DNA of 64,000 nt from Pseudomonadota bacterium (lineage in GTDB: Bacteria > Pseudomonadota > Gammaproteobacteria > Burkholderiales > Burkholderiaceae_C): NCBI GenBank assembly GCA_018241225.1, contig JAFEEG010000025.1:56735-120734 (forward strand), written 5' to 3'. A model generated the notes under the pieces. That model did no database searches. It had not been told where the DNA came from and saw nothing but the letters and a program-made list of their open reading frames with translations. Positions 1 to 64,000 of this stretch are shown here, in pieces. Positions within the stretch are counted from its first letter, which is position 1. Each line of letters opens with the position of its first letter. A program made the position numbers and the translations under genes.

Positions 1-70
1 TGTTCGACGAGTCGTCTGCGATGTACCACGCCGCTGCGGTGGTAAGGCTGGCGGGGGTCCAGAGCGCCAT
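1..70 (-). CDS. Phage tail or fibre protein, N-terminal fragment
   Basis: Only the first 23 codons are in the window; the gene continues beyond position 1. The start ATG is at 68-70, ten bases after the stop of the upstream gene. The protein opens MALWTPASLTTAAWYIA. I recall this opening from phage tail proteins that carry a concanavalin/LamG-like domain, but the domain itself lies outside the window. The position, last in the late operon after the adaptor and decoration-like genes, fits a tail component. Confidence 0.45.
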   Translation of the reverse strand, partial: MALWTPASLTTAAAWYIADDSSN

Positions 71-79
71 GCTCGAGCT

Positions 80-487
80 TTAAGCGCCCGGCTCGGTGAC
101 GGTCCAGCCGGTGATGTTCACGGCCTGGCCGCTGGCGATCACCGCGTTGTCGATGGTCACGTCGCCGCCGCCGCCCGTGGCCGTCACGCTGCCCTGCTCG
201 TGGCAGGTGGTACCGGCGCTGTCCACGATGCGGTAGTGACCCGCCGTGCCGGCCGCCGACGCGGTGCCGCTGATGGGGGTGGAATTGAAGGACTTGCTGC
301 CGCTCGATGCGGCTGCAGCCCAGTCAGAGGCCAGGGCGTATTCCACCAGCAGCGTGCCCGTGGCAGCGGCTGCGCAGTTGGCCGGCTGGCCGCCCGTGTA
401 GATGCGGACCTTGGCCGAAGTGCCGACGGTGGTCTCGACGGCGTCGAGGCGCGCGTTGCGCACGGCGGTAGAGCGTTGAACGGTCAT
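80..487 (-). CDS. Hypothetical virion-associated protein
   Basis: This 135-residue protein is rich in Ala, Gly, Ser and Thr, which suggests a beta-rich surface or tail-associated protein. It has no recognisable catalytic motif, signal peptide or membrane segment. The start ATG overlaps the stop of the 484-672 gene by four bases (ATGA), so the two are translationally coupled. The position between the adaptor gene and a tail-protein start suggests a structural role; this is inference from context only. Confidence 0.7.
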   Translation of the reverse strand: MTVQRSTAVRNARLDAVETTVGTSAKVRIYTGGQPANCAAAATGTLLVEYALASDWAAAASSGSKSFNSTPISGTASAAGTAGHYRIVDSAGTTCHEQGSVTATGGGGDVTIDNAVIASGQAVNITGWTVTEPGA

Positions 488-672
488 GCTGCCTCCTGGC
501 GCAGTTCGCCGATCGCTTCGGCCAGCTCGGCCGGCACATCGCCGCCCACAGCGGTGATGCGCTGCTCGACGGAATCGGCCTTGGCGAGCGCCCAGGCCTT
601 CTGGTTCTTCAACTGGGCCGTCGCGTTGCGGACGAAATCCAGCGGCGTGTCGGGGGCGTTCTCTTCGTCCAT
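484..672 (-). CDS. Small hypothetical phage protein
   Basis: A 62-residue acidic, probably helical protein; its C-terminal half (ELAEAIGELRQ) looks like a short amphipathic helix. It is the first gene after the regulatory repeat at 679-701, so it may head its own transcript with the two genes downstream. It overlaps the next gene by four bases. The family is not recognised. Confidence 0.65.
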   Translation of the reverse strand: MDEENAPDTPLDFVRNATAQLKNQKAWALAKADSVEQRITAVGGDVPAELAEAIGELRQEAA

Positions 673-678
673 GCTTTA

Positions 679-701
679 TCCGATCTACGTTAGACCTTAG
701 A
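679..701 (-). promoter_or_regulatory. TCTAA repeat motif, minus-strand copy
   Basis: Read on the minus strand, TCTAA occurs at 697-701 and again 7 bases on at 690-694. A degenerate third copy (TCGGA) lies 11 bases further. The same bases form an imperfect inverted repeat, GATCTA-CGT-TAGACC (682-696). The TAA stop of the adaptor gene (697-699) sits inside the first TCTAA. The site lies directly upstream of the 484-672 gene. Confidence 0.6.
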
Positions 702-1347
702 TTCCGCCGTAAGCGACGGTCCGGGGTTTGTGTGCCTTGCGGCGTTCTTCTTCCTTCACCTCAGCGCAGTAGCCGAGGAAGCGCTGCTCGTGCTCGGCTG
801 CCTTCGTCTTGTTGAAGGTGTCGGCGTCCTCCTTGAGGTACGCCATGCGCTTGGACCAGTCCAAAAGATGGAGGTGATGCACCTCATCGACCTCCATCTC
901 CTGGTCGTCTTCGACCTTCACGAGCGGCAGACGGAACACCAAGAGGTTCAGCGTCACGGTCTCGTTGGACACAGGCCAGGTGCGAGCCTTGTGGTTCTCC
1001 TCGCCGATCACCAGCGCACGCACACGCCCGGTGTTGCCGTCGTAGCGCATGCACTTGGCGGCCAGGTCTTCGTAGTTCACGACTTCCACAGGGCGACCGT
1101 CGTCGGCGCGCGAAACGCCGCGAATCTTGAGGATCGCCTTGTGGACGGCCTGGTAGGAGTTGCCGGGGGCGACGGCCAGCTGCGTTACCGCCGGCGTCGT
1201 AGCGTCGGGTAGCCCATCGGTCTTGCGGCAGAACATCTTCTGCGCGTCGTCGATGTAGCTATAGAGCTCCTCGTCCGACCACAGCTGCGGCTCCTCGAGG
1301 TCGTCGAGATCCAGGCGCAGTCGGTCGAGCAGCTCCCCCGAGGTCAC
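697..1347 (-). CDS. Phage head-tail adaptor protein
   Basis: A 216-residue protein beginning at GTG 1347 (VTSGELLDRLRLDLDD). An AAGGA ribosome site lies just upstream, and the start sits next to the stop of the 1350-1712 gene. The N-terminal helical pattern with ELYSYIDDAQ and the later WSKRMAYLK stretch resembles the SU10/gp10-type adaptor family of podovirus-like phages. Those proteins attach below the portal and receive the tail. The frame stays open further upstream to 1830, but that extension is Arg-rich shadow of the neighbouring gene and is rejected. The position after the capsid and before tail genes fits. Confidence 0.65.
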   Translation of the reverse strand: MTSGELLDRLRLDLDDLEEPQLWSDEELYSYIDDAQKMFCRKTDGLPDATTPAVTQLAVAPGNSYQAVHKAILKIRGVSRADDGRPVEVVNYEDLAAKCMRYDGNTGRVRALVIGEENHKARTWPVSNETVTLNLLVFRLPLVKVEDDQEMEVDEVHHLHLLDWSKRMAYLKEDADTFNKTKAAEHEQRFLGYCAEVKEEERRKAHKPRTVAYGGI

Positions 1348-1349
1348 GA

Positions 1350-1712
1350 TCAGTCCTTCTTGGCGGCCTGGAACGCGGCCCAGGCAGCGTCGCGCTCGTC
1401 GGCGGCCACGTCGAAGCCCACCTTGGCCGAGATGACCTTGGTGTGCGGCATGCCGGCGGCGGTGAATTCCTTCGGGTCGTTCTTCAGCACGATCTCTTCG
1501 ATCGCGGTGACGATCAGCACCTTGCGGTCTTCGGCCGACAGCTTCGGCTGCGGCTTCTCGTCCTCGGCCAGCTCTTCCTCGGGCACAGCGCCGGCCGACA
1601 TCACCTCTTCGTAGAGGGCCGGGGGCACGTGGGTGGGCTGACCCTTCTTGAATTCGATCGCGTGGCCCAGCACCGAGTTGACGATGCGGTCGCGGTTCAT
1701 GACGAACTTCAT
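1350..1712 (-). CDS. Hypothetical phage protein
   Basis: A 120-residue protein starting MKFVMNRDRIVNSVLGHAI. The middle is acidic (VPEEELAEDEKPQPK); the C-terminal half is basic and helical and contains the phrase GMPHTKVISAKVGFDV. The gene sits just behind a terminator (1736-1765) and overlaps or abuts the adaptor gene. Similar small proteins between capsid and adaptor genes are common in podovirus-like prophages, but no function is established from what can be seen here. Confidence 0.7.
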   Translation of the reverse strand: MKFVMNRDRIVNSVLGHAIEFKKGQPTHVPPALYEEVMSAGAVPEEELAEDEKPQPKLSAEDRKVLIVTAIEEIVLKNDPKEFTAAGMPHTKVISAKVGFDVAADERDAAWAAFQAAKKD

Positions 1713-1735
1713 GATTGGATTCCTTGGAGTGGGTG

Positions 1736-1765
1736 GTTAAAAGGCAGGGCCCCGTGGGGCCCTGC
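1736..1765 (-). terminator. Rho-independent terminator
   Basis: A perfect stem, GCAGGGCCCC (1744-1753) with GGGGCCCTGC (1756-1765), is followed on the minus strand by a short T run (CTTTT). It lies between the 1781-2227 and 1350-1712 genes. It would end or attenuate transcription coming from the capsid gene. Confidence 0.75.
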
Positions 1766-1780
1766 TTTCGGGGAACCCGA

Positions 1781-2227
1781 TCAGTTCGGGTTGACCTCTT
1801 CGGCTCGGCCGTCGATCGTGTACTGCACACGCACGCGGAACTTGCCGGCCGTGGCGTTGGCCACGGTCGAGGCGATCGCGATCTGCACGTTCTTGCCGCC
1901 GGCGACCGTGAGGCCCAGGCCGGTGAGCGCCGTGCGGCCAGCGGCCAGCAGCGAGGTGGCAGCCAGCAGCGAGGTCAGCGCGCCGGCCGTACCGACCGAC
2001 ATGGTGTAGGCCGTGGGGCCTGCACCCTGCGTCTCGACGATCAGCTCGCCGCCGACCACGGTGGCGCCTTCGGGGAGGTTGATGACCTCGAAGGTGCCGG
2101 CGTCGCCGAACACGGAACCGAACGTCTTGAGGACGCCGTTGATGTCGACCATCGTGTCGTTGAAGTTCGCGACGAACTCCGCGAACATGACCTTCTGCGC
2201 GGTGCGGGTCTTGATGAGCTTGGCCAT
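1781..2227 (-). CDS. Hypothetical virion protein (decoration-like)
   Basis: A 148-residue protein starting MAKLIKTRTAQKVMFAEFVANFNDT-, eleven bases behind the major capsid gene. The central part is a run of small residues and short beta-like stretches (VVGGELIVET; GGKNVQIAIAS), and the C-terminus reads FRVRVQYTIDG. Composition and position, immediately after the capsid gene and before a terminator, suggest a capsid decoration or head-stabilising protein. This is inference; I do not recognise the family. Confidence 0.7.
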   Translation of the reverse strand: MAKLIKTRTAQKVMFAEFVANFNDTMVDINGVLKTFGSVFGDAGTFEVINLPEGATVVGGELIVETQGAGPTAYTMSVGTAGALTSLLAATSLLAAGRTALTGLGLTVAGGKNVQIAIASTVANATAGKFRVRVQYTIDGRAEEVNPN

Positions 2228-2237
2228 GTTCAGCTCC

Positions 2238-3356
2238 TTAGTTGGCCACGTAGCACGAGATCACACCGAAGTCTTCGGTGGAGCCCGACTCGTAGATGTT
2301 TCCGAACTTGGGCTTCAGGAAGCCCAGGATCTTTCCGACCGCGATGCCTTGCGAGTTCTCGTAGTCGAAGCCCTTCTCGTTCCACTCGGGCGACTTGATG
2401 TCGGCCATGGCGAGAGCCTGGGCGCCGCAGAACAGCACCTGGCAGCCGTCCACCGTGCCGGCCGCGCCGTACTTCGAGCCCGAAGCCGAGTCGCGGGTGT
2501 TGGGCACATGGCGGAACTCGTGCAGGTAGATGCCGTCGATCTTCACGCTCGAGCCGCTGAACAGCGGGTTCTCCTTGTCGCGCTGTTGGGCGTGACGCAG
2601 GTTGAGCATGTAGTTCTGGTCCATCTTCAGCTTGGCCATCGCGTCGGGGGTCAGGAAGGCGTGGAAGGTTTCCTCGCCGCCGTCTTCCTTGATGCCGCGG
2701 ATGTAGCGGTTCTTCGCGTAGGCCTTGAGCTGCACGAACATTTCCCACATGGGCAGGTCCGTGGCGGCGACGCCGGTGGTGGCTGCGTTGGCCACCAGGG
2801 TCTTGGTGGCCGAGGTGCCGTCCCAGCGCAGGCGGCGGGCGTTCGACGGGGCCGACACGTCGGCGGCGAACTCGAGGTTCTTCAGGTCCGAGCCGATGCG
2901 GGTGGCGCCGTTGGGGGTCAGCGTGTAGCTGCGGCCAGCCAGCGTCAGGAACGCCATCTGGTCGATGCGGTCGGCCAGCCAGTAGGCCAGCACGTCACGG
3001 CTGTTGCCGCGGAACTCCACCACCGACTTCTGGTCGGCCATGCGGCCTTCGTGGCGGTTGGCGTGGCGCAGCTGGTCGATGCGGATGACCTGGTCGAAGG
3101 TCTGCATCGCTTCTTCGTTGCCTTCCAGCGTGCGGTCGCCTGCGACGCCGTCGCCGGTCAGGTCGGCCAGCAGCGTGATCACTGCGCGAGCGCCCTTCTC
3201 GGACTGCTTGAGCTCGGTGATGTGCTGGATGAGGCTGTTCGGACCCTTCCCGAGGAAGCGGTTCACGAAAGACATGTTGCGGGCCTGCTTCCACAGGTCC
3301 AGCGACCAGATGGTCTTCTGTTCCGTGGTGAGCGCCGCGAAGTTGGTCAATGCCAT
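2238..3356 (-). CDS. Major capsid protein, N4-gp56 family
   Basis: A 372-residue protein starting MALTNFAALTTEQKTIWS. The start at 3356 is preceded by a strong AAAGGAG ribosome site; an in-frame ATG at 3404 has none and is rejected. The opening, the FVNRFLGKGPNSLIQ segment and the later FHAFLTPDAMAKLK and YLHEFRHVPNT segments match my knowledge of the N4 gp56 (DUF4043) family of major capsid proteins. The gene has its own regulatory palindrome (3476-3490) behind a terminator, consistent with high expression independent of the scaffold operon. Confidence 0.85.
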   Translation of the reverse strand: MALTNFAALTTEQKTIWSLDLWKQARNMSFVNRFLGKGPNSLIQHITELKQSEKGARAVITLLADLTGDGVAGDRTLEGNEEAMQTFDQVIRIDQLRHANRHEGRMADQKSVVEFRGNSRDVLAYWLADRIDQMAFLTLAGRSYTLTPNGATRIGSDLKNLEFAADVSAPSNARRLRWDGTSATKTLVANAATTGVAATDLPMWEMFVQLKAYAKNRYIRGIKEDGGEETFHAFLTPDAMAKLKMDQNYMLNLRHAQQRDKENPLFSGSSVKIDGIYLHEFRHVPNTRDSASGSKYGAAGTVDGCQVLFCGAQALAMADIKSPEWNEKGFDYENSQGIAVGKILGFLKPKFGNIYESGSTEDFGVISCYVAN

Positions 3357-3475
3357 GATGGCACTCCTTTGCGAATCGAACTTAGAAACCGGGCCGAAAC
3401 CCACTGCTTCCGTTGATTTCGCTCAAGGAGGGCGACATTGGTGCGGACGCTATCGCGGTCCGCAGGTCGAATTGC

Positions 3476-3490
3476 GATCTATGTTAGATC
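3476..3490 (-). promoter_or_regulatory. GATCTA-N3-TAGATC palindrome upstream of capsid gene
   Basis: A perfect inverted repeat GATCTA-TGT-TAGATC lies between the terminator of the upstream genes and the major capsid gene. A second partial copy of the phage motif, TCTAAGTTCGAT on the minus strand at 3375-3386, sits right before the capsid ribosome binding site. Together they look like the control region of the capsid transcript. Whether they act as promoter or operator cannot be told from sequence. Confidence 0.6.
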
Positions 3491-3517
3491 AAAAGAAAAG
3501 CCGGCGCAAGGCCGGCT
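3491..3517 (-). terminator. Rho-independent terminator after RyR-domain gene
   Basis: Read on the minus strand, the stem AGCCGGC/GCCGGCT (3499-3505 with 3511-3517) is followed by TTTCTTTT. It ends the operon that runs from the terminase genes down to the RyR-domain gene at 3537. Confidence 0.8.
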
Positions 3518-3536
3518 CCGTTTCGCGTGCGCCTGG

Positions 3537-3890
3537 TCAGCGCCCGGTCTGGTTCTGGATCGTGCGCACGACGGCGCGGAACAGGTAGTCCTTCACCTTC
3601 TGCTCGGCCGGCAGCTGCTCGTACGGCACGAAGCACGGGTGCGTCTTGGCCACCTCGTCCTTCACCTCGCCGTACTTCCAGCCGGTGCGGCGCTTCTCCT
3701 CCATCCAGAGCGAGTGGCTCTGTTCGGGGGTGAGGTTGCTGGTCAGGTGCGCGGCCACGCCCTTGGAGGCGCTCAGCTTCTGCCAGTCAGGCGCGTCGGC
3801 CCAGGGCTTCTGGCTGGTGTCGCCCAGCGCTTCGCAGTAGGCGCGGTTTACTTCGTGGCAGAGCTCTGCCAGGGCGTCGACGAGGTTCAT
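3537..3890 (-). CDS. RyR domain-containing phage protein
   Basis: A 117-residue protein starting MNLVDALAELCHEVNRAYC, overlapping the preceding Acb2-like gene by four bases. The segment from about residue 10 to 110 contains the RyR-type pattern: an aromatic-rich NRAYCEALGD, WMEEKRRTGWKYG, and HPCFVPYEQLP followed by KVKDYLFRAVV. RyR domains occur in ryanodine receptors and in small phage and bacterial proteins. They have been proposed to sense nucleotide-like ligands; that function is established knowledge only as a prediction. The gene is non-structural in character, although it lies between scaffold and capsid genes. Confidence 0.75.
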   Translation of the reverse strand: MNLVDALAELCHEVNRAYCEALGDTSQKPWADAPDWQKLSASKGVAAHLTSNLTPEQSHSLWMEEKRRTGWKYGEVKDEVAKTHPCFVPYEQLPAEQKVKDYLFRAVVRTIQNQTGR

Positions 3891-4126
3891 GCAGCTCTCC
3901 AGGTCAAGGCCTTCACGGCGCGCATCTGTGCGTCCTCGAACGCGGTGATGGCCAGCGCCGCGTGGCGGGCCTGTTCGGGGCTGTTGGCGCTCGCGCGCAG
4001 ATCGTTCATCTGGTCGATCAGCGCCGCGCAGCGCGCCTTGCACCAGTGCGCGCCCTGGTCGCCGCTGGGGTTGAAGTCCAGACCAACGGCTTTTTCGCCG
4101 AAGGACTGCTTGCGTTGTTCGCTCAT
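3887..4126 (-). CDS. Acb2/Tad1 hairpin-domain protein, candidate anti-CBASS/anti-Thoeris sponge
   Basis: A 79-residue protein. It shows GEKAVGLDFNPSGD near the N-terminus, then a helix with KARCAALIDQMNDLR, an SPEQARHAALAITAFEDAQM helix and a C-terminal AVKALTW. This FNPSGD...LID...SPE.AR...AI...AQM.AVKA.TW pattern matches the phage family that I recall being annotated as Acb2/Tad1 hairpin-domain proteins. Acb2 and relatives bind cyclic di- and trinucleotide signals and so blunt CBASS or Thoeris immunity. Assignment rests on remembered motifs without an alignment; ligand-binding residues cannot be confirmed here. The gene is coupled to the RyR-domain gene by an ATGA overlap. Confidence 0.7.
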   Translation of the reverse strand: MSEQRKQSFGEKAVGLDFNPSGDQGAHWCKARCAALIDQMNDLRASANSPEQARHAALAITAFEDAQMRAVKALTWRAA

Positions 4127-4138
4127 GTTTGTGGCTCC

Positions 4139-4438
4139 TCAGATCTCGAGGCAGCCGCTCGCGGTCGCCACGATGGACGTAAGGATGGCCACACGCGCCT
4201 CCATGTTGCCCAGGCTCTGACCGAGCGCCGATGAGCAGATAGGCGGACCGTCCTTGGCCTTCTCGCCCTGCGGTGGGTTGGGACGGCGCACGGCGACGGT
4301 CGCGTCCAGGTAGCGCATCACGGTCGATTCGAGGTTGTCCAAAGCGAAGCTCATTTCGGACAGACGGGTAGAGATCTCGCCGATGCGCACATCGGAAGTG
4401 GCGTCGCGCGCCTGGCAGGCGGCGTAGTTCGCGTTCAT
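4139..4438 (-). CDS. Hypothetical phage protein
   Basis: A 99-residue protein starting MNANYAACQARDATSDVRIGE. Residues about 20-48 are heptad-like (ISTRLSEMSFALDNLESTVMRYL) and probably helical. The middle is a Pro-rich linker, and the C-terminus (MEARVAILTSIVATASG) is again helical. It lies three bases behind a small GTG-start gene and 12 bases before the Acb2-like gene. No family is recognised. Confidence 0.6.
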   Translation of the reverse strand: MNANYAACQARDATSDVRIGEISTRLSEMSFALDNLESTVMRYLDATVAVRRPNPPQGEKAKDGPPICSSALGQSLGNMEARVAILTSIVATASGCLEI

Positions 4439-4441
4439 GGT

Positions 4442-4609
4442 TCAGTCCTTGGTTTCGAGTGGTGGGTAGTCCGCGACTCGCGCCGCTTCAACGTCTTGGG
4501 GAGAAACGCCGTGGTGATCCACGTCGACCAGGCGCGCGACGACCTTGCGGCCCTCGAGCACCGTGTAGCTGCAGCCCTCAATGAGGACCAGGCGAAGGGG
4601 CGGCTTCAC
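4442..4609 (-). CDS. Small hypothetical phage protein
   Basis: A 55-residue open frame with GTG start at 4609, overlapping the stop of the scaffold gene as GTGA. It reads MKPPLRLVLIEGCSYTVLEG and ends PPLETKD. It fills the otherwise empty space between the scaffold gene and the 4139-4438 gene exactly, with overlap on one side and a three-base gap on the other. That is the main reason for calling it. Function unknown. Confidence 0.55.
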   Translation of the reverse strand: MKPPLRLVLIEGCSYTVLEGRKVVARLVDVDHHGVSPQDVEAARVADYPPLETKD

Positions 4610-5688
4610 GCAATCACGTCGCCGCGCATGCGGGCGAGCACCTTCTCATCGAGCTTGGAGAACTCCTCGTGGTTCAGCTTGACGGCGTCCTTGGCCGTGA
4701 GCGAGCCGCCGGCCTTGTCGCTGTCCATGCCGGTCTTGGAGAGGTCCGGCGGCTGCTTGCCCTGCACTTCCAGGTTGCGCTTGACCGCTTCCTTCTTGCG
4801 CTCCTCTTCCTTGGCCTTGGCCACGTCCGCCTTGTCCACCTTCACGTCGGTGTCCACGGCGCGCTCCTGCTTCTTCGTGGCGGCGCCCAGGATGTCCTTG
4901 GCCGCGGCCTGCAGCGCATCCGCCGGGGCGTAGCCCTCGGACTGGTACGCCTTCTTCATGCGCAGCACCTTGTTGACGACGGTCGCGTCGTACTCGTCGC
5001 TGCCCTCGACCAGCACGGGGTAGGCTTCCTCCAGGCGGTCGACGATGTTGTCGTAGCGCACGCGCTCGTAGGCGCGCGCTTCGGCCGCCTGCGCCTTCAT
5101 GTCGGCCTTCTGGTCGGCCACGTCGTTGGACAGCTTGCGGATCTGCGCCATCGTGGCGCTGGCCTTGTCCAGGTCGCCGTCCGCCAGGTGCTTGTTGTAT
5201 TCCTTCTCCAGACCGGTGATCTTGTCCTCGATCTTGGAGATCTCCTCGTTCGTGGCCACCACCGCCTGGCCCTTCTTGAAGGCCTCGACCTGGCGCTCGA
5301 GCTCGGCGCGCGCGTTGCGCTCCTTTTCCAGGATCTCCTTGTGGCGCGCAAGCGGAATACGCGAGTCCTTGCGCGGCTTCTTGTCGTCGTCCTTTTCCTC
5401 TTCGGACTCGGTCTTTTCGGTCTTTTCGCCCTTCTTTTCCTCGCCCTCCTCTTCCTCTTCCTCGTCGTCGGCGAGCTTGGACTTGCCCTTGGCGTCGGCT
5501 TCGGCCTTCGCTTCCTCGGCGGCCTTGTCCGCAGCCTCCTTCGCAGCGGCTTCCTCGCGCTTCGCAGCGTCCTCGGCGTCGCTCGTGGGCGTGAAATCGT
5601 CGCCGCGATCGCCGCCCAGGTCGGCGCCGTCGTCGGCAGGGGCCATGAGGCGCGCGCGGTGCATCAATTTCATCAGGAGGAGGCTCAT
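4606..5688 (-). CDS. Phage scaffolding protein
   Basis: A 360-residue, highly charged protein. Residues about 35-70 are an Ala/Glu/Lys helix, and about 70-105 are extremely acidic (runs of E and D with EEKKGEK). Residues about 112-215 form a long predicted coiled coil (EILEKERNARAELERQVEAF; EKEYNKHLADGDLDKA). This composition, and the place between portal and capsid genes, is typical of scaffolds that guide procapsid assembly and then leave. The first residues are MSLLLMKLMHRARLM, unusually hydrophobic and basic for a scaffold, so the true start may be a later codon. Confidence 0.75.
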   Translation of the reverse strand: MSLLLMKLMHRARLMAPADDGADLGGDRGDDFTPTSDAEDAAKREEAAAKEAADKAAEEAKAEADAKGKSKLADDEEEEEEGEEKKGEKTEKTESEEEKDDDKKPRKDSRIPLARHKEILEKERNARAELERQVEAFKKGQAVVATNEEISKIEDKITGLEKEYNKHLADGDLDKASATMAQIRKLSNDVADQKADMKAQAAEARAYERVRYDNIVDRLEEAYPVLVEGSDEYDATVVNKVLRMKKAYQSEGYAPADALQAAAKDILGAATKKQERAVDTDVKVDKADVAKAKEEERKKEAVKRNLEVQGKQPPDLSKTGMDSDKAGGSLTAKDAVKLNHEEFSKLDEKVLARMRGDVIA

Positions 5689-5690
5689 AG

Positions 5691-7817
5691 TCAGTTTCCT
5701 TGGGAGGTGGGTTGCGGTTGCGGGTTGTTGGCGGCGGCGACAGCGGCGATTCGGTCGCTGGCGGCCTTGTCGGCCTGGTCCTTGGCCTTGATCCAGGTCT
5801 CGTCCTTCTGTTTCTGGCGCTCCATGGACAACTTGGCGAAGTCCAGCTGCTTCTGGTGCTCGAATTCGCGCTCCTGGAGGTCGATGTCGGCCGCCGTCTT
5901 GGCCAGCGCAGCGCCGCCGTCGCCCTGCTCCTGCTCGATGGGCGTCATGGCGTCCTTCTGGGCCTTCACGCCCGTCTCCTGGGCCTTGGCCTGCTTCAGG
6001 ACGGCGTCGGCCTCCTTCTGGCGGGTCTCGGCCTGGGTCTTGGCGACTTCGGCCTGCGCGCCGGCGGTCTGCAGCTGCTTGGCGGCCTGCGCTTCGGGCG
6101 AATTGGCCTGCGCGGCCATCTTTTCGATGATTTCCTTCTTGTCCAGCAGTCGGCTGGAGGCGATGAGCACGTCGTCGGGGAGCATGATTCCCGCCTCGCG
6201 CAGGGCCATGGCCTGCTCGAACTGGCTGTCCTCAAGCGTTTCGCGCTGCGGCACGCTGGTCACGACCACGTCGTACTCGCCGAGGGTCAGGTCATTGACG
6301 ATCAGGCCCTCGGGGGTGGGCTGGTTGATGCCCACGGTCTCACTCTCGCCGGTGATCTTGTCCTTGGTGATCGTCAGCAGGCGCGACTCCGTGTAGAACT
6401 TCTGCACCAGGCACAGGACGTTGCGCGCCAGGATGTGGTCCGAGCGCGTCAGGCTGTCCAGCGGCTTGGCCAGGTTCGTCGTGCCGGCCTGGCGCTTGGC
6501 CTGGATCGCCTTGGCGGCCACGTCCTCGCGGTCGAACCCCTGCATCGAGTCCGACACGCCCGAAATGCCCTTGATGTGCTCCTCGGCCTTGTAGCTGGCG
6601 CGGTCCAGGCCGGTCGGGTAGGCGTTGGGGGTGATCTTTTCGAGGCCGTCGATCTCATTGACCTCGACCACCAGGCCGGTCTCGCCGCCGCGCTGCTCCA
6701 GCTCCTGGATGGACATGTTGGTCAGCGCGCCGGCCTTGACCTTCCAGCCCGAGTTCGCCGTGGTGTTGACCACGTGCAGCTCCTGGCTCAGCACCTTGTT
6801 GAGCATCTCCTGGCTGCCCATCAGGTTCTCTACCAGGCCGATGGTCTGGCCGTGGCGGAAGTACGGGAAGAACGGGACCACCGTGAAGTGGTCGTAGGGG
6901 CTCCACTCGTCGTGCAGCACCACCGAGTCGGCAATCACGATCCAGCGGATGCGCCGCACGGGCTTCTCGATCACCTTGAAGCCGATCTTGTCGACGTAGA
7001 AGGCGATCTTGTCGCGGCTCCAGTCCTCGGGGACGGGGCGCGTGTCGCCCGTGTCCGGCACGACGAAGTGCTTCTGGCGGTCCAGCTTGCGGTACTGGCG
7101 CTCGATCAGGCGGATGTTGCGCGTCACGTTCGGGCTCGTGCCGGCCTGGTCGTAGCCGACCGTGAAGCGCTCGCCGAAGCGGTCGCGATTGGCCTCGATC
7201 GAGTCGTAGCCGTAGGGGAAGTAGCTGCCGCGATTGCGCAGGTAGTCGGCGTCCGCCCGGTTGTAGAGCACGGCGATGTCGTCGGCCGTGACCCACTTGG
7301 TCGTGAAGACCTCGCTCCAGGTGTCGGGGTCGTAGGCCTCGGCGTCGGGGTCGACGATCACGTTTTTGGGGTTCAGCAGCTCGATGGCCACCTCGCCCTG
7401 CATGGAGTCGTCGAACTTGATGCGCGCGTCCAGGAAGCCGCGGCTGGTGATGACCCCGTCAGCGAACATGTCGCTGCGCTTCCAGTCGAGCTGGGTGTTG
7501 TCCGAGATCTGCTTGAACACCTTGGCCAGCGCCCGAGCGATGCCCTCGGGGGCGCCCGAGCGGGGCTGGAAGCCGATCTCGGCGCGGTTGTAGATCTGCT
7601 CGCCCATCACGTTGGCGATGGTGGGCAGGATCTTGTTGACGGTCAGGGCCGGGCGGCGGGCCTGGCGGAGGATGATCTTGTCCTCCTCGCGCCATTGGTC
7701 GCCACGGAACATGGCGTCGCAGGCGTCGGCCTTCTCGACGTACTGGGCGTGGCCGTTGTCACGGGCCCAGCAGTAGCGGTTCCAGACTTCAGTGGCTTTG
7801 GAGGTGTCGACGGGCAT
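5691..7817 (-). CDS. Portal protein, P22-like
   Basis: A 708-residue protein. The N-terminal part contains CDAMFRGDQWREEDKI and RRPALTVNKILPTIANVMGEQ, followed by QPRSG. This is the layout of P22-type portals that form the dodecameric DNA channel at the capsid vertex. The C-terminal 150 residues are Gln/Ala/Lys-rich coiled coil, matching the barrel/tail of large portals. Length (about 700) agrees with P22 portal (725). The gene lies between terminase and scaffold genes, and the start overlaps the end of the 7789-8043 gene by 29 bases. Confidence 0.88.
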   Translation of the reverse strand: MPVDTSKATEVWNRYCWARDNGHAQYVEKADACDAMFRGDQWREEDKIILRQARRPALTVNKILPTIANVMGEQIYNRAEIGFQPRSGAPEGIARALAKVFKQISDNTQLDWKRSDMFADGVITSRGFLDARIKFDDSMQGEVAIELLNPKNVIVDPDAEAYDPDTWSEVFTTKWVTADDIAVLYNRADADYLRNRGSYFPYGYDSIEANRDRFGERFTVGYDQAGTSPNVTRNIRLIERQYRKLDRQKHFVVPDTGDTRPVPEDWSRDKIAFYVDKIGFKVIEKPVRRIRWIVIADSVVLHDEWSPYDHFTVVPFFPYFRHGQTIGLVENLMGSQEMLNKVLSQELHVVNTTANSGWKVKAGALTNMSIQELEQRGGETGLVVEVNEIDGLEKITPNAYPTGLDRASYKAEEHIKGISGVSDSMQGFDREDVAAKAIQAKRQAGTTNLAKPLDSLTRSDHILARNVLCLVQKFYTESRLLTITKDKITGESETVGINQPTPEGLIVNDLTLGEYDVVVTSVPQRETLEDSQFEQAMALREAGIMLPDDVLIASSRLLDKKEIIEKMAAQANSPEAQAAKQLQTAGAQAEVAKTQAETRQKEADAVLKQAKAQETGVKAQKDAMTPIEQEQGDGGAALAKTAADIDLQEREFEHQKQLDFAKLSMERQKQKDETWIKAKDQADKAASDRIAAVAAANNPQPQPTSQGN

Positions 7818-8043
7818 CTGTTTCGTCCGAAGAGTTCGGGAAACAGGTCGTCGCCACGGTGGGCTCGCTGCTGGTGGCGTTGTCGCCTTGGGTGTGTTGT
7901 GCGATGGCGCGCGCGGCCATCTCGCGGAAGGGGTCGTTGAAGAAGTCGCCGCGGTCAGCGCGCAGCATGAAATCGGCGTCGGCCTCAGCCGGGTGATCGT
8001 GGGCCGCCTGGCGAGCCCGGACGTAGAAGTCGGCTTCGATCAT
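7789..8043 (-). CDS. Small hypothetical protein between terminase and portal
   Basis: An 84-residue protein starting MIEADFYVRARQAAHDHP. The ATG is at 8041-8043 and overlaps the TGA of the large terminase gene (ATGA). The frame continues upstream to 8157, but that extension would lie inside the terminase reading frame. The sequence has ADADFMLRADRGDFFNDPF and ends DETDARRHLQSH. No family is recognised. Confidence 0.55.
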   Translation of the reverse strand: MIEADFYVRARQAAHDHPAEADADFMLRADRGDFFNDPFREMAARAIAQHTQGDNATSSEPTVATTCFPNSSDETDARRHLQSH

Positions 8044-9974
8044 GCTGACATGTGCGACCCGCCGGTCGCTCCGAAGAGCTTGTCGCGCCAGGATTTGGGC
8101 TTTTTCACCTCGGGGCGGCGAGGCGGCTCGCGGCCGATGGCCATTTGCGTGGCCCATGCGAGCGAGTCGACCTGGTCGTCATGCGAAGCAGCCGGAAAAC
8201 GCAGCATTTCGGTCCTCAGCGAGTCGTACCACTCGGCCTTGTCGCAGAAGCTCACCATCCCCTGCTGCATCCGGCCCTGCAGAGGCCGCGCGCGCGCCAG
8301 TTTGTCGGTGATGGGCTTCAGGACCACGATGGACGGGTAGATCCGCCGCTCCTTCATGCGCTTTTTGAGAAGCGACTCGATCGCACGCCAGATCTGACCG
8401 TCTTCGAAGCCGAGAACTAGGCCGGGACTATACCATTTCGAAGTTAGATTCAGAATAGATTCGACGATGAAGAAGGCGTCGCCCGACTTGAAACGCACCT
8501 GGTCGGCCACGTGCAGCACGTCGTCGAAGTCCTGCAGCGTCACCGTGCCCACGGTGTAGTCGTTGGTCTTTTTCTCACTGATGGCGAAGTCCCAGGCGAT
8601 CGACACGTTCGCGTTCTTGACCGTGGGCACCGTGCCGCGGCGGAACTGGTCCTTCGTGAAGTAGTCGCCGTCGTCAGGGACCGGGTTCTGCTGGTACAGC
8701 GCCGACCAGAAGCGGGGGCTGATCGTCTTCTTGATCTGGTTGAGCTTGACGATGTCGTAGCGCTCGGGGTGCAGCGCCTCGCCCTTCGCGCGCTGGTAGC
8801 GCATGTTCGTCGTGTCGATGCCCTGGGCGGCGGCGCGCGCCGTGGCGCGCATGAGGTTCGCCACCGGATCGACCGTGAAGGTCGCCGGGTCGCTGTAGGT
8901 CAGCGGCTCGCCGTGGCTCACGTACTCGACCAGATCGGTGGACAGGTCCAGCCACTCGTCGTGCTCGGCGATCGCCGGGTACTTCACGACCACGTACTGG
9001 TCGGCGTACGGGTCGTCCTTCATGGCCAGCTGCAGCCGGCCTGCCAGGTCGTCGTCGTGCCACCAGGTCTGGGTGATCAGCACCCCGCCGCCGGGGGCCA
9101 GGCGGGTGTAGGCGGTCGAGCCGAACCAGTCCCAGAGCTTTTCGCGCACGTCGGGGCTGTCGGCCTCCTCGGCGTTCTTGATCGGGTCGTCGATGCCCAG
9201 GATGTGGGCGCCCTTGCCGGTAATACCGCCGCCCACGCCGGCCGCCACGTAGCCGCCGCGCCCGTTGGCCAGGCCCCACTCCTCGTTCGACTGGAAATTA
9301 GGGTTCAGACGCGTCGCGAAGACGTTCTTGTAGCCCGGGTCTTCCATCACCTCCTTCACCTTGCGGCTGAAGGACATGGCCAGGCTCACGTTGTACGAGC
9401 AGTTGATGATTTCGTGGTCGGGGAAGCGCCCCAGGTGCCAGGCGGGGAAGTTCCGGGAGCTCAGCTCAGACTTCCCCGCCCGTGGCGGCATCAGCAGCAT
9501 CAGCCGGGGGCTGAGGCCCTTGGCCACGTCGTCACTGAACTTCTCCAGGCGCCGGCAAATGTCCGCGTGCACCCAGCCGGCCAGGTAGCGGGGGTTGATC
9601 CGCTGCACGAACGGCAGCAGCCGGCGCTGGCAGAGCACGCGCTGCGCCAGCTCCAGCTGAGCGGCGGTGAGCGGGGTCGGGCTAGAAGGGAGAGTCGTCG
9701 AGCGGGCAGGCGGGGCCTTCGCCTGAACGGTAGAGCGGGCTGCCGGACTCGAAGAACTCGGCCGTGACGGCTTCGATGTGGGCGTCGACGTGGGGGTAGT
9801 CGGCGTTGCTTTTGATGTACGCGAGCGCGTAGGTTTCGATGAAGAGCTCGCTGCGACCCGTTTTGCGGAAGTGGTCGATCGTTTGGCAGAGCGCGCCTTT
9901 GTCGCAGCGACGCCCGCAGAGGCGGTCCGCGACGCTTTCGTAGACGTAGCCGCCTTTGACGTAGAACGGGCCAT
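8040..9974 (-). CDS. terL: Terminase large subunit
   Basis: The packaging motor ATPase and nuclease. The P-loop reads MPPRAGKS (about residues 161-168 from the longest start), the Walker B region HILGIDDPI, and the nuclease acidic residues fall in AWDFAISEKKTNDY and SHDDQVDSLAW. The conserved body begins at about residue 102 (LTAAQLELAQRVL). The first 100 residues are low-complexity Ser/Thr/Ala/Lys and lie opposite the 9682-9987 gene in another frame. The true start may therefore be GTG at 9638, giving a 532-residue protein. The longest ATG frame is reported because no good ribosome site decides it. Confidence 0.9.
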   Translation of the reverse strand: MARSTSKAATSTKASRTASAGVAATKARSAKRSTTSAKRVAASSSSKPTRSRTSKATPTTPTSTPTSKPSRPSSSSPAARSTVQAKAPPARSTTLPSSPTPLTAAQLELAQRVLCQRRLLPFVQRINPRYLAGWVHADICRRLEKFSDDVAKGLSPRLMLLMPPRAGKSELSSRNFPAWHLGRFPDHEIINCSYNVSLAMSFSRKVKEVMEDPGYKNVFATRLNPNFQSNEEWGLANGRGGYVAAGVGGGITGKGAHILGIDDPIKNAEEADSPDVREKLWDWFGSTAYTRLAPGGGVLITQTWWHDDDLAGRLQLAMKDDPYADQYVVVKYPAIAEHDEWLDLSTDLVEYVSHGEPLTYSDPATFTVDPVANLMRATARAAAQGIDTTNMRYQRAKGEALHPERYDIVKLNQIKKTISPRFWSALYQQNPVPDDGDYFTKDQFRRGTVPTVKNANVSIAWDFAISEKKTNDYTVGTVTLQDFDDVLHVADQVRFKSGDAFFIVESILNLTSKWYSPGLVLGFEDGQIWRAIESLLKKRMKERRIYPSIVVLKPITDKLARARPLQGRMQQGMVSFCDKAEWYDSLRTEMLRFPAASHDDQVDSLAWATQMAIGREPPRRPEVKKPKSWRDKLFGATGGSHMSA

Positions 9975-9987
9975 CAGGTGTCGTCAT
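9682..9987 (-). CDS. Hypothetical phage protein overlapping terminase N-terminus
   Basis: A 101-residue protein starting MTTPDGPFYVKGGYVYESVA and ending PACPLDDSPF. It contains two close Cys (DRLCGRRCDKGALC) that could bind metal. The balanced composition, compared with the low-complexity alternative frame, argues this frame is the coding one across 9.68-9.97 kb. The start overlaps the end of the 9974-10165 gene by 14 bases. Unknown function. Confidence 0.6.
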   Translation of the reverse strand: MTTPDGPFYVKGGYVYESVADRLCGRRCDKGALCQTIDHFRKTGRSELFIETYALAYIKSNADYPHVDAHIEAVTAEFFESGSPLYRSGEGPACPLDDSPF

Positions 9988-10165
9988 CGGTCACCTTCAG
10001 TGCGTCGCACGTCAAACGGTGGAGCTTGGCCCAGTCGTCCAGGTTCTGGAGGTCGAGGGTCTCGGATTGGCTGGGCTCGACGGTGTCGCGGATGACCGTG
10101 AACGTCTTGCCGCAGCAGGCCATGTGCCGCTGCACGCGCAGGTAGCGCTCGGGGGCTTCGGTCAT
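9974..10165 (-). CDS. Small hypothetical phage protein
   Basis: A 63-residue protein starting MTEAPERYLRVQRHMACCGK. The start ATG at 10165 follows a GAGGG site and overlaps the stop of the upstream zinc-knuckle gene (ATGA). A CC pair plus His (RHMACCGKTF) could be part of a metal site. It belongs to a string of tiny coupled genes between small and large terminase. Confidence 0.6.
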   Translation of the reverse strand: MTEAPERYLRVQRHMACCGKTFTVIRDTVEPSQSETLDLQNLDDWAKLHRLTCDALKVTDDDT

Positions 10166-10368
10166 TGGTTGAACCCTCGCTGCTGGTGCATCCACGGCAG
10201 ATCGGAGCGGCCTACCTCACGGATAGCGTTCTGGTGCACGAGTTGCTGCAGGGTGTTCTGGACGCGCAGCGCCGTGTTCAGGCCCTCCGGGTCGTCCGCC
10301 CAGGGGCAGTCCTCGCGCTCGTGGCCGTGCGAGCCGCAGAGAGTGCAGCCGCCGATGGGGCGGGTCAT
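10162..10368 (-). CDS. Zinc-knuckle protein
   Basis: A 68-residue protein starting MTRPIGGCTLCGSHGHERED. The segment C-x2-C-x4-H-x4-C (CTLCGSHGHEREDC) is a CCHC zinc-knuckle spacing, which usually binds single-stranded nucleic acid. The remainder is helical (LNTALRVQNTLQQLVHQ). The start at 10368 is coupled to the stop of the next upstream gene. Frame-open sequence upstream to 10407 is not needed. Role in packaging is possible from its position but unproven. Confidence 0.65.
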   Translation of the reverse strand: MTRPIGGCTLCGSHGHEREDCPWADDPEGLNTALRVQNTLQQLVHQNAIREVGRSDLPWMHQQRGFNQ

Positions 10369-10589
10369 TCCCCTGCCCTCCCGGTGCTCACCTGGGCGTT
10401 CTGCCACATGGCATTGATGATTCCGGCGGAAAGCGAGGGGGCCTGGGGGTCGCCAATACGGAGATCGGCCGGATTGAGGCGCTGGCCGAGGACGATCGTG
10501 GGCGCCGTGCGGCTCTCCAGCACGGCCACGCGCTCGCGCAGCTGGGCCAGCTCCTCGCGCAGGGCGCGGAGCTCGTCAGCGGCGCTCAT
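10365..10589 (-). CDS. Small coiled-coil phage protein
   Basis: A 74-residue protein starting MSAADELRALREELAQLRER. Residues 3-27 form an obvious coiled coil (LRALREELAQLRERVAVLE). The C-terminal half has GQRLNPADLRIGD and ends VSTGRAGE. It overlaps both neighbours by a few bases. Unknown function. Confidence 0.6.
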   Translation of the reverse strand: MSAADELRALREELAQLRERVAVLESRTAPTIVLGQRLNPADLRIGDPQAPSLSAGIINAMWQNAQVSTGRAGE

Positions 10590-10686
10590 CGTCCTTCTCC
10601 ACGGACATCTCGATGCCCCACAGGAGCAGGCAGATGCCGGCGATCACGCACGTGAATACGCCGACGACTTGGAAAAAGATTGCCAT
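10576..10686 (-). CDS. Single-span small membrane protein
   Basis: A 36-residue protein, MAIFFQVVGVFTCVIAGICL followed by LLWGIEMSVEKDDERR. Residues 3-25 are one transmembrane helix with a charged cytoplasmic tail. The ATG at 10686 follows TAGGAG, a good ribosome site. It overlaps the coiled-coil gene downstream by 14 bases. It may be a small inner-membrane peptide of the phage; function unknown. Confidence 0.6.
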   Translation of the reverse strand: MAIFFQVVGVFTCVIAGICLLLWGIEMSVEKDDERR

Positions 10687-10694
10687 TTCGACTC

Positions 10695-10874
10695 CTATCC
10701 GATGGGGTGCATGCGCAGCGCCGGCAGGACGTCGATGTCTTTGCCCTGGCGCACTGCCTGGTTGGCGGCGTGCCGGAAAGCACGCTCGTACGTCTTCATC
10801 TCGCGCTGACCGGTCTTGCTCGCCTTGCTCCAGGTGCATTGGCGGCAGTGGCAGGACTTAGGCGTCGACTTCAT
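10695..10874 (-). CDS. Small Cys/His-containing phage protein
   Basis: A 59-residue open frame, MKSTPKSCHCRQCTWSKASK to the end LRMHPIG. It starts inside the end of the small terminase gene (overlap of 17 bases) and ends just before the ribosome site of the next gene, so it fills this stretch neatly. A C-x-C-x2-C cluster (CHCRQC) suggests metal binding. The remainder is basic. Confidence 0.55.
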   Translation of the reverse strand: MKSTPKSCHCRQCTWSKASKTGQREMKTYERAFRHAANQAVRQGKDIDVLPALRMHPIG

Positions 10875-11463
10875 CGTCTTCCTCCTGGGTCAGCAGGGGC
10901 TGAGAGGCTGCGGCGGCCTGGACGGCGGCCTTCTGGATCATTTCTTCCAGCTGCTCGGTGGACATGGCGTTCAGCTGGGCCATGGAGCCGGTCAGGTTGA
11001 CGTTGATCTCGCGCTTCTGGGGCTCGTAGTAGCCGGCCATCTTCCCGATCTCACGGGCGGCGGCGACCATGGAGGCCGGTTCGGAGGTCAGCTTGGCCAT
11101 GTCGTAGGCCTCCTTGAGCATCTCGAACACGTCCTTGCGCGTGAGGTCGTTGGCCGCTTCGAACTTCGCCCGCTCCGTGGCGATGGCCGCCTGGATGTTG
11201 GGCATCTGGACCAGGCGGTAGCCGTAGGACGTGGAGGTGTTGTCGTAGCCGGCACGCACCAGGGCGTTGGGGATGGAGTCACCCTGCGCGTGGAACTGGG
11301 CGAACAGCTTTTGCTGCTGGGTCAGCGGCTTATTCACGTCGACCGTGGCCGCGCCGGCGCTCGTGTTTGTGCGGTTGGACTCGCGCAGCTTGGCGACGGG
11401 GTCGACGCCGCGCTTGGCGACGTTGGCCGTCTTGCTACGTTTCTGCGTGGTCGTGGTTCCCAT
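10858..11463 (-). CDS. terS: Terminase small subunit
   Basis: A 201-residue protein, probably the DNA-recognition subunit of the packaging terminase. The segment QQKLFAQFHAQGDSIPNALV followed by RAGYDNTSTSYGYRLVQMP is the helix-turn-helix pattern of the Terminase_2 type. It is followed by a helical region and an acidic tail (EEDDEVDA). The start ATG at 11461-11463 abuts the TCTAA motif with no Shine-Dalgarno sequence, so the transcript may be leaderless. A longer open frame to 11667 is low-complexity and rejected. Confidence 0.75.
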   Translation of the reverse strand: MGTTTTQKRSKTANVAKRGVDPVAKLRESNRTNTSAGAATVDVNKPLTQQQKLFAQFHAQGDSIPNALVRAGYDNTSTSYGYRLVQMPNIQAAIATERAKFEAANDLTRKDVFEMLKEAYDMAKLTSEPASMVAAAREIGKMAGYYEPQKREINVNLTGSMAQLNAMSTEQLEEMIQKAAVQAAAASQPLLTQEEDDEVDA

Positions 11464-11485
11464 TCGATCTATTTTAGATCTAAGA
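11464..11485 (-). promoter_or_regulatory. GATCTA-N3-TAGATC palindrome at start of late operon
   Basis: A perfect inverted repeat GATCTA-TTT-TAGATC at 11466-11480. Read on the minus strand the site also shows TCTTA, TCTAA and TCGAA at the same 7 and 11 base offsets as the early motif (11485, 11478 and 11467 as first bases). It touches the small terminase start codon. It is the only obvious control site for the long late operon from 11,463 to 3,537. Confidence 0.65.
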
Positions 11486-11753
11486 GTCCAGGTTTCGCAA
11501 TTTCCTAAAAATTTTGGAAGTTGTGCAGGGGAACAGGGGGTGGGGGTCTGGGTTTTTCTGGGGTACGGCGGCACGAGTCTCCCCTCCCCTCTCTCCTCAT
11601 CACTACCCCCACTTCGGATTCGACTCCGCATCCACGAATAAGGAGTCTCTTTGTCTCCTCCACCCACCGCAACGCAGCAGCAAGCTGCTGCGAAGTCCCG
11701 CGCTGCGTGAGCAAGCTCGCTCAGCCTCGTATCTATCTACCTAGGAGATCACC
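11486..11753. other. Divergent intergenic region between late and early arms
   Basis: The stretch separates the minus-strand late operon from the plus-strand early genes. It contains a G-run then C/T-rich stretch (about 11,525-11,605), hairpin H1 (11,673-11,692) and a second weak hairpin (TGAGC/GCTCA near 11,708-11,723). A good ribosome site (CTAGGAGATC) lies before 11,754. No convincing sigma-70 promoter pair or further gene was found. Confidence 0.5.
11673..11692 (+). other. Intergenic hairpin H1 with CAAG loop
   Basis: A perfect 8-bp stem CGCAGCAG/CTGCTGCG closed by the tetraloop CAAG, followed by AAGTCCCGC. It is the first of three related elements (see 12,068 and 12,941), all upstream of small early genes. 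The stem differs from the other two by paired changes that keep base pairing. Confidence 0.6.
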
Positions 11754-12005
11754 ATGACCCAAGTCACCAAGTCCATCGGCTTCACCCTCGGCTCGGCCCT
11801 CGGCAAGGGCGCTGCGTACGCAGGCCACGCCGCCATCCGCACCGCCCAGGGCACTGGGCGCTTCGGCCAGGACGTCCTGTCTGGCACGACCGCCGGCTAC
11901 GCCGAGAAGAGCGCCCAGCTCGCCGCTGCTCGCCAGCAGATCCTGGAGAGCCGCCAAGCGCCCGTGTCGATCAAGCCGCGCGCCAAGAAGCTCGCCACCG
12001 CGTAA
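11754..12005 (+). CDS. Small hypothetical early protein
   Basis: An 83-residue protein starting MTQVTKSIGFTLGSALGKGA, rich in Ala and Gly, with a basic C-terminus (SIKPRAKKLATA). It has a strong ribosome site (CTAGGAG) and is followed directly by a terminator, so it may be transcribed alone as the first early gene. Weakly amphipathic N-terminal helix; no clear membrane span. Unknown function. Confidence 0.65.
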   Translation: MTQVTKSIGFTLGSALGKGAAYAGHAAIRTAQGTGRFGQDVLSGTTAGYAEKSAQLAAARQQILESRQAPVSIKPRAKKLATA

Positions 12006-12011
12006 CGCAGC

Positions 12012-12040
12012 AGGCCAAGCCCCTCGGGGCTTGGCCTTTG
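12012..12040 (+). terminator. Strong hairpin terminator
   Basis: The stem AGGCCAAGCCCC (12012-12023) pairs perfectly with GGGGCTTGGCCT (12026-12037) and is followed by a short T run. It sits seven bases after the stop of the 11,754 gene. Confidence 0.75.
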
Positions 12041-12067
12041 CCCTGGTGCACACGGGCAAGCGAGGGC

Positions 12068-12087
12068 CCGAGCAACAAGTTGCTCGG
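12068..12087 (+). other. Intergenic hairpin H2 with CAAG loop
   Basis: Perfect 8-bp stem CCGAGCAA/TTGCTCGG with loop CAAG, followed by CTGTCCCGC. It lies 30 bases after the terminator and 43 bases before the next gene. The last stem pair is A-T here and G-C in the third copy, a compensatory change. Confidence 0.65.
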
Positions 12088-12130
12088 CTGTCCCGCAGCT
12101 CATGAACCAACCCACCAAGGAGTACGCACC

Positions 12131-12484
12131 ATGGCTTCCCTGCAATCTCTCACCAAGGACAAGCTGATCGCGCACATCGCCAAGCTCGATGCGCAGCTCA
12201 TCGCGCAAGGCCGCACGATCGAGGCGCTGCGCATGCGCGTGGCGCAGCAACCCCTCGGCCACGGGCTGAGCGGCTCGGTCGCCGAGCACCGCGCCTACCA
12301 CGCCTACGTTGCACGCTGCAAGGAGCAGCAGCGCGGCGCCAAGGTGGTGGGCTACAAGACCTTCGCGCAGTGGCTGGACGTCCAGCGCGCAGCGCAGCAG
12401 CAGGTCGACGACGCCTACCTGCCCGGCGAGCGCGAGTACCTCACGCGCGAAGCCGAGCAGGGCAACGGGAGCATGCCGCTGTGA
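12131..12484 (+). CDS. Hypothetical early protein
   Basis: A 117-residue protein starting MASLQSLTKDKLIAHIAKLD behind a good AAGGAG site. Residues 5-40 form a helix of coiled-coil type; the C-terminal part has KVVGYKTFAQWLDVQRAAQQ and ends EQGNGSMPL. The stop overlaps the GTG start of the following membrane protein. Unknown function. Confidence 0.65.
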   Translation: MASLQSLTKDKLIAHIAKLDAQLIAQGRTIEALRMRVAQQPLGHGLSGSVAEHRAYHAYVARCKEQQRGAKVVGYKTFAQWLDVQRAAQQQVDDAYLPGEREYLTREAEQGNGSMPL

Positions 12485-12789
12485 TCGACGCAGTCCTGCT
12501 CTTCGGGCTCATGAACGTTGCGTTCGAGTTCGTGCTGCTGTGCATGGTCAAGCCTCGCACGAGGCTGCGCGTGCTCGGCAGCAAGGCGGCGACGCATGCG
12601 ATGCATATCGTTTTCCTTATGGTTAACCTCATGATCCATTGGGGAACACTTATAGGAACGATGAGCGCAGTGCTCGCGTTCATCAGCTCCCTGTTCACCG
12701 TGTTCATCGCGCAGCGCCTGTTCGGCACTGTCGTGGGCACCACCTACACCACCGGCCTCATCCGCTATTCAGCACAGGAGTTGAGATGA
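12481..12789 (+). CDS. Small multi-span membrane protein
   Basis: A 102-residue protein starting at GTG 12481 (coupled as GTGA). Three hydrophobic helices are visible: about residues 3-22 (AVLLFGLMNVAFEFVLLCMV), 38-57 and 61-80, with basic loops (KPRTRLR) between them. The topology suggests an inner membrane protein. Phage DUF7220-like small membrane proteins have a similar layout, but I would not name it. It could affect host entry or lysis control; unknown. Confidence 0.6.
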   Translation: MIDAVLLFGLMNVAFEFVLLCMVKPRTRLRVLGSKAATHAMHIVFLMVNLMIHWGTLIGTMSAVLAFISSLFTVFIAQRLFGTVVGTTYTTGLIRYSAQELR

Positions 12790-12932
12790 ACCACTACGCC
12801 TCGCGCGCTGAACAGCGCGCCATCGAAGCACACGCCATTCGCGTGCACCGCCGCCACGCACGCATCACGCGCGCCAACTCGCACACGTGGTACGCACGCC
12901 TGTGGCGCTATCTCACGGACGTGATCTGTTGA
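12786..12932 (+). CDS. Small basic hypothetical protein
   Basis: A 48-residue, His/Arg-rich protein, MNHYASRAEQRAIEAHAIRV to the end LWRYLTDVIC. The ATG overlaps the stop of the membrane protein gene (ATGA). The high positive charge (RVHRRHARITRAN) suggests nucleic acid or membrane-surface contact. It is followed by hairpin H3. Confidence 0.55.
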   Translation: MNHYASRAEQRAIEAHAIRVHRRHARITRANSHTWYARLWRYLTDVIC

Positions 12933-12940
12933 TACGCCGA

Positions 12941-12960
12941 CCGAGCAGCAAGCTGCTCGG
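12941..12960 (+). other. Intergenic hairpin H3 with CAAG loop
   Basis: Perfect 8-bp stem CCGAGCAG/CTGCTCGG with loop CAAG, followed by TTGTCCTGC. It lies 30 bases upstream of the 12,991 gene and differs from H2 mainly at a paired stem position. Confidence 0.65.
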
Positions 12961-12990
12961 TTGTCCTGCTCTTTATGAAAGGAGCAACCC

Positions 12991-13215
12991 ATGAGCATCA
13001 GCACTCGATTCACCGGCACCACGGTGCATGACCTTCAACTCCACATCGTCGGCTTGCTTGATCAAGCCGGCGAAGAGTTACGAGCGCACGACGCCATCGA
13101 CACGACTGGCTGGGACGAAGAAGCGCTCGACCAGCACCAATGCGACCGCAACGAGATCGTCCATCGCTACGAGCGCGCCGACGACACCTGGAACTACATC
13201 AACTCCATTACTTAG
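12991..13215 (+). CDS. Small acidic hypothetical protein
   Basis: A 74-residue protein starting MSISTRFTGTTVHDLQLHIV, preceded by AAAGGAG. It is acidic with many Asp/Glu and aromatic residues at the C-terminus (RADDTWNYINSIT), which suggests a DNA-mimic-like or simply helical small protein. No family recognised. Confidence 0.6.
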   Translation: MSISTRFTGTTVHDLQLHIVGLLDQAGEELRAHDAIDTTGWDEEALDQHQCDRNEIVHRYERADDTWNYINSIT

Positions 13216-13223
13216 GAGCAGCC

Positions 13224-13448
13224 ATGCCCAAGCTCACCATCCGCAAGCGCGTAAGCGCTATCCAGATCGAGCGCATCACGCTCTTCACGGACCTCACCAT
13301 CGACGAGCTGCACGAGGTCGAGTACACGCTCGCGGCGCCCGACCCTTACGCCGTACTGCGCGCCAAGACCGTCGCCGTCGCTGAACTGCTCGGCTGCGAC
13401 GAAGGCGAAGCCGAGCGGATCATCTTCGAACGTGCCGGGCACTACTGA
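13224..13448 (+). CDS. Small hypothetical protein
   Basis: A 74-residue protein starting MPKLTIRKRVSAIQIERITL behind TTAGGAG. Central acidic helix (TIDELHEVEYTLAAPD) and a second helix near the end (EGEAERIIFERAG). The stop codon TGA overlaps the ATG of the next gene by one base. Unknown function. Confidence 0.6.
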   Translation: MPKLTIRKRVSAIQIERITLFTDLTIDELHEVEYTLAAPDPYAVLRAKTVAVAELLGCDEGEAERIIFERAGHY

Positions 13449-13669
13449 TGTTCCGTTCCACAGCCGACGAGGCAAAGCACATCGCTCGCTGCATGGCTGC
13501 ACCAACCCTCGTGGTTGCAGCGCCACCGCCACGCCCTGCATTCCGCATGGCTCCCGAACACAGCGATCGCGTTGATCCGCGCCGCTACATCGGCAGCGAC
13601 ATCCCACTGTCAATAGAACGCGCGCTACGCGAGGCAATCAACGCCCAGCGTCCGTTCACGTTCTACTGA
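13448..13669 (+). CDS. Small hypothetical protein
   Basis: A 73-residue protein starting MFRSTADEAKHIARCMAAPT with a Pro-rich middle (VAAPPPRPAFRM) and a C-terminal helix (SIERALREAINAQRPF). Start overlaps the previous stop. Unknown function. Confidence 0.55.
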   Translation: MFRSTADEAKHIARCMAAPTLVVAAPPPRPAFRMAPEHSDRVDPRRYIGSDIPLSIERALREAINAQRPFTFY

Positions 13670-13961
13670 ATTGGAGGATATGGAGGACTTCATGTTAATT
13701 CGCGTTGCTGGCTACGCCGAAAGACCAGCGCTCACAGGCTGAAAGCGCCCGTGCCCTTGCCTTCCCAGCTCGCTTGAACACCACGCGAGCAGTGCCCGAC
13801 AGGATCACACGCACCACGACAAGCCAACCGACAGCGGCCATGCGCCAGCTCGACTGGTCGACAGGCTCGCATCGGCTCTCACCGGCACACGTCACAACTC
13901 CTGAGTCCGCGTAGCAGGTCAAGCGCATACCTGCATCTCTCAACTTCACAGGAAACACACC
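13670..13961 (+). other. Stretch without a convincing gene
   Basis: A 16-codon open frame (13692-13742, MLIRVAGYAERPALTG) has a good GGAGG site. A 69-codon frame from TTG 13705 overlaps it but lacks a ribosome site. They could be remnants of one gene broken by a frameshift, or chance. No motif, repeat or terminator was seen. Confidence 0.35.
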
Positions 13962-14840
13962 ATGAGCAACGATCGCACCTTCTCCGTCTCCCACTTCGAC
14001 CTGCTGGACTACGTCCGCACGTTCCCGCAAGCTGACATCGCAGCTGAGATGGCGCAAGGCCTCGCCTTCCGCATCGACGTGGGCATTCAGCAAGCCAGTC
14101 GCGAGATCTTCAAGGCAGTACGCCAGGACCTGTTCGACAAGGGCGTGGACGGCCTGTCCGAACTCACCATCGCGCTGCGCGAGTCCGACTTCGCCGGTCA
14201 GTCGTTTGCCGACTGCGGCATCGACACCACCAATTGGGTGCAGCAGATCGGCGACCTTTGGACCTTCCGTGAAGCTGCGCACAACATGGCGGCAGAACTC
14301 GCACCGCTCACCCTGGACTTCCGCGGTCAGCCGCTGAAGTACATGATCCCGGACATCGAGGACGTGTTCATGGGTGAAGTGAAGCTCAAGCTGAACAACG
14401 ACACACGTCGCCGCCTGGTCAAGAACGTCGAGCGCCGTGCCAAGGCCCTGGACATGGACGAGGACATCGTCAAGCAGGTCGTGGCCAAGAAGCTGGAACG
14501 CAAGGAAGACCGTCTGAAGGACATCGGCATCACGCTGGAAGAACAAGCCAGCGCCGTGTACGAACTGTTCCGCCAAGCGCTGCTCAAGTCGCCACACACC
14601 GCAGGAGACGACTTCCGCTTCTACCAGCTCGACATGCAGGTCCAGCGCACGCTCATCGAACAGGCCACGACCAACGCAGGTCGTGCAGAAGAGCGTGCCG
14701 AGGACAATCGCTTCATCAGTGACGCCCAGGCGGACGAGATCTCCATGTTCGCTATCAAGGCCGAGAAGGAACTGAAGTCGGTGCTCAAGTCTGACCGCTT
14801 CGTCACGGCTGCGCGCATCGCCGAAGCCGGCACCATCTGA
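13962..14840 (+). CDS. Hypothetical early protein, helical
   Basis: A 292-residue protein starting MSNDRTFSVSHFDLLDYVRT. It is almost wholly helical by composition, with long charged segments (RRRLVKNVERRAKALDMDED; KKLERKEDRLKDIGITLEEQ). No nucleotide-binding or metal motif is visible. It is the largest unknown gene of the left early cluster, followed by a GAAA-loop hairpin and an AT-rich region. It resembles the 24,225 protein in being an all-helical phage protein of similar size, but I see no clear sequence match. Confidence 0.7.
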   Translation: MSNDRTFSVSHFDLLDYVRTFPQADIAAEMAQGLAFRIDVGIQQASREIFKAVRQDLFDKGVDGLSELTIALRESDFAGQSFADCGIDTTNWVQQIGDLWTFREAAHNMAAELAPLTLDFRGQPLKYMIPDIEDVFMGEVKLKLNNDTRRRLVKNVERRAKALDMDEDIVKQVVAKKLERKEDRLKDIGITLEEQASAVYELFRQALLKSPHTAGDDFRFYQLDMQVQRTLIEQATTNAGRAEERAEDNRFISDAQADEISMFAIKAEKELKSVLKSDRFVTAARIAEAGTI

Positions 14841-14848
14841 CGCTGCAC

Positions 14849-14874
14849 GCCACCCAGCCGAAAGGTTGGGTGGC
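14849..14874 (+). terminator. Hairpin with GAAA loop after the 13,962 gene
   Basis: An 11-bp stem (GCCACCCAGCC with GGTTGGGTGGC, one G-T pair) is closed by a GAAA tetraloop. It lacks a T run, so it may be a weak terminator or an RNA-stability element at the transcript's 3' end. Confidence 0.45.
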
Positions 14875-14929
14875 ACGTTGCACGGCCTGGCCTGATGGGC
14901 CTTTCAAATTCCATTACGGTCCTGAGAAT

Positions 14930-15035
14930 AACTTCCTCTATATACAACTACTCTCTATCTATCTACTTTTACTTCTAACTTTTCTAGATTGTAAGTAAGA
15001 ATATAAGAATAAGTAGATAAATAGGGTAGTACAGA
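14930..15035. other. AT-rich imperfect inverted repeat, candidate replication origin or control region
   Basis: About 100 bases of strongly AT-rich sequence in an otherwise GC-rich window. The left arm (14948-14969, ending CTATCTATCTACTT) pairs with the right arm (15011-15030, beginning AAGTAGATAAATAG), separated by about 41 bases that contain TCTAA and TAAGTAAG repeats. It lies just upstream of the primase-helicase gene, where many phages have their origin. Origin function is inference. Confidence 0.45.
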
Positions 15036-15087
15036 GGGAAAACGGGCCTCTTTCACTGTCCGCATAGACTTCCATCTTTTTGCGTGA

Positions 15088-15110
15088 TCTAATCTCGAAC
15101 TTCGATCTAA
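15088..15110 (+). promoter_or_regulatory. Triple TCTAA motif upstream of primase-helicase
   Basis: TCTAA at 15088, TCGAA at 15095 and TCTAA at 15106, giving the 7 and 11 base offsets shared by the early motifs. The primase-helicase ATG follows 14 bases later. Confidence 0.7.
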
Positions 15111-15124
15111 CAACGGTCCATTAC

Positions 15125-17527
15125 ATGAAGATGAATTTCATGCAGGCCTCCGTCCCCCTCACCAAGGCCTATTTCGTTGATTCCGCAGGCACCGTTTCCA
15201 AGACTCCTTACCCCTTCGTTTGGGAGTTCACGAGCATCGAGGCAGCCTGCTCCAACCTCACCCAACTCACCCAGCTCCTGAAGCTCCACGCGTCCAAAGG
15301 TCACTGCCTGCTCAAGGGCACGGCTGCCCGACCCCTGGTCAACGAGTCCCGTGCAGGCAGCACCAACACCAACGACTCGACCGAGTTCCTGGTGCTCGAC
15401 CTGGATGGGCTGCCTGACACCCACGCCGGCAAGCCGCTGACCGTCGATCTCTTCCTGGCTGCCATGGGCCTGTCCGACATCTCCTATGTCATCCAGTGGT
15501 CGGCCAGCTATGGCATCGAGAACAAGAAGCTGCGCGCTCACATCTTCATGCTCCTGGACAAGCCCTACCCTGCCCCTGTGCTCAAGCAGTGGCTCATCCA
15601 GAAGAACTTCGAAGTCCCGCTGCTGGAGACCAACCTCGGACTCACCAAGACCGGCAATGCCCTGTCCTGGCCCCTGGACATCTCGGCTTGCCAGAACGAC
15701 AAGCTCATCTACATCGCGCCCCCGACCCTCAAGGGCATCAAAGACCCCCTTGGTACGGCTGCCCGAATTAACCTCGTGAAGCGCAAGCGCGACACCTTCG
15801 CCCTCAATGGCCAGGTCCACAACATCGAAAAGAACAAGGCGCTCATCCACGCCAAGATCGCTGAACTGCGCAAGAACGCAGGCCTGCCGCCCAAGAAGGT
15901 CACCTACAAGGTCATCGGCAGCACCGAGGTCATGCTCAAGCCTGACGAGGGCACGATCTCCGAGATGAAGACCGAACGCGGCTTCGTCTACTTCAACCTC
16001 AACGGCGGGGACAGCTGGGCCTACTACCACCCCGAGAACAACCCGGACTACATCCTCAACTTCAAGGGTGAGCCGGCCTACCTCACCAAGGAGCTCCTGC
16101 CTGACTACTGGGCGCAGATCACCGCAGCGCCCACACGCACCAGCTCCACGGGCCTGATGTACCTGGCCTTCTGCGACCCGTCCACATCCGCCTACTGGCG
16201 TGGCACCTACGACAGCGCCACCGATTACCTGGACATCAAGACCGCCAGATCCGAAACGCAGCTGCGCGACTTCGCCAAGCAGTACGGCCTGCGCCTGGGC
16301 GACTTCGTGCCGGAATGGGACCTGTCCTTCGACCCCCACGACAACGTGCGCGTCGACCCGAGCAACCGCACAATCAACATGTTCCAGCCCAGCGCTTACA
16401 TGAAGGCGACCCCGAAGAAGGGCGTCAAGTGCCCCAAGACCATCTACAAGGTGATCGATAACGCACTGGGTAGCGACAAGGCGATCACCGACCACTTCAT
16501 CAACTGGCTGGCCTTCATCGTCCAGCAGCGCGACCGCACCAAGACCGCCTGGATCTTGCACGGCGTGCCAGGCACGGGCAAGGGCATCATGATGAACAAC
16601 ATCCTGCGCCCCATCTTCGGCCAGGCCCATACCGCGGCGCGGCGCATGGAGGAGCTGGACGAGAAGTACAACCAGTTCATGGGTCAGTCCTTCATCGTGT
16701 TCGTCGACGAGGTGCAGACCAAGGCACTGAGGAACGAGCGCGGCGTCATGGCCAAGCTCAAGAACTTCATCACCGAGGAGTACGTCCCGGTGCGTGAGAT
16801 GTACGCCACCGCCAAGGAGGCACGCAACTACACGAACTGGATCTTCGCCTCGAACATGGCCGACCCCGTGGCCATCGACAAGGACGACCGGCGTTTCAAC
16901 GTCGCCAAGTACCAGAAGAACAAGCTCATCATCACCGACGCTGAACTTGACGCCATCGAGAAAGAGCTGCAGGCATTCCACGACTATCTGCTGTACTACC
17001 CGATGGACATGGACAAGGCCCGCACGGTGCTGCAGACCGAGGACCGCGAGACGCTCATCAGCATTTCCGAAAGCTCAGTGGACACCGTGGCCAACGCCAT
17101 GCTGCAAGGCGACTTCAGTTTCTTCTTGGACCAGCTGCCAGCCGACAAAGCCCACGAGCGCAACGCGCTGATGAAGAACAAGGTCGAGGACTATCGCGAC
17201 ACGCTCAAGACCTTGATGACACGCACGGACCCGAACGGCCGCTGCAACGCCAGCCGCGAGGAACTGCGCACCGTGTTTGACTTCGTGGTGGGCAACATGC
17301 CGACATCCCCGAACAAGTTCACCAGCCTCCTGAAGCACCACCGCATCCACATGGAAGCGGTGTGGATCGCCGACCCGCTGCACCCCAAGACAGCGCGCGG
17401 CATCAAGCTCGAGTGGCAGGACGTCAAATACTTTGCCAAGTACAGCGCGGAGCACTTCCCGGAGACCACGCCCACGGCAGCGCCCAAGCCGCTAGCCAAG
17501 ATCAAGAAAGAGAAGGCTCTCGCATGA
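15125..17527 (+). CDS. Primase-helicase, SF3 helicase C-terminal domain
   Basis: An 800-residue replication protein. The N-terminal third contains LVLDLDGLP and a later AHIFMLLDKP, which fit the acidic catalytic core of a primase-polymerase-like domain. The C-terminal half is an SF3 (DUF5906/D5-like) helicase: Walker A GVPGTGKG, Walker B-type FIVFVDEV and sensor TNWIFASN followed by DDRRFNV. Such proteins open the phage origin and prime DNA. The start ATG 15125 follows the regulatory motif; a second ATG at 15131 is possible. The stop overlaps a tiny membrane-protein gene. The nearby AT-rich repeat is a natural partner. Confidence 0.85.
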   Translation: MKMNFMQASVPLTKAYFVDSAGTVSKTPYPFVWEFTSIEAACSNLTQLTQLLKLHASKGHCLLKGTAARPLVNESRAGSTNTNDSTEFLVLDLDGLPDTHAGKPLTVDLFLAAMGLSDISYVIQWSASYGIENKKLRAHIFMLLDKPYPAPVLKQWLIQKNFEVPLLETNLGLTKTGNALSWPLDISACQNDKLIYIAPPTLKGIKDPLGTAARINLVKRKRDTFALNGQVHNIEKNKALIHAKIAELRKNAGLPPKKVTYKVIGSTEVMLKPDEGTISEMKTERGFVYFNLNGGDSWAYYHPENNPDYILNFKGEPAYLTKELLPDYWAQITAAPTRTSSTGLMYLAFCDPSTSAYWRGTYDSATDYLDIKTARSETQLRDFAKQYGLRLGDFVPEWDLSFDPHDNVRVDPSNRTINMFQPSAYMKATPKKGVKCPKTIYKVIDNALGSDKAITDHFINWLAFIVQQRDRTKTAWILHGVPGTGKGIMMNNILRPIFGQAHTAARRMEELDEKYNQFMGQSFIVFVDEVQTKALRNERGVMAKLKNFITEEYVPVREMYATAKEARNYTNWIFASNMADPVAIDKDDRRFNVAKYQKNKLIITDAELDAIEKELQAFHDYLLYYPMDMDKARTVLQTEDRETLISISESSVDTVANAMLQGDFSFFLDQLPADKAHERNALMKNKVEDYRDTLKTLMTRTDPNGRCNASREELRTVFDFVVGNMPTSPNKFTSLLKHHRIHMEAVWIADPLHPKTARGIKLEWQDVKYFAKYSAEHFPETTPTAAPKPLAKIKKEKALA

Positions 17528-17655
17528 AATACCTCCTCGTCCCGGCGCTGTGCATCTCGGTCACCGCAGTCGCATTCTTCGCCGTTGGTTATTCCGTCAG
17601 CCAGGCCAACACTGCCAAAAAGATCACGCCGCAGCACGCATGCCTCGTGGTCTAA
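17524..17655 (+). CDS. Tiny membrane or exported peptide
   Basis: A 43-residue protein, MKYLLVPALCISVTAVAFFA continuing VGYSVSQANT. Residues 3-23 are one hydrophobic span that could be an anchor or signal peptide. The ATG overlaps the stop of the primase-helicase gene. Its TAA stop lies inside a TCTAA unit of the next motif. Confidence 0.5.
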   Translation: MKYLLVPALCISVTAVAFFAVGYSVSQANTAKKITPQHACLVV

Positions 17656-17678
17656 TCTAACGTCGAACGACGATCTAA
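17651..17678 (+). promoter_or_regulatory. Triple TCTAA motif (with one extra unit)
   Basis: TCTAA at 17656, TCGAA at 17663 and TCTAA at 17674 keep the 7/11 spacing; an additional TCTAA at 17651 holds the stop codon of the previous gene. The following gene starts at 17691 behind AAGGAA. Confidence 0.7.
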
Positions 17679-17690
17679 GGAACGAAGCCC

Positions 17691-17963
17691 ATGGCTGACC
17701 TTGACCCCCGCCTCCTGACGCTGGAGCCCAGCGCCGATCTGATCCCCGCACTCGTTGCTGCCAAGGACTGGCCTGCCCTGGCCTTCGTGCTCATGGCGCT
17801 GGTGCGCACCATGCACTACCGCGAGGCCAACGAACTTCTCCGCCCCGTCCTCACGGACAACCCAGACTTCTGTACCTGGGCCCTCAAGCCCGAGCAGCGC
17901 GAGATGGTCGATGCGATATTCGAGGCCGCCAAGGCCAGGCATCCGCAGAGGGTTGCACGGTGA
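17691..17963 (+). CDS. Hypothetical phage protein
   Basis: A 90-residue, probably all-helical protein starting MADLDPRLLTLEPSADLIPA. Helix-hairpin-like segments (WPALAFVLMALVRTMHYREA and KPEQREMVDAIFEAAKARHP). It is the first gene of the unit that carries the Cys-rich array and is coupled to the next gene (GTGA overlap). Unknown function. Confidence 0.6.
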   Translation: MADLDPRLLTLEPSADLIPALVAAKDWPALAFVLMALVRTMHYREANELLRPVLTDNPDFCTWALKPEQREMVDAIFEAAKARHPQRVAR

Positions 17964-18250
17964 CTGAGCTCACCACGCTCGAGGTCCCTATGCCCGAGCG
18001 CGACGGCGAACTCGTCTGGTCACCACTCGCAAGCATGGACCTCATGACTGTGGCTCGCGGCGAAAACGAATGCCGCGCCGGTGCAGTGTGGTGCATCTTC
18101 GCGTTTCCGCCAGGCACCCCCAAGAACCAACTCGCACATAAATGCGGCCAGCACGAGTGCGGCACTGTCGACAAAAGAACCGGCACCCTCAGCCGCATCG
18201 TCATCTGGCTGCGCCCCGAAGACTATCCACTCGCGAGGCTGACACGATGA
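17960..18250 (+). CDS. Cys-rich array protein 1
   Basis: A 96-residue protein (GTG start) with WCIFAF, then KCGQHECG, and the C-terminus IVIWLRPEDYPLARLTR. It is the first of five adjacent paralogues sharing C-x-F, a C-x(3,4)-C pair and a terminal IW...Y..LRLT segment. Cys spacing suggests a zinc site. The stop is fused to the next start as ATGA. Family not recognised. Confidence 0.65.
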   Translation: MTELTTLEVPMPERDGELVWSPLASMDLMTVARGENECRAGAVWCIFAFPPGTPKNQLAHKCGQHECGTVDKRTGTLSRIVIWLRPEDYPLARLTR

Positions 18251-18522
18251 ACCACCCCTACACGCGCACCGTCGATGGCAACATCGCCATGCCTGAAGTC
18301 GGCGAGTTCATCATCGACCCATATACGAAGACCGAACTCACCGTCTGGCCCCACATTGGATGCGACGGTGCGATCGTGAAGTGCGTCTTCAGCAGCGGTA
18401 TCAACCACGACTTCTGCCATCAGTGCACTGTCGTCGCCCGCAACGGCGACCTAACGCATCCCGTCATCTGGGTTGATCGCGAGACCTACGCCCTCGCGCG
18501 TCTGACGGGAGCGCATAAATGA
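18247..18522 (+). CDS. Cys-rich array protein 2
   Basis: A 91-residue paralogue starting MNHPYTRTVDGNIAMPEVGE with KCVFSSG, FCHQC and the C-terminus VIWVDRETYALARLTGAHK. The junction to the next gene is nearly identical in DNA to the following junction, indicating recent duplication. Confidence 0.65.
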   Translation: MNHPYTRTVDGNIAMPEVGEFIIDPYTKTELTVWPHIGCDGAIVKCVFSSGINHDFCHQCTVVARNGDLTHPVIWVDRETYALARLTGAHK

Positions 18523-18767
18523 TCTACCCCAAAGAAGGCGAGATCGCCGCCGTGCCCGACACCGACAGGAAGGTCATCACAATACGCGCAAGGCGAGGCT
18601 ACTGCAACGTGGACGGTATGTATTGCGCGTTCTACCACGTACCTCGCGGCGACCTCTGCAACGAGCGCGCTTGTTCCTCCACATACCACGACGGCCCCGA
18701 GCACGACCTGGCATTCATCGACGTCGACGTCTGGGCGACGTATCGCCTCACGGGAGCGCACAAATGA
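18519..18767 (+). CDS. Cys-rich array protein 3
   Basis: An 82-residue paralogue starting MIYPKEGEIAAVPDTDRKVI with YCAFYHV, LCNERACS and the C-terminus FIDVDVWATYRLTGAHK. Its first five codons match the first codons of protein 4 (MIYPK), another sign that the array grew by duplication. Confidence 0.65.
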   Translation: MIYPKEGEIAAVPDTDRKVITIRARRGYCNVDGMYCAFYHVPRGDLCNERACSSTYHDGPEHDLAFIDVDVWATYRLTGAHK

Positions 18768-19024
18768 TCTACCCCAAACTCAACGAGTGGGTCTACTCCC
18801 CCGAGCTGGGCCGCGAGATCACGGCGCTCAAGGCCCGCAGCGGCTCATGCTACGCGCAAGGTTCACACCGGCCTTGCATGTTCCAAGACACCACCCAGCA
18901 AGACCGTCACCACGGTTTCTGCGATGTGTTCAGCTGCTCGCCGAACGGTAGCAACGCTTTCCACCTCATCTTCCTGGACCGCGCACGCTGGGCCGAGATG
19001 CAGCTGCTGCGAGGCGTCAAATGA
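18764..19024 (+). CDS. Cys-rich array protein 4
   Basis: An 86-residue paralogue starting MIYPKLNEWVYSPELGREIT with PCMFQD, FCDVFSC and the C-terminus FLDRARWAEMQLLRGVK, where the RLT tail has drifted to QLLRG. Confidence 0.65.
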   Translation: MIYPKLNEWVYSPELGREITALKARSGSCYAQGSHRPCMFQDTTQQDRHHGFCDVFSCSPNGSNAFHLIFLDRARWAEMQLLRGVK

Positions 19025-19272
19025 CCGAACGCATCGACGTATACATTTCCGCCCCGGTCGCTAGCGGCGTACCTGTCGATTCGCCGGCCGGCCCCGTTAC
19101 GTGTGTCAAGGACGACGACGGTAGATGTTCCGTCGGCGACAAAGTGGATTGCGTATTCAACGACGATCAATTTCGATGCACGACTGTGTACTGCTCAGGC
19201 GTCATTTGGATCAAACAAGAGGACTACCCCACTCTTCGACTCCTGGGTCACGTCGAACCCTTCACACCATGA
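19021..19272 (+). CDS. Cys-rich array protein 5
   Basis: An 83-residue paralogue with VTCVKDDDGRCS, DCVFNDDQFRC and TTVYCSGVIWIKQEDYP, then TLRLLGHV and a short extra tail. The last member; the junction downstream no longer follows the array pattern. Confidence 0.65.
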   Translation: MTERIDVYISAPVASGVPVDSPAGPVTCVKDDDGRCSVGDKVDCVFNDDQFRCTTVYCSGVIWIKQEDYPTLRLLGHVEPFTP

Positions 19273-19454
19273 ACGTCATCCTCGGCAAACATTTCACCGG
19301 CGAGCCCCAGGGCTACGCCGACACGCGTACCGGCGAGTTCTGGCAAGTCCTGCCGCCGGTGAACTCCATCATCCAGCAGGCGCTGATCAAGTCGCCGCCG
19401 AACAAGGGCGAGCACGCTCGCATGCTTGCACTGAGCAGAAAGAAGCTGTCGTGA
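19269..19454 (+). CDS. Small hypothetical protein
   Basis: A 61-residue protein starting MNVILGKHFTGEPQGYADTR and ending ALSRKKLS. The ATG overlaps the end of array protein 5 and the stop overlaps the next GTG start. The middle reads GEFWQVLPPVNSIIQQALI. Function unknown. Confidence 0.55.
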   Translation: MNVILGKHFTGEPQGYADTRTGEFWQVLPPVNSIIQQALIKSPPNKGEHARMLALSRKKLS

Positions 19455-19675
19455 CCGATATTCCAATCCCCACCCTGTCCACTGGGCAGCCCAGCACGAT
19501 CGGCAACTGGCTGGACCTGTGCAAAGCCTTTGGTTTCAAAGAAGGTGTGATCTTCTTCGAGGATCAACTGGCCAAAGCCGGCGGCAACCGCGACGAAGGA
19601 ATCATCCAGCACGAATCGCAAGTGATGTACCTCATCGCCACCCTGGAATCCAAGGCACGGAAGGACACAGCATGA
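19451..19675 (+). CDS. Small hypothetical protein
   Basis: A 74-residue protein from GTG 19451, starting MTDIPIPTLSTGQPSTIGNW, with helices around LDLCKAFGFKEGVIFF and QVMYLIATLESKARKDTA. Coupled to both neighbours by 4-base overlaps. Unknown function. Confidence 0.55.
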   Translation: MTDIPIPTLSTGQPSTIGNWLDLCKAFGFKEGVIFFEDQLAKAGGNRDEGIIQHESQVMYLIATLESKARKDTA

Positions 19676-20067
19676 AGACCGCCGACCTCACCGGCGCCGC
19701 GCTCGACTGGGCGGTCTGCAAATCTGCGGGACTCATCGACGCCTACCCAAAACACGTCGGCACCGGAAAGAAATTCCTCAAAGAGTGGAAAGCCGACATA
19801 CAGCCTTGGCTACGACCTTCCACCAACTGGGCACAAAGCGGCCCGATCATCGAGCGCGAGGGCATCGAGCTTCATCAGCTTGCCGATGCTGTGGCTGTCG
19901 AACTGCACCCGACCTATAAGCCGGGCGACAGGTGGGAGTGCAACGTGTGGCCCGCCGATGAAGACCTCATCAGCATCTGTGGCCCCACCCCGCTCATCGC
20001 CGCCATGCGCTGCTACGTTGCCTCGAAGCTGGGCGATGAGGTAGATGTGCCGGAGGAGCTGCTGTGA
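19672..20067 (+). CDS. NinX/DUF2591 family phage protein
   Basis: A 131-residue protein starting MKTADLTGAALDWAVCKSAG, with WLRPSTNWAQSGPIIEREGI in the middle and MRCYVASKLGDEVDVPEEL at the end. This is the pattern of the DUF2591 (NinX) family seen in many phages. The biochemical role is not established. Coupled to neighbours by ATGA/GTGA overlaps. Confidence 0.85.
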   Translation: MKTADLTGAALDWAVCKSAGLIDAYPKHVGTGKKFLKEWKADIQPWLRPSTNWAQSGPIIEREGIELHQLADAVAVELHPTYKPGDRWECNVWPADEDLISICGPTPLIAAMRCYVASKLGDEVDVPEELL

Positions 20068-20237
20068 ACATCCGCAAACTCAAACGCCGCGCCATGCAAC
20101 GCATGAACGGCAAGGTCGTCGAACTGCGTGTCGACGGCGGCCTCTGGTTTCGCCTACACGGCCTCACGCACATTCAGCGCGAAAACCTTACTCGCGACGC
20201 CATTCGCTCCTATATCACCGAACGTGAGCGCCGCTAA
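20064..20237 (+). CDS. Small basic hypothetical protein
   Basis: A 57-residue protein from GTG 20064 behind a strong GGAGGAG site inside the NinX gene end. It starts MNIRKLKRRAMQRMNGKVVE and is Arg-rich throughout (RDAIRSYITERERR). Probably nucleic acid binding, by charge only. Confidence 0.55.
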   Translation: MNIRKLKRRAMQRMNGKVVELRVDGGLWFRLHGLTHIQRENLTRDAIRSYITERERR

Positions 20238-20275
20238 GCGCCAAGAATTCTCCACCCCGCAGCTCTAAGCTGTGT

Positions 20276-20303
20276 TCTAATCTAATCTCTTACTTCGATC
20301 TAA
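20276..20303 (+). promoter_or_regulatory. Triple TCTAA motif (with one extra unit)
   Basis: TCTAA at 20281, TCTTA at 20288, TCTAA at 20299 and an extra TCTAA at 20276. The next start codon is 9 bases downstream without a clear ribosome site. Confidence 0.7.
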
Positions 20304-20312
20304 GCTGACTCC

Positions 20313-20486
20313 ATGAAGCTACGCCTCTTCGCTCTGCGCGACACCCGCACCAACAAAACGGTGCCCGAGCTCCACTTCCCCAACAAGCCCGAAGCGCGCG
20401 CTGAGCGCGACGCTCGCAACCGCCAGCTCGGCGAAGGCCTCACGTACGTTGTCACGTACGGCCCCGATCACCGTCACTACCGCTGA
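20313..20486 (+). CDS. Small hypothetical protein
   Basis: A 57-residue protein, MKLRLFALRDTRTNKTVPEL with Arg-rich middle (KPEARAERDARNRQLGEG) and C-terminal TYVVTYGPDHRHYR. Starts 9 bases after the motif with no Shine-Dalgarno sequence. Resembles short beta-hairpin phage proteins; unknown. Confidence 0.55.
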   Translation: MKLRLFALRDTRTNKTVPELHFPNKPEARAERDARNRQLGEGLTYVVTYGPDHRHYR

Positions 20487-20495
20487 GCATGTGCC

Positions 20496-20861
20496 ATGCA
20501 GGCCGAGCTCGAGCTCGATGGCCACTGCTGCGGACCACTGTTCGCCCCGATCGTCAAGGTACGCCCCAACCCACGGCTGCGCATGTCTGGCGGTGCCGAG
20601 GTGTGGATCAAGTACCGCCGCGCTCGGCCGGCTTGGGCCAACCGCTCCGCGTTGCGTGCCTTCTGGGAACGCTCACGCGAGATGACGGCGGCCACGGGCA
20701 TCCAGCACAGCGTCGATCACATCGTGCCCTTGATCCATCCGCACGTCTGCGGGCTGCACGTGGAGGACAACCTCCGCATCATCCCGCTCGCGGACAACAT
20801 CCGGAAATCGAACAACACATGGCCCGACATGTGGGCACCACAGGAGGAGCTGCCATGGTGA
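20496..20861 (+). CDS. HNH endonuclease
   Basis: A 121-residue protein. The HNH core is clear: VDHIVPLIHPHVCGLHVEDN with the following NIRKSN. His of DHIVPL, Asn and the last Asn/His positions form the beta-beta-alpha metal site. There is no extra DNA-binding domain, so it is a single-domain phage HNH nuclease. Such genes can act in DNA processing or packaging; here it lies in an early unit. It overlaps the next gene by 7 bases. Confidence 0.85.
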   Translation: MQAELELDGHCCGPLFAPIVKVRPNPRLRMSGGAEVWIKYRRARPAWANRSALRAFWERSREMTAATGIQHSVDHIVPLIHPHVCGLHVEDNLRIIPLADNIRKSNNTWPDMWAPQEELPW

Positions 20862-21082
20862 GATGCCCCGGCTGCAGAACCCGCCGCGCCACCTGGCAGT
20901 CGATGCTCAAGCACGTCGCTGCCACTGGCCACAGCGCCTGCACCTGTGGCCACGTCGCCTACACAGGCCATGCCTTCCCCCATCGCCCCGGTACCCGTGG
21001 ATGCGTCCACGAGCGCTGGGACGACGTGTTCAACGAACCCCTCGCACCGGTCGCCAAGGCCGAAGCGCCCTGTCCCTTTTAA
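20855..21082 (+). CDS. Small zinc-finger-like protein
   Basis: A 75-residue protein starting MVRCPGCRTRRATWQSMLKH. C-x2-C near the N-terminus with H at 20 and 25 gives a C2H2-like spacing; a second C-x-C cluster (ACTCGHVAYTGH) follows. Overlaps the HNH gene end, so probably co-translated. Stop lies just before the next TCTAA motif. Confidence 0.6.
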   Translation: MVRCPGCRTRRATWQSMLKHVAATGHSACTCGHVAYTGHAFPHRPGTRGCVHERWDDVFNEPLAPVAKAEAPCPF

Positions 21083-21089
21083 CCCGTTC

Positions 21090-21112
21090 TCTAACCTCTA
21101 AGGTGGATCTAA
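21090..21112 (+). promoter_or_regulatory. Triple TCTAA motif upstream of MoxR gene
   Basis: TCTAA at 21090, 21097 and 21108, the cleanest 7/11 example. Only two bases separate it from the MoxR start codon, and the AGGTGG between repeats 2 and 3 is the only ribosome-site candidate. Confidence 0.75.
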
Positions 21113-21114
21113 CC

Positions 21115-22140
21115 ATGAAGCCAAGCCAAGTCTCCTCTGCCCTCAAGCACCTCGTCGCCAAGCAACGCCCCGTCTTCGTCTGGGGCCCGCCCGGCGCCGG
21201 CAAGTCCGACGTGGTGCGCCAGGTCGCCAATGACCTCGAAATGAACCTGCGCGACGTGCGTCTGTCGCTCCTGGACCCGATCGACCTGAAGGGCTTCCCC
21301 GTGGTCGACAAGGAGAACGACCAGATGGCCTGGGTACCGGCCAACTTCCTGCCGCCCATGATGGTCAAGGGCAAGAACGGCAAGATGGTGCCCAACGAAG
21401 AGCACGGCATCCTGTTCCTGGACGAGATGAACAGCGCCCCACAGGCGGTGCAGGCAGCGGCCTATCAGCTGATCCTCAATCGCTGCATCGGCGACTACGT
21501 ACTGCCCAAGAACATCGCCATGATCGCGGCCGGCAACCGCTCGGGCGATCGCGCCGTGACGCACCAGATGCCCTCGCCGCTGGCCAACCGCTTCGTGCAC
21601 ATCGACTACGACGTGCACATGGACGACTGGTACAACTGGGCGACCGAGAACAACATCTCGCCGATGGTGCGTGCGTTCATCCGCTTCCGCCCGAACCTGC
21701 TGCACAGTTTCGACCCGAAGGAGAACCCGCGCGCGTTCCCCTCGCCGCGTTCCTGGACCTTCGTCAACGACATCGTCGGCTCGAACCTGGACTCGGCCGT
21801 CGAGATGGAGCTGATCAAAGGCACGGTCGGTGAAGGCCCGATGACCGAGTACATCGCGTTCGCCAACATCGCCAAGGATCTGCCGACCGTCGATCAGATC
21901 TTGATGGCGCCCGAGAAGACCGAGGTGCCCAGCTCGCCAGCGGCCAAGTACGCCCTGTGCACGGCACTGGACAAGAAGGCCACCAAGGACAACCTGGAGC
22001 GCGTGCTCAAGTACGTCGGCCGCATGGAGACCGAGTACCAGGTGCTGTTCCTGCGCTCGGTGCTGCTGAACGACCGCGCGCTGTCCCAGACCAAGGCGTT
22101 CACGGAATGGGCCGCAAAGAACCAAGCCGTGCTGATGTAA
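21115..22140 (+). CDS. MoxR-type AAA ATPase
   Basis: A 341-residue ATPase. Walker A is GPPGAGKS (about residues 24-31), Walker B GILFLDEMNSAP, and sensor IAMIAAGNRSGD, typical of the MoxR/CbbQ branch of AAA+ proteins that remodel protein complexes together with VWA-domain partners. The gene heads a transcription unit after a TCTAA motif; VWA proteins are encoded at 26,009 and 27,315. Homologous ATPase-VWA pairs are known in N4-like phages. The substrate here is unknown. Confidence 0.88.
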   Translation: MKPSQVSSALKHLVAKQRPVFVWGPPGAGKSDVVRQVANDLEMNLRDVRLSLLDPIDLKGFPVVDKENDQMAWVPANFLPPMMVKGKNGKMVPNEEHGILFLDEMNSAPQAVQAAAYQLILNRCIGDYVLPKNIAMIAAGNRSGDRAVTHQMPSPLANRFVHIDYDVHMDDWYNWATENNISPMVRAFIRFRPNLLHSFDPKENPRAFPSPRSWTFVNDIVGSNLDSAVEMELIKGTVGEGPMTEYIAFANIAKDLPTVDQILMAPEKTEVPSSPAAKYALCTALDKKATKDNLERVLKYVGRMETEYQVLFLRSVLLNDRALSQTKAFTEWAAKNQAVLM

Positions 22141-22346
22141 CGCGCCTGGAAGCCGAGATCCAACGCCGACTTCCAGAGATCCTGGCCAAAGACTGGGTTC
22201 TCTGGATGAAGGTGCAGGGCCCCACCTGGCACAACCCATACCACATGGTGCGTACAGAGATCCTCATGGAGCTCGGCGACAAGGAGGCGATCAAACGATG
22301 GAACAAGTTCCTGACAACGAGAGCGTTGCATCGGCTGACGGGCTGA
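22107..22346 (+). CDS. W/RLTR array protein 1
   Basis: A 79-residue protein. ATG 22107 lies inside the end of the MoxR gene. It has LAKDWVLWMKVQG and ends AIKRWNKFLTTRALHRLTG. First of nine small adjacent proteins that share a C-terminal W-x2-F then R-L-T tail. Overlaps the next gene by 49 bases. Confidence 0.55.
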   Translation: MGRKEPSRADVTRLEAEIQRRLPEILAKDWVLWMKVQGPTWHNPYHMVRTEILMELGDKEAIKRWNKFLTTRALHRLTG

Positions 22347-22567
22347 AGGTCAAGCTCAACATCCTCGACGAGTGCCTGAAGGCTCTAAAGGATGGGGAGT
22401 TCACACCCGAGATGTGCATTGCCTGGCGCAACTACACCGGCACGAGCCCCACAGCCGGGTTCGAACTGGCTGTGGTGCGCGCCTACGCCCGCCGCGGCGA
22501 ACCCAAACACGTCGCGCAATGGGAAGGGTTCCTGCGCTTCTACGCCGAACGGCGGCTGACGAAATGA
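22298..22567 (+). CDS. W/RLTR array protein 2
   Basis: An 89-residue protein behind a strong AAGGAGG site, starting MEQVPDNESVASADGLKVKL. C-terminus QWEGFLRFYAERRLTK. Central AWRNYTGTSPTAGFELAVVR. Coupled to the next gene by ATGA. Confidence 0.6.
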   Translation: MEQVPDNESVASADGLKVKLNILDECLKALKDGEFTPEMCIAWRNYTGTSPTAGFELAVVRAYARRGEPKHVAQWEGFLRFYAERRLTK

Positions 22568-22785
22568 GCGACCAACCGACACCAAGAGACCCGAAGGGGT
22601 ATCTCTCGAAGCGTACTGAATATCAGTATTGGGCGCGGATGCGTACGGCGCAGATTCGTCACATGCAGCCGTCCTCCCTCGTTCCGCCAGATTCGTACTG
22701 GTTCCTTGAAAAGTACCCCGACAACTTTCGACAGTGGAGAGACGAGTTCGACCTGCACTGGGCCGTGAAGAGGCTGACGCGATGA
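22564..22785 (+). CDS. W/RLTR array protein 3
   Basis: A 73-residue protein starting MSDQPTPRDPKGYLSKRTEY with many aromatic residues (YWARMRTAQ; SYWFLEKYP). C-terminus QWRDEFDLHWAVKRLTR. The AAGAGG of the tail codons serves as ribosome site for the next gene. Confidence 0.6.
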   Translation: MSDQPTPRDPKGYLSKRTEYQYWARMRTAQIRHMQPSSLVPPDSYWFLEKYPDNFRQWRDEFDLHWAVKRLTR

Positions 22786-22970
22786 ACGACGCAGAAGAAA
22801 CGCTATGGGCGCAGGTAGCTATATGGCTCGAGTTCTCCAACCAGAAACCCTGTCGCTTCAAGTCACTCAACGACTGCAAGATGCACGCGCACTTCAAGCA
22901 AGATCCCGAGGCCATCGCGCTGCTCGAGGAGTGGAAAACCTTCCAGGCCTACAAGAGACTGACTCGATGA
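22782..22970 (+). CDS. W/RLTR array protein 4
   Basis: A 62-residue protein starting MNDAEETLWAQVAIWLEFSN; C-terminus LLEEWKTFQAYKRLTR. Shortest of the array; keeps only the aromatic N-terminal part and the tail. Confidence 0.6.
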   Translation: MNDAEETLWAQVAIWLEFSNQKPCRFKSLNDCKMHAHFKQDPEAIALLEEWKTFQAYKRLTR

Positions 22971-23365
22971 ACCCATTCGCCAAACTTTTCAAGCAGCAGC
23001 CGACAAACAACGACCTGCTGAACAAGATCCAACAAGCCAACGAGCAAATCGCAAAGGTGGCTGGCGTCAAACAAGAGCCACCCGTCCCTTACGGTGCAGA
23101 CAAATCGTTCGTGGACCCGATCGAGTATCAACGCTTCATTGACGAGTTTCGTCGAATGCAATACGCGCAGGAGATCGAGGCCAAACAACGGGCACATGCC
23201 GAAGCCGTTGCCTGGGAGGACTTCATGGTCCACGCTCACGAGTGGCCGTCGCATCTCACGAAGCGTGAACACCTCGAACAAGCCGCTCGATCCGGCAACG
23301 AAGGCGCTAAGCAGATCCTGGCCAACTTCACCGCCTACAAGACGGCCAAGAGGATGACGAAGTGA
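22967..23365 (+). CDS. W/RLTR array protein 5
   Basis: A 132-residue member with an N-terminal extension (MNPFAKLFKQQPTNNDLLNK, helical) joined to the array-type part WEDFMVHAHEWPSHLTKREH and the tail LANFTAYKTAKRMTK. It looks like a fusion of an unrelated N-terminus to the cassette. Confidence 0.6.
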   Translation: MNPFAKLFKQQPTNNDLLNKIQQANEQIAKVAGVKQEPPVPYGADKSFVDPIEYQRFIDEFRRMQYAQEIEAKQRAHAEAVAWEDFMVHAHEWPSHLTKREHLEQAARSGNEGAKQILANFTAYKTAKRMTK

Positions 23366-23640
23366 AGGACGACGTGATCGACGATGTAGGCAACGTCACC
23401 CCCGAGGAAGCACTGCGCGTCGCCAAACGCTGGTTCCCGGCGAGCGAATCGAGCAAACGCGAGTTCATGCTCGCCTTCCACTGGGGCAAGTTCTGCATGG
23501 ACTACGCCGCCAGCGGCCAACGCACCGAAGCCGATTACACGGTCTGCCGCAAGCTCGCTGAGAAAGGGAACGCCGCCTGCTTCGACCAATGGGAAGCTTG
23601 GCTCATCTACTGGGCACCGTACCGAATGACGCAATCATGA
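23362..23640 (+). CDS. W/RLTR array protein 6
   Basis: A 92-residue protein (GTG start) containing VTPEEALRVAKRWFPASESS and KFCMDYAASGQR; C-terminus FDQWEAWLIYWAPYRMTQS. Coupled on both sides by 4-base overlaps. Confidence 0.6.
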   Translation: MKDDVIDDVGNVTPEEALRVAKRWFPASESSKREFMLAFHWGKFCMDYAASGQRTEADYTVCRKLAEKGNAACFDQWEAWLIYWAPYRMTQS

Positions 23641-23828
23641 TGAAGCGACCGATCAAATGGAGCGACGGTATGTCTGCGGCCTTCGTGAAGTGGCGTCAGA
23701 CCAACCAGCGCGCGTACACGTACGGTTTCGTCGACTGCCTCTACAACGACGAGATCCTCACCGAGTTCGAGCAGTGGTACGCCACCCAGCGCCTGCTCGG
23801 CGCTCCGCTGCCGAAGGTGAAGGAATGA
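23637..23828 (+). CDS. W/RLTR array protein 7
   Basis: A 63-residue protein starting MMKRPIKWSDGMSAAFVKWR; C-terminus FEQWYATQRLLGAPLPKVKE, where RLT became RLL and a short tail was added. Confidence 0.6.
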   Translation: MMKRPIKWSDGMSAAFVKWRQTNQRAYTYGFVDCLYNDEILTEFEQWYATQRLLGAPLPKVKE

Positions 23829-24037
23829 ACGAGAGCGAATACTTCAAGCTGTCCACCGCAGAGCAGCAGCAATGGCAGAACTTCATTACCGCCTGGTTTG
23901 AAACCACCAGCCCCCAAATGGGGTATCGCAACTACGACTGGTGCAAGCAGTCGGCTGAGCAGCACATCTACCGCGTAGCCGACGAGCAGTGGGCCGCCTG
24001 GCTCGTACACCGCGCCGCCTGGAGGCTGACGCGATGA
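23825..24037 (+). CDS. W/RLTR array protein 8
   Basis: A 70-residue protein starting MNESEYFKLSTAEQQQWQNF; C-terminus DEQWAAWLVHRAAWRLTR. The TGGAGG of the tail codons forms a strong ribosome site for the next gene. Confidence 0.6.
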   Translation: MNESEYFKLSTAEQQQWQNFITAWFETTSPQMGYRNYDWCKQSAEQHIYRVADEQWAAWLVHRAAWRLTR

Positions 24038-24228
24038 CCGGCGCAGCCAACGAGTTCGGCGTCTTCCCCAGATCACCCTATTTCAGGTGGTCGCAGGAGA
24101 AGTGGAGCGCCTACTTGAAATGGCTCGGCAAGACAGGTCGTATCACGTCGACCCACAGCGAACAGCAAAACATCAAGGCCTTCGAACTCCACTGGACCAC
24201 CCAACGACTTCTAGGAGAAATCAAGTGA
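24034..24228 (+). CDS. W/RLTR array protein 9
   Basis: A 64-residue protein starting MTGAANEFGVFPRSPYFRWS with KWSAYLKWLGKTGR; C-terminus FELHWTTQRLLGEIK, close to member 7. Last of the array; coupled to the 24,225 gene by GTGA. Confidence 0.6.
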   Translation: MTGAANEFGVFPRSPYFRWSQEKWSAYLKWLGKTGRITSTHSEQQNIKAFELHWTTQRLLGEIK

Positions 24229-25058
24229 CCATCATCCAGAACAAAGCGATGCTCGTGGACCTGTCCATCTCCATGTGGACCGCCACCAAGCACGACAAGA
24301 CCGTCTCGGCCGAGGTCGAGCGCGCCCACGGTGCCAAGGACGCCGGGCGCTACAACAAGGCGCTCATCGACAAGAGCTACCTGGAGCCCATCTCCAAGAT
24401 CGCCAACGCCGCGCGCCAGTACCACTACTCGCGCACTCTGCCTTGGACCGACAAGGGCCAGCGCCTGCTGCCCTCGATCCTCTTCACCGACTACTCGGCC
24501 GAGCTACGCAAGCTCAAGGCCGAGTTCAGCAAGGCCGTCGACGCCTTCCTGCAGGTCTATCCTGATCTGCGTGACAAGGCACGCACGCGCCTGGGCACCA
24601 TGTTCAATCCCGAGGACTACCCGCAGGGCTGGGAGCTGCGCGACAAGTTCGCCATCGACACCGAGATCTTCCCGGTGCCCGATGCGCAGGACTTTCGCGT
24701 CGACCTGGCTAACGAACAGCGCGATGAGATTCAGGCCTCGATCACCAAGGCCGTAACCTCACGCCAGGCCAAGGCCGTGAAGGACTGCTACCAGCGCGTG
24801 CGCGAAGTCGTGGCCCGCATCAGCGAGCAGTGCGGCAAGGAAAAGGGCCGCATCCACGACTCGCTCATGGACAACGCGCGCGACCTGTGCGGCGTGCTCA
24901 GTGGTCTGAATATCACCGATGACCCCGACATCAAGCAGCTGGAGCGTGACATCGCCACGATGCTGGTTGACCCGCAAGCCCTGCGCGACTCGCCCGTCGA
25001 GCGCAAGAAAGCGGCGGACGCGGCCGACGAGATTCTGAAGAAGCTGGGGGTGTTGTGA
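24225..25058 (+). CDS. Hypothetical helical phage protein, DUF3150-like
   Basis: A 277-residue protein from GTG 24225 behind TAGGAG. It starts MTIIQNKAMLVDLSISMWTA and contains GAKDAGRYNKALIDKSYLEP. The layout (short N-terminal strand, then long helices; ARQYHYSRTLPWTDKGQRLL) resembles DUF3150-type proteins that I recall near phage MoxR ATPases and VWA proteins. This link is from memory and context. It probably acts with the MoxR/VWA genes of the same unit. Confidence 0.6.
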   Translation: MTIIQNKAMLVDLSISMWTATKHDKTVSAEVERAHGAKDAGRYNKALIDKSYLEPISKIANAARQYHYSRTLPWTDKGQRLLPSILFTDYSAELRKLKAEFSKAVDAFLQVYPDLRDKARTRLGTMFNPEDYPQGWELRDKFAIDTEIFPVPDAQDFRVDLANEQRDEIQASITKAVTSRQAKAVKDCYQRVREVVARISEQCGKEKGRIHDSLMDNARDLCGVLSGLNITDDPDIKQLERDIATMLVDPQALRDSPVERKKAADAADEILKKLGVL

Positions 25059-25771
25059 GCGCAGCATTCGCAATCAGCACACGGAATATGCAGAACCTGC
25101 GTTCCTTCGAGGCTTGCAAGAACTTCTTCGAGAAGACCGCCAAACCGAACAGCACCCAGTGGCGAGACAACGAACGCCCGTTGGATTCACCGCGCATGCA
25201 TCACAAGCGCTTGGTCAAGCACATTTCGGGGGCTGAAGGCTACGCCTGCACGTTCTACGAGACCGCCATGGTGACCTACTACGAAGACGGCATCGCGGTG
25301 TGCTGCGACGAGCGCATGTCTTCGCGCCTCTTCCTGAACTGCGTCCTGCCCAACGAACTTCATAGTTTCGCGCACAAGAACGCAACCTGGCTGCAACTGG
25401 GCGACAAGTTCTACACCGGCCTCAAGGTGCAGTTCGACCTGGTCGACGGACGCGCCGTCTACGCATGCGGCGCGCAGGAACACGTTATCGAGGTGACCGA
25501 CCTCAAGAAGGCCGCTCAGGTGCGTAAGCAGCTCAAGCCATTCATGGAGTGGCACCGGGCCGTCTCCCGCCTGGCACCGCAGCGCGAGGGCGTCTGGTCG
25601 ACGCCTGTGACATACATCGCAGCGGCCAAGGACCTTCTTGACGGAGCCGGCCTGGAGCACTTCGACAAGATCCGAACGCATGTTGCCGACCACAAGGAGT
25701 TGCTCAAGCATGCATACCAGGTCTCCGGTGCGCGCACCAGCCAACCTATTCCTATCGGAAAGCTACCCTGA
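25055..25771 (+). CDS. Hypothetical phage protein
   Basis: A 238-residue protein from GTG 25055, starting MSAAFAISTRNMQNLRSFEA. Mixed alpha/beta, with FYETAMVTYYEDGIAVCCDE and VTDLKKAAQVRKQLKPFMEW. No catalytic motif recognised. Coupled to the upstream DUF3150-like gene. Confidence 0.6.
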   Translation: MSAAFAISTRNMQNLRSFEACKNFFEKTAKPNSTQWRDNERPLDSPRMHHKRLVKHISGAEGYACTFYETAMVTYYEDGIAVCCDERMSSRLFLNCVLPNELHSFAHKNATWLQLGDKFYTGLKVQFDLVDGRAVYACGAQEHVIEVTDLKKAAQVRKQLKPFMEWHRAVSRLAPQREGVWSTPVTYIAAAKDLLDGAGLEHFDKIRTHVADHKELLKHAYQVSGARTSQPIPIGKLP

Positions 25772-25773
25772 AC

Positions 25774-25932
25774 ATGGCCCAGCACTTCCGCACCGTCAGC
25801 CTCTACCCCACGCCGGCTGAGCTTTTCGAGCTGGCCGCCGAGCTCAAGCTCGCCAACCCTGACTGGACCGACGCACGCTGCAAGCAACGCGCCGTCGTGG
25901 TGTGGCATCTTCGCTTGACCTCTAACGTCTAA
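25774..25932 (+). CDS. Small hypothetical protein
   Basis: A 52-residue protein, MAQHFRTVSLYPTPAELFEL to VVVWHLRLTSNV. Its last codons and TAA stop run into the next regulatory motif: the stop is the TAA of the second TCTAA unit. The C-terminal RLT is reminiscent of the array tails. Confidence 0.5.
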   Translation: MAQHFRTVSLYPTPAELFELAAELKLANPDWTDARCKQRAVVVWHLRLTSNV

Positions 25933-25943
25933 CTACGATCTAA
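25921..25943 (+). promoter_or_regulatory. Triple TCTAA motif upstream of VWA gene
   Basis: TCTAA at 25921, 25928 and 25939 (7/11). It overlaps the 3' end of the preceding gene and lies 66 bases before the VWA start, the longest leader in the set. Confidence 0.75.
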
Positions 25944-26008
25944 TCATTTCCCCGGCAACGGCAGCGGGCCTACTTTCAAATCGCTGCCACTTCCCTCCTA
26001 GGAAATTC

Positions 26009-26617
26009 ATGACCATCACCGCAATCGAATCCAAGCTGTCCGAGTACGACTTCATCGTCGTGATCGACACGTCCGGCTCCATGGGCGAGCCCCTGAAGGC
26101 CGGCTCCTCGCGCAGCCGCTGGGAAGCCATGCAGGAAAGCGTTGGCGTCTTCGTGCGCGACATCGAGAAGCTCGACAGCGACGGCATCGACGTGGTGCAG
26201 CTGGGTGGCTCGGTGAACTCCTGGCACGGCGTCACCAGCGCCAAGGTCAGCGAGCTGTTCGCCTCCCTGTCGCCGCGTGGCAGCACGCCCCTGGCCGAAG
26301 CCCTGACCACCGCCTTCGCCGCCGCCGGCAAATCGGACAAGAAGGACTTCATCATCGTCTTCACGGACGGTGTGCCGGACGACCAGGGCGCTGCCAAGCA
26401 AGTCATCCTGAACCAGGCCAACAAGCAGACCAACGACGACGACTGCACCGTGCTGTTCGTCCAGGTGGGCGACGACGCACGCGCCACGGCCTACCTGCGC
26501 GGCCTGGACGATGACCTGCGCGGCGCCAAGTTCGACATCGTGGACGCCAAGACCATGATCGAGGCCGAAGCCTTCGCCACCACCTCCGAGCTGGTGCTGG
26601 CCGCCATCAACGACTGA
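26009..26617 (+). CDS. VWA domain protein
   Basis: A 202-residue single von Willebrand A domain. The metal-ion (MIDAS) site is complete: DTSGS near residue 19, a Thr in the RGSTPLAEAL loop and Asp in FTDGVPDD. TerY-like single-domain VWA proteins bind partner proteins through the metal. It stands between the MoxR ATPase and the metallopeptidase-VWA gene and has its own motif and terminator, so it forms a monocistronic unit or the head of a short one. Confidence 0.87.
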   Translation: MTITAIESKLSEYDFIVVIDTSGSMGEPLKAGSSRSRWEAMQESVGVFVRDIEKLDSDGIDVVQLGGSVNSWHGVTSAKVSELFASLSPRGSTPLAEALTTAFAAAGKSDKKDFIIVFTDGVPDDQGAAKQVILNQANKQTNDDDCTVLFVQVGDDARATAYLRGLDDDLRGAKFDIVDAKTMIEAEAFATTSELVLAAIND

Positions 26618-26639
26618 TCGGTTCCGCGTTGATCTGAGG

Positions 26640-26669
26640 AACCCGCGCTAGATCCTGGCGCGGGTTTTT
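26640..26669 (+). terminator. Rho-independent terminator after VWA gene
   Basis: Stem ACCCGCGC (26641-26648) with GCGCGGGT (26658-26665), followed by TTTTT. Confidence 0.85.
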
Positions 26670-26693
26670 CGACTGAAACCTCACAGGACTTCC

Positions 26694-26822
26694 ATGGTCG
26701 ACATCATCCTCCTCACCTTCACCGTCTGCGTGTTCACTGGTGGCATCTACGTCGGCAAGACGTACGGCGGTTTCACCGCCTGGATACGCGCTGTCAGGAC
26801 GCACATCAAGGGCTACTTCTAA
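26694..26822 (+). CDS. Tiny single-span membrane protein
   Basis: A 42-residue protein, MVDIILLTFTVCVFTGGIYV then GKTYGG and a basic tail (RAVRTHIKGYF). Residues 3-20 are a membrane helix. Its TAA overlaps the next ATG. Confidence 0.5.
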   Translation: MVDIILLTFTVCVFTGGIYVGKTYGGFTAWIRAVRTHIKGYF

Positions 26823-27007
26823 TGGCCGCGCTGACTGAGATTCAAATCAAAGAAGTCATGCGCCTAGCCAGCATCCTGGCCACCAAGCGCGTGCGCCGCT
26901 ACGCCGCCGAGAAGTTCGCCACCAGCGACCCAGTCGAAGCGAAGCGCCAGGTCATGAAGGTCGAGCAGGCGCTGCGCAACTATCTGGAGGGCATCGGTCG
27001 TGAGTAA
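26822..27007 (+). CDS. Small helical hypothetical protein
   Basis: A 61-residue basic helical protein starting MAALTEIQIKEVMRLASILA, with KRVRRYAAEKFATSDPVEAK. Overlaps both neighbours. Unknown function. Confidence 0.55.
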   Translation: MAALTEIQIKEVMRLASILATKRVRRYAAEKFATSDPVEAKRQVMKVEQALRNYLEGIGRE

Positions 27008-27272
27008 AGACGATTACCCCGACGCAGATTCCTCGCCCGTCGATCCGCCCCCTCACGCAGGCTTCAACACCTACGTCTTCCCTGACGAAGCAATCCACTT
27101 CCGCGGCCTGAGCTGCGGCATCAGCGAGTTCCCTTTCGTCGACGGCTTCTTCCTCACGGAGCTGATCGTCACCGGCACCATCAAAGACAACTGCACTCGC
27201 GTCCTCTCCGGGCCTTTCGAGACCTTCGGGGCCGCTGCGGCGGCACAGCGTCTCTTTGGCACTCAAATCTAA
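27000..27272 (+). CDS. Small hypothetical protein
   Basis: A 90-residue protein from GTG 27000, starting MSKDDYPDADSSPVDPPPHA, then a beta-like part with IHFRGLSCGISEFPFVDG and ELIVTGTIKDNCTRVLSGP. The stop TAA is the TAA of the first unit of the next TCTAA motif. Confidence 0.55.
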   Translation: MSKDDYPDADSSPVDPPPHAGFNTYVFPDEAIHFRGLSCGISEFPFVDGFFLTELIVTGTIKDNCTRVLSGPFETFGAAAAAQRLFGTQI

Positions 27273-27301
27273 TGTCTAACGTTTCACGTGAAACGATCTA
27301 A
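27268..27301 (+). promoter_or_regulatory. Stretched triple TCTAA motif with embedded palindrome
   Basis: TCTAA at 27268, 27275 and 27297. The first offset is the usual 7, but the second is 22 instead of 11, exactly one extra 11-base step. The extra DNA forms most of a GTTTCACGTGAAAC palindrome. The following gene starts at 27315 behind AAGGAAG. Confidence 0.75.
27281..27294. promoter_or_regulatory. parS-like palindrome
   Basis: GTTTCACGTGAAAC is a perfect 14-base palindrome identical to the core of the canonical bacterial parS site recognised by chromosomal ParB. No parA/parB genes are in the window. The single copy lies inside a phage regulatory motif, so binding by host ParB or by a phage protein is possible. 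Confidence 0.6.
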
Positions 27302-27314
27302 GGAAGATCATCAG

Positions 27315-28445
27315 ATGAACCAAGCAGCTCTCGACAAACTGACCTTGGCCCGCAGCCAGCTGATCCTGGACCACGGCTTCTTCGGCATGCTCGCCCTGCG
27401 CCTGAAGCTCAAGGAGATGCCCGAGGTCCAGCGCCAGGCCATGATCGCGCGCGGCATGCGCCCCACCCTGGCGGTGAACGGCAAGGAAGTCTTCTACGAC
27501 CCGGACTTCATCCTCACCCTGACCGCGCCGCTGGCCAAGGCGGCGCTGGCCCACGAGGTGATGCACTGCGTCTTCGAACACATCGGCCGGCGCGGTGAGC
27601 GCAACCCGATGAAGTGGAACAAGGCTGGCGACTACGTCATCAACCAGGTGCTCAAGGATTCCGGCTTCGAGCTGGGCGAAGGCTGGCTGTTCGAGCCGGC
27701 ATTCAACAACATGACTGCCGACCATATCTACAACCTCCTGGACGACGACCAGGACGGCGGCGGTGGTGGTGGCAGCGGCGATCCGCTGTGCGACATCATG
27801 GACGGCGACCCCGGCGACATGGCGCAGCAAGAGGTCGAGTGGAAGGTGGCCACCGTCCAGGCCGCCCAGGCGGCCAAGATGCAGGGCAACCTGCCCGCTT
27901 CGATGAAGCGCTTCGTCGAAGACCTCACCGCGCCCCAGGTGAACTGGCGCGAGCAGCTGCAGCGCTTCGTGACCCAGATCTCGAAGAACGACTACAGCTG
28001 GATGCGCCCGAACAAGCGCTTCCTGGAACGCGGCTTCTACCTGCCGACGCTCTACAGCGAGAGCATGGGCACGATGTTCATCGGCATCGACACCTCGGGT
28101 TCGATCGACCAGCCGACGCTCAACGCCTTCGGCGCCGAGATCAAGGCGATCCATGCGGCGGTGCGCCCCGAACGCCTGGTTGTCGCCTACTGCGACGCGG
28201 CCATCAACCATGTCGACGAGTTCGGCCCGAACGATGAGCTGCACTTCGACATGCACGGCGGCGGTGGTACCGACATGCGCAAGCTGTTCGAGTACGTCGA
28301 AGAGAACGCCCTCAACCCCGAGTGCATGGCGGTGCTGACTGATCTCTACACGCCATTTCCTGACCACATCGACCACCCGACGCTGTGGGTCGCAACCACT
28401 GACGGCACGGCTCCTGTTGGCGAGACGATCCGCATCAAGGTATGA
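27315..28445 (+). CDS. Metallopeptidase-like/VWA-like protein (DUF2201-type)
   Basis: A 376-residue protein in two parts. The N-terminal part has HEVMHCVFEH at residues 80-89, an HExxH zinc-protease motif with an additional His. The C-terminal part, from about residue 255, is a VWA-like domain with DTSGS and a later TDLYTPFP. This order is that of the DUF2201 putative metallopeptidase family, usually encoded next to MoxR ATPases. A Gly/Asp-rich linker (DDDQDGGGGGGSGDP) lies between. It may bind and possibly cut a target presented by the ATPase; the target is unknown. Confidence 0.85.
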   Translation: MNQAALDKLTLARSQLILDHGFFGMLALRLKLKEMPEVQRQAMIARGMRPTLAVNGKEVFYDPDFILTLTAPLAKAALAHEVMHCVFEHIGRRGERNPMKWNKAGDYVINQVLKDSGFELGEGWLFEPAFNNMTADHIYNLLDDDQDGGGGGGSGDPLCDIMDGDPGDMAQQEVEWKVATVQAAQAAKMQGNLPASMKRFVEDLTAPQVNWREQLQRFVTQISKNDYSWMRPNKRFLERGFYLPTLYSESMGTMFIGIDTSGSIDQPTLNAFGAEIKAIHAAVRPERLVVAYCDAAINHVDEFGPNDELHFDMHGGGGTDMRKLFEYVEENALNPECMAVLTDLYTPFPDHIDHPTLWVATTDGTAPVGETIRIKV

Positions 28446-28564
28446 GCAAGTTATTCGCTGGGGTCATCCTGACCGTGGTCGGCCTGGTTGGGATCGGCCT
28501 CGATGTCCAGGACAGTGGCTGGGTACTCGCCATCGGCCTCTTCGTCGTGTTCTGCGAGGTGTAG
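28442..28564 (+). CDS. Tiny membrane protein
   Basis: A 40-residue protein, MSKLFAGVILTVVGLVGIGL followed by DVQDSGWVLAIGLFVVFCEV: two short hydrophobic helices joined by an acidic turn. ATG overlaps the stop of the metallopeptidase gene. Confidence 0.5.
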   Translation: MSKLFAGVILTVVGLVGIGLDVQDSGWVLAIGLFVVFCEV

Positions 28565-28876
28565 ATGAGCATTCCCAAGATCAGCCTGGTCGCGTTCAAG
28601 GAACGCCAGGGCGGCTTCATCTTCGTGGCCATCCCGAACGAGCGGGGCCGTTACGTGCGCACGGATGCGTCCGTCGCGCATGTGGCCTGCCCTCAATGCC
28701 GCGCCACTGTTGGCGAGCCGTGCAAGGGCCGACATGGCACCTACAACAGCGGTACGCACTACGGCCGGCGCAACGACTTCACCCACAGCGGCCTGCGCCG
28801 CGTCGAGACCGCTGACGTGGTCGTCGAGTCGAACGGCCTGGTGTTCCCCGAAATCGCATTCCCGGAGGAAGTATGA
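28565..28876 (+). CDS. Phage zinc-binding protein
   Basis: A 103-residue protein with VACPQCRATVGEPCKGRHGT followed by a spaced His and Arg (GTHYGRRNDF). C-x2-C-x6-C ... H is the pattern of the small phage zinc-finger domain widely seen in actinophages and others. Starts directly after the preceding stop. DNA or RNA binding is likely but unproven. Confidence 0.7.
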   Translation: MSIPKISLVAFKERQGGFIFVAIPNERGRYVRTDASVAHVACPQCRATVGEPCKGRHGTYNSGTHYGRRNDFTHSGLRRVETADVVVESNGLVFPEIAFPEEV

Positions 28877-28998
28877 GAACCCTTCGCGTCACCGTCGTGG
28901 AAGAACTGGTCGAGCGCCAGACCATCGACGTCGAGGTCGAGGACGACTTCGAACTAGACGATAACGAGGCCTTACAGGAGGCACTCGAAGAGGTATGA
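28873..28998 (+). CDS. Tiny acidic protein
   Basis: A 41-residue protein, MRTLRVTVVEELVERQTIDV with a strongly acidic end (DDFELDDNEALQEALEEV). Good GGAGGAAG site; coupled on the upstream side. Confidence 0.5.
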   Translation: MRTLRVTVVEELVERQTIDVEVEDDFELDDNEALQEALEEV

Positions 28999-29085
28999 GT
29001 GAATGGCGACTACGCCGCCGTGCCCAACACCAACGACATCGAGATCAATGAACGCTACTTCACGCAGCCGGAGCTAGTGCTATGA
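28999..29085 (+). CDS. Tiny possible protein
   Basis: A 28-codon frame from GTG 28999 behind AAGAGG, reading MNGDYAAVPNTNDIEINERY and ending QPELVL. It links the 28,873 and 29,082 genes with an ATGA overlap, which is the main support. An alternative 18-codon frame from ATG 28995 exists. Confidence 0.35.
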   Translation: MNGDYAAVPNTNDIEINERYFTQPELVL

Positions 29086-29339
29086 AGCTCGTGCGCAAGG
29101 ACAACCACGCCATCGCCATCACCGGCACGCTCGAAAAACTGCTCGGCACTTGCGACATCGCTGATGCCGAGATGGTCGACGGCGAACTGGAGCTCACCTA
29201 CGGCGGTTACACCGAAGTCGACTGGGACTCTCAGGAGACGTTCATGCACGACGGCCAGCGCATTTTCATCGACGAAGGCGGCTCTCAGGTTCTCGAGAGC
29301 GAAGTCGAACTGATCGACGACGAGGACCACGAAGCATGA
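29082..29339 (+). CDS. Small acidic hypothetical protein
   Basis: An 85-residue acidic, beta-rich protein starting MKLVRKDNHAIAITGTLEKL, ending LIDDEDHEA. Overlaps the next gene by four bases. Unknown function. Confidence 0.55.
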   Translation: MKLVRKDNHAIAITGTLEKLLGTCDIADAEMVDGELELTYGGYTEVDWDSQETFMHDGQRIFIDEGGSQVLESEVELIDDEDHEA

Positions 29340-29812
29340 CCCCCGCTCGTCTCGCCCGCCTGGAAAGCAGCCTGAACGGCACAGCGCGCAAGGTGCTCAG
29401 CGCCGTGCCGCTGCAGGAGCCCTGGAGCAAGGAACAGATCATGTCCGAGCTGCGCCGTGTGGGCTCCTCCCTCAGCCCCGACGCCATGGTCGGTTCTCTC
29501 AACTTCATGACCGACCGCGGCCTCGTCAAAGAGGCTGAGCGCGGCAAGTTCATCCGCATCCAAGCGCGTTTGATCGAAAACCAACCCGAGCCCGAAGAAA
29601 TGCAGACCGTCACTCTCAAGCAAGTACCCAAACAAGGCGTCCCTAAGACCGACGTGCTCACGCGCCTGGCAGGCCTGGCCTCCGATCTGCGCACCATCGC
29701 CACCGAGATCGACGCCGTTGCGCTCGATGTGGAAGAGCGCTTCGCCGCGATCCAGAAGGACAGCGAGAAGCTGCGCCAGTTCACGGAGCTGCTCAAGAGC
29801 CTGGGAACGTAG
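29336..29812 (+). CDS. Winged-helix-like protein with C-terminal coiled coil
   Basis: A 158-residue protein. Residues about 15-75 have the pattern of a winged helix (SKEQIMSELRRVGSSLSPDA; LNFMTDRGLVKEAERGKFIR). Residues about 110-155 form a coiled coil (IATEIDAVALDVEERFAAIQ) that could mediate oligomerisation. It is one of two such proteins in the phage (the other at 39,640) and a candidate reader of the TCTAA repeats; that link is speculation. Confidence 0.6.
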   Translation: MTPARLARLESSLNGTARKVLSAVPLQEPWSKEQIMSELRRVGSSLSPDAMVGSLNFMTDRGLVKEAERGKFIRIQARLIENQPEPEEMQTVTLKQVPKQGVPKTDVLTRLAGLASDLRTIATEIDAVALDVEERFAAIQKDSEKLRQFTELLKSLGT

Positions 29813-29834
29813 CTCGTCTTTTCGCGCCTCGTAA

Positions 29835-29857
29835 TCTACAATCTAACTTCGATCTAA
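29835..29857 (+). promoter_or_regulatory. Triple TCTAA motif upstream of the replication unit
   Basis: TCTAC at 29835, TCTAA at 29842 and 29853 (7/11). It precedes the unit with RecB-like nuclease, SNF2 helicase and DNA polymerase. Confidence 0.75.
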
Positions 29858-29870
29858 CGAAGGCAATCTG

Positions 29871-30605
29871 ATGCTTCCACCGAAGTCCTGGTCATTCTCG
29901 AAGCACTCGGACTTCGAGACGTGCAAGAAGATGTTCTTCCTCAAGCACGTTGACCGCATCCCCGAGCCCGAACGCCCCCTCCCCCCAGGCAAGTCTGAGC
30001 AAGCAAACGATCGTGGCACCCGTGTGCACACGAGCTGCGAGCTCTTCGTGAACGGCACGGAAGACGTGCTCTGCCCCGAGGCCGACAAGTTTTTCGGCTG
30101 GCAGTTGGAGCTGATGCGCCTGCAGCATGCCGAAGGCCTCGTGTCGCTCGAAGGCGAGTGGGGTATGAGCAAGGACTGGGAGATTGCCGACTGGAAGACC
30201 GCCTGGCTGCGCCTGAAGCTGGACAGCCTGGTCTTCCACTCTTCCACCGAAGCGACGGTCATTGACTACAAGACCGGCAAGAAGTTCGGCAACGAGGTGA
30301 AGCACTCGCAGCAGCTGATCCTCTACATCCTGACCAGCTTCCTGCGCTACCCGCAGCTGGAGCGCGTCACCGGCGAGCTCTGGTACCTCGACCAGAACGA
30401 AGTCACACGTCAGACCATGACGCGCGACCAAGCGCTTCGCTTCAAGAAGAACTGGGACATGAAGGGCAACGCCATCACGAGCTGCGTTGATTTCCCCGCG
30501 AACCCTTCTGTCTTCACATGTAAGTGGTGTGCCTACGGCACCCACGCCGCTTCCCACTACGCGGCTGCTGGCACAGGCCACTGCCTCGTAGGAGTTCGCA
30601 AATGA
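29871..30605 (+). CDS. PD-(D/E)XK exonuclease, RecB/Cas4-like
   Basis: A 244-residue protein. It opens WSFSKHSDFETCKKMFFLKH, the N-terminal hallmark of RecB-family nucleases, followed by RGTRVH (helix with conserved His). The active site is in ATVIDYKTGKK (D-x-K), with a QL motif in SQQLILYIL. The C-terminal CKWC may be part of an iron-sulphur or zinc site. Likely role: processing of phage DNA ends in recombination or replication. Confidence 0.8.
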   Translation: MLPPKSWSFSKHSDFETCKKMFFLKHVDRIPEPERPLPPGKSEQANDRGTRVHTSCELFVNGTEDVLCPEADKFFGWQLELMRLQHAEGLVSLEGEWGMSKDWEIADWKTAWLRLKLDSLVFHSSTEATVIDYKTGKKFGNEVKHSQQLILYILTSFLRYPQLERVTGELWYLDQNEVTRQTMTRDQALRFKKNWDMKGNAITSCVDFPANPSVFTCKWCAYGTHAASHYAAAGTGHCLVGVRK

Positions 30606-30792
30606 CCACCACGAACCACTGAGCCGGGCCGCTGCTGACTGGGGTGGACGCGGTGCGTCGCCGAAACCTCAGGGGGATCGTTCGCCCGGCCGCGCGACCA
30701 CCGTGTGACTTTCAGGACACCCCTACCTCCATACCTTGCGGCCGGCAAGGAACGCATGCCCGGCCACCCCAACACCTCTTTGCTCGGACTCC
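30606..30792 (+). other. Gap of 187 bases between nuclease and next gene
   Basis: Contains only a 6-codon open frame (ATG 30602). It has no TCTAA motif, terminator or repeat that I can see. GC-rich with short complementary stretches (GCCGGGC, GGCCGG), so a structured leader is possible. Confidence 0.3.
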
Positions 30793-31071
30793 ATGAACAG
30801 CAAACAACGCCGCCAACTCACTCGCCAGTTCAAGGCCGAGATCGAAAGCCGTCGCGCCGCCGCTCGCCTCATCGGCCGTCGTGCCGATCTCGACTTCAAC
30901 ACGAACTACGGCCCCTATCACGAGCACCTCAATGCCCTCCAACTCCGCACTGAAAAGAGCCTCTCCGGTTTCGTCGATGCTCAAGCCGCGTTCGAAGCCG
31001 CAGCCGATCAAGCCGTTTGTGCACCAGGCGCTGTCGCTCAAGTTCTCGGAATCGACGCCGATCGTTTTTGA
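30793..31071 (+). CDS. Hypothetical protein overlapping helicase start
   Basis: A 92-residue basic/helical protein starting MNSKQRRQLTRQFKAEIESR with RRAAARLIGRRADLDFN. The last 140 bases overlap the start of the helicase gene in another frame, so either this gene ends up translated in overlap or the helicase starts later. Balanced composition supports coding. Confidence 0.5.
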   Translation: MNSKQRRQLTRQFKAEIESRRAAARLIGRRADLDFNTNYGPYHEHLNALQLRTEKSLSGFVDAQAAFEAAADQAVCAPGAVAQVLGIDADRF

Positions 31072-32431
31072 CACCAGTGACCCCGGCACAGGCAAGACCT
31101 ACGTGCGCATCATGGCGTTCGCCAAGCGCCGCGCCAAGGGCGGCAAGTGCATGCTGGTGCTGTGCCAGAAGTCGCTCATGGAGAGCGTCTGGGCCAATGA
31201 CTTCCGCAAGTTCGCCCCGCATCTGAAGGTCGTGGTGGCATCCGCCGACAACCGCGCCCAGGCTTTCGCCGAGGACGCGGACGTCTACATCACCAACCAC
31301 GACGCGGTGAAGTGGCTGACGGCACAGAAGGACAAGAAGTTCTTCGATCGCTTCGACACGCTCGACGTGGACGAGTCGACGGCCTACAAGCACCACACCA
31401 GCCAGCGCAGCAAGGCCGCCGCCAAGCTCTGCAAGAACAAGAATTTCGTCTACATCTGCTGCATGACGGGCACGCCCAACGGGCGCTCGATCACCGACGT
31501 GTGGCACCAGGTCTATCTGCTGGACGGCGGCAAACGCCTGGGCGACAGCTTCTTCGGATTCCGCGGCAGCGTCTGCACGCCCCATCAGAAGAGCCGCTTC
31601 AACCGCAATGCGGTGGAGTGGGTCGACAAGGACGGCGCCGAGGAGGCCGTGTTCGGCCTGCTCTCGGACATCGTAATCCGGCACAAGTTCGAGGACTGCG
31701 TCGACATCCCCGCGATGCACCAGTACACGGTGCCCTACCAACTTACGGCCAAACAGATGAAGGCCTACGCGGAGATGGAGGTCACCCAGGTGCTCACCCT
31801 GGCGCCGAAGACTGCAGCGAATGCGGCGGCACGTCTCACGGGCGCTCCGCTGCAGAAGACCAACATCACCGCCATCAACGCCGCCGCCGTGGCCACCAAG
31901 TTGCTGCAGGTTGCGTCCGGCGCGGTGTACGAGTCGGACGACAAGTACCACCTGGTCGACACCGGGCGCTACGAGATGATCCTCGACCTGGTCGAGCAGC
32001 GCCAGCACAGCCTTTGCTTCTTCTTCTGGAAGCACCAGCGCGACTTCCTGATGAAGGAGGCCGAGAAGCGCGGCATCACGTTCGCCCTGATCGACGGCTC
32101 GGTGCCCGAGCACGAGCGCGCGCGCATCGTGACCGAGTACCAGGCGGGCAAGTACCAGGTGCTGTTCGCCCACCCCAAGAGCGCAGCCCACGGCCTGACG
32201 CTCACGCGCGGCACCACCACGATCTGGGCCTCGCCCACCTACGACCTGGAGATCTTCAAGCAAGGCTCCAAGCGCCAGCACCGCATGGGCCAGACGCAGA
32301 AGACCGAAAACATCATCGTCATCGCGCCCGGCACGATCGAAGAGCGCGTCTACGAGACGCTGCTCGCCAAGGACGTGCGCATGACCAACCTGCTGGACCT
32401 GTTCAGCACCGTCGTGAAGGACATGCGCTGA
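30932..32431 (+). CDS. SNF2/SF2-type helicase
   Basis: A 499-residue SF2 helicase. Motif I is DPGTGKT, motif II DESTAYK, motif III MTGTPN, and the C-terminal half carries the SNF2-like QGSKRQHRMGQT arginine-finger motif VI and IIVIAPGTIEERV. Such helicases are common in phage replication modules upstream of family A polymerases. The start is uncertain: ATG 30932 (MPSNSALKRASPVSS) is chosen; the conserved part begins near residue 27 (PFVHQALSLKF). Confidence 0.83.
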   Translation: MPSNSALKRASPVSSMLKPRSKPQPIKPFVHQALSLKFSESTPIVFDTSDPGTGKTYVRIMAFAKRRAKGGKCMLVLCQKSLMESVWANDFRKFAPHLKVVVASADNRAQAFAEDADVYITNHDAVKWLTAQKDKKFFDRFDTLDVDESTAYKHHTSQRSKAAAKLCKNKNFVYICCMTGTPNGRSITDVWHQVYLLDGGKRLGDSFFGFRGSVCTPHQKSRFNRNAVEWVDKDGAEEAVFGLLSDIVIRHKFEDCVDIPAMHQYTVPYQLTAKQMKAYAEMEVTQVLTLAPKTAANAAARLTGAPLQKTNITAINAAAVATKLLQVASGAVYESDDKYHLVDTGRYEMILDLVEQRQHSLCFFFWKHQRDFLMKEAEKRGITFALIDGSVPEHERARIVTEYQAGKYQVLFAHPKSAAHGLTLTRGTTTIWASPTYDLEIFKQGSKRQHRMGQTQKTENIIVIAPGTIEERVYETLLAKDVRMTNLLDLFSTVVKDMR

Positions 32432-32871
32432 TGAAGAAGGGCGCCCATCAGCCGACGTATCGCAGTTGGCAAATGATGAAGAACCGTTGCGGCAACCCGA
32501 ACTGCAAGGACTATGAACGTTATGGCGGAAGAGGCATTTTTTATCCGCATGCCTGGGAGACCTACGAAGGGTTCGTCGCGGACATGGGCCAACGTCCCGA
32601 AGGTCTGACTCTCGAGCGTATCAAAGGCGATCTCGGTTACTCCAAATCGAACTGCCGCTGGGCTTCACGGCTCGACCAATCGCGCAATCGCGAATACACC
32701 CGCGACCTTACTTTCCACGATCGCACGATGAAGGTGTGGGAGTGGGCGGCCGAATTGAATCTCTCCCCAAAGACTATGCACCATCGCCTTTGGCAACTCG
32801 ACAACGCCATGATGACCGTCGAGCAAGTCTTCCGCCCACGCATTAAGGGTCGCCGCCATGGGATGGAGTAG
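32431..32871 (+). CDS. Free-standing HNH endonuclease (homing-type)
   Basis: A 146-residue protein with YRSWQMMKNRCGNPNCKDYE, RYGGRGIFY, FVADMGQRPEGLTLERIKGD and SKSNCRWAS. This is the phage HNH family with a C-terminal DNA-recognition part (KVWEWAAELNLSPKTMHHRL). The gene sits between helicase and polymerase with single-base and 14-base overlaps and looks less GC-rich than its neighbours, as expected for an inserted selfish gene. An H in the expected first HNH position is not obvious, so activity is uncertain. Confidence 0.75.
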   Translation: MKKGAHQPTYRSWQMMKNRCGNPNCKDYERYGGRGIFYPHAWETYEGFVADMGQRPEGLTLERIKGDLGYSKSNCRWASRLDQSRNREYTRDLTFHDRTMKVWEWAAELNLSPKTMHHRLWQLDNAMMTVEQVFRPRIKGRRHGME

Positions 32872-34969
32872 CGCGCTCAAACGTTCCCCTGTTGCGGTGG
32901 CTGCCGCCCAGGCAGCGAACGAACCTTTCTATCCGACGATCAATCTCTACCCAGTCGATTGGACCCGTTTGGTCACAATTGATATGGAAACGTACTTCGA
33001 CGACGACTACACACTCAAGAAGCTGTCCACGTCCGAGTACGTGCGCGACCCGCGCTTCAAACCGCAGATGATGGCGCTGAAGGTGGGAAGCAAGCCCACG
33101 CGCATCGTGCGCGGCAACCGCATCGGAGCCGAACTCAAGAAGATCAATTGGGCCACCCATGCGGTGCTGTGCCACAACACCCAGTTCGACGGCTTTATCC
33201 TCAGCCATCACTACGGGGTCGTGCCGGCCTTCTACTACGACACCTTGTCGATGGCGCGCGGCCTGCACTCCAACGAGATCGGCGCTGGCCTGGACGAGGT
33301 GGCCAAGTTCTACGGGGGCCGCGGCAAGATCGACGGCATCCTGGAGCTCACCAAGGGTGTGCTCGAATGGCCCAAGGCTCTGTACGACCAGGCAGCCGTC
33401 TACTGCGGCCAGGACAACGACGAATGCTTTCGCATCTTCAAGGAGATGCATGCCAAATACCCAGCCGACGAGATCGAACTCATCGACCTCACCGTGCGCA
33501 TGTTCTGCGACCCGGTCCTCAAGGTCGACATTCCGCGCGTCCAGGCTGAACTGGACCGTGAGCTGCAGCATCGCGAGAAGCTCTTCTTCGACGCCGTCAA
33601 CCCGCTCGACTACGCGGCCGACAAGCTCCTGAAGGGCAAGGAGAAGCTCCTGCCGCCCAAAGAGGCGGACATGCTCACCATCAAGCGCGTGCTCGGCTCC
33701 AACGAGCGCTTCGCTGAGCTGCTGCGTGCCGAGGGCATCGAGCCACCCCGCAAGATCTCGCCGGCTTGGATGAAGAAGGACAAGGCCGAGCGGCGCGACG
33801 AGGACAAGTACACGTACGCCTTCGCCAAGGACGACCTGGCATTCAAGCAGCTGCCCGAGAACATCGAGATGTGGGGCAAGGATCTCGACCTGAACAACAA
33901 GGCCGACATCAAAGAAGCCGCCAAGCGCCAGGCGCGTATCCAGACGCTGGTCGATTGCCGCATCGCGGTCAAATCCACCACCAACATCACACGCGCGCAG
34001 CGTTTCCTCACGGCCGGCGCGCGTGGCATGTCCCTGCCCTGCGGCTACGCCTACTTCCGCGCTCACACCGGGCGCTGGGGCGGCAACAACAAGATGAACA
34101 TGCAGAACCTCACCCGTGGTGGTGAGCTGCGCCTGTCCATCCTGGCCGCGAAGGGGCACCAGATTGCTGTGGCGGACTCGGGCCAGATCGAAGCGCGCGT
34201 CAACGGCTGGCTCTGGGGCCAGCAGGATCTGCTGGACCGCTTCCTGGCAGCGGACAACGACAAGAACGCCCTGGACAACTACTGCCACATGGCCACCAGC
34301 ATCTATGGCCGCGCGATCACCAAGGCGGACAAGGACGAGCGCCACGTCGGCAAGGTGTGCGTGCTGGGTCTGGGCTTCCAGATGGGCGCCCCCAAGCTGC
34401 AGATGACGCTGGCCAAAGGCGCGCTGGGCGGTCCGCCCGTTTTCTTCACGCTCGATCAGTGCAAGGCGATTGTCAACACGTACCGTCGCCTGAACTACAA
34501 GATCGAGCAGGGCTGGAAGAAATGCAACCAGATCATTGAGGACATGGCTGCCGGCGTCGCTGGCCGTCACAAGTGCATCAGCTGGGAAGCCGACACGATT
34601 TGGCTGCCCAACGGCATGTCGCTCAAGTACCCCGACCTCAAGAAGGGCATCAACGAAGAAAGCGGCTATGACGAATGGACGTACGCCGCCGGCGCGGATG
34701 GTGCGCGCAAGAAGATCTACGGCGGTCTGCTGTGCGAGAACATTGTGCAGGCCCTAGCTCGCATCATCGTCGGCTCGCAGATGCTGACCATCAGCCGCAA
34801 GCATCGCGTCGTGATGACCACGCACGACGAAGTCGTCGCGCACCCCAAGACCGCGCAGGCCCAGCGCTGCTACGAGTTCATGGAGAAGACCATGAAGACG
34901 CCGCTGGCCTGGTGCATGGATCTGCCCTTGAACGCTGAAGGCGGCTTCGCCGCGAACTATTCCAAGTGA
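32858..34969 (+). CDS. Family A DNA polymerase with 3'-5' exonuclease domain
   Basis: A 703-residue phage replicative polymerase. The exonuclease domain begins with VTIDMETYF (D-x-E, about residue 41) and contains CHNTQFDGFIL. The polymerase domain shows motif A VADSGQIEARV, motif B-like GKVCVLGLGFQMG and motif C TTHDEVV. Length and order match T7-like and other phage family A enzymes that lack the 5' nuclease. It lies in one unit with nuclease and helicase genes. Confidence 0.92.
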   Translation: MGWSSALKRSPVAVAAAQAANEPFYPTINLYPVDWTRLVTIDMETYFDDDYTLKKLSTSEYVRDPRFKPQMMALKVGSKPTRIVRGNRIGAELKKINWATHAVLCHNTQFDGFILSHHYGVVPAFYYDTLSMARGLHSNEIGAGLDEVAKFYGGRGKIDGILELTKGVLEWPKALYDQAAVYCGQDNDECFRIFKEMHAKYPADEIELIDLTVRMFCDPVLKVDIPRVQAELDRELQHREKLFFDAVNPLDYAADKLLKGKEKLLPPKEADMLTIKRVLGSNERFAELLRAEGIEPPRKISPAWMKKDKAERRDEDKYTYAFAKDDLAFKQLPENIEMWGKDLDLNNKADIKEAAKRQARIQTLVDCRIAVKSTTNITRAQRFLTAGARGMSLPCGYAYFRAHTGRWGGNNKMNMQNLTRGGELRLSILAAKGHQIAVADSGQIEARVNGWLWGQQDLLDRFLAADNDKNALDNYCHMATSIYGRAITKADKDERHVGKVCVLGLGFQMGAPKLQMTLAKGALGGPPVFFTLDQCKAIVNTYRRLNYKIEQGWKKCNQIIEDMAAGVAGRHKCISWEADTIWLPNGMSLKYPDLKKGINEESGYDEWTYAAGADGARKKIYGGLLCENIVQALARIIVGSQMLTISRKHRVVMTTHDEVVAHPKTAQAQRCYEFMEKTMKTPLAWCMDLPLNAEGGFAANYSK

Positions 34970-34976
34970 GGAACAG

Positions 34977-35174
34977 ATGAAGCTAAACGTACGCGAAACC
35001 ACGTTCGTCCTGGCGGGGCTGCGCTCCCTCCAAGTGCTGATCAGCCGCAGCGACCTGCCAGACGCCATCGTGCAGATCCTCAACGACTGCGACAGCATCG
35101 ACGGTGATCGGGTCAACCTCGAAGAGATCGACTCGCTCTGCGAAAAGCTCAACGGCTGCCCGTACTCCGAATAG
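34977..35174 (+). CDS. Small acidic hypothetical protein
   Basis: A 65-residue protein starting MKLNVRETTFVLAGLRSLQV, all-helical and acidic at the C-terminus (NLEEIDSLCEKLNG). Follows the polymerase by seven bases behind GAGGAAC. Unknown function. Confidence 0.6.
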   Translation: MKLNVRETTFVLAGLRSLQVLISRSDLPDAIVQILNDCDSIDGDRVNLEEIDSLCEKLNGCPYSE

Positions 35175-35176
35175 CT

Positions 35177-35533
35177 ATGGCCAAACCACGTCAAGCCGTT
35201 CACGACCATGCGCGAGCACGAGAACTGGAACGCATGTTTCTAGCAGCACACCCCCAATTCGCGCGCCATCTCCAGCTGGGTGTTGTCGTGCGCGTGAAGC
35301 GCGGATTCAAAGGGCCGTACATGTGGATCTACGCGCTGCATCATGCTGGCGGACGCTCCACTTCGGCCGATTCAATCGGCTTGTGCATTGAGCGCTTTGT
35401 GGCAGTTTGTACTGCCGCCCGTCTCACCGGGTGGGTGCCGTCCGAGACCGCACCCGAAACTGTTGCGCGCTACCGCAGCGCCTATACCCTCCCTTACCGC
35501 CTCTCGGACCTCAAGGGCCTCATCACACCATGA
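35177..35533 (+). CDS. Hypothetical phage protein
   Basis: A 118-residue basic protein starting MAKPRQAVHDHARARELERM, with LQLGVVVRVKRGFKGPYMWI and ending LPYRLSDLKGLITP. Coupled to the next gene by a 4-base overlap. No family recognised. Confidence 0.6.
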   Translation: MAKPRQAVHDHARARELERMFLAAHPQFARHLQLGVVVRVKRGFKGPYMWIYALHHAGGRSTSADSIGLCIERFVAVCTAARLTGWVPSETAPETVARYRSAYTLPYRLSDLKGLITP

Positions 35534-36171
35534 CCGCACTCGAAGACCCGCTCTGGACAGGCCTCAGCCAGCAGCGGCGAGACAAGCTCCTGGAGGAGTA
35601 CCGTGGCGTGAACGTCGAGTGGGGCGACTGGTGGGGATCTACCTACGAGGCTGCCATCGAGCACCTGGGTGAGATTGGTATCGACACTGATGCCGAGCGC
35701 ATGTTCTTCAGCGGTTTTTGCAGTCAAGGCGACGGCGCATGCTTTCAAGGCTACGTGGTTGACTGGGCCCTTTTCCTGAAGCATGCGGGCGAAGAAGGTC
35801 TGATGCTGCATCGCGTCATCGCAGGGGAATTCGGAATGGGTAATACGGCCCAGTTCGGCTCTAGCAGGCCACGAGGTCACAACGTGCACGAGCACAGTGT
35901 CTCGATCGGCTTTCACGACTACCCCGACAACCCTTTCGACCCAGACGAAGACCCACTCCGTTATGCCGCTGCCGATGTTGAACTGCAGCGAATGGAGGAA
36001 CTGGAAAAGAAGTTCGCCGAGCTCTTCCGCGACCAGATGCGCAAGCTCTACCGCGACCTGGAAAAGGAGTACGACTACCTCACCAGCGATGAGCAGGTCG
36101 TCGACTACATCCTGAACAACTGCCAGGACGAGCTGGTCGAAGACGAAGAGGAGGAAACGCTCGACTCGTAA
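35530..36171 (+). CDS. Hypothetical phage protein with FSGF-SQGDGA motif
   Basis: A 213-residue protein. The centre reads MFFSGFCSQGDGACFQGYVV, a motif I recall from a widespread but uncharacterised phage and plasmid family. The C-terminal third is a charged coiled coil with acidic tail (EDEEEETLDS). The stop TAA lies two bases from the next TCTAA motif. Function not known. Confidence 0.65.
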   Translation: MTALEDPLWTGLSQQRRDKLLEEYRGVNVEWGDWWGSTYEAAIEHLGEIGIDTDAERMFFSGFCSQGDGACFQGYVVDWALFLKHAGEEGLMLHRVIAGEFGMGNTAQFGSSRPRGHNVHEHSVSIGFHDYPDNPFDPDEDPLRYAAADVELQRMEELEKKFAELFRDQMRKLYRDLEKEYDYLTSDEQVVDYILNNCQDELVEDEEEETLDS

Positions 36172-36202
36172 TCTAACTTCTAATTGCGATCTATCTTAGA
36201 TT
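36172..36202 (+). promoter_or_regulatory. Triple TCTAA motif combined with GATCTA-N3-TAGATT palindrome
   Basis: TCTAA at 36172 and 36179 and TCTAT at 36190 follow the 7/11 pattern. The third unit is also the left half of GATCTA-TCT-TAGATT (36188-36202), the late-arm palindrome. This is the only plain site that carries both layouts. Confidence 0.7.
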
Positions 36203-36235
36203 GCTGTACATTCCATTCAACCAAAGGAAATGCAC

Positions 36236-36679
36236 ATGTCCGCTGTTCTCCCCCTGGACAAGACCGTGAAGGTACAGCGCGCCGCCAAGCGCCTCCTCGG
36301 CGAACCCACGATCGGCTCCGACATCGACTCGATGTGGAACCTGCGCGAGAAGAAGCGCGGCCTGGAGGCCGAGGCTTCGAAGATCGAAAAAGAGATCGCT
36401 GAGATCGAAGAGCGCCTCATGAAAAACATGAGCGAGCAAGGCGTGGAGAAGTCCACCGGCTCCAAGGCCAGCGTCTCGATCACCGAATCCATCGTGGCCG
36501 ACGTCACCGACTGGGACAAGTTCTACGCCTACATCGGCAAGAACAAGGCCTGGCAGTTGCTGCAGCGCCGCGTCTCCGACCCCGCCTGGCGCGAACTGGC
36601 CAAGGACGGCGACAAGCCGCTGCCTGGCACCCAACCCTTCAAGAAGCGTCGCCTGAACCTGCGCACGCTGTCCTCCTGA
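36236..36679 (+). CDS. Hypothetical phage protein with coiled coil
   Basis: A 147-residue protein. ATG 36236 is chosen over ATG 36230 because of the spacing to AAAGGAAA. Residues about 30-65 form a coiled coil (REKKRGLEAEASKIEKEIAE). The C-terminal part (DWDKFYAYIGKNKAWQLLQR; RVSDPAWREL) resembles phage Gp-type proteins that precede ssDNA-binding proteins. Unknown function. Confidence 0.65.
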   Translation: MSAVLPLDKTVKVQRAAKRLLGEPTIGSDIDSMWNLREKKRGLEAEASKIEKEIAEIEERLMKNMSEQGVEKSTGSKASVSITESIVADVTDWDKFYAYIGKNKAWQLLQRRVSDPAWRELAKDGDKPLPGTQPFKKRRLNLRTLSS

Positions 36680-36708
36680 TCCCCTCCCCTCCCGAAAAGG
36701 AATCCACC

Positions 36709-37503
36709 ATGGCTACTGCCAAGAAGACCCCTGCTGCCGCGGCCACCAAGCCCGGCACCGCTGTCGCCGTCAAGAAGGCCAGCAACGTCGTCAACATCCA
36801 GGAGCTGCTGAAGAAGCAGGCCGAGGAGATGGCGGGCCGTACTCAAGGCCCCGGCGGCAACTCCATCCGCATCTCCCAGGACAAGAACTTCCTGCTGCCC
36901 GATGGCAGCAAGACGCCCGGCCCCCTGCAGCTGGTGATCGTCGACTTCATCTCGCGCAACGAGTTCTACGCCGGCCAGTACGACAAGGACAACATCGTCC
37001 CGCCGGACTGCTTCGCCATCGGCGTGGACCCCAAGGGCCTGGTGCCCAGCAACAGCTCGCCGGCCAAGCAGTCGGACGAAGGCTGCAATGCCTGCCCCAT
37101 GAACGTGTTTGGCTCGGCTGGCAACGGCAAGGCCTGCAAGAACACCCGCATGATGGCCGTGCTGCCGCCCGACGCCGATGCCGAGACCGAGCTGTGGACC
37201 CTCAAGGTCTCGCCCACGGGCCTCAAGAGCTTCGACGGCTACGTGAACAACGTGGCGCGCACCTTCGGCGCCCCGCCGGTGGCTGTCGTGACCGAAGTGT
37301 CGTTCGATCCGAACAGCGACTGGCCGTCGCTGCGCTTCGCTGACCCGCAGCCCAACGAGAACGTCGGCACGCACTTCGCCCGCCAGGCCGAAGCCAAGGA
37401 GCTGCTCGAACGCGAGCCCGACCTGACCCAGCGCGCGGCTGCCCCGGCCAAGCCGGCTCGCCCGCAAGCGCGCGGTCGCGTGGCTGCCGGCGCCCGCCGC
37501 TAA
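36709..37503 (+). CDS. Probable phage ssDNA-binding/replication accessory protein
   Basis: A 264-residue protein with low-complexity Ala/Lys ends and a conserved centre (NSIRISQDKNFLLPDGS; EGCNACPMNVFGSAGNGKAC). Four Cys in the centre suggest zinc. The place in the operon, after polymerase genes and before DNA-processing nucleases, and the disordered C-terminus suggest an ssDNA-binding protein. The acidic tail of a classical SSB is absent, so the function is inferred only. Confidence 0.5.
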   Translation: MATAKKTPAAAATKPGTAVAVKKASNVVNIQELLKKQAEEMAGRTQGPGGNSIRISQDKNFLLPDGSKTPGPLQLVIVDFISRNEFYAGQYDKDNIVPPDCFAIGVDPKGLVPSNSSPAKQSDEGCNACPMNVFGSAGNGKACKNTRMMAVLPPDADAETELWTLKVSPTGLKSFDGYVNNVARTFGAPPVAVVTEVSFDPNSDWPSLRFADPQPNENVGTHFARQAEAKELLEREPDLTQRAAAPAKPARPQARGRVAAGARR

Positions 37504-37513
37504 GGCCTAAGAC

Positions 37514-37792
37514 GTGACCGTCAAGGCGTCCTGGCTGGTCACACGAGCGCTGGATTCCTATCCGGCGCTCGTGGCAGTGCTGAACGAATTGACGCACGCA
37601 GATGTGATCGCCGCACTCGAGCTCGAGAGCAGCACACGACGACGGCACTCATTCATTGAGCGCCTGATCTCCCGAGCCGTCCGGCTCAATGAGCTTTCCT
37701 ACAAACGCCAACTACAGGAGCAATTCCATGGCACGCACCCCCAAGCAAGCACCCGTTCTGACCCCGGCCGAAAAGAAGGCAAAAAAGGCTGA
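37514..37792 (+). CDS. Hypothetical protein, partly overlapping
   Basis: A 92-residue frame from GTG 37514, MTVKASWLVTRALDSYPALV with a helical, basic remainder (RRRHSFIERLISRAVRLNEL). Its last 65 bases overlap the next gene in a different frame, so the end may not be accurate. Moderate support from composition. Confidence 0.45.
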   Translation: MTVKASWLVTRALDSYPALVAVLNELTHADVIAALELESSTRRRHSFIERLISRAVRLNELSYKRQLQEQFHGTHPQASTRSDPGRKEGKKG

Positions 37793-38045
37793 CCTGAAGG
37801 TCGCCCTGAAGGTGATCAACGACGAGCACGCCAAGTACGTCAGCGACTCCAAGGCTGCCGACAAGGCACTCAAGGATCTCCTGAAGGAGCAGGCCAAGGC
37901 CGTCAACGCCCAGTCCAAGGTGGTGAACGACGCCGCCAAGAAGCTGGCCAAGGCCACCGAAGCCGCCGAGAAGGGCCGCGCCAAGATCCAGGCACAGCTG
38001 GCCGACCTCGAGCCGGCCAAAGACCCGGTGAACGCCGCCGTCTGA
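37728..38045 (+). CDS. Lys/Ala-rich helical protein
   Basis: A 105-residue protein starting MARTPKQAPVLTPAEKKAKK behind ACAGGAG. It is almost entirely a Lys/Ala/Asp coiled coil (AKAVNAQSKVVNDAAKKLAK), histone-H1-like in composition. It may bind DNA or form filaments. Followed by a strong terminator. Confidence 0.65.
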   Translation: MARTPKQAPVLTPAEKKAKKADLKVALKVINDEHAKYVSDSKAADKALKDLLKEQAKAVNAQSKVVNDAAKKLAKATEAAEKGRAKIQAQLADLEPAKDPVNAAV

Positions 38046-38074
38046 AGTCACGACGGGCAACTGCACGTAGAGAC

Positions 38075-38102
38075 GCCACGCCCTCAGCGGCGTGGCTTTT
38101 TT
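38075..38102 (+). terminator. Rho-independent terminator
   Basis: Stem GCCACGCC (38075-38082) with GGCGTGGC (38089-38096), followed by TTTTTT. Confidence 0.88.
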
Positions 38103-38128
38103 CGAACCCTCGTTGGGATGGCGCGTAA

Positions 38129-38677
38129 ATGATGAAGCATGTGATGGTTGATTTGGAAACCCTCGGCACGACAGCGAGCGCTGTGATCATGTCCGTTGGT
38201 GCCGTCAAGTTCGACCTGACAACGAATGAGATCGATGAGACCGGCTTCTACGCCAGCATCTCAATCGACAGCAACCTGGACCTCGGCCGCCGCATCCAAG
38301 AAGACACCCTCATGTGGTGGTTCAAGCAGGATGCCGCCGCGCAGAAGGTCTTCAACGAACCCAAGGTGTCGCTCGAATCGGCCCTTGTCGACCTCTCCGA
38401 CTGGATCGGCACCACCGACTACCTCGTGTGGAGCAACGGCGCCGACTTCGACATCCCAATGCTGGCACATGCCTACAGCCAGATCATGGTCGAGGTGCCC
38501 TGGAAGCCGTACAGCGCGCGCTGCATGCGCACCTACAAGAACCTGCCTGGCGCCGACCGCGTGCGCATCGAGAAGGCCGGTATCTCCCACAACGCACTCG
38601 CCGACGCCATCAACCAAGTGCGCCAGCTGCAGGCCATTCACGCCGCCCTGTTCGGCAAGAAGAAGGTGACCGCATGA
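38129..38677 (+). CDS. DEDD 3'-5' exonuclease (Rv2179c-like)
   Basis: A 182-residue nuclease. The DEDD residues are in MVDLETLGT (D-x-E), WSNGADFDIPML and HNALADAINQ. This is the pattern of the Rv2179c/T4 DexA-like exonuclease family that degrades single-stranded DNA or RNA. There is no TCTAA motif before it although a terminator precedes it by 27 bases, so it may be read through from upstream. Coupled to the next gene. Confidence 0.85.
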   Translation: MMKHVMVDLETLGTTASAVIMSVGAVKFDLTTNEIDETGFYASISIDSNLDLGRRIQEDTLMWWFKQDAAAQKVFNEPKVSLESALVDLSDWIGTTDYLVWSNGADFDIPMLAHAYSQIMVEVPWKPYSARCMRTYKNLPGADRVRIEKAGISHNALADAINQVRQLQAIHAALFGKKKVTA

Positions 38678-38970
38678 AGACCCCCGCCGCCAAACCCGCC
38701 GCAGCCGACATCACCTCCACGCTGGAGGAGCGCGGCAAGCGCTACGGCAAGTTCACGGGGCATGCCGAGATCACCCAGGGCCTGAAGGATCTGATGCGCT
38801 GCTGCGACAAGTGGAATGTCCTGGCCGCTGACCAGAAGGAAGCGCTCGAGATGGTGGCCCACAAGATCGGCCGCATCCTCAACGGCGACCCGAACTACGA
38901 CGACAGCTGGGTGGACATCGCCGGCTACAGCAAGCTCGTCGCTGACCGCCTGCAAGGCACCGTGCGATGA
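38674..38970 (+). CDS. DUF6378 family phage protein
   Basis: A 98-residue protein starting MKTPAAKPAAADITSTLEER. The segment GKRYGKFTGHAEITQGLKDL with DQKEALEMVAHKIGRILNGD and DSWVDIAGYSKLVADRLQG matches DUF6378 as I know it, a family often listed near MazG-type proteins. The biochemical role is not established. Confidence 0.8.
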   Translation: MKTPAAKPAAADITSTLEERGKRYGKFTGHAEITQGLKDLMRCCDKWNVLAADQKEALEMVAHKIGRILNGDPNYDDSWVDIAGYSKLVADRLQGTVR

Positions 38971-39401
38971 GCACTGGACCCGAGAACACCTTCATCAAGT
39001 CGGTACACGGACATCTGCCCGCTGCCGTCTACCACATGAAGAACCACAACGAGTACATCGCCGGGCCCGCTGATGTCTGGTACAGCGGCGCTGCCGGCGA
39101 TGTGTGGATCGAATACAAGTTCATCAACGTTCCCGCACGCCCCGACACCGTGATCGATCTAATCACGCCGAAGGGCAAAGGTGACGCGATCATCACCACG
39201 CTTCAGCAGGACTGGTTGCGTGCACGCGACCGTGAAGGCCGACGCGTGGGTGTGATCGTCGGCAGTAAAGACGGCGGCATCTGGCTGCCGGGAGTGGACT
39301 GGAGTTGCCGCTTTACTGCCGCTGAGTTTCTCAAGCGCCTCAAGTCTCGCAAACAGCTGGCGGACACCATTCGCAATATTGTCCTGACGCCAGGAATGTG
39401 A
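38967..39401 (+). CDS. PD-(D/E)XK-type endonuclease
   Basis: A 144-residue protein. The stretch AGPADVWYSG followed by GDVWIEYKFI is an ADxW...E-x-K core of VRR-NUC or Holliday-junction-type nucleases. It is preceded and followed by DNA-metabolism genes. Probably resolves or cuts branched phage DNA; specific activity not shown. Confidence 0.7.
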   Translation: MSTGPENTFIKSVHGHLPAAVYHMKNHNEYIAGPADVWYSGAAGDVWIEYKFINVPARPDTVIDLITPKGKGDAIITTLQQDWLRARDREGRRVGVIVGSKDGGIWLPGVDWSCRFTAAEFLKRLKSRKQLADTIRNIVLTPGM

Positions 39402-39404
39402 AGA

Positions 39405-39620
39405 ATGGACGAACGCTTTCTAGAGCAGGCTGAGGAGCTGACCAACCTCCAAGTCGAAGCCGCTATAGCGGCTGCACGTCGCAGGGAGTCTGCGCCCCTT
39501 AACTTCGACGGAACGTGCAATTGTGGGGAGTCTGTCCCTCAAGAGCGCGTTCGACTTGGGTACTATCGCTGTTTGGACTGCCAAACGGCGCTGGAGAAAA
39601 AAGGGCGCCTGGCACGCTAA
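39405..39620 (+). CDS. DksA/TraR-type zinc-finger protein
   Basis: A 71-residue protein starting MDERFLEQAEELTNLQVEAA, with CNCGESVPQERVRLGYYRCL then DCQTALEKKGR. The four Cys and the LGYYRCLDCQ context are those of the short TraR/DksA family. These proteins bind the RNA polymerase secondary channel and change promoter choice. A phage copy could tune host transcription in favour of phage promoters. Confidence 0.8.
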   Translation: MDERFLEQAEELTNLQVEAAIAAARRRESAPLNFDGTCNCGESVPQERVRLGYYRCLDCQTALEKKGRLAR

Positions 39621-39639
39621 AAACTCCCGGAGAAACGCC

Positions 39640-40041
39640 TTGGCACAAAACGAAGACGGACTGTTTCCAGTCCTGAGTTCCATCCTAAAAGCATCAAGCA
39701 CACCGCTTGATTGCAATCAGCTCTACGACTTGCCAGAAGTAAAAGAGCATGCCGCCTCCCCTAACCGTGTATCGGACTACCTAGGGAATTTGTGGCGGAA
39801 AGGCTTTGTAGTTAGACACGTCCAGGCGCGCACCGAAAGCTCTCGTGCGCGCTTTTCCTATGAGTGGAAAGACAAGAAATCTAAGGTCGGCGCGGGAGCT
39901 AAAGCTTCCACAGCTAAGGAAGGTATTGAGTACGCTCCTCGCGTCTTAGCTGATAGGCCTTCGATGGTGATTACTGAGGAAGGCAACACCGTCAGCATTG
40001 AGTTGCCGAACTTGATCATCGTCATCAAGCAGAAGACCTAA
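39640..40041 (+). CDS. Winged-helix-like regulator candidate
   Basis: A 133-residue protein with a TTG start at 39640 behind CCGGAG. The N-terminal part is winged-helix-like (GLFPVLSSILKASSTPLDCN; SPNRVSDYLGNLWRKGFVVR); the C-terminal end has SIELPNLIIVIKQ. It appears less GC-rich than the surroundings. With the 29,336 protein it is a candidate DNA-binding regulator of the phage. Followed by a strong terminator. Confidence 0.55.
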   Translation: MAQNEDGLFPVLSSILKASSTPLDCNQLYDLPEVKEHAASPNRVSDYLGNLWRKGFVVRHVQARTESSRARFSYEWKDKKSKVGAGAKASTAKEGIEYAPRVLADRPSMVITEEGNTVSIELPNLIIVIKQKT

Positions 40042-40054
40042 ACAACTTTGAGTA

Positions 40055-40078
40055 GGCCTCGACTCCGAGGCCTTTTTT
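40055..40078 (+). terminator. Rho-independent terminator
   Basis: Stem GGCCTCG (40055-40061) with CGAGGCC (40066-40072) followed by TTTTTT. Only 11 bases separate it from the next TCTAA motif. Confidence 0.88.
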
Positions 40079-40089
40079 CGCCCATCAAA

Positions 40090-40112
40090 TCTAATGTCTA
40101 AGTTCGATCTAC
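40090..40112 (+). promoter_or_regulatory. Triple TCTAA motif overlapping a start codon
   Basis: TCTAA at 40090 and 40097 and TCTAC at 40108 (7/11). The ATG of the next gene (40094) lies inside the motif, so the motif encodes the first residues of that protein. Confidence 0.7.
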
Positions 40113-40369
40113 TAACGCCAAAAGAGAAGAGCATTGCCACTTCGCAGGGCTGGCAACTCGTACGCGTGTTCGACAGCGGAAAGAACTTTCTGGCTGTCTT
40201 GCCGCTGGCCTTCGAGATGCCCTTCCCTACGGCCCAGAGCGCGCATCGCGCTGTCACGCACCGCGCCATGAACGGCGACGTGGTGTGCATCAAGGCGCTC
40301 TCGGCGATCGCTGCGGATGCCGTGGGCCCGGTCATCAAGACCAAGTCCCCTAAGAAGGCCAAGGCATGA
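40094..40369 (+). CDS. Small hypothetical protein
   Basis: A 91-residue protein. The first seven residues (MSKFDLL) come from the TCTAA motif; no ribosome site and no later start codon is present before the conserved part, so the mRNA may be leaderless. It continues TPKEKSIATSQGWQLVRVFD and ends KTKSPKKAKA (basic tail). Unknown function. Confidence 0.55.
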   Translation: MSKFDLLTPKEKSIATSQGWQLVRVFDSGKNFLAVLPLAFEMPFPTAQSAHRAVTHRAMNGDVVCIKALSAIAADAVGPVIKTKSPKKAKA

Positions 40370-40569
40370 ACTCGCGTCCTGAGTACGTGGCTGGCGGCGA
40401 GGAGTTTCTCTACCCAGGCGCCGGCGACGAGAAGCCGCCCGGCGGCGCCAAGGTGCTGCTGCTCACACGTGGCGGCGTTTGCATCGTTGGCACGTGGAGC
40501 GATGGCGGCTTCTTCACCGGGTGGCGTCCGCTGCCCAAACGCAACAAAGACAAGGAAGCACTCCTATGA
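40366..40569 (+). CDS. Small hypothetical protein (DUF551-like fold?)
   Basis: A 67-residue protein starting MNSRPEYVAGGEEFLYPGAG with VLLLTRGGVCIVGTWSDGGF and FTGWRPLPKRN. The GTWSDGGFFTGWRPLP ending resembles the common phage DUF551-type C-terminus, but the rest does not clearly match. Coupled on both sides. Confidence 0.55.
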   Translation: MNSRPEYVAGGEEFLYPGAGDEKPPGGAKVLLLTRGGVCIVGTWSDGGFFTGWRPLPKRNKDKEALL

Positions 40570-40835
40570 ACCTGTATGTCACCGTGGGTGAGCCGTACGA
40601 AGGCGACACCCTCATCAGCTGGAAGACCTCGCAGACCGAGGCGTCCAAGGCCGCCACCGCCATGAAGCAGGCCTTCAAAGAGAGCGGCGCAGGCGTGAAG
40701 AGCGTGACCTGGCACGCCGTCGACGTGCCCACCAAGAAGGAGGAGCTGCTGCAGTTCCTCAACACGCTGTCGGTGAAGTGCCATCTCGAAGGCATCAACG
40801 CGGTGGTGGCTTCGCAGCGCCTGGTCAAGAAGTAG
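40566..40835 (+). CDS. Small hypothetical protein
   Basis: An 89-residue protein starting MNLYVTVGEPYEGDTLISWK with helical remainder (TEASKAATAMKQAFKESGAG) and ending SQRLVKK. Unknown function. Confidence 0.55.
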   Translation: MNLYVTVGEPYEGDTLISWKTSQTEASKAATAMKQAFKESGAGVKSVTWHAVDVPTKKEELLQFLNTLSVKCHLEGINAVVASQRLVKK

Positions 40836-40838
40836 CGC

Positions 40839-41048
40839 ATGCAGAAGCACGAGCGCCTGGTCATGCGGGCCCTGCGGCAAGAAGGCTACGGGGTCAGCAT
40901 CGATCGCTCCACCGCCGGGCACTCTCGCCTGACGCTCATCAAGAGTGGGTGCACGCGCTTGATCCTTCTGTCGTGCTCCCCCAGCGTCGACGACGTGACC
41001 GTCGTCAACAACATCCTTCAATGCGCCCGCAGGGCTTTCAAACGATGA
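40839..41048 (+). CDS. Small hypothetical protein
   Basis: A 69-residue protein starting MQKHERLVMRALRQEGYGVS, a basic helix then alternating strands (LTLIKSGCTRLILLSCSPSV). The stop overlaps the next ATG. Unknown function. Confidence 0.5.
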   Translation: MQKHERLVMRALRQEGYGVSIDRSTAGHSRLTLIKSGCTRLILLSCSPSVDDVTVVNNILQCARRAFKR

Positions 41049-41428
41049 CCACAACTCTCGACATTTCTACCACGCTCACCCAGATCGACTGCGGCGTGTG
41101 CGGTGGTGTCTACGCCATCAACGAGCGCTACCACTCGCACGCGCGCCAAAAGGGCACGTCCTGGACCTGCCCGTACTGCAAAACCGGCTGGGGCTTTCAA
41201 GGCATCGGTACGGAAGAGAAGCTCAAGCGCGACCTGGCCGCCGCCGAGGAGCGCGCACGCAATGCGCAGCGCGAACGCGACCAGGCCGAAACCCGAGCCT
41301 CGCGCGCCAAGACCGAGCTCAAGCGCACCCAGACGCGCATCCACAACGGCGTGTGCCCGTGCTGCAACCGCTCGTTCGTGAAGCTGGCCACGCACATGAC
41401 CCGCATGCACCCGGAGTACTCGAAATGA
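41045..41428 (+). CDS. Double zinc-finger coiled-coil protein
   Basis: A 127-residue protein. The N-terminal finger has CGVCGGVY and CPYC (two C-x2-C pairs). Residues about 57-102 are a charged coiled coil (LKRDLAAAEERARNAQRERD). The C-terminal finger CPCCNRSFVKLATHMTRMH is a C2H2-type. A dimeric DNA-binding architecture is likely. Coupled to neighbours by 4-base overlaps. Confidence 0.7.
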   Translation: MTTTLDISTTLTQIDCGVCGGVYAINERYHSHARQKGTSWTCPYCKTGWGFQGIGTEEKLKRDLAAAEERARNAQRERDQAETRASRAKTELKRTQTRIHNGVCPCCNRSFVKLATHMTRMHPEYSK

Positions 41429-41499
41429 GCGACGCCGTCTTCAACCAAGCCTGCGCGGAGTTGATCCGTGTCACCGCTGCAGCATGGCTCGCTGAATGA
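41425..41499 (+). CDS. Tiny possible protein
   Basis: A 24-residue frame, MSDAVFNQACAELIRVTAAA then WLAE, linked by ATGA overlaps to the zinc-finger gene and to the 41,496 gene. Small but perfectly spaced between genes. Confidence 0.35.
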   Translation: MSDAVFNQACAELIRVTAAAWLAE

Positions 41500-41654
41500 G
41501 TCTGCTCGCACACGCAACCTTCGGGGCGCGCGGCTTTCAGGCTGAGCGTCGGGCGCTGGATGCGCGAATCCAGGCCGAGATCGTGGAGGCCAAGCGCCTC
41601 CAGCGCGAACTCGGCTGTACCTGGTCTGAAGCCCTGCGCCTGGCCAAGAAGTGA
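41496..41654 (+). CDS. Small hypothetical protein
   Basis: A 52-residue protein, MSLLAHATFGARGFQAERRA with a basic helix (IQAEIVEAKRLQRELG) and end WSEALRLAKK. Overlaps both neighbours by four bases. The composition suits a small DNA-associated protein of the excision region. Confidence 0.5.
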   Translation: MSLLAHATFGARGFQAERRALDARIQAEIVEAKRLQRELGCTWSEALRLAKK

Positions 41655-42016
41655 ACGAACCCCAAACCCCCCGCTCGCTCGGCCTCGTTGAGGCCGCTGC
41701 TCTGCTGCGTATTCACAAAGACACGTTGCGCATGCGCGCCGCGACGGGGGCGATTCCTGGAGCAAAGATTGGTCGGTCGTGGGTCTTCCTGGAGGCGGAT
41801 CTGCTCGCCTTCATGCGTGGGCTCTATGCCGATCAGGAGCACAACCCATGCACATCCCTGGCCTCTACAAGCAAAAGAACAGCAGCATCTGGTGGGCCAA
41901 AGTTACCCACCAAGGGCATGTCGTACGCCGATCAACTGGCACAGATGATCAGCAAGAGGCGAAGCGCTTCCTCGACGAGCTCAAAGCAGAACTCTGGAAA
42001 GCGCCTCCCAGCCTGA
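41651..42016 (+). CDS. Excisionase-like HTH protein
   Basis: A 121-residue frame from GTG 41651. Residues about 8-55 form a MerR/HTH_17-type helix-turn-helix (LGLVEAAALLRIHKDTLRMR; GRSWVFLEADLLAFM), typical of phage excisionases and AlpA-like regulators. The last 55 residues overlap the integrase gene in another frame and are Ser/Lys-rich. Direct overlap with int supports a role in directing excision; regulator of int is the alternative. Confidence 0.7.
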   Translation: MNEPQTPRSLGLVEAAALLRIHKDTLRMRAATGAIPGAKIGRSWVFLEADLLAFMRGLYADQEHNPCTSLASTSKRTAASGGPKLPTKGMSYADQLAQMISKRRSASSTSSKQNSGKRLPA

Positions 42017-42858
42017 AGGGCCACACCTGGGGCAAGGCCGTCATCCACTGGTGCAGCCTGGAGACACGTTCGGATTCCGAGCTGCTGTCGCTGGGCAAGT
42101 TCGCCCGCCACTTCCCTGACCGCCGCCTGTCTGACGTGACGCGCGAAGCCGTCGACCAGGCGCTGCAGAAATTCTGCACGACCGCAGGCACGTACACGCG
42201 CTACCGCACGATGATCGCGGCGATCTTGAACGCGGCAAAAGAAGAAAAATGGCTTACCACCCTACCAAAGTTGATAGTTCGGCGCGATAAAAAGAAAAAG
42301 GAAGCCGTGTGGATTACTTCCGCGCAGTGGGAAGTTCTATATTCCGAGATGCCCGCTCACATGAAACCGATGGCAGAGTTCTCTGTCGAAACGGGGCTGC
42401 GGCAGGACAACGTCCTGCAGCTGCGTTGGGAAAGGGTGGATCTGGAGCGCCAATGCGTTTGGGTTGAGGCGCATGACACGAAAGGCGACAGCGCAATCGC
42501 GGTGCCGCTCTCAAGGAGAGCAGTGGAAGTCCTGAAGGGACAGGTTGGGGGCAATGCCGAGTACGTGTTCACGTACCAGGGACGCCCTATCAAGGAAGTG
42601 AAGACCGCCTGGCAGGCCGCCTGTGTGCGCGCCAAGCTCGGGCGGTACGTCGTAGATGAGAACAAGAAGTCTCATTACGAAGGGTTCAAGTGGCACGGCC
42701 TGCGTCACACGTGGGCAACATGGCACGTGCAGAACGGAACCCCGATCGAGGTGCTGCAAAAGCTCGGGGGTTGGAAGGATCTGCGCATGGTCATGCGCTA
42801 CGCCCACCACTCGCCTGGCTACCTCGCAAATTTCGCTAACAACACCAGGCCCAAATAA
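41848..42858 (+). CDS. int: Tyrosine recombinase integrase
   Basis: A 336-residue phage integrase. Catalytic residues are visible: Arg in ETGLRQDN, HGLRHTWAT (H-x2-R), His in HHSP and the nucleophile Tyr in VMRYAHHSP. The N-terminal region with GLYKQKNSSIWWAKVTHQG is the arm-binding/AP2-like part. It lies about 0.8 kb from the 3' end of tRNA-Val, which fits integration there. The start ATG has AGGAG upstream and overlaps the excisionase-like gene by 169 bases. Confidence 0.93.
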   Translation: MHIPGLYKQKNSSIWWAKVTHQGHVVRRSTGTDDQQEAKRFLDELKAELWKAPPSLKGHTWGKAVIHWCSLETRSDSELLSLGKFARHFPDRRLSDVTREAVDQALQKFCTTAGTYTRYRTMIAAILNAAKEEKWLTTLPKLIVRRDKKKKEAVWITSAQWEVLYSEMPAHMKPMAEFSVETGLRQDNVLQLRWERVDLERQCVWVEAHDTKGDSAIAVPLSRRAVEVLKGQVGGNAEYVFTYQGRPIKEVKTAWQAACVRAKLGRYVVDENKKSHYEGFKWHGLRHTWATWHVQNGTPIEVLQKLGGWKDLRMVMRYAHHSPGYLANFANNTRPK

Positions 42859-42882
42859 AGGCCATGTCATCCGAGAAGAGTA

Positions 42883-43143
42883 ATGCAATCGTCACGACAA
42901 GTCGTCCCCATATCATCGTTTAGCGAACCCGGCACCGATGCCGATCAAATCTTCGTCGACCCGATCGAACTCCACGATCGCGACGTTCATCTGCGCGGCG
43001 TCGCTGAGGAGAACTGCATCACACTCTTCTTCAAGACTGACGGCGTCATCAGCGAGCTGAAGATGGAGTTCACGATCGAGGCGGCACGCGAGTACCGCGA
43101 CTGGCTCAACAAGGTGCTCGACGCGCACGACGCGCGGCCCTGA
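42883..43143 (+). CDS. Hypothetical protein near integrase
   Basis: An 86-residue acidic protein starting MQSSRQVVPISSFSEPGTDA, with IELHDRDVHLRGVAEENCIT and ending KVLDAHDARP. Lies behind int in the same direction and ends before a terminator. Unknown function. Confidence 0.5.
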   Translation: MQSSRQVVPISSFSEPGTDADQIFVDPIELHDRDVHLRGVAEENCITLFFKTDGVISELKMEFTIEAAREYRDWLNKVLDAHDARP

Positions 43144-43164
43144 GTCCCTGAACGTCGCAATCGA

Positions 43165-43189
43165 GCCCGGCTCTGCCGGGCTTTTCTTT
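43165..43189 (+). terminator. Rho-independent terminator
   Basis: Stem GCCCGGC (43165-43171) with GCCGGGC (43175-43181), followed by TTTTCTTTT. Confidence 0.85.
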
Positions 43190-43199
43190 TGGAGCAGGC

Positions 43200-43517
43200 A
43201 TGCCGATACCGGATCTCTCCCGCCATACCTTCAAGGCCCTCGAGGTCAGCACGGGCAACATCACCAAGCACACCGCTGATGCGCTCAACGACGAAAAGGG
43301 TGATGCGATCCACACGCACCTTTCGGTGGTTCCGTTCATCGACTACGGCTGGTTGATCTATTGCACAGGCGACGCTGGAGCTCTGGCCGCGTTGTCGATG
43401 CTGGGCCACCGCGAACTTGTGCATCTGATGGAGCGGGCCAAGGGCCTCGGCTTCACTTGGGTCAAGCTCGACTGCGACGGCGAGGCCTTGGAAGGTTCAC
43501 CGACGTTCGAGTGGTGA
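43200..43517 (+). CDS. Hypothetical protein at prophage end
   Basis: A 105-residue protein starting MPIPDLSRHTFKALEVSTGN with HTADALNDEKGD, a WLIYCTGDAG turn and ending LEGSPTFEW. Last phage gene before the attachment region. Possible DUF5983-like; not certain. Confidence 0.55.
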   Translation: MPIPDLSRHTFKALEVSTGNITKHTADALNDEKGDAIHTHLSVVPFIDYGWLIYCTGDAGALAALSMLGHRELVHLMERAKGLGFTWVKLDCDGEALEGSPTFEW

Positions 43518-43690
43518 ATCTGATCTAACAGAACTATGCCCGTGCGATCCGCGGCCCCGAGGGAGACTATGCCCGAGCACTATGCCTACGAGTGCTCGTT
43601 CTAAGCCTTTTGTGGCCGTTCTAAGGGGGATCGAAGGGTGATCGAAGCGACTTGTCGAGAGGTCTAAGTCGTTGATCTACCAGAGAATTC
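43518..43690. other. Attachment-site flank with helically phased TCTAA/TCGAA repeats
   Basis: No gene. TCTAA at 43600, 43620 and 43663 and TCGAA at 43631 and 43642, mostly 10-11 or about 21 bases apart, lie between the last phage gene and the tRNA 3' end. A TCTAA also occurs at 43524. Such arrays near the attachment site could be integrase arm sites or regulator sites. The crossover core should lie in the tRNA 3' part but cannot be fixed without attL. Confidence 0.5.
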
Positions 43691-43767
43691 TGGTAGGCGC
43701 GAGTGGATTCGAACCACCGACCCCCACCATGTCAAGGTGGTGCTCTAACCAACTGAGCTACGCGCCT
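43691..43767 (-). tRNA. tRNA-Val (anticodon GAC), probable prophage attachment site
   Basis: A 77-nucleotide tRNA read on the minus strand, beginning AGGCGCGTAGCTCAG and ending with encoded CCA. Acceptor AGGCGCG pairs with CGCGCCT. The anticodon stem CCACC/GGTGG encloses loop TTGACAT, so the anticodon is GAC for valine. The T-loop is GGTTCGAATCC. Its 3' end faces the prophage, as expected for integration into the tRNA 3' half. Confidence 0.95.
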
Positions 43768-43827
43768 AAGCGTTTTCGGAAGACCGCGATTGTAGCAAAC
43801 TTTTTTGGGCCACTTGAATTTGGTCGA

Positions 43828-46071
43828 TCAACGACGACGCGCGGAGCGCACACCGGTGACCGCCTTCACCACCTGCAGCACCTGCGACAACCGCGTGGCG
43901 TCGGCAATCTCGATGGTGAAGGTCATCCACGCCGTGCCCTTGACCGACTGCGTCTGCACGCCGATCACGTTCATCTTCTCGCGCGCGAACACGTCGGAAA
44001 TGTCGCGCAGCAGGCCCTGGCGGTCGGCCGCTTCCACCGACACATCCACCGCGTAGACCGCATCCTGCCCGCCCTTGGGCGTGCCCCACTCCACCTCGAT
44101 GGCGCGCTCGGGCTGCGCGGCCGCCATGGTGCGGTAGTTGCTGCAGTCGGCACGGTGCACGCTCACGCCGTGCCCCCGCGTGACGAAGCCACCAATGGGG
44201 TCCGGCGGCGCGGGGCGGCAGCACTTGGCCAACTGCGTCATGAGCGAGGAAACGCCCACCACCAGCACGCCGCTCTTGGAGGCCTTGCCGCTGCCTTTGG
44301 ACTTCTTGATGAGCACGCCTTCGTCGTCGGGCGACGGCGCCTCCACGGGCGGGCGCAGCAGGTTCTCGATGTTGCGCAGCGAGAACTCGTCCTTGCCCAC
44401 CACCTCGAACAGGTTGTCGGCCGACTTGAAGCCCAGGCGCGCAGCCAGGTCGCCCTGCTTGAGCGCCGTCTTGCCTTCGCGCTGCAGCAGCTTTTCAACC
44501 GCCTCGCGGCCGCGTGCAATGGTCTCGTGCGTGATCTGCGCGTTGAACCAGGCGCGCACCTTGGCGCGCGCGCGGTTGCTGGCCAGATAGCCCAGTTCGG
44601 CGTTGAGCCAGTCGCGCGAGGGGCCGCCGTCCTTCACCGCGATGACTTCCACCGTCTGGCCGTTTTGCAGCGGCGTGTTCAGCGGCACCATGGCGCCGTC
44701 CACCCGCGCGCCACGGCAGCGGTGGCCCAGGCTCGTGTGCACGCTGTAGGCAAAGTCCACCGGGGTGGCGCCTTGCGGCAGTTCGACGATGGCCGCGTCG
44801 GGCGTGAGCACGTAGATGCGATCGTCGAACAGGCCCTTGCCCTGCTCGCCGCCCGACAAGTCGCGCTCCCACGCCAGCAGTTGGCGAAGCACTGCAATCT
44901 TGGCGTCGTATTCGCCACCGGCCCACACGCCCGCATAGCCCTTGGTGCCCGCTTCCTTGTAGGCCCAGTGCGCGGCCACGCCATGCTCGGCGTGCTCGTG
45001 CATTTCCTCGGTGCGGATCTGGATCTCGATGGGCTTGCCGGCGACGCTGCCGTTCAGGCGCTCGCGCACCACCGTATGCAGCGACTGGTAGCCGTTGGGC
45101 TTGGGCCGCGCGATGTAGTCGTCGAACTCCTCGTCGATGGGCTGGAAGTTGGAATGCACCCACGCCAGGGCCGCATAGCAGTCCTTCACGTCGGGCACGA
45201 TCACGCGCAGCGCCATGATGTCGAACACCTGCGCAAAGTCGAGCGACTTACCGCGCATCTTCTTGACGATGCTGTAGATGTTCTTTGGCCGGCCCTGCAC
45301 ATTGGCCTGGATGCCTTCTGCGCGCAGCTGCGTCTCCAGCCGCAGGCGCAGCTGCTCCACATAGCCTTCGCGCTCGGCGCGCTTTTCCTCCAGCAACTGG
45401 GCAATGAGCTTGTAGGTCTCGGGCTCCAGGAAGCGGAAGGAGAGGTCTTCGATCTCCCACTTGACCTGCCAGATGCCCAGCCGGTTGGCCAGCGGCGCAA
45501 ACACCTGCAAGGACTCGCGCGCAACGCTTTCGGACACCGGCTTTTTCACCTGGGCCGCATAGCGCAGGGTCTGCAGGCGCGAAGCCAGGCGCAGCATGAC
45601 CACGCGCAGGTCGCGCGAGAAGGCCAGCAGCATCTTGCGGACGTTTTCCGTCTGCGTGCCCGCGCCTTCCAGCAGGTGGCCGGAGCCGGTGGCCGAACGG
45701 GCCTGCTCCTGCACCTGCACCAGCTTGGTGGTCTCGACCGCCAGCAGCGCGAAGTTCTGGCCGAAGACCTTGGCGATGACCTCCAGCGGCCGGTTCAGGT
45801 GCTGGCAGGAATACACCAGGTAGCTGGCGGCCTGCATGGCCTCGGAGCCGCCCATGCGCTCGACGATGGCGGCCACCGCGTCGGCGTGGGCCAGTGTGTT
45901 CTCGCCGGTCTTGAGTGTTTCGCCGGCAATCAGCGGCTCGGCAAATGCGCGAGCGCGCGCCAGCATGTTCTCCATGGCCGGAGAACTGTCTGCCGTGGCG
46001 GCCGACAACGCGGTTTTCTCATTGACGTCGGCGCCAGCGGTGGAACGCTGTTGCGAAGAGACTGCTACCAA
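43828..46071 (-). CDS. relA: (p)ppGpp synthetase RelA
   Basis: A 747-residue stringent-response enzyme that makes (p)ppGpp from ATP and GTP/GDP on stalled ribosomes. The N-terminal HD domain lacks the HD pair, so hydrolysis is lost. The synthetase domain shows EFDDYIARPKPNGYQSLHT, the E-x-D-D form typical of monofunctional RelA rather than the R-x-K-D form of SpoT. TGS (ALIVELPQGATPVDFAYSVH region) and ACT domain (VSVEAADRQGLLRDISDVFA) follow. The gene runs toward the tRNA, 61 bases away. Confidence 0.93.
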   Translation of the reverse strand: MVAVSSQQRSTAGADVNEKTALSAATADSSPAMENMLARARAFAEPLIAGETLKTGENTLAHADAVAAIVERMGGSEAMQAASYLVYSCQHLNRPLEVIAKVFGQNFALLAVETTKLVQVQEQARSATGSGHLLEGAGTQTENVRKMLLAFSRDLRVVMLRLASRLQTLRYAAQVKKPVSESVARESLQVFAPLANRLGIWQVKWEIEDLSFRFLEPETYKLIAQLLEEKRAEREGYVEQLRLRLETQLRAEGIQANVQGRPKNIYSIVKKMRGKSLDFAQVFDIMALRVIVPDVKDCYAALAWVHSNFQPIDEEFDDYIARPKPNGYQSLHTVVRERLNGSVAGKPIEIQIRTEEMHEHAEHGVAAHWAYKEAGTKGYAGVWAGGEYDAKIAVLRQLLAWERDLSGGEQGKGLFDDRIYVLTPDAAIVELPQGATPVDFAYSVHTSLGHRCRGARVDGAMVPLNTPLQNGQTVEVIAVKDGGPSRDWLNAELGYLASNRARAKVRAWFNAQITHETIARGREAVEKLLQREGKTALKQGDLAARLGFKSADNLFEVVGKDEFSLRNIENLLRPPVEAPSPDDEGVLIKKSKGSGKASKSGVLVVGVSSLMTQLAKCCRPAPPDPIGGFVTRGHGVSVHRADCSNYRTMAAAQPERAIEVEWGTPKGGQDAVYAVDVSVEAADRQGLLRDISDVFAREKMNVIGVQTQSVKGTAWMTFTIEIADATRLSQVLQVVKAVTGVRSARRR

Positions 46072-46095
46072 GATCCGTCTTACCTAGTTCTTTAT

Positions 46096-47043
46096 TCAAT
46101 CCAACAGAAAGTCGACCACCACGCCATGCTGCGCCGGCGACACCAGCGTCGGTGCATGGCCGACATTCTCGAACTCGACCAGGCGCGCACCGGGGCCGCG
46201 CCGCGTCATGGCTTGCGCGGTTTCGGGCGTGAGCAGATCCGACTGCGCGCCGCGCAGCAGCAATGTGCGGGCGGTGATGGCGTCATACAAGCCCCACATG
46301 ATTTTTTCGCCCTGGGCCGTCACCTCGGCCGTGACCGCGCGGATCGGCGCGCCGATGGCCGGGTCGTAGTGCAGCACGACCGGGCCTTCGACCTGCGCGG
46401 AATCGACCTTGGCGCTGCCATCGGGGCTGCGCTGCGCCGCCGGCACCACCATGTGGCGCGACAGCTCGAGCCACTGCTCGCGAGTGTGCGGACCAAAGGA
46501 GGTGGACAGCAGCCACATGGCATCGGCGGCCGCCTCCATGCTCGGGAACGCGCCGCTCTTGCCCACGTAGGCGCCAATGCGCTCCACCGCCGCCTGGCTG
46601 ATGGAAGGCCCCACGTCGTTGAGCACCAGGCGCCGCACCGGCGCGGCCAATGGCAGTTGCGGGCTGCCCGCCACGGCCATGCCGATCAGCCCGCCCATGC
46701 TGGTGCCCACCCAATCGAGCGACACGATGGGCGCCTGCGCCTGCAGTTGCGCCACCAGCGCCAGCATGTCGGCCACGTAGGTCGGGAGCTGGTAGCCCTG
46801 CGGGTCTTGCAGCCACTCGCTGCGCCCGCGCCCCACCACGTCGGGACACACCACGCGGATGTTTCCCTTTGCGCGCTCGAGCAATGCCCGGGCCAGCACA
46901 TCGAAATCGCGTCCCTGCCGGGTCAGGCCATGCACGCACAACACGACGTGCGGTGCATCGGGCTGGCCCCATTCCCAATAGGCCATGCGGTGGCTGCCCT
47001 GGGTGTCTGCGCAGGTCACGAAGCGAAGGGAGGGTTCTGTCAT
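46096..47043 (-). CDS. Alpha/beta hydrolase
   Basis: A 315-residue alpha/beta-hydrolase-fold protein. The oxyanion HG motif VLCVHGLTRQ lies near residue 37, nucleophile elbow GTSMGG, acid Asp in the LLLRGAQSDLLT region and His in ENVGHAPTL. Substrate unknown; esterases or lactonases of this type are usual. Ends just before relA and is divergent from the hydroxybutyrate dehydrogenase gene. Confidence 0.85.
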   Translation of the reverse strand: MTEPSLRFVTCADTQGSHRMAYWEWGQPDAPHVVLCVHGLTRQGRDFDVLARALLERAKGNIRVVCPDVVGRGRSEWLQDPQGYQLPTYVADMLALVAQLQAQAPIVSLDWVGTSMGGLIGMAVAGSPQLPLAAPVRRLVLNDVGPSISQAAVERIGAYVGKSGAFPSMEAAADAMWLLSTSFGPHTREQWLELSRHMVVPAAQRSPDGSAKVDSAQVEGPVVLHYDPAIGAPIRAVTAEVTAQGEKIMWGLYDAITARTLLLRGAQSDLLTPETAQAMTRRGPGARLVEFENVGHAPTLVSPAQHGVVVDFLLD

Positions 47044-47109
47044 TCTGTGGCCTTGCAACGTGTGCCCATAATGTTCGTTGAATCGTAATTCATCCGGAGA
47101 TTGCTCAAC

Positions 47110-47880
47110 ATGCTCAAAGGCAAAACTGCCCTCGTCACTGGATCCACCAGCGGCATCGGCCTGGGAATCGCAACCGCGCTGGCGCAGCAAGGCGCCAACA
47201 TCATGCTCAACGGCTTTGGCGACCACGAGGGTCCCAAGGCGCAGATCGAGGCGCTCGGCGTGCAGGTGGACTACCACGGCGCCGACATGAGCAAGCCCGA
47301 CCAGATCGAGGACATGATGAAGCAGGCCGCGGCGCGCTTCGGCAAGGTCGACATCCTGGTCAACAACGCGGGCATCCAGCACGTGGCCAAGGTGGAGGAC
47401 TTTCCGCCCGAGCGTTGGGACGCGATCATCGCGATCAACCTGACCAGCGCCTTTCACACCACCCGCCTGGCCATTCCGGCCATGCGTGCGGCCAACTGGG
47501 GCCGCGTGATCAACATCGCTTCGGCGCATGGCCTGGTGGCTTCGGCCCAGAAGTCGGCCTATGTGGCCGCCAAGCACGGCATCGTGGGCCTGACCAAGAC
47601 CGTGGCGCTGGAAACGGCCACCACCGGCGTGACCTGCAACGCCATCTGCCCCGGCTGGGTGCTTACGCCGCTGGTGCAAAAGCAGATCGACGATCGCTCG
47701 GCACGCGAAGGCATTCCGGTGTCGCAGGCGCAGAACGAGTTGCTGGGTGAGAAGCAGCCTTCGCTGCAGTTCACCACGGTGGAGCAACTGGGCGGCCTGG
47801 CCGTGTTCCTGAGCTCGCCCGCAGCCGACCAGGTGCGCGGCGTGGCCTGGCAGGTCGATGGGGGCTGGACGGCGCAATAA
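47110..47880 (+). CDS. bdhA: 3-hydroxybutyrate dehydrogenase
   Basis: A 256-residue short-chain dehydrogenase that converts 3-hydroxybutyrate to acetoacetate with NAD in polyhydroxybutyrate breakdown. Cofactor motif TGSTSGIGLG, NNAGIQHV, and the catalytic S-Y-K in ASAHGLVAS...YVAAKHG. The ending VDGGWTAQ and the GIQHVAKVEDFP segment match D-3-hydroxybutyrate dehydrogenases. ATG 47110 is used; TTG 47101 is in frame. Confidence 0.88.
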   Translation: MLKGKTALVTGSTSGIGLGIATALAQQGANIMLNGFGDHEGPKAQIEALGVQVDYHGADMSKPDQIEDMMKQAAARFGKVDILVNNAGIQHVAKVEDFPPERWDAIIAINLTSAFHTTRLAIPAMRAANWGRVINIASAHGLVASAQKSAYVAAKHGIVGLTKTVALETATTGVTCNAICPGWVLTPLVQKQIDDRSAREGIPVSQAQNELLGEKQPSLQFTTVEQLGGLAVFLSSPAADQVRGVAWQVDGGWTAQ

Positions 47881-48013
47881 GAGCCCCCGGCCTTTCACTC
47901 CCTTCGGCCCTTGTAACTCCACCCCCCGAGGGGGGCCCCCACCTGAGGCCCGGCGAAGCCGGTTCCTCGGTGCGGGGCTGGAACCAGGCCCTGCTCGCTC
48001 GGGGCTTGCGGAT
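47881..48013. other. Intergenic region between bdhA and SIMPL gene
   Basis: A 133-base convergent gap, GC-rich with CCCC/GGGG runs and short inverted repeats (GGCCCGGCGAAGCCGG). It may serve as a bidirectional terminator, but no clear T-tract is present. Confidence 0.35.
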
Positions 48014-48730
48014 CTACTTCAGCTGTACCGAGCCGGATACGTTGACGACTACGCTGGCCTTGCCGGGCTCGACCGGGACGGCTGCGTCGGCGGCTGCGCC
48101 GGGCGCGCTGGCCTTCATGGCCATCACGCGGGGCATGGGGCCGGCATGGTCGGCGTTGACCGACACCTCGCGCAAGGTGTAGCCCATGAAGCCGAAGTCC
48201 TTGGCCAGCGCGGTGGCCTTCTGCTTGAAGGCTTCGATGGCCAGGGTCTGCGCTTCGCCTTCCGCCTTGGCGCGCGTCTCGCGGCTCAAGCCGTACGACA
48301 TGTTGCCCACCGTGAGCGTATCCAGGCGCCCCGCCACTTGCGAAACACGGGCGAAGTCACGCCCTTCCAGCACCAGCTCGGCCGTGCCTTGCCAGCCGTT
48401 GGTCTTGCCGTCGCGCGTATAGCGCGGGTGCACGTTGAAGTTGCCGGTGCGCACATCCAGTTGCCCCGGTTGCGCACTCTTGCGCGCCTCGGTCAGCGCC
48501 GCATCCATCACCTGCTTGACCTGCGCCTGCACCGCAGCGGCGTCGGCGCCTTCCTTCGTGGCCACCAGGGTGATGCTCAGCAGGTCCTGCACCACCTCGA
48601 ACGTGCCATTGGCCGACAGTTGCAGCACGTTCTGCGGTGGCGCCCATGCGCCCGGCGACGGTTGCGCCATGGCCAGGCCGGCCACGGCCAGCGCGCTGCA
48701 GGAAACGACAAGCTTGATCGCGTTTTTCAA
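48014..48730 (-). CDS. SIMPL-domain (DUF541) periplasmic protein
   Basis: A 238-residue protein with a signal peptide (MKNAIKLVVSCSALAVAGLA, cut near AMAQ). The mature part has the SIMPL pattern: LQLSANGTFEVVQDLLSITL, then GNMSYGLSRETRAKAEGEAQ and FGFMGYTLREVSVN. SIMPL proteins are periplasmic and of uncertain role, linked to oxidative-stress resistance. Confidence 0.87.
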   Translation of the reverse strand: MKNAIKLVVSCSALAVAGLAMAQPSPGAWAPPQNVLQLSANGTFEVVQDLLSITLVATKEGADAAAVQAQVKQVMDAALTEARKSAQPGQLDVRTGNFNVHPRYTRDGKTNGWQGTAELVLEGRDFARVSQVAGRLDTLTVGNMSYGLSRETRAKAEGEAQTLAIEAFKQKATALAKDFGFMGYTLREVSVNADHAGPMPRVMAMKASAPGAAADAAVPVEPGKASVVVNVSGSVQLK

Positions 48731-48793
48731 AACGAAAGACTCCCTTCAATAGTGAGGTGATTGAAACCTGGCGGACACAAGCCCGCCAGCATT

Positions 48794-49147
48794 TCAGGGC
48801 GCCAGGCGGCGCGCGTCCGGCGACGCGGCCGGTCCCGGCGCGACGCTTCCCAGCGCATCGTCGGCGGCCCTGGTACCACCCAGCGACTTGCTGGGCAGCA
48901 GCCATTGGTAGCGAATCTGCTCGCGCAGTTCCGCCCGCTCTGCCGGGGTCAGGCGGCGGCCTACTTCGGCTTCTTCCCGGCGGATGTCGTCGCGCTCCTG
49001 GGCCCGATGGGCCTCCACGGCGCGCCGCACCTCCTTGCGCACCTGCTCGGCCGTCGGCGCGGCCCCCGCCCCCGCCGTTCCGTTGGCGGCCCAGACGGTC
49101 GAGGCCGCAAGAGCCACGGGAACAAACACGGACAAGACACAACGCAT
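48794..49147 (-). CDS. Small exported hypothetical protein
   Basis: A 117-residue protein starting MRCVLSVFVPVALAASTVWA, a signal peptide with AxA-type cut. The mature part is charged and helical (VRKEVRRAVEAHRAQERDDI; RRLTPAERAELREQIRYQWL). The frame remains open upstream to 49252, but the signal peptide fixes the start at 49147. Function unknown. Confidence 0.7.
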   Translation of the reverse strand: MRCVLSVFVPVALAASTVWAANGTAGAGAAPTAEQVRKEVRRAVEAHRAQERDDIRREEAEVGRRLTPAERAELREQIRYQWLLPSKSLGGTRAADDALGSVAPGPAASPDARRLAP

Positions 49148-49327
49148 GAGGCGGGGTTCTACAAACGCGCAAAGTGTGGGACTTTGCCATTCGTTGGCGT
49201 CCACTTCGCAATCAAGACGCGAGCGGTCGCAAGTTTTGTAACTTTGTGTCAATGTGAGGCGAAAACGGGCTCAACGCCCCTGCAACCGATCCAGAATCGG
49301 CGCTGTTACAAATTCAGTGTTGTTGAA

Positions 49328-50059
49328 ATGACTCAAACACCTGCCCGTACAGACAAGATCGTCATCGTCGACGACGACGCCCGGATCCGTGATCTGCTGC
49401 GCCGCTACCTTACCCAGGAAGGTTTCGAGGTCATCGTTGCAGAAGACGGCAAGGCGCTGAATCGCATTTTGCTGCGCGACACGGTCGACCTGATCGTGCT
49501 GGACCTGATGATGCCAGGTGAAGACGGCCTGTCGGTGTGCCGGCGCCTGCGCGCGGCCAATGACCGCACCCCCATCATCATGCTCACCGCCAAGGGCGAG
49601 GACGTGGACCGCATCGTCGGCCTGGAAGTCGGCGCCGACGACTACCTGGGCAAGCCCTTCAACCCGCGCGAGCTGCTGGCCCGCGTGCACGCCGTGCTGC
49701 GCCGCCGCCCGCCGCTGGAAGCGCCGGGTGCGCCCTCCACCGACAACGAGACCGTCACCTTCGGCCCGTTCAGCTTCGACCTCGGCTCGCGCACGCTGCG
49801 CAAGGACGGCGAGGAGCTGTCGCTGACCACCGGCGAATTCGCCATGCTCAAGGCCCTGGTGCGCCACCCGCGCCAGCCGCTGTCGCGCGAAAAGCTGGCC
49901 CAGCTGGCGCGCGGGCGCGAGTTCGAGCCCTTTGACCGCAGCCTGGACGTGCAGATCTCGCGCCTGCGCAAGCTGGTCGAGTCCGATGCTGCTGCACCGC
50001 GCTACATCCAGACGGTCTGGGGCGTGGGCTACGTGTTCGTGCCGGACGGCACGACTTGA
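49328..50059 (+). CDS. ompR: OmpR-family response regulator
   Basis: A 243-residue regulator. Receiver domain: acidic pair in VIVDDDARIRD, phospho-acceptor Asp in VLDLMMPGEDGL, and Thr/Lys in MLTAKGED and GKPFNPRELLARV. The C-terminal winged helix ends YIQTVWGVGYVFVPDGT. The next gene encodes the sensor kinase and starts inside its stop codon. Likely controls outer membrane porins in response to osmolarity, by analogy. Confidence 0.9.
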   Translation: MTQTPARTDKIVIVDDDARIRDLLRRYLTQEGFEVIVAEDGKALNRILLRDTVDLIVLDLMMPGEDGLSVCRRLRAANDRTPIIMLTAKGEDVDRIVGLEVGADDYLGKPFNPRELLARVHAVLRRRPPLEAPGAPSTDNETVTFGPFSFDLGSRTLRKDGEELSLTTGEFAMLKALVRHPRQPLSREKLAQLARGREFEPFDRSLDVQISRLRKLVESDAAAPRYIQTVWGVGYVFVPDGTT

Positions 50060-51567
50060 GTTACGTGGCCGCCAGCGGCCCCCCCACGACCCAGTCGGGC
50101 GCCCTGGAGGACGGCTCCTCGGTGACCGTGTCCAGCCCGCTGGAGGGCGGGCCGCCGAACCGTGCGCGCAAGAGCCGCCTGGGCCTGAGCCTGTTCTGGC
50201 GGACCTTCTTCCTGCTGGCACTGCTGCTGGTGGGCAGCACCGTGGCCTGGCTGCAGACCTTCAGGCAGCTGGAGTACGAGCCGCGCGCCATCCAGACGGC
50301 CCACCAGATCGCCTCGCTGGTCAACCTGACGCGCGCTGCGCTGGTGTATTCGGACGCGATCACCCGCCTGTCCCTCATCAAGACCCTGGCCGAGCAGGAA
50401 GGCGTGCGCATCGTCCCGCGCGAACCCGAAGACCGCTACGCCCCCTACACCGGCGGCGAGCTGGACTCCCGGGTCACCGACGAGCTGATGGCCCGCCTGG
50501 GTGCGGGCACCACGGTGGCCAGCGTCGTCAATGACGAGCCGGGCCTGTGGATCGGCTTTGCCATCGAGAGCGACAACTACTGGCTGCTGCTCGATCCGGC
50601 CCGCTTCACCCGCGTGGGCGGGCGCACCTGGCTGGTCTGGCTCGTGACGGCCATGGCGCTGTCGCTTACCGGCGCAGCGCTGATCACCAGTTTCATCAAC
50701 CGGCCGCTGTCGCAGCTTTCGCGCGCGGCGCGCCAGGTGCGCGAAGGCGAATATGCGGCGCATCGGCTGGACGAAGGCGCGCGCACCACCGAAATCCGCG
50801 CGGTGAACATCGGCTTCAACCGCATGGCCGACCAATTGGCCAAGATCGAGCAGGACCGGGCCGTGATGCTGGCCGGCATCTCGCACGACCTGCGCACGCC
50901 GCTGGCCCGGCTGCGGCTGGAAACCGAGATGAGCGTGGCCGACGAAGATGCCCGCGCCCACATGGCGGCCGACATTGCCCAGCTGGACGCCATCATCGAC
51001 AAGTTCCTCGATTACGCGCGGCCCGACCACGTGGAGTTCAAGCCGGTGCTGCTGCGCGACGTGATCGACGCCTGCACCTACGCCGTGCAGGACCACGAGG
51101 ACGTGCACATCGCCTCCGAGATTCCGTCGGACCTGCGAGTGATGGCCGACGAGGTGGAGCTGATCCGCGTGATCTCCAACCTGGTGGAAAACGCCCGCCG
51201 CTACGGCAAGACGCCAGGCACCGAGGTGGCACGCATCAACATCCAGGCGCAAGCGCACAACGACGCGGTGCTGATCAAGGTGCGCGACCACGGCGCGGGC
51301 GTGGCGCCGGCCATGCTGTCGCAGCTGACCAAGCCGTTCTTCCGAGGCGACCAGGCGCGCACGTCGGCGGCCGGAGCCGGCCTGGGCCTATCGATCGTGG
51401 CGAAGAACATCGAGCGCATGGGCGGCACCTTTGCACTGACCAGCACGCCGGGGCGCGGCCTCGCGGCGCACATCCGGCTGCCGCGCGCGGCCTCGATCCG
51501 GCCCGGGTCAGCCACCAGCAACGGCACCAAGGGCCCTGCCCCGCGCACCGCGGGCGTCACCAAGTAG
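50056..51567 (+). CDS. envZ: EnvZ-family sensor histidine kinase
   Basis: A 503-residue membrane kinase with a TTG start overlapping the stop of ompR. Membrane helices at about residues 45-65 and 190-212 flank a periplasmic domain. HAMP follows. The H-box is ISHDLRTPLARLRLE, N-box NLVENARRYGK, and G-box AGAGLGLSIVAKN. This is the full layout of EnvZ-type kinases that phosphorylate OmpR. Confidence 0.9.
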   Translation: MSYVAASGPPTTQSGALEDGSSVTVSSPLEGGPPNRARKSRLGLSLFWRTFFLLALLLVGSTVAWLQTFRQLEYEPRAIQTAHQIASLVNLTRAALVYSDAITRLSLIKTLAEQEGVRIVPREPEDRYAPYTGGELDSRVTDELMARLGAGTTVASVVNDEPGLWIGFAIESDNYWLLLDPARFTRVGGRTWLVWLVTAMALSLTGAALITSFINRPLSQLSRAARQVREGEYAAHRLDEGARTTEIRAVNIGFNRMADQLAKIEQDRAVMLAGISHDLRTPLARLRLETEMSVADEDARAHMAADIAQLDAIIDKFLDYARPDHVEFKPVLLRDVIDACTYAVQDHEDVHIASEIPSDLRVMADEVELIRVISNLVENARRYGKTPGTEVARINIQAQAHNDAVLIKVRDHGAGVAPAMLSQLTKPFFRGDQARTSAAGAGLGLSIVAKNIERMGGTFALTSTPGRGLAAHIRLPRAASIRPGSATSNGTKGPAPRTAGVTK

Positions 51568-51585
51568 GGGCCTTGCCGGGGGCGT

Positions 51586-52086
51586 TCAGCCGCCGGCGGA
51601 ACGCACCAGCAGCACGACGGCCCTGGCCTCCATGGCGCGGCCCTCGCCCACCGGGCCCATCTTCTCGGCCGTCTTGGCCTTGACATTGACGCGCTCGGGC
51701 GCCAGGCCCAGGCCGGCGGCGATGCGCTCGCGCATGGCGGGAATGTGCGGCGCAAGCTTGGGCGCCTGGGCAATCACGGTGCTGTCGACGTTGCCGATGT
51801 CCCAGCCGGCGGCGCGAACGCGGCGCACCGCCTCGGTCAGCAGCACCATCGAATCGGCGCCGCGAAACTGCTCGTCGGTATCGGGAAAGTGCCGGCCGAT
51901 GTCGCCCAGGCCCGCCGCGCCGAACAGCGCATCGGTAATGGCGTGCAGCAGCGCGTCGGCGTCGGAGTGGCCCAGCAGGCCTGCCGTGTGCGGGATCTCC
52001 ACCCCGCCCAGGATGAGCTTGCGCCCCGCCACCAGCTGATGCACGTCCCAGCCTTCGCCCACGCGAATGTCGATGCCAGCGCTCAT
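51586..52086 (-). CDS. ispF: 2-C-methyl-D-erythritol 2,4-cyclodiphosphate synthase
   Basis: A 166-residue MEP-pathway enzyme that forms the cyclodiphosphate. Zinc-binding D-x-H in GWDVHQL and the [11 protein letters not shown] and [10 protein letters not shown] segments are characteristic, as are [14 protein letters not shown] and the [12 protein letters not shown] end. Coupled to ispD by an ATGA overlap. Confidence 0.96.
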
Positions 52087-52808
52087 TGCTTGCTCCTTTC
52101 GCGGGCCCGCAGCACCGCCTCGGCAAGCGCGAAGTCTTCCGGGTAGGTCACCTTGAAGTTCTGCGCATTGCCGGGCACCAGGAGCGGGGCCAGGCCGATG
52201 GCCTCGATGGCGCTGGCCTCGTCGGTGACGACGTCGCCCACCCGCTCCAGCGCATCCAGCAGCAGGCCCAGGCGGAACATCTGCGGCGTCTGGGCCAGCC
52301 ACTTGTCGGCGCGCGACAGCGTGCCGTGCACGCGGCCATCGCCGCTGGCGGTCTTCAGCGTGTCCGCCAGGCGCTGCGCCAGCAGGCCGCCGACGGCATC
52401 GTGCTCGCAGGCGGCAATCAGCGCCTCGATCTGCGTGGGCGTGACCAGGCAGCGGGCCGCGTCGTGCACCAGCACCCAGTCGCTGGCCTTGGCGCCTTGC
52501 TGGCGCAATGCGGCCAGGCCGTTTCGCACAGACGCCGCGCGGGTGGCGCCGCCCACCTGCAGCAATCGCTCCCCGACATTCTTCGGAAAGGCCGGCAAGG
52601 CGGCGGAGATCTCGCGGTCGTCGGGCGCCACCACCAGGGCGATGGTGGCAAACCTGTCGGCCAGCGCACGAAAGGCTTCGACGGTGTGGGCCACCATGGG
52701 CCGGCCCGCGAGTCGCTCGTACTGCTTGGGCCCGCCGGCACCCGCGCGGCTGCCGCTGCCGGCGCAAGGAATCAGGGCGTGAAGATGGGGAGGATGGGAC
52801 GAATGCAT
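52083..52808 (-). CDS. ispD: 2-C-methyl-D-erythritol 4-phosphate cytidylyltransferase
   Basis: A 241-residue MEP-pathway enzyme that joins MEP to CTP. The nucleotide-binding segment [18 protein letters not shown] is near the N-terminus, with VHDAARCLV and the later [15 protein letters not shown] 52808 is chosen; upstream in-frame ATGs at 52835 and 52856 have no better ribosome site. Confidence 0.95.
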
Positions 52809-52907
52809 CGAAAGGGGTGCTCTTGTTGAGGCCATTCTAGAATTGCCGTACTGCACACCCCGCTCCGAACCCGGCGCGGGGTGTTCTGCTTTGCTTTTGC
52901 ACCGCCC

Positions 52908-55900
52908 ATGGATCTGCCCAACCTCAGCCCCGGCAAGCGCTTTACCTTGCCACGCCCTCCCCTGTCGGCCGATGCGCTGCTGCTGGCACGTCTAGCTGAG
53001 CGCGAGAAGGCCGCCGGCCGCGCCACCGCCGTCTTCACCGCCGATGCCAACGATGCGCAGCGCCTGATCGACGAGATGCGCTTCTTCGCGCCCGAGCTGC
53101 GCTGCGCGCTCTTTCCCGACTGGGAAACGCTGCCCTACGACAGCTTCTCGCCGCACCAGGACCTGATCAGCGAGCGGCTGGCCACGCTGTGGCGCATCAG
53201 CCAGCGCGAAGCCGACGTGGTGCTGGTGCCGGCCACCACCGCGCTGTACCGCCTGGCGCCACCGGGCTTCCTGGCCGGCTACACCTTCCACTTCAAGACC
53301 AAGCAGAAGCTGGACGAGGCCAAGCTCAAGGCCCAACTCACGCTGGCCGGCTACAGCCACGTCACGCAGGTGGTGAGCCCCGGCGAGTACGCGGTGCGCG
53401 GCGGGCTGATCGACCTCTTCCCCATGGGCTCGCCGCAGCCCTACCGGGTGGACCTGTTCGACGACGAGATCGACTCCATCCGCACCTTCGACCCCGACAC
53501 GCAGCGCAGCCTGTACCCCGTGCCCGAGGTGCGCCTGCTGCCCGGGCGCGAATTCCCGATGGACGACGACGCCCGTGCGCGCTTTCGCCACCGCTGGCGC
53601 GAGCTGCTCGAGGGCGACCCCACCAAGAGCCGCATCTACAAGGACATGGGCAACGGCGTGGCCACGGCGGGCATCGAGTACTACCTGCCGCTGTTCTTCG
53701 ACGAGACGGCCACGGTGTTCGACTACCTGGGCGCCGACCCGGCACAGGCCACGGTGGTGCTGCATGGCGACCTGGAGCCGGCCTTCCAGCACTTCTGGCA
53801 GGACACCAGCGAGCGCTTTCGCCTGGTGCGCGGCGACCCGGAGCGCCCCGCCCTGCCACCCGAGGCGCTGTTTCTTTCGGCCGAGCAGTTCTATGCACGT
53901 GCCAAGTCGCATGCGCAGCTGGCTATTCGCGGCGGTGCCGAGGGCGCCGCTCCCGCGTTTGCCGAGTTCGAGCAGCTGCCCGACGTGTCGGTGGTGCGCG
54001 GCGCCGAAGAACCGCTGGCGCGGCTGAAGTCGCACCTGGGCACCAGCAAGCACCGCCTGCTGGTGCTCGCAGAAAGCGACGGCCGGCGCGAAAGCCTGCT
54101 GGACTTCCTGCGCGCCAGCGGCATCAGCCCGCCCGCCTTCGATTCGCTGGCCGAGTTCGAAGCCGACGCGGCGGAAAAGATCGGCATCGCCACCGCCGCG
54201 CTCGCCGCCGGCTTTGCGTGGCGCGAGACGGGCATCGACTTCGTCACCGAGACCGAGCTGTTCGCCACCGCCCCAAGCACGCGCCGACGCAACCGCCGCC
54301 AGGAACAGGTGAGCGACGTCGAGGCGCTCATCAAGGACTTGTCCGAACTCAACGTGGGCGACCCGGTGGTGCACAGCGCGCACGGCATCGGCCGCTACCG
54401 CGGGCTGGTGAACATGGACCTGGGCTCGAAGAACCCGGACGGCACCCCCGCGCTGCAGGAGATGCTGCACCTGGAATATGCCGACAAGGCCACGCTGTAC
54501 GTGCCGGTCTCTCAGCTTCACCTGGTCAGCCGCTACACCGGCGTGTCTGCCGACGAGGCGCCGCTGCACAAGCTGGGCAGTGGCCAATGGGAAAAGGCCA
54601 AGCGCAAGGCGGCCGAGCAGGTACGCGACTCCGCGGCCGAGCTGCTCAACATCTACGCCCGCCGCGCAGCGCGCGAGGGCTTTGCGTTCCGTTTTGCGGC
54701 GCAGGACTACGAGACATTTGCCAACGACTTCGGCTTCCAGGAAACGGCAGACCAGCAGGCCGCCATCCATGCCGTCATCCAGGACATGATTTCGCCTCGT
54801 CCCATGGACCGGCTCGTGTGCGGCGACGTGGGCTTCGGCAAGACCGAGGTCGCGTTGCGCGCGGCTTTTGTCGCCGTCACCGGCGGCAAGCAGGTGGCCT
54901 TTCTCGCGCCCACCACGCTGCTGGCCGAGCAGCACTTCCAGACGCTGGTGGACCGCTTTTCCAAGTGGCCGGTGAAAGTGGCGGAAATGAGCCGCTTCCG
55001 CTCCGCCAAGGAAATCACCGCCGCCGCCAAGGGCCTGGCCGACGGCACGGTGGACATCGTGGTGGGCACGCACAAGCTGCTTTCCGAAAGCGTCAAGTTC
55101 AAGAACCTGGGCCTGCTCATCATCGACGAGGAGCACCGCTTCGGCGTGCGCCACAAGGAGGCGATGAAAGCCATGCGCGCCGAGGTGGACGTGCTCACGC
55201 TCACCGCCACGCCCATTCCCCGCACGCTGGGCATGGCGCTGGAAGGCCTGCGCGACCTGAGCGTGATCGCCACCGCGCCGCAGCGACGCCTGGCCATCAA
55301 GACTTTCGTGCGCAGCGAAGGCAACGGCGTGATCCGCGAGGCCGTGCTGCGTGAATTGAAGCGCGGCGGCCAGGTCTACTTCCTGCACAACGAGGTGGAG
55401 ACCATCGAGAACCGCCGCCAGAAGCTCGAAGAGATATTGCCCGAAGCCCGCATTGCCGTGGCCCATGGCCAGATGCCGGAGCGCGAGCTCGAACGCGTGA
55501 TGCGCGACTTCGTGGGCCAGCGCTACAACATGCTGCTGTGCTCGACCATCATCGAGACCGGCATCGACGTGCCCACGGCCAACACCATCGTCATCAGCCG
55601 CGCCGACAAGTTCGGCCTGGCGCAGCTGCACCAGCTGCGCGGTCGCGTGGGGCGCAGCCACCACCAGGCCTATGCCTACCTCATGGTGCCGGACGTGGAC
55701 GGCCTGACCAAGCACGCCGAGCAGCGCCTGGACGCCATCCAGCAAATGGAAGAACTCGGCTCGGGCTTCTACCTGGCCATGCACGACCTGGAGATCCGCG
55801 GCACCGGCGAGGTGCTGGGCGAGAACCAGAGCGGCAACATGATGGAGATCGGCTTCCAGCTCTACAACGAGATGCTGTCGGAGGCGGTGCGCTCGCTCAA

Positions 55901-56402
55901 GGCGGGCAAGGAGCCCGACCTGCTCTCGCCACTGTCGGTCACCACCGAGATCAACCTGCACGCGCCGGCGCTGCTGCCCGACGACTACTGCGGCGATGTG
56001 CATCTGCGCCTGTCGTTCTACAAGAAGCTGGCCACCGCCAAGACGCCCGCGCAGATCGATTCGCTGCTGGAAGAAATCGTGGACCGCTTCGGCAAGCTGC
56101 CGCCGCAGGCGCAGACGCTGATCGACGTGCACCGCCTGCGCGTGCTGGCACGGCCCTACGGCGTGACCAAGGTCGATGCGGCGCCGGGCGTGATCAACAT
56201 CGTGTTCAAGAAAGACCCGCCGGTGGACCCGATGGCCATCATCCAGCTCATCCAGAAGAACCGCCATATCAAGCTGGCGGGCAACGAGAAGCTGCGCATC
56301 GAGCGCGAACTGAAAGAACCCAAGGACCGGGCCCAGATGGTGCGCGACGTGCTGCGCAGCCTGGGCCAGCCCACCAACAAGGAAGAAAGCATTCCCGCAT
56401 GA
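52908..56402 (+). CDS. mfd: Transcription-repair coupling factor
   Basis: An 1164-residue ATP-dependent translocase that removes stalled RNA polymerase and recruits UvrA. UvrB-like N-terminal domain with FPDWETLPYDSFSPHQD; RNA-polymerase-interaction part near HSAHGIGRYRGL; helicase motifs I (GDVGFGKTEVA), II (DEEHRFG), III (LTATPIPRT) and VI (QLRGRVGRS). Length agrees with Mfd (about 1150). Starts at ATG 52908. Followed directly by serB. Confidence 0.96.
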   Translation: MDLPNLSPGKRFTLPRPPLSADALLLARLAEREKAAGRATAVFTADANDAQRLIDEMRFFAPELRCALFPDWETLPYDSFSPHQDLISERLATLWRISQREADVVLVPATTALYRLAPPGFLAGYTFHFKTKQKLDEAKLKAQLTLAGYSHVTQVVSPGEYAVRGGLIDLFPMGSPQPYRVDLFDDEIDSIRTFDPDTQRSLYPVPEVRLLPGREFPMDDDARARFRHRWRELLEGDPTKSRIYKDMGNGVATAGIEYYLPLFFDETATVFDYLGADPAQATVVLHGDLEPAFQHFWQDTSERFRLVRGDPERPALPPEALFLSAEQFYARAKSHAQLAIRGGAEGAAPAFAEFEQLPDVSVVRGAEEPLARLKSHLGTSKHRLLVLAESDGRRESLLDFLRASGISPPAFDSLAEFEADAAEKIGIATAALAAGFAWRETGIDFVTETELFATAPSTRRRNRRQEQVSDVEALIKDLSELNVGDPVVHSAHGIGRYRGLVNMDLGSKNPDGTPALQEMLHLEYADKATLYVPVSQLHLVSRYTGVSADEAPLHKLGSGQWEKAKRKAAEQVRDSAAELLNIYARRAAREGFAFRFAAQDYETFANDFGFQETADQQAAIHAVIQDMISPRPMDRLVCGDVGFGKTEVALRAAFVAVTGGKQVAFLAPTTLLAEQHFQTLVDRFSKWPVKVAEMSRFRSAKEITAAAKGLADGTVDIVVGTHKLLSESVKFKNLGLLIIDEEHRFGVRHKEAMKAMRAEVDVLTLTATPIPRTLGMALEGLRDLSVIATAPQRRLAIKTFVRSEGNGVIREAVLRELKRGGQVYFLHNEVETIENRRQKLEEILPEARIAVAHGQMPERELERVMRDFVGQRYNMLLCSTIIETGIDVPTANTIVISRADKFGLAQLHQLRGRVGRSHHQAYAYLMVPDVDGLTKHAEQRLDAIQQMEELGSGFYLAMHDLEIRGTGEVLGENQSGNMMEIGFQLYNEMLSEAVRSLKAGKEPDLLSPLSVTTEINLHAPALLPDDYCGDVHLRLSFYKKLATAKTPAQIDSLLEEIVDRFGKLPPQAQTLIDVHRLRVLARPYGVTKVDAAPGVINIVFKKDPPVDPMAIIQLIQKNRHIKLAGNEKLRIERELKEPKDRAQMVRDVLRSLGQPTNKEESIPA

Positions 56403-57121
56403 GCATGCCAGCCGCTTCGCAAGAGATCGCCCCGGGCCTGATCGTCCAGCGCTTTTCCCCCCCGCTGTACCTTGCCGACTTCAAGCTGATCGCGTTCGAC
56501 ATGGACTCGACGCTGATCAACATCGAGTGCATCGACGAGATCGCCGACGCGGTGGGCAAGAAGGCCGAGGTAGCCGCCATCACCGAAGCCACCATGCGCG
56601 GCGAGATCAAGGACTTCAAGGAAAGCCTGCGACGGCGCGTGGCCCTGCTCAAGGGCGTGCCGGTGGCCTCGTTGCAGCAGGTGTACGACCAGCGCCTGCG
56701 CCTGAATCCCGGCGCCGAGCAACTCGTGGCTGCCTGCAAGGCCGCCGGCATGAAGGTGCTGCTGGTCTCCGGCGGCTTCACCTTCTTTGCCAACCGGGTG
56801 AAGGATCGCCTGGGCATCGACTTCGCCCGCTCCAACCTGCTGGACGAGGCCGATGGCCATCTCACGGGCCAGGTCGTGCAGCAAAGCTGGGGCGACATCT
56901 GCGACGGGGCCGAGAAGCGCCGCACGCTGCTGGAAGTGGCCTCGCTCATGGGCATCTCCCCGGCCGAGTGCATTGCGGTGGGCGATGGCGCCAACGACCT
57001 GCCCATGATGGGCGAGGCCGGCCTGTCGGTGGCCTATCACGCCAAGCCCAAGGTGCGCGAGCAGGCGATGGTCGCCATCAACGAGGGCGGGTTGGATCGC
57101 CTGCTCGAAGTGCTGCGCTGA
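56399..57121 (+). CDS. serB: Phosphoserine phosphatase
   Basis: A 240-residue HAD phosphatase for the last step of serine synthesis. Motif I is AFDMDSTLI, motif II VSGGFTFFA, and the later GDGANDLPMM gives motif IV. The start ATG overlaps the mfd stop. A strong terminator follows. Confidence 0.93.
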   Translation: MSMPAASQEIAPGLIVQRFSPPLYLADFKLIAFDMDSTLINIECIDEIADAVGKKAEVAAITEATMRGEIKDFKESLRRRVALLKGVPVASLQQVYDQRLRLNPGAEQLVAACKAAGMKVLLVSGGFTFFANRVKDRLGIDFARSNLLDEADGHLTGQVVQQSWGDICDGAEKRRTLLEVASLMGISPAECIAVGDGANDLPMMGEAGLSVAYHAKPKVREQAMVAINEGGLDRLLEVLR

Positions 57122-57139
57122 AGGCGGCCGCCCCAAAAA

Positions 57140-57173
57140 AAGGCCAGCGCCGGGTTGCTCCGGCGCTGGCCTT
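57140..57173. terminator. Bidirectional terminator
   Basis: A 14-bp stem AAGGCCAGCGCCGG (57140-57153) with CCGGCGCTGGCCTT (57160-57173). It is flanked by A and T runs on both sides, so it can end serB and the convergent gcd transcript. Confidence 0.85.
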
Positions 57174-57208
57174 TCTTGCATGGGGAGGGGCGCAAGCGCC
57201 CTTCCTGT

Positions 57209-59602
57209 TCAGTTCTTCTTCGGCAAGGCGTACGCAATGATGTAGTCGCCCCGGTCCGGCGAACCGCGCGCACCGCCCACCGAGATCACGACGTACTGGC
57301 GGCCGCTGTCCGGCGAGACGTAGGTCATTGGCGTGGCCTGCGCGCCGACGGGCAGCCGCCCCTTCCACAGTTCATCGCCGGTGGCGGTGTCCAGCGCGCG
57401 CAGGTAGTAGTCCTGCGTGCCGGCATAGAACACCAGGCCGCCCTGGGTGGAGACCGGGCCGCCGAGCGTGGGCATGCCCACCGGCAGGTTCAGGCGCGTG
57501 GGCATGCCCACCGGGCCGGTGTCATGCACGGTGCCCATGGGCACCTGCCACACGATCTGGCGCGTGTTCAGGTCGACGGCGGTCATCGCGCCGAAGGGCG
57601 GCTTGTGGCAGGGCACGCCGAGCACCGACATGAACATGTTCTTGTCGGCGCCAAAGGGCGTGCCTTCCTGCGACGCCAGGCCGGCATGGCCGTCCTGGCC
57701 GGCCTTCTTGGCCGCCAGGCGTGCCTCGGTCTCGTCGCGCGGGATGAGCTGCACCACCTGCGGGATGCGCATGTCGTTCACGATGAGCCAGCCGCGCTGC
57801 TCGTCGATGGAGGCGCTGCCCCAGTTCATGCCGCCGTAGAAGCCCGGATACTGCAGGCTCTTGGTGGTGTTGGGCGGCGTGAACTCGCCCTCGTAGCGCA
57901 GGCCCTTGAAGGCGATGCGGCACATCAGCTGGTCGAAGGGGGTGATGCCCCACATGTCGGCCTCGGTCAGCGTGTTGGCGCCGATGGCCGGCATGCCCAC
58001 CGAATACGGCTGCGTGGGCGAGAGGAAGTCGCCCTGCGCGGCGCCCTGGGGCACCGGCTTTTCTTCCACTTGCGCAATCGGCGTGCCGTCGCGGCGGTCG
58101 AGCATGAAGATCTGGCCGCGCTTGGTGATCTGCACCAGTGCCGGCACGCTCTGGCCGTCCTTGCTCTTCACGTCGTACAGCGCGGGTTGCGCGGGCACGT
58201 CGTAGTCCCACACGTCGTGGTGCGTGGTCTGGAACTTCCAGCGCTCGCGGCCGGTGGCAATGTCCAGCGCCACCACCGAGGCGGAAAACTCTTCCGCCGC
58301 CTTGCTGCGCTTGCCGCCCCAGAAGTCGGGCGTCTCGTTGCCGGTGGGCAGGTAGATCAGGCCCAGCTTCTCATCGAAGGCAGGCGTGGACCACACGTTG
58401 GGCGTGCCGCGCGTGTAGCTCTGGCCCGGGGGCGGCTCGGCGGTGATGGCGGGGTTGCCCATGTCCCAGGCCCACACCAGCGCACCGGTGCTGGCATTGA
58501 AGGCACGCACCACGCCCGAGGGCTCGCCCACCTTGACGTTGTCCCACACCCAGCCGCCGACCACGATCAGGTCGCGCACCACGGTGGGTGCCGAGGTCTG
58601 GAAGTAGAAGCCGGGGTCGACCTGGCCCATGCCGGCCTTCAGGTCGACGGTGCCGTTGTTGCCGAAGCCCGCGCAGGGCTGGCCGGTGGCGGCATCCAGC
58701 TCGATCAGGCGGGTGTCGATGGTGGTCATGACGATGCGCTGCGCGCAGCTCGCGGAGGCACCGGGCGCCGCCGGCGTCGAGGGCGCAGCGCTTGCCTTCG
58801 AGGCGTCGTAATAGCTCACGCCACGGCAACGCTGCCACAGCGGCGACTTGGCCTGCGGGTCGAACTTCCAGCGCTGCTCGCCAGTGTCGGCATTGAGCGC
58901 GAAGACCACGTTGTGCGGCGTGCACGCATACAGCGTGTTGCCCACTTGCAGCGGCGTGTTCTGGTCTTCGGTCATGCCCTTGGTGTCGCGGCCGGTGCGG
59001 AAGGTCCATGCCACCTCGAGCTGCTTCACGTTGCCGGCGTTGATCTGGTCCACCGGGGCATAGCGGGTGCCGTGGGGCGTGCGGCCGTAGTACTTCCAGT
59101 CTTCGGCCGGGCCCTTGGCTGCTTCGCTCGCAACGGCGGCCTGGGCAGCGCCCGAGGGGCGGGTCACGCCATGCGGAACGAAGGCTGCGGCCAGCGTGGC
59201 CAGCAGCGCGACAAACAGAACGCCCGCGCCCGAATACGAACCGCGCGAGCCGAAGCCGATGCGCGGGGCCAGCAGCAGGCCGAACATCATGAGCACCGCC
59301 AGCAGCACCAGGCGCGGCAGCAGTTGCCAGAAGTCCAGCCCGACCTCGGCCAGTGCCCAAGCCACGGAAGCGATGAAGACCAGCGCCAGCCACGCCAGGC
59401 CCGACGGGCGGCGCCGCGCGTACTGCACGCCCGCCAGCACCAGGCCCACGCCGGCTGGCAGGTAGTACCAGGAACCGCCCAGGCTGATCAGCTTTGCGCC
59501 GCCCAGCGCCAGGGCGGCGCCGCACAGCAGCAGGATCACCCCGAACAGCACCAGGGCCCATCCCAGGCCGGCCGCGCGCGGTGGCGAGTGCGTATCTCTC
59601 AT
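57209..59602 (-). CDS. gcd: Membrane-bound PQQ-dependent glucose dehydrogenase
   Basis: A 797-residue quinoprotein that oxidises glucose (or related aldoses) to gluconolactone in the periplasm and passes electrons to ubiquinone. The N-terminal 150 residues have five membrane helices. The C-terminal beta-propeller has the sequence features GRTPHGTRYAPVDQIN, WKFQTTHHDVWDYDVPAQP and GNETPDFWGG. Length equals E. coli Gcd (796). Preceded by a MarR-family gene with ATGA overlap. Needs external or host PQQ synthesis; no pqq genes in the window. Confidence 0.92.
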   Translation of the reverse strand: MRDTHSPPRAAGLGWALVLFGVILLLCGAALALGGAKLISLGGSWYYLPAGVGLVLAGVQYARRRPSGLAWLALVFIASVAWALAEVGLDFWQLLPRLVLLAVLMMFGLLLAPRIGFGSRGSYSGAGVLFVALLATLAAAFVPHGVTRPSGAAQAAVASEAAKGPAEDWKYYGRTPHGTRYAPVDQINAGNVKQLEVAWTFRTGRDTKGMTEDQNTPLQVGNTLYACTPHNVVFALNADTGEQRWKFDPQAKSPLWQRCRGVSYYDASKASAAPSTPAAPGASASCAQRIVMTTIDTRLIELDAATGQPCAGFGNNGTVDLKAGMGQVDPGFYFQTSAPTVVRDLIVVGGWVWDNVKVGEPSGVVRAFNASTGALVWAWDMGNPAITAEPPPGQSYTRGTPNVWSTPAFDEKLGLIYLPTGNETPDFWGGKRSKAAEEFSASVVALDIATGRERWKFQTTHHDVWDYDVPAQPALYDVKSKDGQSVPALVQITKRGQIFMLDRRDGTPIAQVEEKPVPQGAAQGDFLSPTQPYSVGMPAIGANTLTEADMWGITPFDQLMCRIAFKGLRYEGEFTPPNTTKSLQYPGFYGGMNWGSASIDEQRGWLIVNDMRIPQVVQLIPRDETEARLAAKKAGQDGHAGLASQEGTPFGADKNMFMSVLGVPCHKPPFGAMTAVDLNTRQIVWQVPMGTVHDTGPVGMPTRLNLPVGMPTLGGPVSTQGGLVFYAGTQDYYLRALDTATGDELWKGRLPVGAQATPMTYVSPDSGRQYVVISVGGARGSPDRGDYIIAYALPKKN

Positions 59603-60138
59603 GTCGTTTTCTCCTTCGGTTGAATTCGGTTTGCGCTGGTGCCGTCGGGGCGCAGCGGTGGCGGCAGGTCTGCCGGCGACAGCCCCAGGCGTTCGCGCAA
59701 GGTGGCGAACACCCGCAGCGTGGCGGCGATGTCCGCGTCGGGAATGCCGGCATACAGCTGCGTGCGCAGCTCGATCAGCGCGGCTTCGATGTGGGCGCAG
59801 GCCTGCGCACCGGCGGCCGTGAGGTACAGCGTCTTGGCGCGGCGGTCGGCTGGGTCTTCGCGGCGCTCGATGAAGCCGGCCTTGGCCAGTTGCTCGACAG
59901 ATCGCGCAAGCGACGGCCCCTCGATGTGCAGGATGTCGGCCAGCACGCCCTGGCGCAGGCCGTCGCCATGGCGGCCGATGGTCACCAGCGGCCAGGCCAG
60001 CGCCTGCGACAGGCCGACATGCCCCACCGCCAGGTTGGCCGCAGCGCGGTAGGCGCGCTCCAGCGTGGCCAGCGAGGTGCCAATCACCATCAGCGCGGCT
60101 TCGCGCTGACGGGCCGGGGAACGACGGGTGGTGCTCAT
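59599..60138 (-). CDS. MarR-family transcriptional regulator
   Basis: A 179-residue winged-helix regulator. The HTH and wing are in GVLADILHIEGPSLARSVEQ, LAKAGFIERRE and DPADRRAKTLYLTAAG, typical of MarR proteins. ATG 60138 follows GGCAGG. Its start codon overlaps nothing upstream, and its stop is coupled to gcd. Likely controls the gcd operon through the palindrome at 60,173-60,188. Confidence 0.88.
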   Translation of the reverse strand: MSTTRRSPARQREAALMVIGTSLATLERAYRAAANLAVGHVGLSQALAWPLVTIGRHGDGLRQGVLADILHIEGPSLARSVEQLAKAGFIERREDPADRRAKTLYLTAAGAQACAHIEAALIELRTQLYAGIPDADIAATLRVFATLRERLGLSPADLPPPLRPDGTSANRIQPKEKTT

Positions 60139-60172
60139 GATGAACCTGCCTTGCAACGCGCCTGGTATTCAA

Positions 60173-60188
60173 TTAGCAAGCTGCCTAA
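60173..60188. promoter_or_regulatory. Candidate MarR operator
   Basis: TTAGCAAGCTGCCTAA is an imperfect palindrome (12 of 16 positions symmetric, with TTAG/CTAA ends and AGCT centre). It lies 34 bases upstream of the marR start and between the divergent marR and Ldh-family genes. MarR sites are often such palindromes near the own promoter. Confidence 0.5.
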
Positions 60189-60281
60189 CTATTCTAGCCC
60201 CGTATGAAAATCCGGAATGGCATGCCTGCACTGGGCCCAGAATCGAAGCCCTCTTCCCAAGTCCGAACACAAGGCAAGCCC

Positions 60282-61358
60282 ATGCAAGAACAAGCACCCC
60301 ATGCCGCCCCCACCTACGACGCCGCCGCGCTGGTGGACTTTGCCGACGCACTGCTCACGAAAAGCGGCATGGCCGCACCTCAGGCCCGCAGCGTCGCGCA
60401 GACGCTGGTGGACGGCGACCTGCTGGGCCACGACACGCATGGCCTGGCGCTGCTGGCTGGCTACGTGAAGGAAGTCGAAGGCGGCACCATGCGCCGCGAA
60501 GGCGCGCCGCTGGTCGTCTCCGACAAACCGGCGGCCGTGCTGTGGGACGGCCAGCGCCTGCCCGGTCCGTGGCTGGTGCACCAGGGCATCGACCTGCTGC
60601 TGCCGCGCGCCCGGCAACTGGGCAGCGCCACGCTGGTCATCCGCCGCAGCCACCACATCGCCTGCCTGGCGGTCTACATGATGCGTGCGCTGGAAGAAGG
60701 CATGCTGGCGGTGCTGGCCTGCTCCGACCCCAACACTGCCAGCGTCGCGCCCTTTGGCGGCACGCAGGCGGTGTTCACGCCCAATCCGCTGGCGCTGGGC
60801 CTTCCGTTGACGAATGGCGGGGTCATGGTGGACATCTCCGCGTCCATCACCACCAACGGCATGAGCAACCGCAAGCGCGCGGCAGGTGAACAGTTCGACG
60901 CCGACCGGCTCATCGACGCGCAGGGCCGACCCGGGCGCGATCCGCAACTGCTGTTCGACGAGCCGCCCGGCACGCTGCTGCCGGTGGGCGGGCTGGACCA
61001 CGGCCACAAGGGCTATGGGTTGGCGCTGCTGGTCGAGTCGCTCACCGCGGGCCTGGCCGGCCATGGCCGCGCCGACCCCAAGGAAGGCTGGGGCGCGACG
61101 GTGTACCTCACCCTGCACGATCTCGAAGCCTTCGGCGGCAAGAGCGAGTTCCTGCGTCAGATGGATCATGTTGCCGACGCCTGCCGAAGCAACCGCCCCA
61201 TCGATGCCGCGCGGCCCGTGCGCCTGCCGGGCGAACAGGGTCTGGCACGACGTGCACGTCAGTTGAAGGAAGGCGTGCGGCTGCATCCGGGCATTGCACC
61301 CGCGCTGGAGCCGCTGGCTCGAAAGTACGGTCTGGAACTGCCCAAGCCACGGCGCTGA
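60282..61358 (+). CDS. Ldh-family (malate/L-lactate dehydrogenase-like) oxidoreductase
   Basis: A 358-residue NAD(P)-dependent oxidoreductase of the Ldh_2 family. The catalytic His region is in GHDTHGLALL; RRSHHIACLAVYM and DHGHKGYGLALLVE are further family marks. Such enzymes reduce 2-oxo acids such as 2-oxoglutarate-type, ureidoglycolate or malate; substrate cannot be told. ATG 60282 is chosen; the frame is open to 60204. Confidence 0.85.
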   Translation: MQEQAPHAAPTYDAAALVDFADALLTKSGMAAPQARSVAQTLVDGDLLGHDTHGLALLAGYVKEVEGGTMRREGAPLVVSDKPAAVLWDGQRLPGPWLVHQGIDLLLPRARQLGSATLVIRRSHHIACLAVYMMRALEEGMLAVLACSDPNTASVAPFGGTQAVFTPNPLALGLPLTNGGVMVDISASITTNGMSNRKRAAGEQFDADRLIDAQGRPGRDPQLLFDEPPGTLLPVGGLDHGHKGYGLALLVESLTAGLAGHGRADPKEGWGATVYLTLHDLEAFGGKSEFLRQMDHVADACRSNRPIDAARPVRLPGEQGLARRARQLKEGVRLHPGIAPALEPLARKYGLELPKPRR

Positions 61359-61497
61359 GGCCATGAAGGCGGCACGGCCCGCCTCGCATTAGTTCCAAAG
61401 TTCCAGTGAGTGCGCGGACGCAACGCTTGCGCTTTCACAGGTAACAGGACGTGTGCTCAAATTTGCGCCCCGCTGCATTCAAAGCAAGAGAGCACTC

Positions 61498-62154
61498 ATG
61501 GGCAAAGACCTGGCGCTTGTCTGTGCGACGGCGCTGCTGTGCGGCTGCGCCACGCAACCCGCGACCACGCCGGGCACTGGCTCCGGCGCAGGCTATGCGC
61601 CCCTGGTCGACATGCAGGGCGTGGACCCGGATGCTCTGGCCACCGACGTGGCCGACTGCCGCAGTGCCGCATCCAACGTGCGCGTCATCCGCGCCAGGGA
61701 GCGAAGCGACGTCGAGGATGTCGTGGTGCTGGGCGTGGGCATGGTCGTGCCCTTCGGACTGGTCGGCATCGCCGTGCTGTCGGGCCTTGGCATCGCGCTG
61801 ACCGACGACGGCAGGCCCAGGCCCGCCGATGACGCCTTGCAGCAGAAGACCCTGGTCAACTGCATGGCGCGACGGGGCTATCGCAACCTCGACCCCAACG
61901 TGGCCGTGGCCTACGTGCCGCGGCCGCAGGCAGCGCTGGAGGCAAGGCCGCTGGCCGGCGGACGCGATACCTACGTTGCCGAAAGCTATGCCAAGGCGAA
62001 CTTCTGCCAAGGCCCGGCCAAGGCGCAACTCGAAAGCAAGGGGCCCGGCTTCGAGCGCTACAGCGTGGTCTGCGGCAACGGGCAGCGCATCGTGCTGCGC
62101 TGCGAGTTCGGGCACTGCGTGCCACAGGCGCTGGAAGTGGCGCTGGGCGAGTAG
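61498..62154 (+). CDS. Putative outer membrane lipoprotein
   Basis: A 218-residue lipoprotein. The signal sequence MGKDLALVCATALLCGCATQ has lipobox LCGC. A glycine-zipper-like hydrophobic stretch (VVVLGVGMVVPFGLVGIAVL) follows at about residue 80-105. Two later Cys-containing parts (FCQGPAKAQL; CEFGHCVPQAL) may form disulphides. Function unknown. Confidence 0.75.
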   Translation: MGKDLALVCATALLCGCATQPATTPGTGSGAGYAPLVDMQGVDPDALATDVADCRSAASNVRVIRARERSDVEDVVVLGVGMVVPFGLVGIAVLSGLGIALTDDGRPRPADDALQQKTLVNCMARRGYRNLDPNVAVAYVPRPQAALEARPLAGGRDTYVAESYAKANFCQGPAKAQLESKGPGFERYSVVCGNGQRIVLRCEFGHCVPQALEVALGE

Positions 62155-62233
62155 CGCGGAATCGACAGCGCGCTGCTGGACCGGCGCGCCGGGACTGCCG
62201 GCGGCCGTTTCTCTTGGGCCCTGCAAGCCCGCG

Positions 62234-63424
62234 TCAGAGCGCCTGCGCGAGGCGGGCGATGCCCTCCTCGATCTTCTCCACGTTGGCCGTCGCAAAGCTC
62301 AGGCGCAGCGTGGCCAGGTCGGGCTTTTCCGCGAAGAAAGGTGCACCGGGAACAAAGGCCACGAGCTTCTCGATGGCGCGCTTGGCGAACACGTTGGCAT
62401 CGGCAATGCGGCCGCCCGCACCGGTCAGGCGCGCCCAGAAGAACAGGCCGCCACCGGGCTGCGTGAACTCGATCGCATCGCCCAGCTCACGCTTGAGCGC
62501 CGCGCCCATGGCCTGGGCACGCTGGCCATAGACCTCACGCACCGTGGCCAGCGTGGCCGGCATGCGGCCGCTCTTGAGGTACTGCGCGGCGGTGGCCTGG
62601 GCAAAGGTGCTGGTGTGCGCGTCGCTGAACTGCTTGCACATGGTGGCCTTGGCCAGCAGCTCGGCCGGGCCGATCATCCAGCCGATGCGCAGGCCCGGGC
62701 TCAGCACCTTCGACAGGCTGCCGCAATGCACCACCAGCTCGCGGCTGCCGGGCACCTGGGCGGTGAGCGACATCAGCGAGGGCGGCGGTGCGTTGCCGCC
62801 GAAGTAGAGGTCGCCATAGGGGTCGTCTTCGACGACCAGCGTGTTGTGCTTGACCGCCAGCTCCAGCACCTTCTTGCGGCGCTCCAGGGTGAGCGTGGCC
62901 CCGCTGGGGTTGCCGAAGGTGGGAATCAGGTAGACGAACTTGGGGCGGTGCTCGGTGATGAGCTGCTCCAGCTCGTCCACCTTCACGCCGTTGGCATCGA
63001 TGGGCGCGCTGATGACCTGCGCGCCATAAAGGCGGAAGCACTGGATGGTGGCCAGGAAGGTCGGCCCTTCGACGATGACCTTGTCGCCGGGCGAGACCAG
63101 CGTCTTGCCCAGAAGGTCGAGTGCCTGCTGGCTGCCGGTGGTGACGATCAGGCCGCTGGGCTCCACCGTCACGCCCTTGGCCTGCATGAAGGATGCGAGC
63201 TGCTGGCGCAGCGGGTCGTAGCCTTCGGTGGCGCCGTACTGCAGCGCGCCGCCCGGCTCCTGCTCCAATGCCAGGCGGCTGGCTTCGGCGAGGCCCTCGA
63301 CGTCGAACATTGCGCTGTCGGGAAAGCCGCCGGCAAAGCTGATGATGCCGGGCTTGCCCAGCAGCTTGAACAGCTCGCGGATGGCGGAGGTTTCGACGTT
63401 GTCCAGGCGGGAGGCGAATTGCAT
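62234..63424 (-). CDS. PLP-dependent aminotransferase (class I/II)
   Basis: A 396-residue fold-type I aminotransferase of the 2-aminoadipate/LysN-like group. Conserved parts: FAGGFPDSAMFD, GSQQALDLLGK, PTFGNPSGATL, EDDPYGDLYF and the PLP-lysine in GSLSKVLSPGLRIGW. Likely transaminates 2-aminoadipate, branched or aromatic amino acids; precise substrate open. Confidence 0.87.
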   Translation of the reverse strand: MQFASRLDNVETSAIRELFKLLGKPGIISFAGGFPDSAMFDVEGLAEASRLALEQEPGGALQYGATEGYDPLRQQLASFMQAKGVTVEPSGLIVTTGSQQALDLLGKTLVSPGDKVIVEGPTFLATIQCFRLYGAQVISAPIDANGVKVDELEQLITEHRPKFVYLIPTFGNPSGATLTLERRKKVLELAVKHNTLVVEDDPYGDLYFGGNAPPPSLMSLTAQVPGSRELVVHCGSLSKVLSPGLRIGWMIGPAELLAKATMCKQFSDAHTSTFAQATAAQYLKSGRMPATLATVREVYGQRAQAMGAALKRELGDAIEFTQPGGGLFFWARLTGAGGRIADANVFAKRAIEKLVAFVPGAPFFAEKPDLATLRLSFATANVEKIEEGIARLAQAL

Positions 63425-63508
63425 GCGGTACTCACTGGCAAGGGATTGGCAAGGCCGCTATTGTCTACCGCCTTGGAAAAGCGCCGCCCGCCCCGGAGAA
63501 TGCATGCC

Positions 63509-64000
63509 ATGAAACCCCGCATCACCGTCATCACCATCGGCGTGGACGACCTGGAGCGTTCACTGCATTTCTACCGCGACGGGCTGGGCCTGGAGACCGA
63601 GGGCATCATCGGCCAGGAGTTCGAGCACGGCGCCGTGGTCTTCATCAAGTTGCACGGCGGCCTTCGCCTGGCCCTGTGGCCGCGCGCAAGCGTTGCCCAC
63701 GACACCGGCCTGCCCGCCGGCGCACCCAATGCGACCGAGTTCACCCTGGGCCACAACGTCGCCTCGAAGGCCGAGGCCGATGCCGTGATGGCGCAGGCCA
63801 GCGCTGCCGGCGCTCGCATCGTCAAGCCGGCGCACGACACCTTCTGGGGCGGCTACGCCGGCTACTTCCAGGACCCCGACGGGCACCTGTGGGAAGTGGC
63901 ATGGAACCCCGCCTGGACAGCAACCATCTTGAATGACGAGCTCAAAGACGCTCAGCGAAGTCATCGCGCCAAGGCGCCCTGGTGCGACCGATCGCGCTCA
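63509..64000 (+). CDS. VOC-family (glyoxalase-like) protein, 3' end outside window
   Basis: An open frame from ATG 63509 behind GGAG to the window end (164 codons without stop). It starts MKPRITVITIGVDDLERSLH and contains FYRDGLGLETEG, GYAGYFQDPDGHLWEVAWNP, the vicinal-oxygen-chelate pattern. The domain is complete by residue 133; the remaining codons could be a C-terminal extension or the frame may close shortly after. Confidence 0.8.
   Translation, partial: MKPRITVITIGVDDLERSLHFYRDGLGLETEGIIGQEFEHGAVVFIKLHGGLRLALWPRASVAHDTGLPAGAPNATEFTLGHNVASKAEADAVMAQASAAGARIVKPAHDTFWGGYAGYFQDPDGHLWEVAWNPAWTATILNDELKDAQRSHRAKAPWCDRSRS

Follow-up and report, generated by a model that had tools for sequence, protein, structure and literature searches.

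The window, the whole stretch of 64,000 nucleotides that was analysed, carries part of a prophage that extends over about 70.3 kb between attL and attR. Dispersed over the prophage are about a dozen copies of a 23-bp array, nearly all of them directly ahead of a gene and in its reading direction; by appearance they are sites at which a small phage protein binds to silence the virus in its host. The features of the window are as follows (position, strand, description).

679..701, minus strand: operator-like site, 6 bp before the minus-strand gene 484-672
3473..3495, minus strand: weak site scoring 14.0 bits; the capsid-type gene 2238-3356 begins 116 bp downstream of it
11463..11485, minus strand: operator-like site, abutting the start of the small-terminase-like gene 10858-11463
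15088..15110, plus strand: operator-like site, 14 bp before ATG 15125 of the primase-like gene 15125-17527
17656..17678, plus strand: operator-like site, 12 bp before ATG 17691
20281..20303, plus strand: operator-like site, 9 bp before ATG 20313
21090..21112, plus strand: operator-like site, 2 bp before ATG 21115 of an ATPase gene
25921..25943, plus strand: operator-like site, 65 bp before gene 26009-26617
27268..27301, plus strand: split operator-like site, 13 bp before ATG 27315
27281..27294, no strand assigned: parS-type palindrome GTTTCACGTGAAAC, inside the split site
29835..29857, plus strand: operator-like site, 13 bp before ATG 29871 of an exonuclease-like gene
36172..36194, plus strand: operator-like site, overlapping the -35 of the sigma-70-like promoter of gene 36236-36679
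36184..36212, plus strand: putative promoter TTGCGA-17-TACATT, overlapping site 36172
39640..40041, plus strand: predicted winged-helix protein, the proposed binder (133 aa, TTG start, unannotated)
40090..40112, plus strand: operator-like site, overlapping ATG 40094 of gene 40094-40369
43691..43738, no strand assigned: attR, 48 bp of tRNA-Val, with an identical attL copy at G000:C17:30146-30193

Each 23-bp unit consists of four half-sites, TCTAAnnTCTAA-S-TTMGA-TCKAA, in the orientations right, right, left and right. The initial annotation had described nine sites with three direct TCTAA repeats each, and all nine are present, eight of them contiguous with 0 or 1 mismatch to TCTAA-N2-TCTAA-N6-TCTAA and one split, at 27268, where the third copy follows the second by 22 bp as reported; the description of the unit, however, had to be corrected to four half-sites, one of them inverted. 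Allowing up to 2 mismatches, we found 10 contiguous matches in the window, against a mean of 0.01 across 100 shuffles. Two additional minus-strand sites, 679-701 and 11463-11485, had been overlooked, each preceding a minus-strand gene. Together with the weaker sites at 3473 and at L084:9652 (18.3 bits), they show that the leftward packaging and capsid-type operons also carry sites, so that the motif is not restricted to early genes. The TAA stop codons described inside the motif at 17653, 25930 and 27270 fit our own gene calls, and a further motif-borne stop codon lies at 697-699 on the minus strand. An additional TCTAA at 17651, beside site 17656, holds the stop codon of the preceding gene, box 2 of site 25921 holds that of gene 25774-25932, and site 40090 lies directly 3' of a terminator-like hairpin that follows the winged-helix gene.

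Searching the 6.41-Mb genome at up to 3 mismatches, the pattern of the initial annotation gave 12 matches, of which 10 lie in the window, and its reversed control gave 13; the other 2 matches lie outside the window, and at this threshold the pattern lacks genome-wide specificity by itself. The refined pattern TCTAANNTCTANNNNCGATCTAA, applied to the whole genome at the same threshold, gave 10 matches against 1 for the control, all 10 inside the window and within the single ~70-kb prophage. It had been suggested that a matrix scan might return many equally good hits inside genes or in the host; the host portion of the window reached at most 2.0 bits with a matrix that includes window sites. A matrix built from relatives alone (91 sites) recovered the 10 contiguous window sites at 25.1–32.4 bits, ahead of a next window score of 14.5.

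One 23-bp array is common to the sites of nine phage genomes or genome parts. Within these, direct half-site spacings of 7 (43 pairs), 11 (13) and 18 bp (16) exceed every other spacing up to 40 (at most 6), and inverted spacings of 6 (68) and 13 bp (34), both strands counted, exceed all others (at most 12). The expectation that related prophages would conserve the spacing was thus borne out, as seen from the prominent direct distances (7, 11 and 18 bp) and the inverted one (6 bp). Across 25 genomes or records, comprising the own genome and 24 out of a set of 33 records, the refined pattern gave 52 matches against 8 for the reversed control, and 11 of the 25 were without a match. Many related phages contain the element, a Variovorax prophage among them. 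L165 showed no site above 13.4 bits.

At the final threshold, the nine genomes or parts contain 100 sites, 64 at a gene start on the same strand, 2 at a gene start on the opposite strand, 8 within genes and 26 near no called gene. The sites are therefore oriented with transcription, as had been claimed, lying on the gene's strand in 64 of 66 gene-start cases. Gene calls were made with our own codon-usage caller, which misses some short genes, and on reading, several of the 26 sites without a nearby called gene sit at gene starts. Most sites occupy short gaps ahead of start codons. Their placement differs among orthologous groups, being across the -35, just 5' of a -10-like word or over the start codon, and this variability suits a repressor operator or roadblock rather than a promoter. 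For the 36172 group, the -10 of the putative promoter is found at the same place in seven sequences (the window and six relatives), with TTGCGA exact in four, and the promoter-like pair was not seen at that place in G334 and G335. The earlier statement that no TATAAT/TTGACA pair accompanies the sites thus needs an exception for 36172. A further pair, TTGCGA-18-TAAAAT, overlaps site 11463..11485. Scored with sigma-70 weight matrices against a reference of 83 gene starts, 5 of 12 window sites exceeded the 90th percentile; because the AT-rich motif inflates this score, only the 36172 case is used as promoter evidence. An activator could likewise use variable positions at some promoters.

The protein encoded at 39640-40041 is likely the binder of the array. 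It is present in all eight relatives read, which were chosen because motif matches were present. Among 62 loci retrieved by the protein alone, 51 hold sites; these total 136, while a single simulated copy of every locus gave none. With duplicates collapsed, sites occur in 38 of 48 protein loci, with a strand distribution of 98 to 9. Retrieval by the protein yields related loci, so that common ancestry with any other universal gene might equally account for this association. In L110, L139, L147, L148 and L151 the protein is present and no site lies above threshold, and both the winged-helix protein and the site are missing from KPP25, a relative by its capsid and polymerase. Where the protein is most divergent (five loci, 29–34% identical), the canonical site is lacking and a variant is present, CTCTAACGNNRTCTDAT, with 12 exact matches in 5 of 5 divergent-protein records against 0 for the reversed controls; this pattern was written after viewing those loci, and 5 of the 12 matches fall outside the stretches seen at that time. 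Judging from these records, the divergent protein clade is accompanied by an altered site.

The AlphaFold model of the 39640 protein has block-mean pLDDT values of 89–91 over residues 11–60 and contains helices at residues 25–29, 32–35 and 41–53 and strands at 57–61 and 72–76, in line with a predicted winged helix, a fold that usually binds DNA. The best PDB match in a structural search had an E-value of 0.013, and across two Foldseek searches none came to 0.001. Sequence searches of Pfam and PDB yielded no credible family, and tblastn over 50,697 phage records gave no match at E 0.01. As a weak test, no Cluster A repressor was among the best 50 matches listed in each of two Foldseek searches. 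Two other proteins were considered as binders and set aside: the possible winged-helix protein 29336-29812 occurs in only 1 of 8 relatives and has no profile similarity to the 39640 family, and the excisionase-like protein 41651-42016 has counterparts in 5 of these 8.

With a probability of about 0.6, we propose that the array serves a temperate phage as a repressor operator in many dispersed copies, most likely bound by the 39640-40041 winged-helix protein. It appears unlikely that the sites form a regulon operator bound by another phage protein or a host factor, with the winged-helix protein a bystander. Other genes are also present in 8 of 8 relatives, among them the small terminase, a protein type that often binds DNA, but those of the 8/8 genes that carry labels resemble genes for replication or packaging, and the change in the site parallels the change in the protein. 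A host regulon is also disfavoured, since outside the prophage the refined pattern is not matched anywhere in the host genome. We regard action of the sites in mRNA as improbable. Such translational operators are known for RegA of phage T4, and the present sites do sit at ribosome-binding sites in sense orientation close to start codons, some with Shine-Dalgarno-like words within the motif (by eye). However, the palindrome halves show no covariation (positions 10/16, Fisher p 0.79), arguing against an RNA hairpin, the putative 36172 transcript would begin downstream of the site, an 11-bp insertion is tolerated, and the co-occurring protein has a predicted winged helix, a fold usual in DNA binders.

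The sites might also be phage-specific promoters, either T7-like or dependent on a phage sigma factor or activator, with transcripts starting at or just after box 4. That they open many units, point downstream and include -10-like words (TCTAAT; TAAAAT at 11463) would agree with this, but we consider it quite unlikely, given that the site alignment showed no conserved -35 upstream of the motif, that a separate -35/-10 pair follows site 36172 and that the subset of proteins searched included neither a recognizable phage RNA polymerase nor a sigma factor. At the 40090 position, moreover, the start codon lies within the motif in 7 of 8 aligned sequences and the reading frame continues through it, so that a promoter starting downstream of the motif is impossible there, whereas transcription from a T7-like promoter would begin where the motif ends, ahead of the start codon. 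The codon after this motif (Leu/Phe) is CTA, CTC, TTT or TTG, and among these TTG is the only possible start; in some other loci, e.g. L107 and L125, the start codon is downstream of the motif. Of the two parallels drawn by the initial annotation, T7-like promoters are thus disfavoured by the 40090 group, and L5-like stoperators are favoured by sites that are dispersed, mainly intergenic, oriented, prophage-confined and conserved.

As a repressor operator, the array would be bound at its TCKAA half-sites by two or more cooperating subunits of the 39640 protein. Sites overlapping promoters (36172 and its orthologues, possibly 11463) would block initiation, and most sites, located in short, probably transcribed gaps at the next start codon, would act as directional roadblocks to elongation. 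Initiation block and roadblocks together could keep a prophage of many scattered units silent. The sequences themselves establish the array with its spacing and strand bias, its restriction to the prophage, its conservation and its joint occurrence with the protein family; we infer the binding of the protein to the sites, repression by this binding and a role in immunity.

We read the system as L5/P1-like dispersed operators with an apparently unrelated repressor. Passages of three papers describe the stoperators of L5 and other Cluster A phages as numerous sites scattered over the genome, mostly in intergenic positions and facing the direction of transcription, found both at promoters and between genes, with a consensus that varies between clades with the repressor, and the L5-type stoperator as a 13-bp GGTGGMTGTCAAG bound by a monomer (PMC5712189, PMC3029335, PMC9283540). 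The present sites share the dispersal, the position mainly between genes (8 of the 100 are inside called genes), the orientation with transcription and a clade-specific consensus paired with a protein. In place of the asymmetric 13-bp GGTGGMTGTCAAG type, they form a 23-bp TCKAA array with an inverted pair and a palindromic core, and they often abut or overlap start codons. The L5 repressor gp71 combines an HTH with a Stoperator domain; the 133-aa candidate has a single predicted winged helix. The counterpart of the L5 early-promoter overlap would be site 36172, which overlaps a conserved promoter-like pair.

For phage P1, passages of PMC8546580 and the annotation AF234172 give 22 dispersed C1 operators over one temperate genome, with the consensus ATTGCTCTAATAAATTT and with either a single asymmetric 17-bp site or a bivalent pair (PMC8546580). 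The likeness lies in dispersed repressor operators in a temperate phage; ATTGCTCTAATAAATTT even contains CTCTAA, by eye the only part that it shares with the present array. P1 C1 (c1.100 copy, 283 aa) showed no similarity to the winged-helix family in hhalign (probability 0.2%, E 0.37). The Nostoc phages A-1 and N-1, likened here by description alone, contain 43 and 21 repeated motifs that are typically intergenic and were considered as promoters or stoperators; unlike the present sites, these are not consistently oriented with genes, according to passages of PMC4916379.

In the split site 27268..27301, boxes 1-2 are followed by an 11-bp net insertion forming parS and then by CGATCTAA. An 11-bp insertion by a host-type parS is also present in the operator of a second (Variovorax) prophage, and this length shifts the two parts by about one helical turn, which fits DNA binding. 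The gene behind the split site, 27315-28445, carries the PHROG label HNH endonuclease and occurs in 8 of 8 relatives. A rather doubtful extension of the operator reading is that the repressor circuit is wired to host chromosome segregation through this operator, split by exactly 11 bp by a copy of the host's own parS core. The composite site would then be shared, or contested, between the phage repressor and host ParB, and gene 27315-28445 would respond to ParB loading.

To our knowledge, dispersed-operator control has been worked out mainly in L5-like mycobacteriophages and P1. The present system would add another example, in a phage group represented mainly by virus contigs, and its protein appears unrelated to theirs. 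With a named candidate repressor, about 100 naturally occurring variants of the site and a second class of specificity, it offers enough material to examine how one small protein might work both at promoters and at elongation sites. If the proposed wiring is true, prophage control and chromosome segregation would be directly linked by the composite parS site.

At each of nine sites in the window, the initial annotation had described three copies of TCTAA or a one-base variant, the second 7 bases after the first and the third 11 bases (at one site 22) after the second, and our re-reading found the nine sites as described. The three copies are present, but the third is the last box of a four-box array that includes one inverted box. 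Based on 101 distinct sites, the consensus reads TCTAA-nc-TCTAA-S-TTMGA-TCKAA, an array of TCKAA half-sites in the orientation right, right, left, right, with dominant spacings of 7, 11 and 18 for direct and 6 and 13 for inverted pairs. Two palindromes share box 3: an 11-bp one with box 2 (TCTAA-S-TTAGA) and a 10-bp one with box 4 (TTAGATCTAA).

With up to two mismatches, the three-copy pattern matched ten times in the window versus 0.01 expected; two matches beyond those of the initial annotation lie on the minus strand and precede minus-strand genes. Scanned over the whole host genome with up to three mismatches, this pattern is not specific on its own: of 12 matches, 10 fell within the window and two outside, versus 13 for the reversed control. 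The refined 17-base version yielded 10 matches across the whole host genome, all within the window, versus one for the control. Beyond the left end of the window, still in the leftward region, one more weak site with a near-palindromic sequence (L084:9652, 18.3 bits) precedes a minus-strand gene by about 48 bp.

The following features define the setting of the arrays; homologues refer to eight relatives read piecewise, namely seven virus records and part of a Variovorax contig, chosen for motif hits.

21115–22140: phage ATPase, perhaps MoxR-like; homologue in seven of eight relatives
24225–25058: DUF3150-like protein, below Pfam's cut-off; homologue in all eight relatives
26009–26617: VWA-like protein, by eye only
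39640–40041 (+): predicted winged-helix protein of 133 aa, hereafter the 39640 protein
41848–42858: integrase gene; family match from the overlapping longer frame 41779–42858
43691–43767: tRNA-Val gene, close to the integrase gene

The window covers C17:56735–120734 of the host genome. A 48-bp exact copy of part of the tRNA-Val gene on the same contig (C17:30146–30193) marks the other end, which gives the prophage a length of about 70.3 kb. Primase-like, ATPase, exonuclease and polymerase genes are among those read rightward at 15.1–40.4 kb; a small-terminase-like and a capsid-type gene are among those read leftward to the left of 11.5 kb. The ATPase, DUF3150-like and VWA-like genes all lie in one replication arm. 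Between integrase and tRNA genes, four TCTAA words fall within 140 bp (43524–43663) at spacings other than 7/11, possibly representing integrase arm sites.

Using the polymerase gene as query, we obtained 33 related virus loci. The refined pattern, searched in the host genome and 24 of these records, matched in 14 of the 25 (52 matches versus 8 for the reversed control), and a matrix built later finds sites in at least four of the 11 remaining records (L130, L138, L143, L145). An exact-match search of whole collections returned 18 viral stretches, several near-identical, and eight genome stretches, among them a Variovorax sp. J22R133 prophage (eight matches in the genome versus four controls, seven of the eight on one stretch of its contig C10) and a Limnohabitans genome (14 versus 10). 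Of the eight genome stretches, our conclusions draw on the Variovorax one alone. A matrix retrained on the eight relatives and the window gave 265 matches in 558,571 bases, palindromic cores found on both strands being counted twice, versus 13 in simulated sequence twice as long.

One regulator-like protein, the 39640 protein, is present in all eight relatives, with 46–63% identity over seven aligned rows; the G032 copy, which has an in-frame stop as sequenced, was excluded. Conservation is highest over the third helix of the predicted domain, in a stretch that reads NRVSDYLG..WRKG in most members. Winged helices of the MarR, Fur, PadR and MecI types and the winged domains of plant methyltransferases were matched in fold, all with E > 0.01. 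Searching with this protein alone identified 62 loci, of which 51 carry sites (136 in total, versus 0 when each locus was simulated once). With duplicates collapsed, sites are present at 38 of 48 loci, where 98 share the strand of the protein gene and 9 do not; the site matrix found none at the remaining ten. In five of these ten the protein is of the most divergent kind (helix ...LGHMWRR...), and their records contain 12 exact matches to the variant CTCTAACGNNRTCTDAT versus 0 in controls; the variant was written after viewing some stretches, and five of the 12 lie outside those. The other five (L110, L139, L147, L148 and L151) have the protein and no site above threshold; in all but L147, reading revealed degenerate versions just after the protein gene. 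Phage KPP25, whose capsid and polymerase are 64% and 37% identical to those of the prophage, has no site above 10.6 bits. A set of 50,697 phage records searched with the 39640 protein gave no match, and among 61 genomes of the host genus it occurs in the host genome only.

The 27268 site is a split one: CGTTTCACGTGAAACG interrupts it and lengthens it by exactly 11 bp. This 14-mer has one other exact copy and one copy with a mismatch in the host genome, in genes that we take to be gidA/mnmG and gidB/rsmG; the gidA/gidB neighbourhood is the usual place of chromosomal parS. The Variovorax prophage has the same composite in front of its orthologous gene; in the other seven relatives, the 110 bp ahead of this gene lack it. 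Positions listed for the host-type parS are window 27281–27294, L085:16409 and G000:C10:352342 (host genome). In KPP25, a Pseudomonas-type parS, TGTTCCACGTGGAACA, lies upstream of the major structural (capsid) gene (L103:16590).

Of the 100 sites that passed the threshold, 66 could be assigned to a nearby called gene start. Sixty-four of these are on the gene's strand and two, both with near-palindromic cores, on the opposite strand; 42 of the 64 lie 0–39 bp before the start codon. A further eight of the 100 fall within genes, and 26 have no called gene nearby; 68% of the sequence is covered by called genes. No shared −35 was found upstream of the 101 distinct sites, and the motif position differs between groups of orthologous sites. 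At 36172 and its orthologues, the motif spans the −35 of a putative promoter whose −10 is at a constant place in seven sequences, an arrangement not seen in G334 and G335. In the primase group, G023, G005 and G029 have the word TACACT directly after the motif, and the window, G345 and G027 do not. The motif ends at the start codon at site 11463 and overlaps it in seven of eight sequences of the 40090 group, where the frame is conserved from the motif onwards and the Leu/Phe codons right after it vary; the gene at this site was found in six of eight relatives. In many relatives a terminator-like hairpin, identified by eye, is present after the winged-helix gene (40042–40090 and orthologues), with the site beginning shortly downstream, leaving little room for a promoter of the next gene.

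This freedom of placement is inconsistent with a promoter, and fits steric repression together with roadblocks. A base-paired RNA stem does not fit either, since position 10 (T/G) and position 16 (A/C) vary independently (50, 32, 10, 8; p = 0.79). The array would function in the manner of L5 stoperators and P1 C1 sites, yet its consensus departs from the defining features of both, and the candidate repressor shows none of the C1 homology that defines the P1 system; we therefore do not class it as a member of either type. Searches of open-access papers on stoperators and on repressors with dispersed or asymmetric operators showed no description of this system, and a search for the TCTAA motif in phage intergenic regions found no paper. 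We interpret the array as the putative operator of a repressor with dispersed sites, for which the 39640 protein is the most likely candidate; it would act both at promoters and at elongation roadblocks.
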